From a bacterium (GTDB taxonomy: Bacteria; UBP6; JAFGXH01), in contig JAMOQH010000037.1 in assembly GCA_027064085.1 (NCBI GenBank), positions 1-17,415 of the forward strand: DNA of 17,415 nt, given 5' to 3'. Below, piece after piece: positions 1 to 17,415 of the stretch. The notes beneath the pieces are model-generated. The model saw nothing but the letters and a program-made list of their open reading frames with translations, searched no databases and had not been told where the DNA came from. Within the stretch, counting starts at the first letter, position 1. The number at the start of each line of letters is the position of its first letter. The position numbers were made by a program, and so were the translations under genes.

Positions 1-690
1 TTTGATGATATTATTATTAATGAACATATAATTAAACGTGGACTTGCTATTGCAGAAGTGTTTGATAAAACAATTGAGTGGAATAGTAGAATGGTTCTTC
101 AAGATCCAAATTATGATGAATATGAACATATGAAATCAATAGCATTATCATTATATGCATTAAATATTTTAGAAGCAGTATTTTTTAAATCATCATTTGT
201 AACTACATTTGCCTTTGCAGAAAATCATATAATGGAAAGCTCAGCAAAGGCAATAACAAAAATATCTATGGATGAAATTATGCATTATCAAATGACAGTG
301 TATATAATTAAACGTCTTAAAGAGCAACAAGAATGGACAGCAGCATTTGCAGAAATCGAAAATGAAGCAATAGCTATGTATCAACAAGCATATGAAACTG
401 ATTTAGAATGGATTGATTATTGTTATCCTAAAGATAAACATATTCAACTTCTTGGAGTAAGCAATTCAATTTTAAAACAATATGTACAATACAATATGTA
501 TAATGTAATGACAAATGTTAAATTACCAAATATTGTTAAACGTGTAAAAAATCCTTGTATATGGATAGATAAATATTCAAATTTATCAAATGTACAAGTA
601 GCAATGAAAGAAACAGATAGTGCAAATTATTTATTAGGTAAACTTGATACTGAAATAACTAGTGCTGATTACGAATCTTTTCTTTTATAA
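1..690 (+). CDS. nrdB: Ribonucleotide reductase class I, beta (small) subunit, 5'-truncated by window
   Basis: The frame is open from base 1, so only the last 229 residues are present; a GTG at 58 is internal and is not the start. The class Ia beta subunit houses the diiron-tyrosyl radical cofactor that the large subunit uses to reduce ribonucleotides. Visible signatures are AFAENH followed by MDEIMHYQ. These match the E. coli NrdB helices that supply the Glu204, Glu238 and His241 iron ligands (FAFAE... and DEALH). The tail 'SANYLLGKLDTEI' matches the conserved C-terminal 'SYLVGQIDSEV' segment that docks on the alpha subunit. The radical tyrosine region lies upstream of the window. With the MazG-like gene downstream, it points to phage remodelling of the dNTP pool. 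nrdA is probably just upstream, but this cannot be seen. The family call is secure; only completeness is unknown. Confidence 0.95.
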   Translation, partial: FDDIIINEHIIKRGLAIAEVFDKTIEWNSRMVLQDPNYDEYEHMKSIALSLYALNILEAVFFKSSFVTTFAFAENHIMESSAKAITKISMDEIMHYQMTVYIIKRLKEQQEWTAAFAEIENEAIAMYQQAYETDLEWIDYCYPKDKHIQLLGVSNSILKQYVQYNMYNVMTNVKLPNIVKRVKNPCIWIDKYSNLSNVQVAMKETDSANYLLGKLDTEITSADYESFLL

Positions 691-707
691 TTTAATAAAA
701 AAAGTAT

Positions 708-887
708 ATGATGACTGAATTTGAAATAAGAAAAAAAATAGAACGATATCGTGTATCAGATGCACCTATGCACATTAAGGACGCTGCTATAAAAAAATTA
801 GAAGCCAAACTACATACAAGTAATGAAGTAGCTCGTCAGCAATATGCTGATGCTGCTCCTGACTTGTCAGATATACAACAAGATTAA
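708..887 (+). CDS. Small hypothetical protein (59 aa)
   Basis: Open frame of 59 codons starting at tandem ATGs (708 and 711), 17 bases after the nrdB stop. The product begins MMTEFEIRKKIERY and ends SDIQQD. It is charged and looks helical, with a central 'MHIKDAAIKKLEAKL' segment, no membrane segment and no cysteine. No strong Shine-Dalgarno is visible before the ATG pair, so expression may depend on coupling to nrdB. Codon use (GAA, AAA, ATA, GAT) matches its neighbours, and the following gene starts 10 bases after its stop with a good ribosome site, so it fits the gene array. I do not recognise a family. It is too short to be certain. Confidence 0.7.
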   Translation: MMTEFEIRKKIERYRVSDAPMHIKDAAIKKLEAKLHTSNEVARQQYADAAPDLSDIQQD

Positions 888-896
888 GGAGAACAT

Positions 897-1178
897 ATGA
901 AATTTAAAAAATTCAAAAAAACAATCAGAAAATTAGAAGCAGAATTACCAGATGATGTAAACAATAAATTATCAAAAAAAGTTTTAAAAGAAGTTCCAAA
1001 AAAAGATAGAAATATGTTTATTGAAGCAACTTTTGATATAGTTAATTTAATAAAATTTATATATGGAAATGAAGAAAATGAAGACAATATTAATATTGAC
1101 GATGAATTACAAGATGAATTTTTAAGCTTAAGCATAGAGGTATGCCCAGAATGTAAAAAAATGACTATTAAGAAATAG
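897..1178 (+). CDS. Hypothetical acidic protein with C-terminal CxxC
   Basis: 93 codons. The start is fixed by an AGGAGA ribosome site 6 bases before the ATG, overlapping the end of the previous ORF. The N-terminal third is very basic (MKFKKFKKTIRK). The middle (about 40-60) is a hydrophobic-alternating stretch (MFIEATFDIVNLIKFIYG). Then comes a strongly acidic run (NEENEDNINIDDELQDE), and the protein ends CPECKKMTIKK. The single CxxC pair is half of a possible zinc knuckle and might bind metal only as a dimer. Function unknown. A long antisense frame (884-1135) is judged a shadow because this strand has the ribosome site and the neighbours' orientation. Confidence 0.75.
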   Translation: MKFKKFKKTIRKLEAELPDDVNNKLSKKVLKEVPKKDRNMFIEATFDIVNLIKFIYGNEENEDNINIDDELQDEFLSLSIEVCPECKKMTIKK

Positions 1179-1235
1179 TTTATTTTTATTAAATAAAAAG
1201 AAATAAAAAATGAAAATTTTAGAAGAAGAAATATA

Positions 1236-1442
1236 ATGGATTATTTATCTATTCATTTTATGATATATTTAGGAAGATGGATTTTATCATCTTTCGTAAT
1301 GATGGCTCCATTGTATTTATTAGTTAAATATAAATGTTGTATTGGATCCAAGTATTCAGAGTATATACATTTATTATTAGTACAAATAATTGGATCCATT
1401 ATATTCTATAGAATAGACTATTATATTTTTAAAGGAAATTAA
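1236..1442 (+). CDS. Small two-helix membrane protein
   Basis: 68 codons. Two hydrophobic segments are visible: about residues 5-29 (FMIYLGRWILSSFVMMAPLYLL) and 45-64 (HLLLVQIIGSIIFYRIDYYIF), separated by a short loop with a CC pair and basic residues. A purine-rich AGAAGAAG precedes the start. The stop overlaps the next ATG (TAATG), so the two products are probably translationally coupled. Placed among phage metabolism genes, it is not assignable to a named holin or spanin family. Two GGATCC sites lie inside it. Membrane location is well supported; function is unknown. Confidence 0.7.
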   Translation: MDYLSIHFMIYLGRWILSSFVMMAPLYLLVKYKCCIGSKYSEYIHLLLVQIIGSIIFYRIDYYIFKGN

Positions 1443-1582
1443 TGAATAAAATATTAAATACATTGTTAATAACAGTATTGGCTACAGCAGCAGGAATGGC
1501 AGTGACGCATCATACAGATTATGCTATTCTTGGAATTATTGCATATTTAAGTATGTTACAGTTTAAATACGAGGATAAATAA
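1442..1582 (+). CDS. Small one- or two-helix membrane protein (46 aa)
   Basis: 46 codons beginning MNKILNTLLITVLATAAGMA and ending LSMLQFKYEDK. Its ATG shares one base with the stop of the preceding membrane protein gene (TAATG), and AAAGGA lies 5 bases upstream. There is one clear hydrophobic N-terminal helix with the look of a signal anchor, then 'THHTDYA' and a second weaker apolar stretch (ILGIIAYLSMLQF). The paired membrane ORFs could form a two-component membrane unit; that is inference from coupling only. No family recognised. Confidence 0.65.
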   Translation: MNKILNTLLITVLATAAGMAVTHHTDYAILGIIAYLSMLQFKYEDK

Positions 1583-1583
1583 A

Positions 1584-1793
1584 ATGAAATTAAAAAAAAT
1601 AGTTAAATATATAAATGAAAAAATTGATGATCAATTTTATTTAAAAATTACAAAAAAAGGTAATATTAAAGTTTATTCAAATAAAGTAGCAGCTATGAAA
1701 ATAAAACCTACATCTAAAAATAATTCTTATGATTCTTTTGATATGATGACGTTAATGTTTATGATAGAATCAAAATTAACACAAAATAAATAA
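1584..1793 (+). CDS. Small basic hypothetical protein (69 aa)
   Basis: 69 codons. ATG lies 2 bases after the previous stop, with GAGG at a workable distance inside the previous gene. The product is lysine-rich in its first 45 residues, with alternating hydrophobic and polar residues suggesting a small beta sheet (FYLKITKKGNIKVYSNKVAAMKI). It ends with a methionine-rich helix (DMMTLMFMIESKL). No membrane segment and no recognisable motif. Tight packing and an identical codon style support it as real. Confidence 0.7.
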   Translation: MKLKKIVKYINEKIDDQFYLKITKKGNIKVYSNKVAAMKIKPTSKNNSYDSFDMMTLMFMIESKLTQNK

Positions 1794-1806
1794 ATAAAGG
1801 TAAAAT

Positions 1807-2196
1807 ATGAGTAAACCGTTAGTAGATATAATGAATTTAAATCTTACCAGATATGGCAAAAATTTTGATTTAGAAAAATTTAAAAAAACATTTTATGAAG
1901 AAGTAGATGAAATGTTTGAAGGTATCAAGAATAATGATATAAATGAAGCTATAGATGGAGCCAATGATGCTATTGTAGTTTTAGGTGGTTTCATTACACA
2001 ACATGGATATAATCCAGAACTAACTCTTAAACAAGTTGTAAAAGAAATTAAATCACGAAATCAATCTAAAAAACAGTACAATAGATGGAAAGAAGATCCA
2101 AAACTACAAGATGTAGAAAAATGGGAAAAAGATAAAACACAAGATCCGACTACATTATATAAAGCAGATTTTAGTACTTGTAAAATAAGAAAATAA
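1807..2196 (+). CDS. MazG / PRA-PH-like all-alpha NTP pyrophosphohydrolase
   Basis: 129 residues starting 6 bases after an AAAGG ribosome site. The MazG-superfamily metal-binding pattern is visible: E32xxE35, then E47xxD50 eleven residues later, with N53-D54 on the same helix face. The following helix (AIVVLGGFITQHG) resembles the hydrophobic core helix of phage PRA-PH-type proteins. The C-terminal part (SKKQYNRWKEDPKL ... LYKADFSTC) resembles the tail of short phage members of this group. Such enzymes hydrolyse NTPs or dNTPs to NMP and pyrophosphate using Mg2+, and phage versions are thought to tune nucleotide pools or ppGpp. Its position after nrdB suits this. Substrate cannot be told from sequence. 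Confidence 0.8.
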   Translation: MSKPLVDIMNLNLTRYGKNFDLEKFKKTFYEEVDEMFEGIKNNDINEAIDGANDAIVVLGGFITQHGYNPELTLKQVVKEIKSRNQSKKQYNRWKEDPKLQDVEKWEKDKTQDPTTLYKADFSTCKIRK

Positions 2197-2198
2197 CT

Positions 2199-2230
2199 TA
2201 ATAATTTTCTTAAAAAAACAAGAATTATTA
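2199..2230 (+). terminator. AT-rich hairpin after the MazG-like gene (possible weak terminator)
   Basis: Immediately after the stop at 2196, the strand 2199-2211 pairs with 2220-2230 (about 11 A-T/G-C pairs with a two-base bulge, loop AAAAAAAC). There is no good T-run downstream, only TATAGTATAAT, which belongs to the following promoter. It could reduce read-through from the nrdB-mazG group or process the mRNA, but such hairpins also arise by chance at this base composition. Confidence 0.35.
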
Positions 2231-2239
2231 TAGTATAAT
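2210..2239 (+). promoter_or_regulatory. Sigma70-like promoter for the structured RNA and tRNA
   Basis: A perfect TATAAT lies at 2234-2239. TTAAAA at 2210-2215 (4 of 6 matches to TTGACA) sits 18 bases upstream. Predicted transcription starts near 2246, six bases before the first strand of the long helix at 2252. The fit between the promoter and the start of structure supports a dedicated RNA transcript. AT-rich DNA gives many TATAAT matches, so the placement is the main argument. Confidence 0.55.
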
Positions 2240-2245
2240 AAATTT

Positions 2246-2440
2246 TAATAAGTCTTACTTTTATGTAACTTCGGGAGACTATAAAATCCGTAAGACCGCA
2301 GTTGGGCATCTGAGGAAAAAGCCAACGAAACCAAGAAGCCTACTATAACACGCCTTTAAAAATAAAGCACGAAGTTAGAGGAATTTAAAATTTTTGGGAG
2401 TAGGTCGATAAATAAAATTAAAAATTTTAAATAATTAAAC
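2246..2440 (+). ncRNA. Unrecognised structured RNA upstream of the tRNA
   Basis: This protein-free stretch is clearly richer in G and C than its surroundings and folds well by eye. Helix A: 2252-2258 with 2290-2296 (GTCTTAC/GTAAGAC), continued by 2259-2264 with 2281-2286, leaving a TCC bulge and a CTTCGG-containing tip. Helix B: 2301-2305 with 2322-2326 (GTTGG/CCAAC), loop containing CTGAGGA. Helix C: 2339-2344 with 2399-2404 (CCTACT/AGTAGG), enclosing hairpin E (2354-2358 with 2363-2367). A 13-bp pairing D joins 2383-2395 to 2420-2432 and has helix C's 3' strand in its loop, so C and D are either a pseudoknot or alternative folds. It does not match tmRNA, RNase P RNA, SRP RNA, 6S RNA, common riboswitches or a group I intron as I know them. 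The 3' end is set only by the tRNA. Confidence 0.55.
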
Positions 2441-2446
2441 ATACTC

Positions 2447-2521
2447 TGGCAGGTAGCTCAATGGTTAGAGCCAGTCGCTCATAACGACTTAATCAGAGTT
2501 CGATTCTCTGTCTGCCAACCA
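2447..2521 (+). tRNA. tRNA with CAT anticodon (Met or, more likely, lysidine-type Ile2)
   Basis: Complete cloverleaf. Acceptor TGGCAGG/TCTGCCA (one G-T pair), D-arm GCTC-AATGGTTA-GAGC, anticodon stem AGTCG/CGACT with loop CTCATAA, four-base variable loop, T-arm CAGAG-TTCGATT-CTCTG, discriminator A and an encoded CCA (2519-2521). The first pair is T-A and the anticodon stem lacks the three G-C pairs of initiators, so it is not tRNA-fMet. The 8-base D-loop is as in bacterial tRNA-Ile2, whereas elongator Met often has nine. The many ATA codons in this window would benefit from an ATA-reading tRNA, but Met cannot be excluded. It would be released by RNase P from the transcript that carries the upstream structured RNA. 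Confidence 0.93.
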
Positions 2522-2562
2522 TAAAAAAATAATCATAAAAAAAAATCAATACAAGGAGATAT

Positions 2563-2793
2563 ATGGAATTTATAATAATAGGAATAGTTACATTTTTTAA
2601 TTTAGCAATATTGTTAAAAAAATATCAAACAGAAAGATATGTTGATATGCTTTTAGATATTTTAGCTTTCATTATATTAAGTAAAATTTTTGGAGGAACA
2701 TTAGGTGGAATGATGATAGCAATGATTGGATCTATGCTACTTAGTTTATACTTATTGTTTGCAATAAAGAAATCAAATGTCAGAACAATTTAA
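2563..2793 (+). CDS. Small hydrophobic membrane protein (76 aa)
   Basis: 76 codons with a strong AAGGAG site 7 bases before the ATG. Hydrophobic segments are at about residues 2-18 (EFIIIGIVTFFNLAILL), 29-42, and 48-68 through a glycine/methionine-rich GGTLGGMMIAMIGSMLLSLYLLF stretch. The sequence between (KKYQTERYVDM) is polar and basic. It probably spans the membrane two or three times. First of four overlapping small ORFs that run to the convergent junction. Its size suits a holin-like or superinfection-type protein, but no family is recognised and no endolysin is in view. Confidence 0.75.
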   Translation: MEFIIIGIVTFFNLAILLKKYQTERYVDMLLDILAFIILSKIFGGTLGGMMIAMIGSMLLSLYLLFAIKKSNVRTI

Positions 2794-2950
2794 TACAATA
2801 AAAATATTTATTTTAATAGCTTTTACTTTAATAATATTATTTATAAGTTGGTATTTGCTTATTGCAGTAGCAGCCATTTTAGTCATATATTATATATCAA
2901 AACTATTAACAACAATCAATAATCTTACAAAGGAGGCAGAACATGAGTAA
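2777..2950 (+). CDS. Small membrane protein overlapping the previous gene (57 aa)
   Basis: 57 codons beginning MSEQFNTIKIFILIAFTLII. It starts inside the previous gene in a different frame (17-bp overlap), so translation is probably coupled. Residues 9-42 are almost continuously hydrophobic with one Trp (FISWYLLIAVAAILVIYYI), enough for two short or one long membrane helix. A polar tail follows (LTTINNLTKEAEHE). Its last codons carry the AAGGAGG site of the next ORF. Confidence 0.65.
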   Translation: MSEQFNTIKIFILIAFTLIILFISWYLLIAVAAILVIYYISKLLTTINNLTKEAEHE

Positions 2951-3053
2951 TAAATTATTACAAGAAGATTTAAACAAATTAAACAAAAAACTTGATGAAT
3001 CAATAAAAAAAGCTGATATTAAAATAGAAAAAATTGTTAAAACGAGCAAATAA
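2943..3053 (+). CDS. Small helical coiled-coil-like protein (36 aa)
   Basis: 36 codons starting MSNKLLQEDLNKLNKKLD. A near-perfect AAGGAGG lies 7 bases upstream, inside the preceding gene, which it overlaps by 8 bp. Leucine and isoleucine recur at 3-4 residue spacing (LLQEDLNKLNKKLDESIKKADIKIEKI), predicting one amphipathic coiled-coil helix with no membrane segment. The strength of the ribosome site is the main reason for accepting so short an ORF. Function unknown. Confidence 0.6.
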   Translation: MSNKLLQEDLNKLNKKLDESIKKADIKIEKIVKTSK

Positions 3054-3157
3054 TGAAAAAAGATGAAGAATTTTTTAAAAACATTGAAACATTAGGTATG
3101 AAATTTTTTCATAAATTAGGAATCTTAATCGACAACCTAACTAAGAAATATTCTTAG
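3053..3157 (+). CDS. Small basic protein (34 aa), last rightward gene
   Basis: 34 codons, MKKDEEFFKNIETLGMKFF through DNLTKKYS. Its ATG overlaps the previous stop by one base (TAATG). Its stop at 3155-3157 overlaps by 4 bp the stop of the leftward 1333-residue gene, and its last nine codons form the left arm of the hairpin at 3131-3166. Amphipathic helix likely. Small size makes this tentative; the coupled start and matching codon style support it. Confidence 0.5.
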   Translation: MKKDEEFFKNIETLGMKFFHKLGILIDNLTKKYS

Positions 3158-3166
3158 ATAGGTGTC
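3131..3166. terminator. Strong hairpin at the convergent gene junction, candidate bidirectional terminator
   Basis: The 36 bases form a near-perfect inverted repeat: GAC (3131-3133), bulged A, ACCTA (3135-3139), A-A mismatch, CTAAGAA (3141-3147), loop ATA, TTCTTAG (3151-3157), TAGGT (3159-3163), GTC (3164-3166). This gives 15 base pairs. It covers both overlapping stop codons and reads as a hairpin in either transcript. There is no T-run on either side, so it is not a classic intrinsic terminator. It may terminate phage transcription differently, block exonucleases at both mRNA ends, or limit antisense read-through. Confidence 0.55.
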
Positions 3167-6100
3167 ACGATATCATCAGGAGTTAAATCATCTATAATTT
3201 GAAACATTGATGGTGTGGCTATATTATTCATAAAACCATGGGTTGCAACATCATATGGACTTCTATACATTAAACCAAAATCTTTAGTAAATGCAAATGA
3301 ATCAGTAGGATTTGGAGCATCAAGAAATAATCCCACTGCCATTATGGAGAGCGGATCTTCTTGCATTCTAGTTACTAAGTTTTTATTAGCTCCTAGAGTG
3401 TATTGCATGAACCATTCTAATCCATTAACTTCTAATGATTGCAATAATGGTGGTAAATTTCTATTATAATTTACAAAGGCTTCTGTAACTATTTTTATAG
3501 CTTGTTTTTCTGACATGTTTTGTTCTTCAATTAAAAATCTAAACAACTCTGCTCTAGCAACAAAATCACTATATATCATAGCTTCATGCAAGAAATCAAA
3601 CATTTTTGTTCCTTCTAACATATAAATAGTAGATAAACCATCTTTAATTATTTGTGGAGTCTTATCAATTATTTTTTTAACAGTATCGCTTTGTTCTGCT
3701 ATTTTTTCTAATTTAGAAGCAGCTAATAAATCCTTATCAGAAACATCACTCATAATTGACGTGAATAATCCTGCTTCAAACAAAGGATGAACTGATGAAT
3801 CCTTCATAAGCGTTTTTAAAACTTTTATACGCTTAATAGTTTTTTCTTTTTCTTTTTTATCTAATTTATTTATTTTTATTAATAAATTTAATTTATCTAA
3901 TTCAGACTTTCTATTTCGATAAGATTTAGTTTCTTTTAACATATGCAACTGACCAGCTGCAGTATGCCAAGGAGTTTGTCCATATACAGAAGACCAATTT
4001 AAATTTGATAAAACATTATTTTTAAATACACTAGGAGTTCTTATAACAATATCCATTTTTTCTAAACTTACAACATCTTTCCAGATAGTACTAGCTATTT
4101 CTAGCCCTGTACGTATAGTTTTTGTTATTTTGTTAGTATCTAATATTTTTTCTACTGTTTTGCCTGTAAAAGGTATATTTAAATTAAGAATACTAGGAAC
4201 TCTATTTCCTACATACATTGAAGCGATATCTCTTCGTACTGCAATATATCTTTCTCCTTTTTTCTTTTTAAAAATTTGTTTTTTTATTGAAAATGGAAGA
4301 TTATTATATAATTCTTTTGAACAATTTTCTTCAGTTTGACCATCAGTTTTTGCGTCAGGACCAATTTCTATATATCCACTATTGAATTTATCTTTTCGTT
4401 TATAATTTTTAGCATCTTTTAACATAACTGCATATACTTTTGCATTTATTTTAGCAGATTTCTTTTTTTCATCAATTTCAGCAATCATTTTACCAAGAAG
4501 AATTGGAGCCTTATTATCTTGTAAAGTATTTTTAGCATATTCATCATTATCAAAACTTACTCCATATGTAGGTTTTCCTTCCCAATTAGTAACACGAATA
4601 TAACCATCAATATTTGGTTCAACAACATTATTCATCTGTCTTTCTATTTCTTTTTCTAACTTTGTTTCCAATACTGAATTATATGCTTCTTCATAATAAT
4701 TACCTAAGTTCTTACGTAGTGTAATAATATTATGCAATCTTTTACTATCATTAATTTTAGCAAAAGCTTGTTTCTTAAAGGTATTAGTATTTTTGTTTTT
4801 ATTTACATAATATGCTATACCTTCAACTGCTGTTAATCCTGCTTTTTTATATCCATTTTCTTTCATTTCTTTTTCTACATCTTTAGTATCAAATCCAATA
4901 CGAACATCAACACCTTCTTCATCTGTATCTTTTATATCACCTTTAAAAGGATAGACTCTGGATCCACTTGTTTCAGCATATCTAACTGCTTCTCTTACAT
5001 ATGTATTATGTATAGCCATTACTGACTCTAAGCCCTCTTTATCCATAGAAGCTATCTTTGTCTTATCTTTTGCATTAAAATGCGTAAGAGCCTTTAAAGT
5101 GGACAATCTATTAACTGCTTGCATTGTTCTTTTAAATTGTTTAGCATTCATTCTTAAAGTTTTAAATTTTTCAGGAAGATTATGCATGCTAACTATTTCA
5201 TAAGCTGATTTAGATACAGAGGAACCACTTTTACCTGTAGCCAATTTATATCCTAATCCATTTGCTTGACTTTTATAGTAATTTCTTATTTTTTCACTTT
5301 TTATTTCTTTATCTATATTTTTATATTCAGCTTTTATTGCTTCTTCTAAAGTATTATCATCTGTAAGCATTTTTATTATTTCATCAGAACTATAACTCAT
5401 TAACAAAGATTGCAAATCAGTTCTAATAACAACCTTAGTAAGAAGCAATTGTTCTTTTCTGCTTTTTAAATTATCACTAAAAGATGATTTGATTGTGGAT
5501 CCAACATTAACTATTAAATCTTGTCTGTCTCCATCAAGTTTTTGAGTAATAAGAGATAACTTTTCAAGTTTAGTTGTTAATTCATCATCTTTCTTAATAT
5601 AATTAATGAGTCTATTAAAAGTGTTTTCTGGAGCAATTAACCAACCAAGATTCATAAAACTATCTAAACTTTTACTTAGTTCTGTTAATGTAGCATTTAT
5701 AATTCTTTTCTTTTCTGTACTTTGAAAAGGATTTATTATATTTAATATATTTTTGGTTACTTCAACTGTTTGTCCAAAAACATTATCTTTGTTAGCTAAA
5801 ATAAACTTATCAGTATATTTATCTATTGAGCTTAAAACACCAGCTATTGCTTTAACAGCAGTTCTATTTGCTATTTTTTTACCTTCACTTAGTTTACGTA
5901 CTGACTTTCTATATAAAGTTTCATTTTTAATTGTAAGACTATTGTGCTCCCATAATTTACTAACATATTCTTGAAGAGCTTCATTCCCATCTAAGCCATC
6001 TTGTGTAACAATATTTTTAATTGAATCAATTAACTTATATACATAATGAATAAGATGTGAAAAAAAACTACTATTTTTAGGTAAACCTTTAATTTCAGAC

Positions 6101-7155
6101 TTCATAGAAATAGTTTTTAACACTTCAATAACAGTTTCTTCTGTGGATCCTAAGGCTATAAATTCAGCTAATGCATTATTTCCAAGAAACATTTGATCAT
6201 ATAATTTTTTAGCATGTTCTTTAGTTGTATATTTAGATAATTTTTCTATAGTTATTTCTTCAGAAGCTTTTTCATATAAATTACTTAATTTAGTTATCGT
6301 ATCAGATACTTTTCCTTTTTTATACTGTCTTGCAAATTCTACAGATAAATGTATCAATTCATGCATATATACTTTTTGTGCAGCATTTTCACTATTGGCA
6401 GTTGTATTTGTTAGATCCAATTTTAAAAAAGATTTATCTTTTCCTATTTTTGCAACACCAGCATTTTTTTTAGCATTATTTGCTATATATACTTTAAACT
6501 CATTAAATATAGGAGTTGTACTATCTGTAATTTTACCTAATAAATCTCTGAGATATTTAGTATGTTCATTATCTATTCCATCATTTTCAACTAATGTTTC
6601 AAAGATATCCTTAATTTTATTTGGATCATTCCAAACTTCATCTGTAATTTCTTCATAATTACCTCTACTTAGTGTATTTAATTTTCCATCAGAATAAAAA
6701 ACTATTTCAGATTCAACTGGTAAAACTATGTCATATTCAAGTTCTTTTTTTTGTGCTTTTACATAATTATTAATATTCTCCATAAAAGGAATAGAAACTG
6801 TAGCTCCTGTTTTTGTTTTATTGCTTATACTATTATTTTTTTTGAATGTATATTTTTCTCCATTATCTAATGTAATTATAGTAGAGTCTTCATTTGATTT
6901 TAAATCAACAACAGTATGTATGGTTGGTTCATTGGATCCATCATGATAAACTTCAACCATTCCTTTATTATTATGAATTAAAGCTGCATATTTAAAACTA
7001 TCTTCTTCATTTTTATTTTGAAGCATATCTCTCAATATTATACTTCTTGTTAATTCATCATTAACAATTTCTTCACGCATCCCAGCTTCCATATACTTTT
7101 GTTTTATATCATTAAAAGTATTTATCTTATTTTTTATATTACATTTTGTACTCAT
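3154..7155 (-). CDS. Large internal virion protein with zincin (HExxH) domain, probable ejection protein
   Basis: 1333 residues. ATG directly follows the previous TAA (TAAATG) with AAGGA 7 bases upstream. Residues 265-269 are HELIH, and A-E331-F-I-A lies 62 residues on. This HExxH plus later glutamate layout is that of a gluzincin-type metallopeptidase, with the first half of the protein built round it. A long middle part is lysine-rich. Residues ~1035-1330 contain IVIRTPSVFKNNVLSN and GLEWFMQYTLGANKN, resembling in style the C-terminal region of large phage polyvalent or internal virion proteins (LPD38-like); this is from memory. Size, lack of a signal peptide or membrane helix, and late-cluster position beside the virion polymerase suggest a capsid-interior protein injected with DNA. 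A protease role in the virion or host is inferred. It overlaps the last rightward gene by 4 bp. Confidence 0.85.
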   Translation of the reverse strand: MSTKCNIKNKINTFNDIKQKYMEAGMREEIVNDELTRSIILRDMLQNKNEEDSFKYAALIHNNKGMVEVYHDGSNEPTIHTVVDLKSNEDSTIITLDNGEKYTFKKNNSISNKTKTGATVSIPFMENINNYVKAQKKELEYDIVLPVESEIVFYSDGKLNTLSRGNYEEITDEVWNDPNKIKDIFETLVENDGIDNEHTKYLRDLLGKITDSTTPIFNEFKVYIANNAKKNAGVAKIGKDKSFLKLDLTNTTANSENAAQKVYMHELIHLSVEFARQYKKGKVSDTITKLSNLYEKASEEITIEKLSKYTTKEHAKKLYDQMFLGNNALAEFIALGSTEETVIEVLKTISMKSEIKGLPKNSSFFSHLIHYVYKLIDSIKNIVTQDGLDGNEALQEYVSKLWEHNSLTIKNETLYRKSVRKLSEGKKIANRTAVKAIAGVLSSIDKYTDKFILANKDNVFGQTVEVTKNILNIINPFQSTEKKRIINATLTELSKSLDSFMNLGWLIAPENTFNRLINYIKKDDELTTKLEKLSLITQKLDGDRQDLIVNVGSTIKSSFSDNLKSRKEQLLLTKVVIRTDLQSLLMSYSSDEIIKMLTDDNTLEEAIKAEYKNIDKEIKSEKIRNYYKSQANGLGYKLATGKSGSSVSKSAYEIVSMHNLPEKFKTLRMNAKQFKRTMQAVNRLSTLKALTHFNAKDKTKIASMDKEGLESVMAIHNTYVREAVRYAETSGSRVYPFKGDIKDTDEEGVDVRIGFDTKDVEKEMKENGYKKAGLTAVEGIAYYVNKNKNTNTFKKQAFAKINDSKRLHNIITLRKNLGNYYEEAYNSVLETKLEKEIERQMNNVVEPNIDGYIRVTNWEGKPTYGVSFDNDEYAKNTLQDNKAPILLGKMIAEIDEKKKSAKINAKVYAVMLKDAKNYKRKDKFNSGYIEIGPDAKTDGQTEENCSKELYNNLPFSIKKQIFKKKKGERYIAVRRDIASMYVGNRVPSILNLNIPFTGKTVEKILDTNKITKTIRTGLEIASTIWKDVVSLEKMDIVIRTPSVFKNNVLSNLNWSSVYGQTPWHTAAGQLHMLKETKSYRNRKSELDKLNLLIKINKLDKKEKEKTIKRIKVLKTLMKDSSVHPLFEAGLFTSIMSDVSDKDLLAASKLEKIAEQSDTVKKIIDKTPQIIKDGLSTIYMLEGTKMFDFLHEAMIYSDFVARAELFRFLIEEQNMSEKQAIKIVTEAFVNYNRNLPPLLQSLEVNGLEWFMQYTLGANKNLVTRMQEDPLSIMAVGLFLDAPNPTDSFAFTKDFGLMYRSPYDVATHGFMNNIATPSMFQIIDDLTPDDIVTPI

Positions 7156-8700
7156 TTAACAATCCTTAACCATGTTTGCTATATCTTCTAATAGCATATT
7201 TGCTGTTTTTATATTTGCTTTTTCTGTGTTAGTCATAACTTTATCTAATTGTATCATTACTTCACTTGATATACTTCCTTCATTAAATTCAATATTAAAA
7301 TTTTTAAATATTTTATTTAATATATTTTTTATTATAAGATAAAATTTATTTCCTAACTTATGTCCACTATCACTTTGTATCTTATTGAGTTCAGTTAATA
7401 AAGTTTTATTGCTAATCATTTCTGCTACAAATTCATGTAAATCTTGTCTCCAATAATTATTTGCCATACTGCTGTTGTCAGTGTATTTAGTTAGAGCTTC
7501 ATTATATAATGCTTTTAATGGTTCTAACTCTTTTTCACTAGCAGAGCTTAACCAGTCGTCTATCAATCCATGAATCATTTCGTGTAATAAAGTTGCATTA
7601 AATGCTTCTTTTTTAGATAACTTTTCTGTACTTTTATTCATTGCTTCTCGTATTTTAATTAAATTAAAATAATCAGAATTTGATTTATTCATTTCAATTA
7701 ATAATTTATCTATAAACTTTAATTCATTATTTAAGTTTTTAATATAATCTTTATCTGTATCATTGCTTTCTGTTTTTTTAATTATATTTTCTATTCTTTC
7801 TTTATTTTCTGATAAAGCCTTTTCTACTCTTTCTTTAAATTTATCATTATCTTTAATTTTATTTAATCTATCCATATGATATTTAAAATCTACAACAGAA
7901 ACTACTCCATCATAATATTGACCTAAAAATGCAGATCCACTGTAAATATCTTTTAATAATTGAAAAATTGAATACGATTGATTTGCATACTCAACTTTTT
8001 TAAGTGTAATTGGAACATAAGTTTTAAGTTCTTTAAATGCAGTTTCAATTTCTTTTCTTCTTTGTTCTCTGTTCGTTCGAATTTCTTCAGCTTGTTGCAT
8101 ATCTTCATATACATTTATTGCATCTCCATGTGTTGCAGCATGAATCCAAATTCCGATTGTAACATTATTTACAATAATGTCTTGTTTTATATATCCATCA
8201 GCATATTTTGTCATCCATTCATCTATATCCCATTCACCTCGATTAAATTCACCATGAGCATTTACCCATTTTCCATTTTTATCTTTATATCTCTTAGTTC
8301 CATATTTACCATAATCAAATGTATTTTTATCTTTACCTTTTAAATTCAAATGTTCATCGGAATCAACAACTATTGATGCGTGAGCTTTTACTGCATTGCT
8401 TATATTATTAACATATATTGAATCTCCAACAGTTTTATTTATTGGTCCTTTTCCAAATTTTCCTTTTCTTGTAAAAGGAATTATTCTACCTTTTCTATTT
8501 CCATTTGATGAAACATATACTATATCGTCCTGAGTATAAGATCCAGTATTTAATGCTGTATTAGGATATAATTTAGATATCTTATTTGTGGTAGAACCCT
8601 CTACTCCATTTGCTATAGCTTGCGTTGCTATAGCAATTTTAGCTTTTTCTTTCTGAATATGTTTATTTGGGATCCCAATATTATTGGCTCTTTGTACCAA
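7156..8700 (-). CDS. Zincin-motif (HExxH) late protein, start unclear
   Basis: 514 residues if TTG at 8700 is used. HEMIH is at 373-377, then H422-E423-F-V-A-E, again an HExxH plus later glutamate layout, similar in order to the downstream 1333-residue protein. The region between is helical and charged, and the N-terminal part includes a 'KYGTKRYKDKNGKW' tract and WIHAATHGDA. The start is a problem: there is no ATG or GTG in frame, and no convincing ribosome site before TTG. The frame stays open upstream for 24 codons (a lysine-rich stretch then 'HPLTKDKRNE') to the TAA of the 73-residue ORF, which is in the same frame. The 72-base gap has two runs of eight T. It may be the C-terminal part of a ~612-residue protein made by read-through, or of a gene broken by mutation. 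Its stop abuts the next ATG. Confidence 0.75.
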   Translation of the reverse strand: MVQRANNIGIPNKHIQKEKAKIAIATQAIANGVEGSTTNKISKLYPNTALNTGSYTQDDIVYVSSNGNRKGRIIPFTRKGKFGKGPINKTVGDSIYVNNISNAVKAHASIVVDSDEHLNLKGKDKNTFDYGKYGTKRYKDKNGKWVNAHGEFNRGEWDIDEWMTKYADGYIKQDIIVNNVTIGIWIHAATHGDAINVYEDMQQAEEIRTNREQRRKEIETAFKELKTYVPITLKKVEYANQSYSIFQLLKDIYSGSAFLGQYYDGVVSVVDFKYHMDRLNKIKDNDKFKERVEKALSENKERIENIIKKTESNDTDKDYIKNLNNELKFIDKLLIEMNKSNSDYFNLIKIREAMNKSTEKLSKKEAFNATLLHEMIHGLIDDWLSSASEKELEPLKALYNEALTKYTDNSSMANNYWRQDLHEFVAEMISNKTLLTELNKIQSDSGHKLGNKFYLIIKNILNKIFKNFNIEFNEGSISSEVMIQLDKVMTNTEKANIKTANMLLEDIANMVKDC

Positions 8701-8772
8701 CTCATTTCTTTTATCTTTTGTTAATGGATGAGCTATTTTTTTTGTTTTATTTTTTTTCTTTGAATTACTATT

Positions 8773-8994
8773 TTAGACTTCTTCTGGAATAAAATCTGGC
8801 ATTCTGTTTAATAATTTATCAATTCGACTATTTAAAGTATTAGCTGAACGTTCTCGTAATCTTATTTGAAGATACTGAGTAAGCTGTTCTTCATCTATAA
8901 GTATTTTTTTAACTTTTTCAATGTCAGAATTGTTTACAATTTTTGACACTTCTTTCAGTACATCTTCTGTTATGTTTTCTATATTACAACTCAT
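8773..8994 (-). CDS. Small late protein, possibly the N-terminus of the following zincin protein
   Basis: 73 residues, MSCNIENITEDVLKEVSK to MPDFIPEEV. ATG immediately follows the polymerase stop (TAAATG), with AGAGGA about 8 bases upstream in the end of the polymerase gene. The product is helical and charged (RLRERSANTLNSRIDKLLNRM), with no membrane segment. Its TAA is in frame with the 514-residue ORF. Its first residues (MS-CNI-x-N) resemble those of the 1333-residue protein (MSTKCNIKN). It may act alone as a small virion protein or be the N-terminal part of the downstream gene. Confidence 0.7.
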   Translation of the reverse strand: MSCNIENITEDVLKEVSKIVNNSDIEKVKKILIDEEQLTQYLQIRLRERSANTLNSRIDKLLNRMPDFIPEEV

Positions 8995-11900
8995 TTAACA
9001 TTCCTCTAATATTTTATTTATTATAGCATCTAATTTGCTTATAAATTTTTCATTGTTTTTAAAATTATCATTTTTAACAATATCATTAAGTGTAATTTCT
9101 TTATAGTCTTTACTATTAAATGATGTTCCTTTTGGACCTGCAAAGTTTTGTATAATTAAATTATGAGAGTATAATTCACTTCTTGTTTCTTCTACATTAT
9201 TCATAATATTTTTTAAATTATATAAAGTTAAACTAACTCTATCTTCTTCATTTATATTTTCTATATCATTTTCATTTGTAGCCTCCAGTGTTTCTACAAA
9301 AGATTGAACTATGCTATGAACCAATGAATATTCTCTTCCAACTTCATACATTCCTTTATTCAATCCATAAACTCTATTTTCAAAATCATTACCAAGAACC
9401 AATGCATCATGAACTCCTAAAGCTCCACCCTTGATTAATTGTTTACTTATTATAGTACCATCAATCCAATGCATAGGAAGAACAGCTCCTGCAGCATGTG
9501 CTTCTTGAAGTTCTCTTTTCATAGCATTTACTGTCGCATTTGCATAATTTTTACCATCTTTCTTAACTATTTTAATTCCAGTTTTTACTATTCTTTTGTT
9601 ATCTTCACCAACTAATTTTTGATTACTAATTGAGATCCCATCTTCTCGGCTACTGCTTTGAGGTCCCCTTATTAATGGAAATTTATCTTTTAAATTATGA
9701 ATTATTAAATTAGTTTCTTTCTCAGATAATGGTCTATTATATTCTTTTTCTAATTTATCGACTTGTCGTTTAAAATCTTTTTCAAAAGAAGCAAACATTA
9801 TTTTTGTAGCTTCAATCAAATTAACATTTAATTTAACTAGTGGTTCAAATGTAGCATTCATAATATTTTCTATTTCTCTACCATAAGTACCAATTATTAA
9901 TTCTTCTATTTTTTGAATAGCAGATTTAAAATCACCTTGCACTTTTACTGCATCAATTGATTTTTCTTTTAAATCTTTTTGTAATTGAACCAATTCATTC
10001 TTACTGTGGATCCCAAGATATTTAATTATATCACTATCGTATGCATATGTATCGTTTAGAATTCCTTGCATGATAGGAATAGCTAATTCTCTTGCAGTAT
10101 TACGTTTAATATTTAATATTGATGCACCATAGTTAAATATCATAAATGGATATTTAAATAAATTTCTAGCTGCACTAGTTACAAGCCCATCAACAATAAT
10201 AGTAGGTATAGCTTCTTTTTTTAATTTTTTATCTTCAGCAACTTCAGTGTTCCAATCATTTACAAGTGAATGCATTGCTTTTTTTGATTGTGAATTAAGC
10301 TCTACTTCTTTACCTTTTTTATCTATTTTTGTTGGAGTTAGTAATCCAAATTTATTATCACTATCTTCTAGCGGAATTTCACCAATACCCTTACCTAGAG
10401 TTTTATATGAATCAATTATTAATCCATCTTCTATAACTTGACCCATTTCCATATTGTCACGATTTAATTCATCATTTTCTTTAAAAACGCCTACTTTTGC
10501 TAACCAATCATACAAAATTTCCTTTGCTAATATTGGAGCTTGCATTAATTTATTTGCAAATCCAGAAGTAATTGAATCGTATTCAGAAACCATAGTTGCA
10601 TTGAATGTGGATCCAGATGTTTGTTGATATGCTTTTAATGCTTTAATAGCTTGAAATAAATGTCCAGGATGTTCATTCTCTAATTCTATTCCATTTATTT
10701 TTATTTTATTGTTATTTTTAAATCCATTGATAATATCAGATATATTTGCGTCTTTAATTGCATCAAACATTTTATTTACTGTTTTATCACTAAGTTTATC
10801 TGTTCCAATTCCAAAACCTTGTAATAGCCCTTGTTTAAAATACATAAATTCATCATTTGTTTTGTCCCATTTAGTATTCTGTGCTGCTGTTGGAACAACT
10901 AACCATCTGTGTAATAGATTTTTACTTTGAGGATTAATATCTCCACTATCTAAGTTGTAACGACCACCTACAGTAAATACCCAATTAAAAAATATACTAT
11001 TTTGGATCTCTTTGTTGTCAATGCGTTTTTTAAGTGCTATTAATTGATCATATTCAGCTTCTAAGCCTCGATTTACACCTTCCTGTTTATCAATGTCTTC
11101 TTCTAGATAAACAGGGTTTGTTGATTCTTTCATAGCATCTAAATCTTTCCAACCAATACTTTCTAAAAATTTAATTCTACCTTCTTCTCCGCTACCATAT
11201 ATTTCTTCCATAACATCTAAGGAATCAGTAAGTGCATATTCTTCTTTTATGAGAGATTTCAGAGTTTCAATTGCTTGTTTAGGAGCACTAAATTTACTAC
11301 CTTTGATTCGACTAAGAATATCATCATCTATACTGAAAGGTCTAATTTTATAAGTTTCTTGTTTAGGTAAAATATCAATAATTGCATCTAGATTATTAAT
11401 CATTTCTCCAAAATGTGCATATGTTTCAATTTTAGATTTTTTACCTTTTATTGTAGGTACAGATTCATTTGTTTTTATATGTTTATGTTCATCGTTAATA
11501 GCATTCCAATCTGTTGAAGATATGTGTTGGGTATTTATATCTTCAATTAATCCGCTTCCTTGAAGAAATGCTATTGCCATTAATCCAAGATTTGATTTCA
11601 TTTTACCAATCATGGCTTCGGGGATCCCATCTTTTGCCTTTATTCCAAATGCATTCCACGCATTAGAACCAATAGAAAAAGCTACATGTCTACGCAATGA
11701 ACCAGCATGTCTAAGAACTTGTTTATCCTTAGCTGTAACTTCATATGTAGTAGCATATCCTTTTATTTTTGCAATATCTTCATCAGTATTAAATAATGTT
11801 TTAGCTCCATCTGTTCTAGCCCAATCCCAAGCAGTAAGAATTATTATTCTAGCAATATCTCTATTTATTGATCCATTTTGATTAAACAATAATGCACTCA

Positions 11901-14900
11901 TTGGACTATCAAATAAAGTAAGATGATTTTTACCTGGTTCTATCTTAATACTTTTTTCCAATATATCAACAGCATGTTCTAATTCTTTTTCTATCTTTTC
12001 TGAATCTTTAATATCAGAATTTTCTAATAATTCTTTTATTGATAAATTTCCAAGAATTGTTGGAGTAAAATCAATTAAGTTATTTAAATTTAATGGTTGC
12101 TCATATGATCCCTCTACATTTCCATTCCATGAATCTTTTGTTGTAGTTAGTCCATTTGATAATGCAGTTTTGACTAATGAAGTTCCTTTTATAGAATCAA
12201 TTATATTCAATATTTTGTCTTGTAACACTTTTTTGTATTTTTTATTTTCTGCTGAAAGAGTATTTAACTTATCGTAAAGTTTATCTATTTTTTCTAATTT
12301 TTCTATTACTTTATCAGATATAGTTTTATCGGATATAGACGATTTAAGTTTTTCAAGTTGCCTGTTAAGTTTGATTTCATTTTTTTCAATATGTGATTCT
12401 GTTTTCTTTATGTATTTTTCTAACTCTTCAATTTCTTTACTTAACTCACTTTTTTTATTAAGTTTTAACATTCTAAATAATAAAGCTTTTGTATGTTTCA
12501 TCAGTGTTATTATTTTGTTGTCAGTTTCTTTCTGCATACCTTTTGTAAAGATTTGCAATGCTTTAACAGGACTATTAACTAATCCTTCTGCTTCGGCTTC
12601 ATGTTCTAGTCTTTTTAACTCTTTGAATAAAGCATTTTTTGCTTCATCATATGTCATGCCAACCTCTTTAAAATGTTTAGCTGCACTATCTAATGATTTT
12701 TCTATACTTTTTCTTGTTTTTTCTTGTATATTTTTTAGTTTTGACAATTCCTCTTTTGCTTTGTTTAGAGCTTTCTTTCCTATAGCTATACTTTTTTTAG
12801 TATTAAGCATTCTATCTACAAGATTGTCATCTTTTACTAGATTTTTTAATTCATGTATATTTTCTTTTATTTCAGTAGTTTTATTTTCTTTTTCTTTTTC
12901 GCTTTCAACGAGAATCTTGTTATATTCTTTTTGAGTATCTTCTAAATTAGATATACTTTTATTTAAATCTTCTTTTGCTTTTTCTGCTTTAAATTTAGTA
13001 TTTTTATCTTCTTTCGGAAGCTCTCCATCTAGATTGCTTTCTATATTTCGAGTATCATTTTTTATATTTTCTACTGTATCTTGAGTTGTATATGCTTTTC
13101 GTTTTCTATATTTTCTCCCTATTGGTTCTTCGCCAATTGGTTTACCTAGATTGTTTTTAATACGTTCTAAAGTTTTACTATCTAATTTATTTTCTTTTAT
13201 AGATTCTTTCATATCAGAAATTTTATTAGATAATTCATTATATTCTTCAGTATCTTTATCTAAATTTTTCAACTGCTCTTCATATTCTCTAATGCGTTTG
13301 CGAATATTTTTTTCATCAAAATTCTTTTGAATAGATACCCATCGTTTTGTACTGGCAACACCTTTGTTTAATAAATTTTGAACTCTCTCAATTCCTTTTT
13401 CATAATTTTTTATTGAATCAACTATTCTTTGTTTTAAAAGTTTAGTCGTTATTTTATTCTTTTCATTTTCAGGAAGATCTTCTATTTCTTTTAATTTTGT
13501 TCTAGATTCGGACAATAATTCTTCATAACTTTTTAAATCATCTTGAGCAGTAACAACAAAACCTCTATCTAATTTACGAGTATTTTTATTAGCAGATAGA
13601 ATATTATCAATATGATCCACAGATTCTTGCATAGATTCCATAATGGCTAATGTATTAGATTTGCTATTTTCTTCAATTCCTAGTTCTTTACGAACACTAT
13701 CAGGAAGAGCTATATCTTTAATAACATCACTAGCTTTCATTTTTCGTTTACTATACTGTGGTCTAAATTCAACTGTATCAAGTGTTTTTATAAGCTCAGG
13801 AATATCTTTAGCTTTAGCTGTACTAACAACTTCTTCAAGTATGTTTTTAAGTTCTTCATATTTAGCTGCATACTTATTTAATTTAGTTTCCTGTTCGATA
13901 CCTTTATTTTTAATTTTATTGAGCTCTACTGTAGCTGTATCAATATCTCCATTCTCTAATGCTTTTCTATATTTAGTATATGTTGGAATAATTCCATCTT
14001 CATCATAATATAATTTATATTGAAAATCGTTTGCCTCTTTACTAACTTTTTTCATATCTCTAAGTATAAATTTGTCAAATGCACTATTTAATGTTTTTTG
14101 TAAATTTACATTATTTATTCCATACTTTTTAGCAAGTTTATTAATTAATCTAGCACTGAGTCCTTCGGTGTGAGTATCAGTACGTCCTATTTCAGATTCA
14201 ATATTGTTAACAATGTTTTTATCTTCCGGTTCTGTATTTGTTTTAGTACTATTTTGATTTTGATTTTCATCCACAGTGCTATCATTTTCATTATTATTAT
14301 TTGTATTAGTAGTTGTATCAACATCTATTTCCTGAGGCTTACTAGGTCCTTTTATTTCAATTTTGTCAAGTGGAGCCATTTTGATTTCACCAATTTTTTT
14401 TGAAACTGCTTTTTCTACAGTACTTCCAATTTCTTGAGGTTTGTCAGGCATTTTTATTTCAATTTTGCCAAGTGGAGCCATTTCAATAACTGTTGTTGGA
14501 GTTTTTGTTTTTAACTCATAATGTTCTTTTCCATTAGAATCAGATACTTTTTTTACATCATTTTTACTTACTTTTATAACGATTGGATCTCCAAGTGCTC
14601 CAATATTCATTTGTTTTGGATTAGAATCAGATCCACCATTACTTATAGAATTTCTAGGTCTAGCAATAAAATCATCTCCAGATTGAATTATTTCTACTTT
14701 TCCAATCGATATTTGACTTAAAGCATTATTTATACTATCTAAATCTGATTCAATAGAACTTTTAATATCTTTTTCTACAAGGTTATTTTTAACTTTTTCA
14801 ATTATAGTTTCTGGCATACCTTTTAATTTTTTATCTATTTCAGTACTTATTTCACTTGGATCATATATTTCTCCAAGACTTTCTGATACAGCATCAGTAA

Positions 14901-17283
14901 GACTATCTACCACATGTGTACTAAAATCATCAACTCTTTTTTTGTGTTTATTTAAACGTTCAAAAGCAGCATCTTTGGTTTCTTGATCCATAGTTTCATC
15001 TAGCTCTATTGCTTTTGATTCCTTATCTAATGTTTTAGAAAAACTATCAATTAACTCTGTAGCTTTATTTATATCTATATCACTTTGTGTGCCATTATAA
15101 AATCTAGCAGCTTCATCACTAAATTCTTTATGAGTTTCTTCTACATCTATAGGAGTATCATTAATTGATTCAGTATTTTCATCTTCATGATTTTTATCGC
15201 TATTAGTTTCAGTAAATGTATTTGTAATAACATTAGATCCAGCACTTGGACCTGCCATATGAATACCACTTGCTGCTCCGAAAGCTGCACCTTGTGCTGC
15301 ATCATGAAATGCTTTAGTTAAAGCTTCTGTTGCATTACCATCTTTATATGTATTATTAAAAGCTTGGATCCCACTTTGGATATATTCTGCAGGATATTCA
15401 GCAATACCACCTTCTACCATTTTTGCTGCACCAGAAATTACTCCTGTAAGCATTTTCTGTGCTCTTGTTTTACCTGCTTTTTTAATTAATGCAGAAAAGC
15501 CTTCTTTTGTTCCCATTAATGCAGTTTTATCAGCCCACAAATCTATTTTTGCTCCTATAGCATTTGCAGCAAAACCTAATAATGCATGCTGTAGAGATGC
15601 TCTTTCACCGTGTTTTTCGTAGTAGTCATCCATATCTTGTTCATTAGTTACAGCTCCAAGATGTAGTATGTTTGCATTTTTTGCAACGAATGCATTGAAT
15701 TTATTTTTAATTGGAATTTTACTTAATGCTCTGTCACTAAGTTGAATAGTTTTTTCATACATAGCTTTCTTGGTTGGATCCAATAAAGTCATGCCTTTTT
15801 TCACAGCATCTTCAGTTGTTATTTTTCCAGCAGCAATTAGCTTGTCAGTTTTGGCAGCTTTGCTTAACATTTCTTTTGCAACATCTTTTTTTGCATTGTA
15901 TTCAAGTGCTTTTAAAGTTCCTTTGCCTGCCATTTTGATTGCTGCTTTTTCAGGAAGACCAACTAAGTTTCCAAGCATATAGCCTAGTGATTTGAAGGTC
16001 ATTTCTGGGCTGGATAAGCCTGTCTTAAACATATTGTATGCTTCAGGTAAATTGACTTTACCATATGAGCTTGGATCTGACCAAGTAACATCTTTAAAAG
16101 CTTTCTTTTGATGTTCTTCCATTTTCTTAACATCATCAACTGTAGCAGCAACAAAATCTTCACCAGCTATAGCATTTTCTATGGTATCTAGTTTTTCTTT
16201 TGTTAAAAATTGAAATCTATCTGCTAATTCATTTGCATCTTTCTCATTGAAATCATAAAGTCTTTTTGCTGATTCATAGATAGCTCTAGTCTCTAAATCA
16301 TTAGCTAATTTTGCAGTATCGCCAATAACTCTAGCAACTCCACCAGCGAATCCTCTAGCATTTCTAGCAACTCCATCTGCAAATTGTCCTAGCAGAGGCT
16401 CACCTTCGTATTTTGTATTATCATGAACCACACCTATTGCTTTTGGTCTAGGCGCATCAGTATCATTTAAAAACTTAGGAGCTTGTGGAGTAACCACTTG
16501 TTCTGGTAAATTTGTATTGCTAGAATCTATATTCCACATAGGAGCATTTTGTGTTGTATATTCACTAGCTCCTTTGCCATAAACATTTGGTTTCACATTT
16601 CTTACATAGTCAGCAACACTAGCACCACCTGCTCTATTTGCAATTTGTCCTTTATTTGAGTGTGTTAGAAATTCTAATCTTGAAGCTTCATCATACGGAA
16701 GAGCTATATCTAAATAAGGTTCTTTTGTTGGATCCACTCCTTTTTTCCCTGGAGCCCAACCATAGTTTTTATTTGTAGTCAATCCTTCTTTTGCAGCAAG
16801 ACCAGGTGTATATCTCTCTTTAAAGCCTACGCCTGCTAAACCTAACTTCATATTGCCATCTTTACTAGGAGCAACATATACATGTTGAGTAATGCCACTG
16901 AAAGGGGTTTTATTCCATTCTCCTTCAGCATCTCGCCTCATTTGATATGGACCTATTTCTTTATCATCATAATATACTCTATCGTTTGCACTAGAACCAA
17001 GCATTTCTTGTAACTGTTCTGGAGTATAACTATTTAATGAATCTTTAGTTATTCCATATTCATTTGTATATATATCCATATTATTATATAGATCCAATGT
17101 AGCATCTGGATTGAGTCTATTTATTTTTTGTTGTTTCTTTTGTTGGAGATGATTGATTTTATTTGTAGAAGTAGGTACAGAACCAATAGTATCAACAGCA
17201 GTATTGTAGGTGTCTGTTAATTGGGAAAATTGATCCAGTACATTATTAGTATTTTCAGTGAAGTCATCAGGATAGTTAGCCAT
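8995..17283 (-). CDS. Virion-associated single-subunit RNA polymerase, N4 gp50-like
   Basis: 2762 residues; ATG preceded by AAAGGT at 8-9 bases. The polymerase occupies about 1740-2762, the size of N4 mini-vRNAP. Visible motifs are T2104-V-G-G-R2108 (T/DxxGR), motif A with D2236 (YDSITSG), motif B R2373-x3-K2377-x7-Y2385-G, and motif C H2625-D2626. R to K and K to Y spacings equal those of T7 RNAP. A to C is 390 residues against about 275 in T7, consistent with the N4 branch. D2236 and D2626 would bind the catalytic metals. Upstream are a globular N-terminal region (~1-240), Gly/Ala-rich amphipathic segments (~290-320, ~595-680), an Asn/Asp/Glu linker (~990-1030) and long coiled coil (~1080-1740). 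In N4 this protein is packaged, injected and transcribes early genes from hairpin promoters. Only ~136 residues follow motif C, so N4's large C-terminal domain is missing. Confidence 0.93.
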   Translation of the reverse strand: MANYPDDFTENTNNVLDQFSQLTDTYNTAVDTIGSVPTSTNKINHLQQKKQQKINRLNPDATLDLYNNMDIYTNEYGITKDSLNSYTPEQLQEMLGSSANDRVYYDDKEIGPYQMRRDAEGEWNKTPFSGITQHVYVAPSKDGNMKLGLAGVGFKERYTPGLAAKEGLTTNKNYGWAPGKKGVDPTKEPYLDIALPYDEASRLEFLTHSNKGQIANRAGGASVADYVRNVKPNVYGKGASEYTTQNAPMWNIDSSNTNLPEQVVTPQAPKFLNDTDAPRPKAIGVVHDNTKYEGEPLLGQFADGVARNARGFAGGVARVIGDTAKLANDLETRAIYESAKRLYDFNEKDANELADRFQFLTKEKLDTIENAIAGEDFVAATVDDVKKMEEHQKKAFKDVTWSDPSSYGKVNLPEAYNMFKTGLSSPEMTFKSLGYMLGNLVGLPEKAAIKMAGKGTLKALEYNAKKDVAKEMLSKAAKTDKLIAAGKITTEDAVKKGMTLLDPTKKAMYEKTIQLSDRALSKIPIKNKFNAFVAKNANILHLGAVTNEQDMDDYYEKHGERASLQHALLGFAANAIGAKIDLWADKTALMGTKEGFSALIKKAGKTRAQKMLTGVISGAAKMVEGGIAEYPAEYIQSGIQAFNNTYKDGNATEALTKAFHDAAQGAAFGAASGIHMAGPSAGSNVITNTFTETNSDKNHEDENTESINDTPIDVEETHKEFSDEAARFYNGTQSDIDINKATELIDSFSKTLDKESKAIELDETMDQETKDAAFERLNKHKKRVDDFSTHVVDSLTDAVSESLGEIYDPSEISTEIDKKLKGMPETIIEKVKNNLVEKDIKSSIESDLDSINNALSQISIGKVEIIQSGDDFIARPRNSISNGGSDSNPKQMNIGALGDPIVIKVSKNDVKKVSDSNGKEHYELKTKTPTTVIEMAPLGKIEIKMPDKPQEIGSTVEKAVSKKIGEIKMAPLDKIEIKGPSKPQEIDVDTTTNTNNNNENDSTVDENQNQNSTKTNTEPEDKNIVNNIESEIGRTDTHTEGLSARLINKLAKKYGINNVNLQKTLNSAFDKFILRDMKKVSKEANDFQYKLYYDEDGIIPTYTKYRKALENGDIDTATVELNKIKNKGIEQETKLNKYAAKYEELKNILEEVVSTAKAKDIPELIKTLDTVEFRPQYSKRKMKASDVIKDIALPDSVRKELGIEENSKSNTLAIMESMQESVDHIDNILSANKNTRKLDRGFVVTAQDDLKSYEELLSESRTKLKEIEDLPENEKNKITTKLLKQRIVDSIKNYEKGIERVQNLLNKGVASTKRWVSIQKNFDEKNIRKRIREYEEQLKNLDKDTEEYNELSNKISDMKESIKENKLDSKTLERIKNNLGKPIGEEPIGRKYRKRKAYTTQDTVENIKNDTRNIESNLDGELPKEDKNTKFKAEKAKEDLNKSISNLEDTQKEYNKILVESEKEKENKTTEIKENIHELKNLVKDDNLVDRMLNTKKSIAIGKKALNKAKEELSKLKNIQEKTRKSIEKSLDSAAKHFKEVGMTYDEAKNALFKELKRLEHEAEAEGLVNSPVKALQIFTKGMQKETDNKIITLMKHTKALLFRMLKLNKKSELSKEIEELEKYIKKTESHIEKNEIKLNRQLEKLKSSISDKTISDKVIEKLEKIDKLYDKLNTLSAENKKYKKVLQDKILNIIDSIKGTSLVKTALSNGLTTTKDSWNGNVEGSYEQPLNLNNLIDFTPTILGNLSIKELLENSDIKDSEKIEKELEHAVDILEKSIKIEPGKNHLTLFDSPMSALLFNQNGSINRDIARIIILTAWDWARTDGAKTLFNTDEDIAKIKGYATTYEVTAKDKQVLRHAGSLRRHVAFSIGSNAWNAFGIKAKDGIPEAMIGKMKSNLGLMAIAFLQGSGLIEDINTQHISSTDWNAINDEHKHIKTNESVPTIKGKKSKIETYAHFGEMINNLDAIIDILPKQETYKIRPFSIDDDILSRIKGSKFSAPKQAIETLKSLIKEEYALTDSLDVMEEIYGSGEEGRIKFLESIGWKDLDAMKESTNPVYLEEDIDKQEGVNRGLEAEYDQLIALKKRIDNKEIQNSIFFNWVFTVGGRYNLDSGDINPQSKNLLHRWLVVPTAAQNTKWDKTNDEFMYFKQGLLQGFGIGTDKLSDKTVNKMFDAIKDANISDIINGFKNNNKIKINGIELENEHPGHLFQAIKALKAYQQTSGSTFNATMVSEYDSITSGFANKLMQAPILAKEILYDWLAKVGVFKENDELNRDNMEMGQVIEDGLIIDSYKTLGKGIGEIPLEDSDNKFGLLTPTKIDKKGKEVELNSQSKKAMHSLVNDWNTEVAEDKKLKKEAIPTIIVDGLVTSAARNLFKYPFMIFNYGASILNIKRNTARELAIPIMQGILNDTYAYDSDIIKYLGIHSKNELVQLQKDLKEKSIDAVKVQGDFKSAIQKIEELIIGTYGREIENIMNATFEPLVKLNVNLIEATKIMFASFEKDFKRQVDKLEKEYNRPLSEKETNLIIHNLKDKFPLIRGPQSSSREDGISISNQKLVGEDNKRIVKTGIKIVKKDGKNYANATVNAMKRELQEAHAAGAVLPMHWIDGTIISKQLIKGGALGVHDALVLGNDFENRVYGLNKGMYEVGREYSLVHSIVQSFVETLEATNENDIENINEEDRVSLTLYNLKNIMNNVEETRSELYSHNLIIQNFAGPKGTSFNSKDYKEITLNDIVKNDNFKNNEKFISKLDAIINKILEEC
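14328..14483 (-). repeat. Two-copy 54-bp direct repeat inside the virion RNA polymerase gene
   Basis: Copies at 14328-14381 and 14430-14483, offset 102 bp, are similar but not identical. They encode two 18-residue units of the pattern MAPL-x-KIEIK-x-P-x-KPQEI at about residues 935-952 and 969-986, just before the acidic Asn-rich linker. The frame is kept and most differences are single bases, as in an old tandem duplication. Possible short linear binding motif or flexible spacer; function unknown. Confidence 0.85.
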
Positions 17284-17284
17284 T

Positions 17285-17328
17285 GCGTACCTTTAATATT
17301 ATGTTATGACATTATAGCATAGGTACGC
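17285..17328 (-). promoter_or_regulatory. Inverted repeat covering the polymerase gene's -10 box and ribosome site
   Basis: An 8-bp perfect inverted repeat (AGGTACGC/GCGTACCT, 17285-17292 and 17321-17328) is unusually G+C-rich for the region. The interval adds inner pairs: on the minus strand TAT-A-ATGT, loop CATA, ACAT-A-ATA. The arm nearest the gene contains the AAGGT ribosome site. The other arm lies just upstream of the -10 box, outside the transcript that starts here. It could be a protein operator, or an mRNA hairpin that hides the start only in read-through transcripts. Confidence 0.6.
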
Positions 17329-17340
17329 TTTCACTTGGAA
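17311..17340 (-). promoter_or_regulatory. Extended -10 promoter for the virion RNA polymerase gene
   Basis: On the minus strand TGCTATAAT gives a perfect extended -10 (TG at 17319-17318, TATAAT at 17316-17311). A weak -35 candidate, TTCCAA, lies 18 bases upstream (17340-17335). Transcription would begin near 17304, leaving a leader of about 20 nt to the ATG at 17283. Host sigma70-dependent late transcription is known for N4, so a host-type promoter here is expected. Confidence 0.65.
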
Positions 17341-17343
17341 TAT

Positions 17344-17415
17344 CTATTTATTGTATAAATATTTATATAAATCTTTATATGGAAGTGATTCAAAATCTTT
17401 TTCAACACGATTATG
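17344..17415 (-). CDS. 3' end of an upstream leftward gene (partial)
   Basis: From the right window edge the minus strand reads 23 sense codons without interruption, HNRVEKDFESLPYKDLYKYLYNK, then TAG at 17346-17344. Composition (Lys, Tyr, Glu, A/T-ending codons) matches the neighbours, and the stop lies 60 bases before the polymerase start, just upstream of its promoter. Nothing can be said of function from this tail. Confidence 0.6.
   Translation of the reverse strand, partial: HNRVEKDFESLPYKDLYKYLYNK

Follow-up and report, generated by a model that had tools for sequence, protein, structure and literature searches.

Introduction

Why should the tetramer GATC, in a stretch of phage DNA, occur almost only with a G before it or a C after it, and why should the palindrome GGATCC be so abundant there? 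The question is raised by contig C37 of a 3.65-Mb bacterial bin, 17,415 bases in length and referred to in what follows as the window, for which a first-pass annotation made from the letters alone had proposed selection by a restriction or methylation system that spares GGATC. Descriptions of words over-represented in phage genomes are fewer than those of avoided ones, and an excess may point to a function. The kind of phenomenon is known, with Chi, HIP1 and primase sites as examples of words selected genome-wide; what appears to be new is the instance described here, along with the way it extends through a phage family and switches with the primase. A literature search, by which subscription papers were mostly not covered, brought up neither a hexamer reported as over-represented in N4-like phages nor a known N4 primase site.

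The window is phage DNA. It encodes the small subunit of a ribonucleotide reductase (phrog_86), a MazG-like protein and, split, a giant virion RNA polymerase (vRNAP) of the N4 type, together with a tRNA-Met. It is the reductase gene (58-690, + strand, as open in the window; phrog_86, PF00268), with a 98% identical copy in the relative described below, that identifies the contig as phage. The vRNAP, a mark of the Schitoviridae, is found with phrog_2206 at 4.6e-92 and 7.6e-60, but in separate open reading frames (ORFs). The N4 vRNAP is a single protein of ~3500 aa, whereas on the - strand of the window (3154-17283) there are three ORFs of 2762, 514 and 1333 aa, comprising an N-terminal part (8995-17283, profile positions 129-1913), an ORF from the ORF list to which the profile search gives no family (7156-8700) and a C-terminal part (3154-7155, profile positions 2268-3379).

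A comparison is provided by the viral contig IMGVR_UViG_3300026484_000002, G003 in what follows, which is 91 kb long and possibly incomplete. By blastn the window is 97% identical to G003 over positions 1-2208 and 95% identical over 15173-17415, with the middle diverged beyond blastn alignment. G003 is placed among the N4-like phages by several genes, those for its SU10-type portal and N4-type primase included; the family marks are N4-like proteins and a phrog_2135 primase, along with a portal at 34% identity to N4 and 56% to AD45, all encoded by genes outside the window. In G003 the vRNAP is likewise distributed over several consecutive ORFs, and this single genome also carries two ThyX-family thymidylate synthase genes and genes for a Hint-domain protein, an LRAT-domain protein and a ParB-like protein.

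Results and Discussion

The bias in the window

The by-eye counts of the first-pass annotation are exact: GATC occurs 39 times in the window, in 35 cases preceded by G or followed by C, and there are 13 GGATCC and four WGATCW, the last being TGATCA at 1628-1633, 6194-6199 and 11045-11050 and AGATCT at 13475-13480. Its coordinates are good to within a few bases, with the exception of a GGATCC placed at ~4972 that in fact starts at 4960. A codon-preserving shuffle was carried out 1000 times over 15.1 kb of window genes. These genes contain 11 GGATCC where 1.0 is expected, a number reached in 0 of the 1000 shuffles, and 32 GATC with G before or C after against 18.0, while WGATCW is reduced to 3 from an expected 10.4 and the GATC total is 35 against 31.2. 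Among 512 strand-merged pentamers GGATC is the most enriched in the window (43 against 18.8). On the strength of the shuffles the bias is real and independent of codon usage and amino acid sequence. It is, moreover, present over the whole of the 91-kb relative; the two checks that had been named as able to overturn it, a codon shuffle and a survey of the rest of the genome (here through G003), have thus both been run, and the observation survived each.

The unit of enrichment is one-sided

The bases that flank GGATC in the window are far from random, with T preceding it in 37 of 48 cases and A in 1 of 48, so placing AGGATC at 1 copy against 7.8 expected. The GATC core is itself dispensable: TGGTTC is enriched (17 against 6.7) and AGGTTC depleted. 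Given the single-strand excesses of GGATC and GATCC, 14.4 copies of GGATCC are predicted and 13 are found, and with no surplus beyond its halves, as would be seen for a HIP-type palindrome, GGATCC needs no cause other than the one-sided word. The unit of enrichment is the non-palindromic TGGWTC and not GGATCC, which is ruled out as a functional unit since two overlapping one-sided sites account for it.

The sites themselves make this clear. Overlap of TGGATC copies from opposite strands gives rise to GGATCC and to TGGATCCA, two overlapping TGGATC, which is found at 1343-1350, 1391-1398, 4959-4966, 5496-5503, 6933-6940, 10608-10615, 15775-15782 and 16729-16736 (GGATCC at 1344-1349, 1392-1397, 4960-4965, 5497-5502, 6934-6939, 10609-10614, 15776-15781 and 16730-16735, respectively). 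GGATCC is entered by a + strand TGGATC at 6144-6149, 10007-10012 and 15365-15370 (GGATCC at 6145-6150, 10008-10013 and 15366-15371), and lies outside TGGATC context at 8670-8675 and 11622-11627. Further copies of TGGATC occur at 2727-2732, 6622-6627, 11003-11008, 14584-14589, 14857-14862 and 16072-16077 on the + strand and at 103-108, 2095-2100, 6414-6419, 7934-7939, 8540-8545, 11870-11875, 13614-13619, 14630-14635, 14985-14990, 15236-15241, 17091-17096 and 17232-17237 on the - strand. TGGTTC is located at 92-97, 4615-4620, 6925-6930, 7519-7524, 9841-9846, 11935-11940 and 13123-13128 (+) and at 3409-3414, 5222-5227, 9318-9323, 9396-9401, 9987-9992, 11666-11671, 11699-11704, 16425-16430, 16994-16999 and 17180-17185 (-).

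Strand and codon phase make no difference to the excess of TGGWTC, which extends to intergenic DNA, and G003 allows these properties to be quantified. Relative to its codon shuffle there are 165 TGGATC against 60 and 100 TGGTTC against 52, with GGGATC at 14 against 6.8, AGGATC at 12 against 38 and TTGATC at 26 against 54. The two strands carry 149 and 145 motif sites and are enriched alike (134 against 50.0 on the + strand, 131 against 59.4 on the - strand), and the site density is 3.19 per kb in intergenic and 3.22 per kb in coding DNA. Of the 18 window sites in the stretches that align (97% and 95% identity), G003 preserves 15, and the middle of the window that cannot be aligned shows the same word bias. 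One region of G003, 4.67 kb at 74.8-79.5 kb (L066:14797-19470), is devoid of TGGWTC on both strands, against a mean spacing of 346 bp; it is possibly recently acquired DNA.

Might a bias in repair or mutation create such a word without selection? There is precedent in the HIP-type GATC octamers, including GGGATCCC, which are over-represented in some cyanobacteria and for which biased mismatch repair has been proposed (PMC4390886); very short patch repair would be a process of related kind. As here, the cyanobacterial case is one of a genome-wide excess of a GATC-containing word in which the eye is drawn by a palindrome (PMC4390886), but in HIP1 the palindrome is the unit and is matched by orphan methyltransferases, whereas the present word is one-sided and does not require GATC, and the search of G003 described below found no methyltransferase. 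A single mutational channel was rejected for G003, where the deficits are spread and none of the neighboring words shows a loss that would match the excess. Mismatch-repair and methyltransferase genes are absent among the scanned G003 ORFs, and the motif recurs across very different hosts and G+C contents. We therefore consider an origin in repair or mutation to be very improbable.

A word widespread in the Schitoviridae

The word is conspicuous in the textbook phage N4 and also in phages of many hosts. In coliphage N4, whose whole genome contains 1 GATC, TGGTTC is the most enriched hexamer, with 212 copies against 67 expected (z 17.6, both strands), and the other forms are in excess as well (TGGCTC 63 against 31, TGGGTC 63 against 29). 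Erwinia S6, G7C, JWAlpha, JA-1, SP-058, DSS3phi2, Presley, LIT1 and TEMp-D2 contain TGGNTC, TTGGYT or TGGYTT at 1.9-3.5x. In the Alteromonas phages AD45-P1, PT11-V19 and R22Y words with TAG are favored instead, as illustrated by CTAGTT in AD45 (142 against 48), although TAGNT enrichment among phages with the AD45/PT11-type primase is modest and is found also in some phages with an N4-type primase such as JA-1. PT11-V19 has in addition an unrelated excess of CCCGGG, 14 against ~0.9 under the codon null.

These genomes also bear on the possibility that codon or codon-pair usage is at work. Most sites are indeed genic, and other hexamers are enriched too when GC-rich phages are sampled over 20 kb. 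Against this, the excess is alike in every frame, on either strand and between genes, the nulls preserve codons throughout, and the T4 and lambda controls show an excess of neither the TGG nor the TAG word. For the strong cases a codon artefact is refuted, and as a general account it is hardly tenable.

The word changes with the primase

In a tree the primases of Schitoviridae phages form two clades, the N4 type and the AD45/PT11 type (A- and B-type in what follows), and the favored word differs between them, TGGNT(C/T) for the first and TAGNT for the second. Six further A-type phages were picked solely by a tblastn match to the N4-type primase, prior to any inspection of their words, and five of the six show an excess of TGGYTY, 1.5-2.1x, while in B-type phages there is none (0.71-1.15). 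The TGGYTY score separates 18 phages with an N4-type primase from 12 others with p 6e-6, a value uncorrected for kinship. There are three exceptions, VBP47, pYD6-A and Vibrio 1.025.O, that have an N4-type primase and lack the motif.

The most direct contrast comes from G003 and a second genome, G004. Their shared genes are clearly related (ribonucleotide reductase 84-86%, MazG-like protein 87%, capsid 68%, portal 56%), whereas the primases are only 28% identical over 160 aa and the motifs are different. The G003 portal, capsid, helicase and RusA resolvase score with the lineage of AD45, G010 and G004; its primase scores with N4-type phages (92-123 bits as opposed to 39-47), as does Sak4, encoded beside it. 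The primase tree agrees, placing G003 on the N4-type side with support 100/100, albeit on a long branch. When viral contigs were searched for primases closer to those of G003 and G004, nothing beyond the two contigs themselves was returned. These gene-by-gene affinities indicate that the motif travelled with the primase cassette, independently of reductase, helicase and structural genes, in what is a single case of recombination with Sak4 travelling alongside the primase. Across two clades with two types of word, and in one recombinant, G003, the motif follows the primase, or else the neighboring Sak4 gene, three N4-type exceptions notwithstanding; what we observe is an enrichment at the level of DNA that extends over most of the family and is associated with primase type. 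The primase gene of the window phage lies outside the window contig and is probably that of G003, to judge from flanks of 95-97% identity.

Two other readers of the word deserve consideration at this point. One is a Chi-like site that controls recombination or an exonuclease; its reader would be a host nuclease or the Sak4 and exonuclease set beside the primase, and phages would gain it for protection or recombination of their DNA. The affinity of the G003 Sak4 for N4-type phages is in keeping with such a role, and, as for Chi sites, the word is over-represented, non-palindromic and distributed genome-wide over both strands. Chi is host-specific, however, and the same word is enriched in phages of E. 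coli, Pseudomonas, Rhizobium, Vibrio and Achromobacter; a site read by the host is unlikely in view of how different these hosts are. Nor is there the enrichment in a host chromosome that Chi would lead one to expect, with TGGTTC at 249 against 251 expected in 727 kb of a bin that may, however, not be the host. Sequence specificity is not a known property of Sak4 proteins, which counts further against this role. A Chi-like function is unlikely on this evidence, if still worth bearing in mind. The second is some other sequence-specific protein of the family, with a function in packaging, the nucleoid or transcription, that selects the word. Here it is relevant that the vRNAP and portal are common to the family and that the primase as reader is itself deduced, but the G003 portal, capsid and helicase belong to the lineage that lacks the motif, and we judge such a protein a decidedly unlikely source.

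Avoidance of GATC is a separate layer

The excess of TGGNTC does not explain everything about GATC. In G003 the tetramer is under-used outside the motif (AGGATC 0.31x, TTGATC 0.49x, TCGATC 0.26x, WGATCW 0.62x), and in the bacterial bin it is at 0.33x of expectation. The first-pass annotation had suggested an examination of host restriction-modification genes: the bin carries a Dam-family GATC methyltransferase gene whose best solved relative is DpnM, the DpnII methyltransferase, as would fit avoidance of a GATC restriction system. On bin contig C47 (L039:5756-9293) the DpnM-like gene is followed by a 194-aa ORF that matches no family, then by genes for a DUF6996/DUF6997 protein and another methyltransferase, together likely a GATC restriction-modification locus. 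Binning suggests that the bin is the host of the window phage, and if so ordinary avoidance of GATC suffices for this layer; restriction is the likely cause of the shortage of GATC outside the motif. Phages under GATC restriction avoid the tetramer in the same way, and it is nearly absent in N4, S6, G7C, JA-1 and SP-058, but such avoidance accounts for the missing WGATCW only and not for the excess of TGGWTC.

The two layers are separable. GATC is at 0.19x in G004 without an excess of TGGNTC, and Rhizobium phage RHEph22 has 33 TGGATC against 14 without avoiding GATC. Imitation of the host was ruled out, the bin being poor in GATC without an excess of TGGNTC. In G006, a 15.3-kb phage contig, there are 0 GATC against 98 expected (codon null, both strands) and 61 TGG[CGT]TC against 25, or 2.4x.

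What, then, of a methyltransferase or other base-modifying enzyme of phage or host that marks GGATC or TGGNTC, such that unmarked GATC is cut and only the marked contexts remain? The depletion of GATC outside the motif, and a GATC-poor bin with a DpnM-like gene, are what such an enzyme would leave behind, and this part of the restriction-methylation proposal stands. The part that does not is a GGATC-sparing or GATC-masking methyltransferase as source of the excess. Masking would confine the excess to words that contain GATC, yet TGGTTC is enriched, also in phages nearly free of GATC (1 copy in N4, 0 in G006), and protection predicts that GGATC is tolerated, at codon expectation, where a two- to threefold excess above it is seen. 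The methyltransferase gene whose presence in the phage had been suspected was not found in G003-G005 in searches with PF01555 and PF02086, or in a Pfam scan of ~80 ORFs, most of those of the possibly incomplete G003 contig, that left out the vRNAP region, many short ORFs and those truncated at a piece border. In light of these results modification as the origin of the excess is quite improbable. Methyltransferases are found elsewhere in the bin. Contig C42 (3.3 kb; L038:1-3334) has four tandem N6/N4 DNA methyltransferase genes and a G+C content above that of the bin; these were rejected as modifying genes of the phage itself, as their composition is different, CGATC contexts are present and no link to the phage is shown. 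The plasmid-like contig C119 (L040:931-3405) carries an MvaI/BcnI-family restriction enzyme beside an N6/N4 methyltransferase.

A probable role for the primase

The explanation that we favor combines two selections. In the first, Schitoviridae would maintain a short non-palindromic word in excess on the two strands because primer synthesis by the phage's own primase would begin at this template sequence, a word-dense genome being copied more efficiently on the lagging strand; for the window phage the preferred forms of the primase word would be TGGATC and TGGTTC. In the second, GATC outside this word would be moderately avoided, as under a host GATC restriction system. Word excess and GATC avoidance together give the pattern noted at the outset. 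We put the chances of this two-part explanation at about even. Within it, we predict that the N4 gp43-type primase itself reads the word, and motif density would be selected for priming of the lagging strand.

Precedent is available in phage T7, whose gp4 primase starts at (G/T)2GTC (PMC12839067). Like TGGNTC, the T7 recognition sites are short, G/T-rich, non-palindromic and C-ending, and they too are in excess on both strands, with TGGTC at 1.50x in T7 and T3 (ranks 6 and 11 of 512 pentamers). The precedent is a weak one, in that neither GTGTC nor TTGTC shows a clear enrichment and scores just as high are reached by other pentamers; the T7 excess is far weaker than that of TGGNTC, and recognition is proven for T7 only. 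In N4 and G003 there is no strand bias of the motif, the strands being equal, where lagging-strand selection would give an asymmetry if replication ran from one origin.

Concluding Remarks

A GATC-centered palindrome in excess need not signal restriction or methylation, and the present case, in which GGATCC arises from overlap of one-sided sites, should serve as a caution. Our broader proposal is that genomes of this family are shaped by their own primase, with the template word stocked two- to threefold and switching upon primase exchange, and with the specificity, predicted as TGGTTC for N4, readable from sequence; we advance it tentatively, its prospects falling somewhat short of even. If the primase reading is true, the start specificity of hundreds of uncharacterized primases would be predictable from sequence alone.
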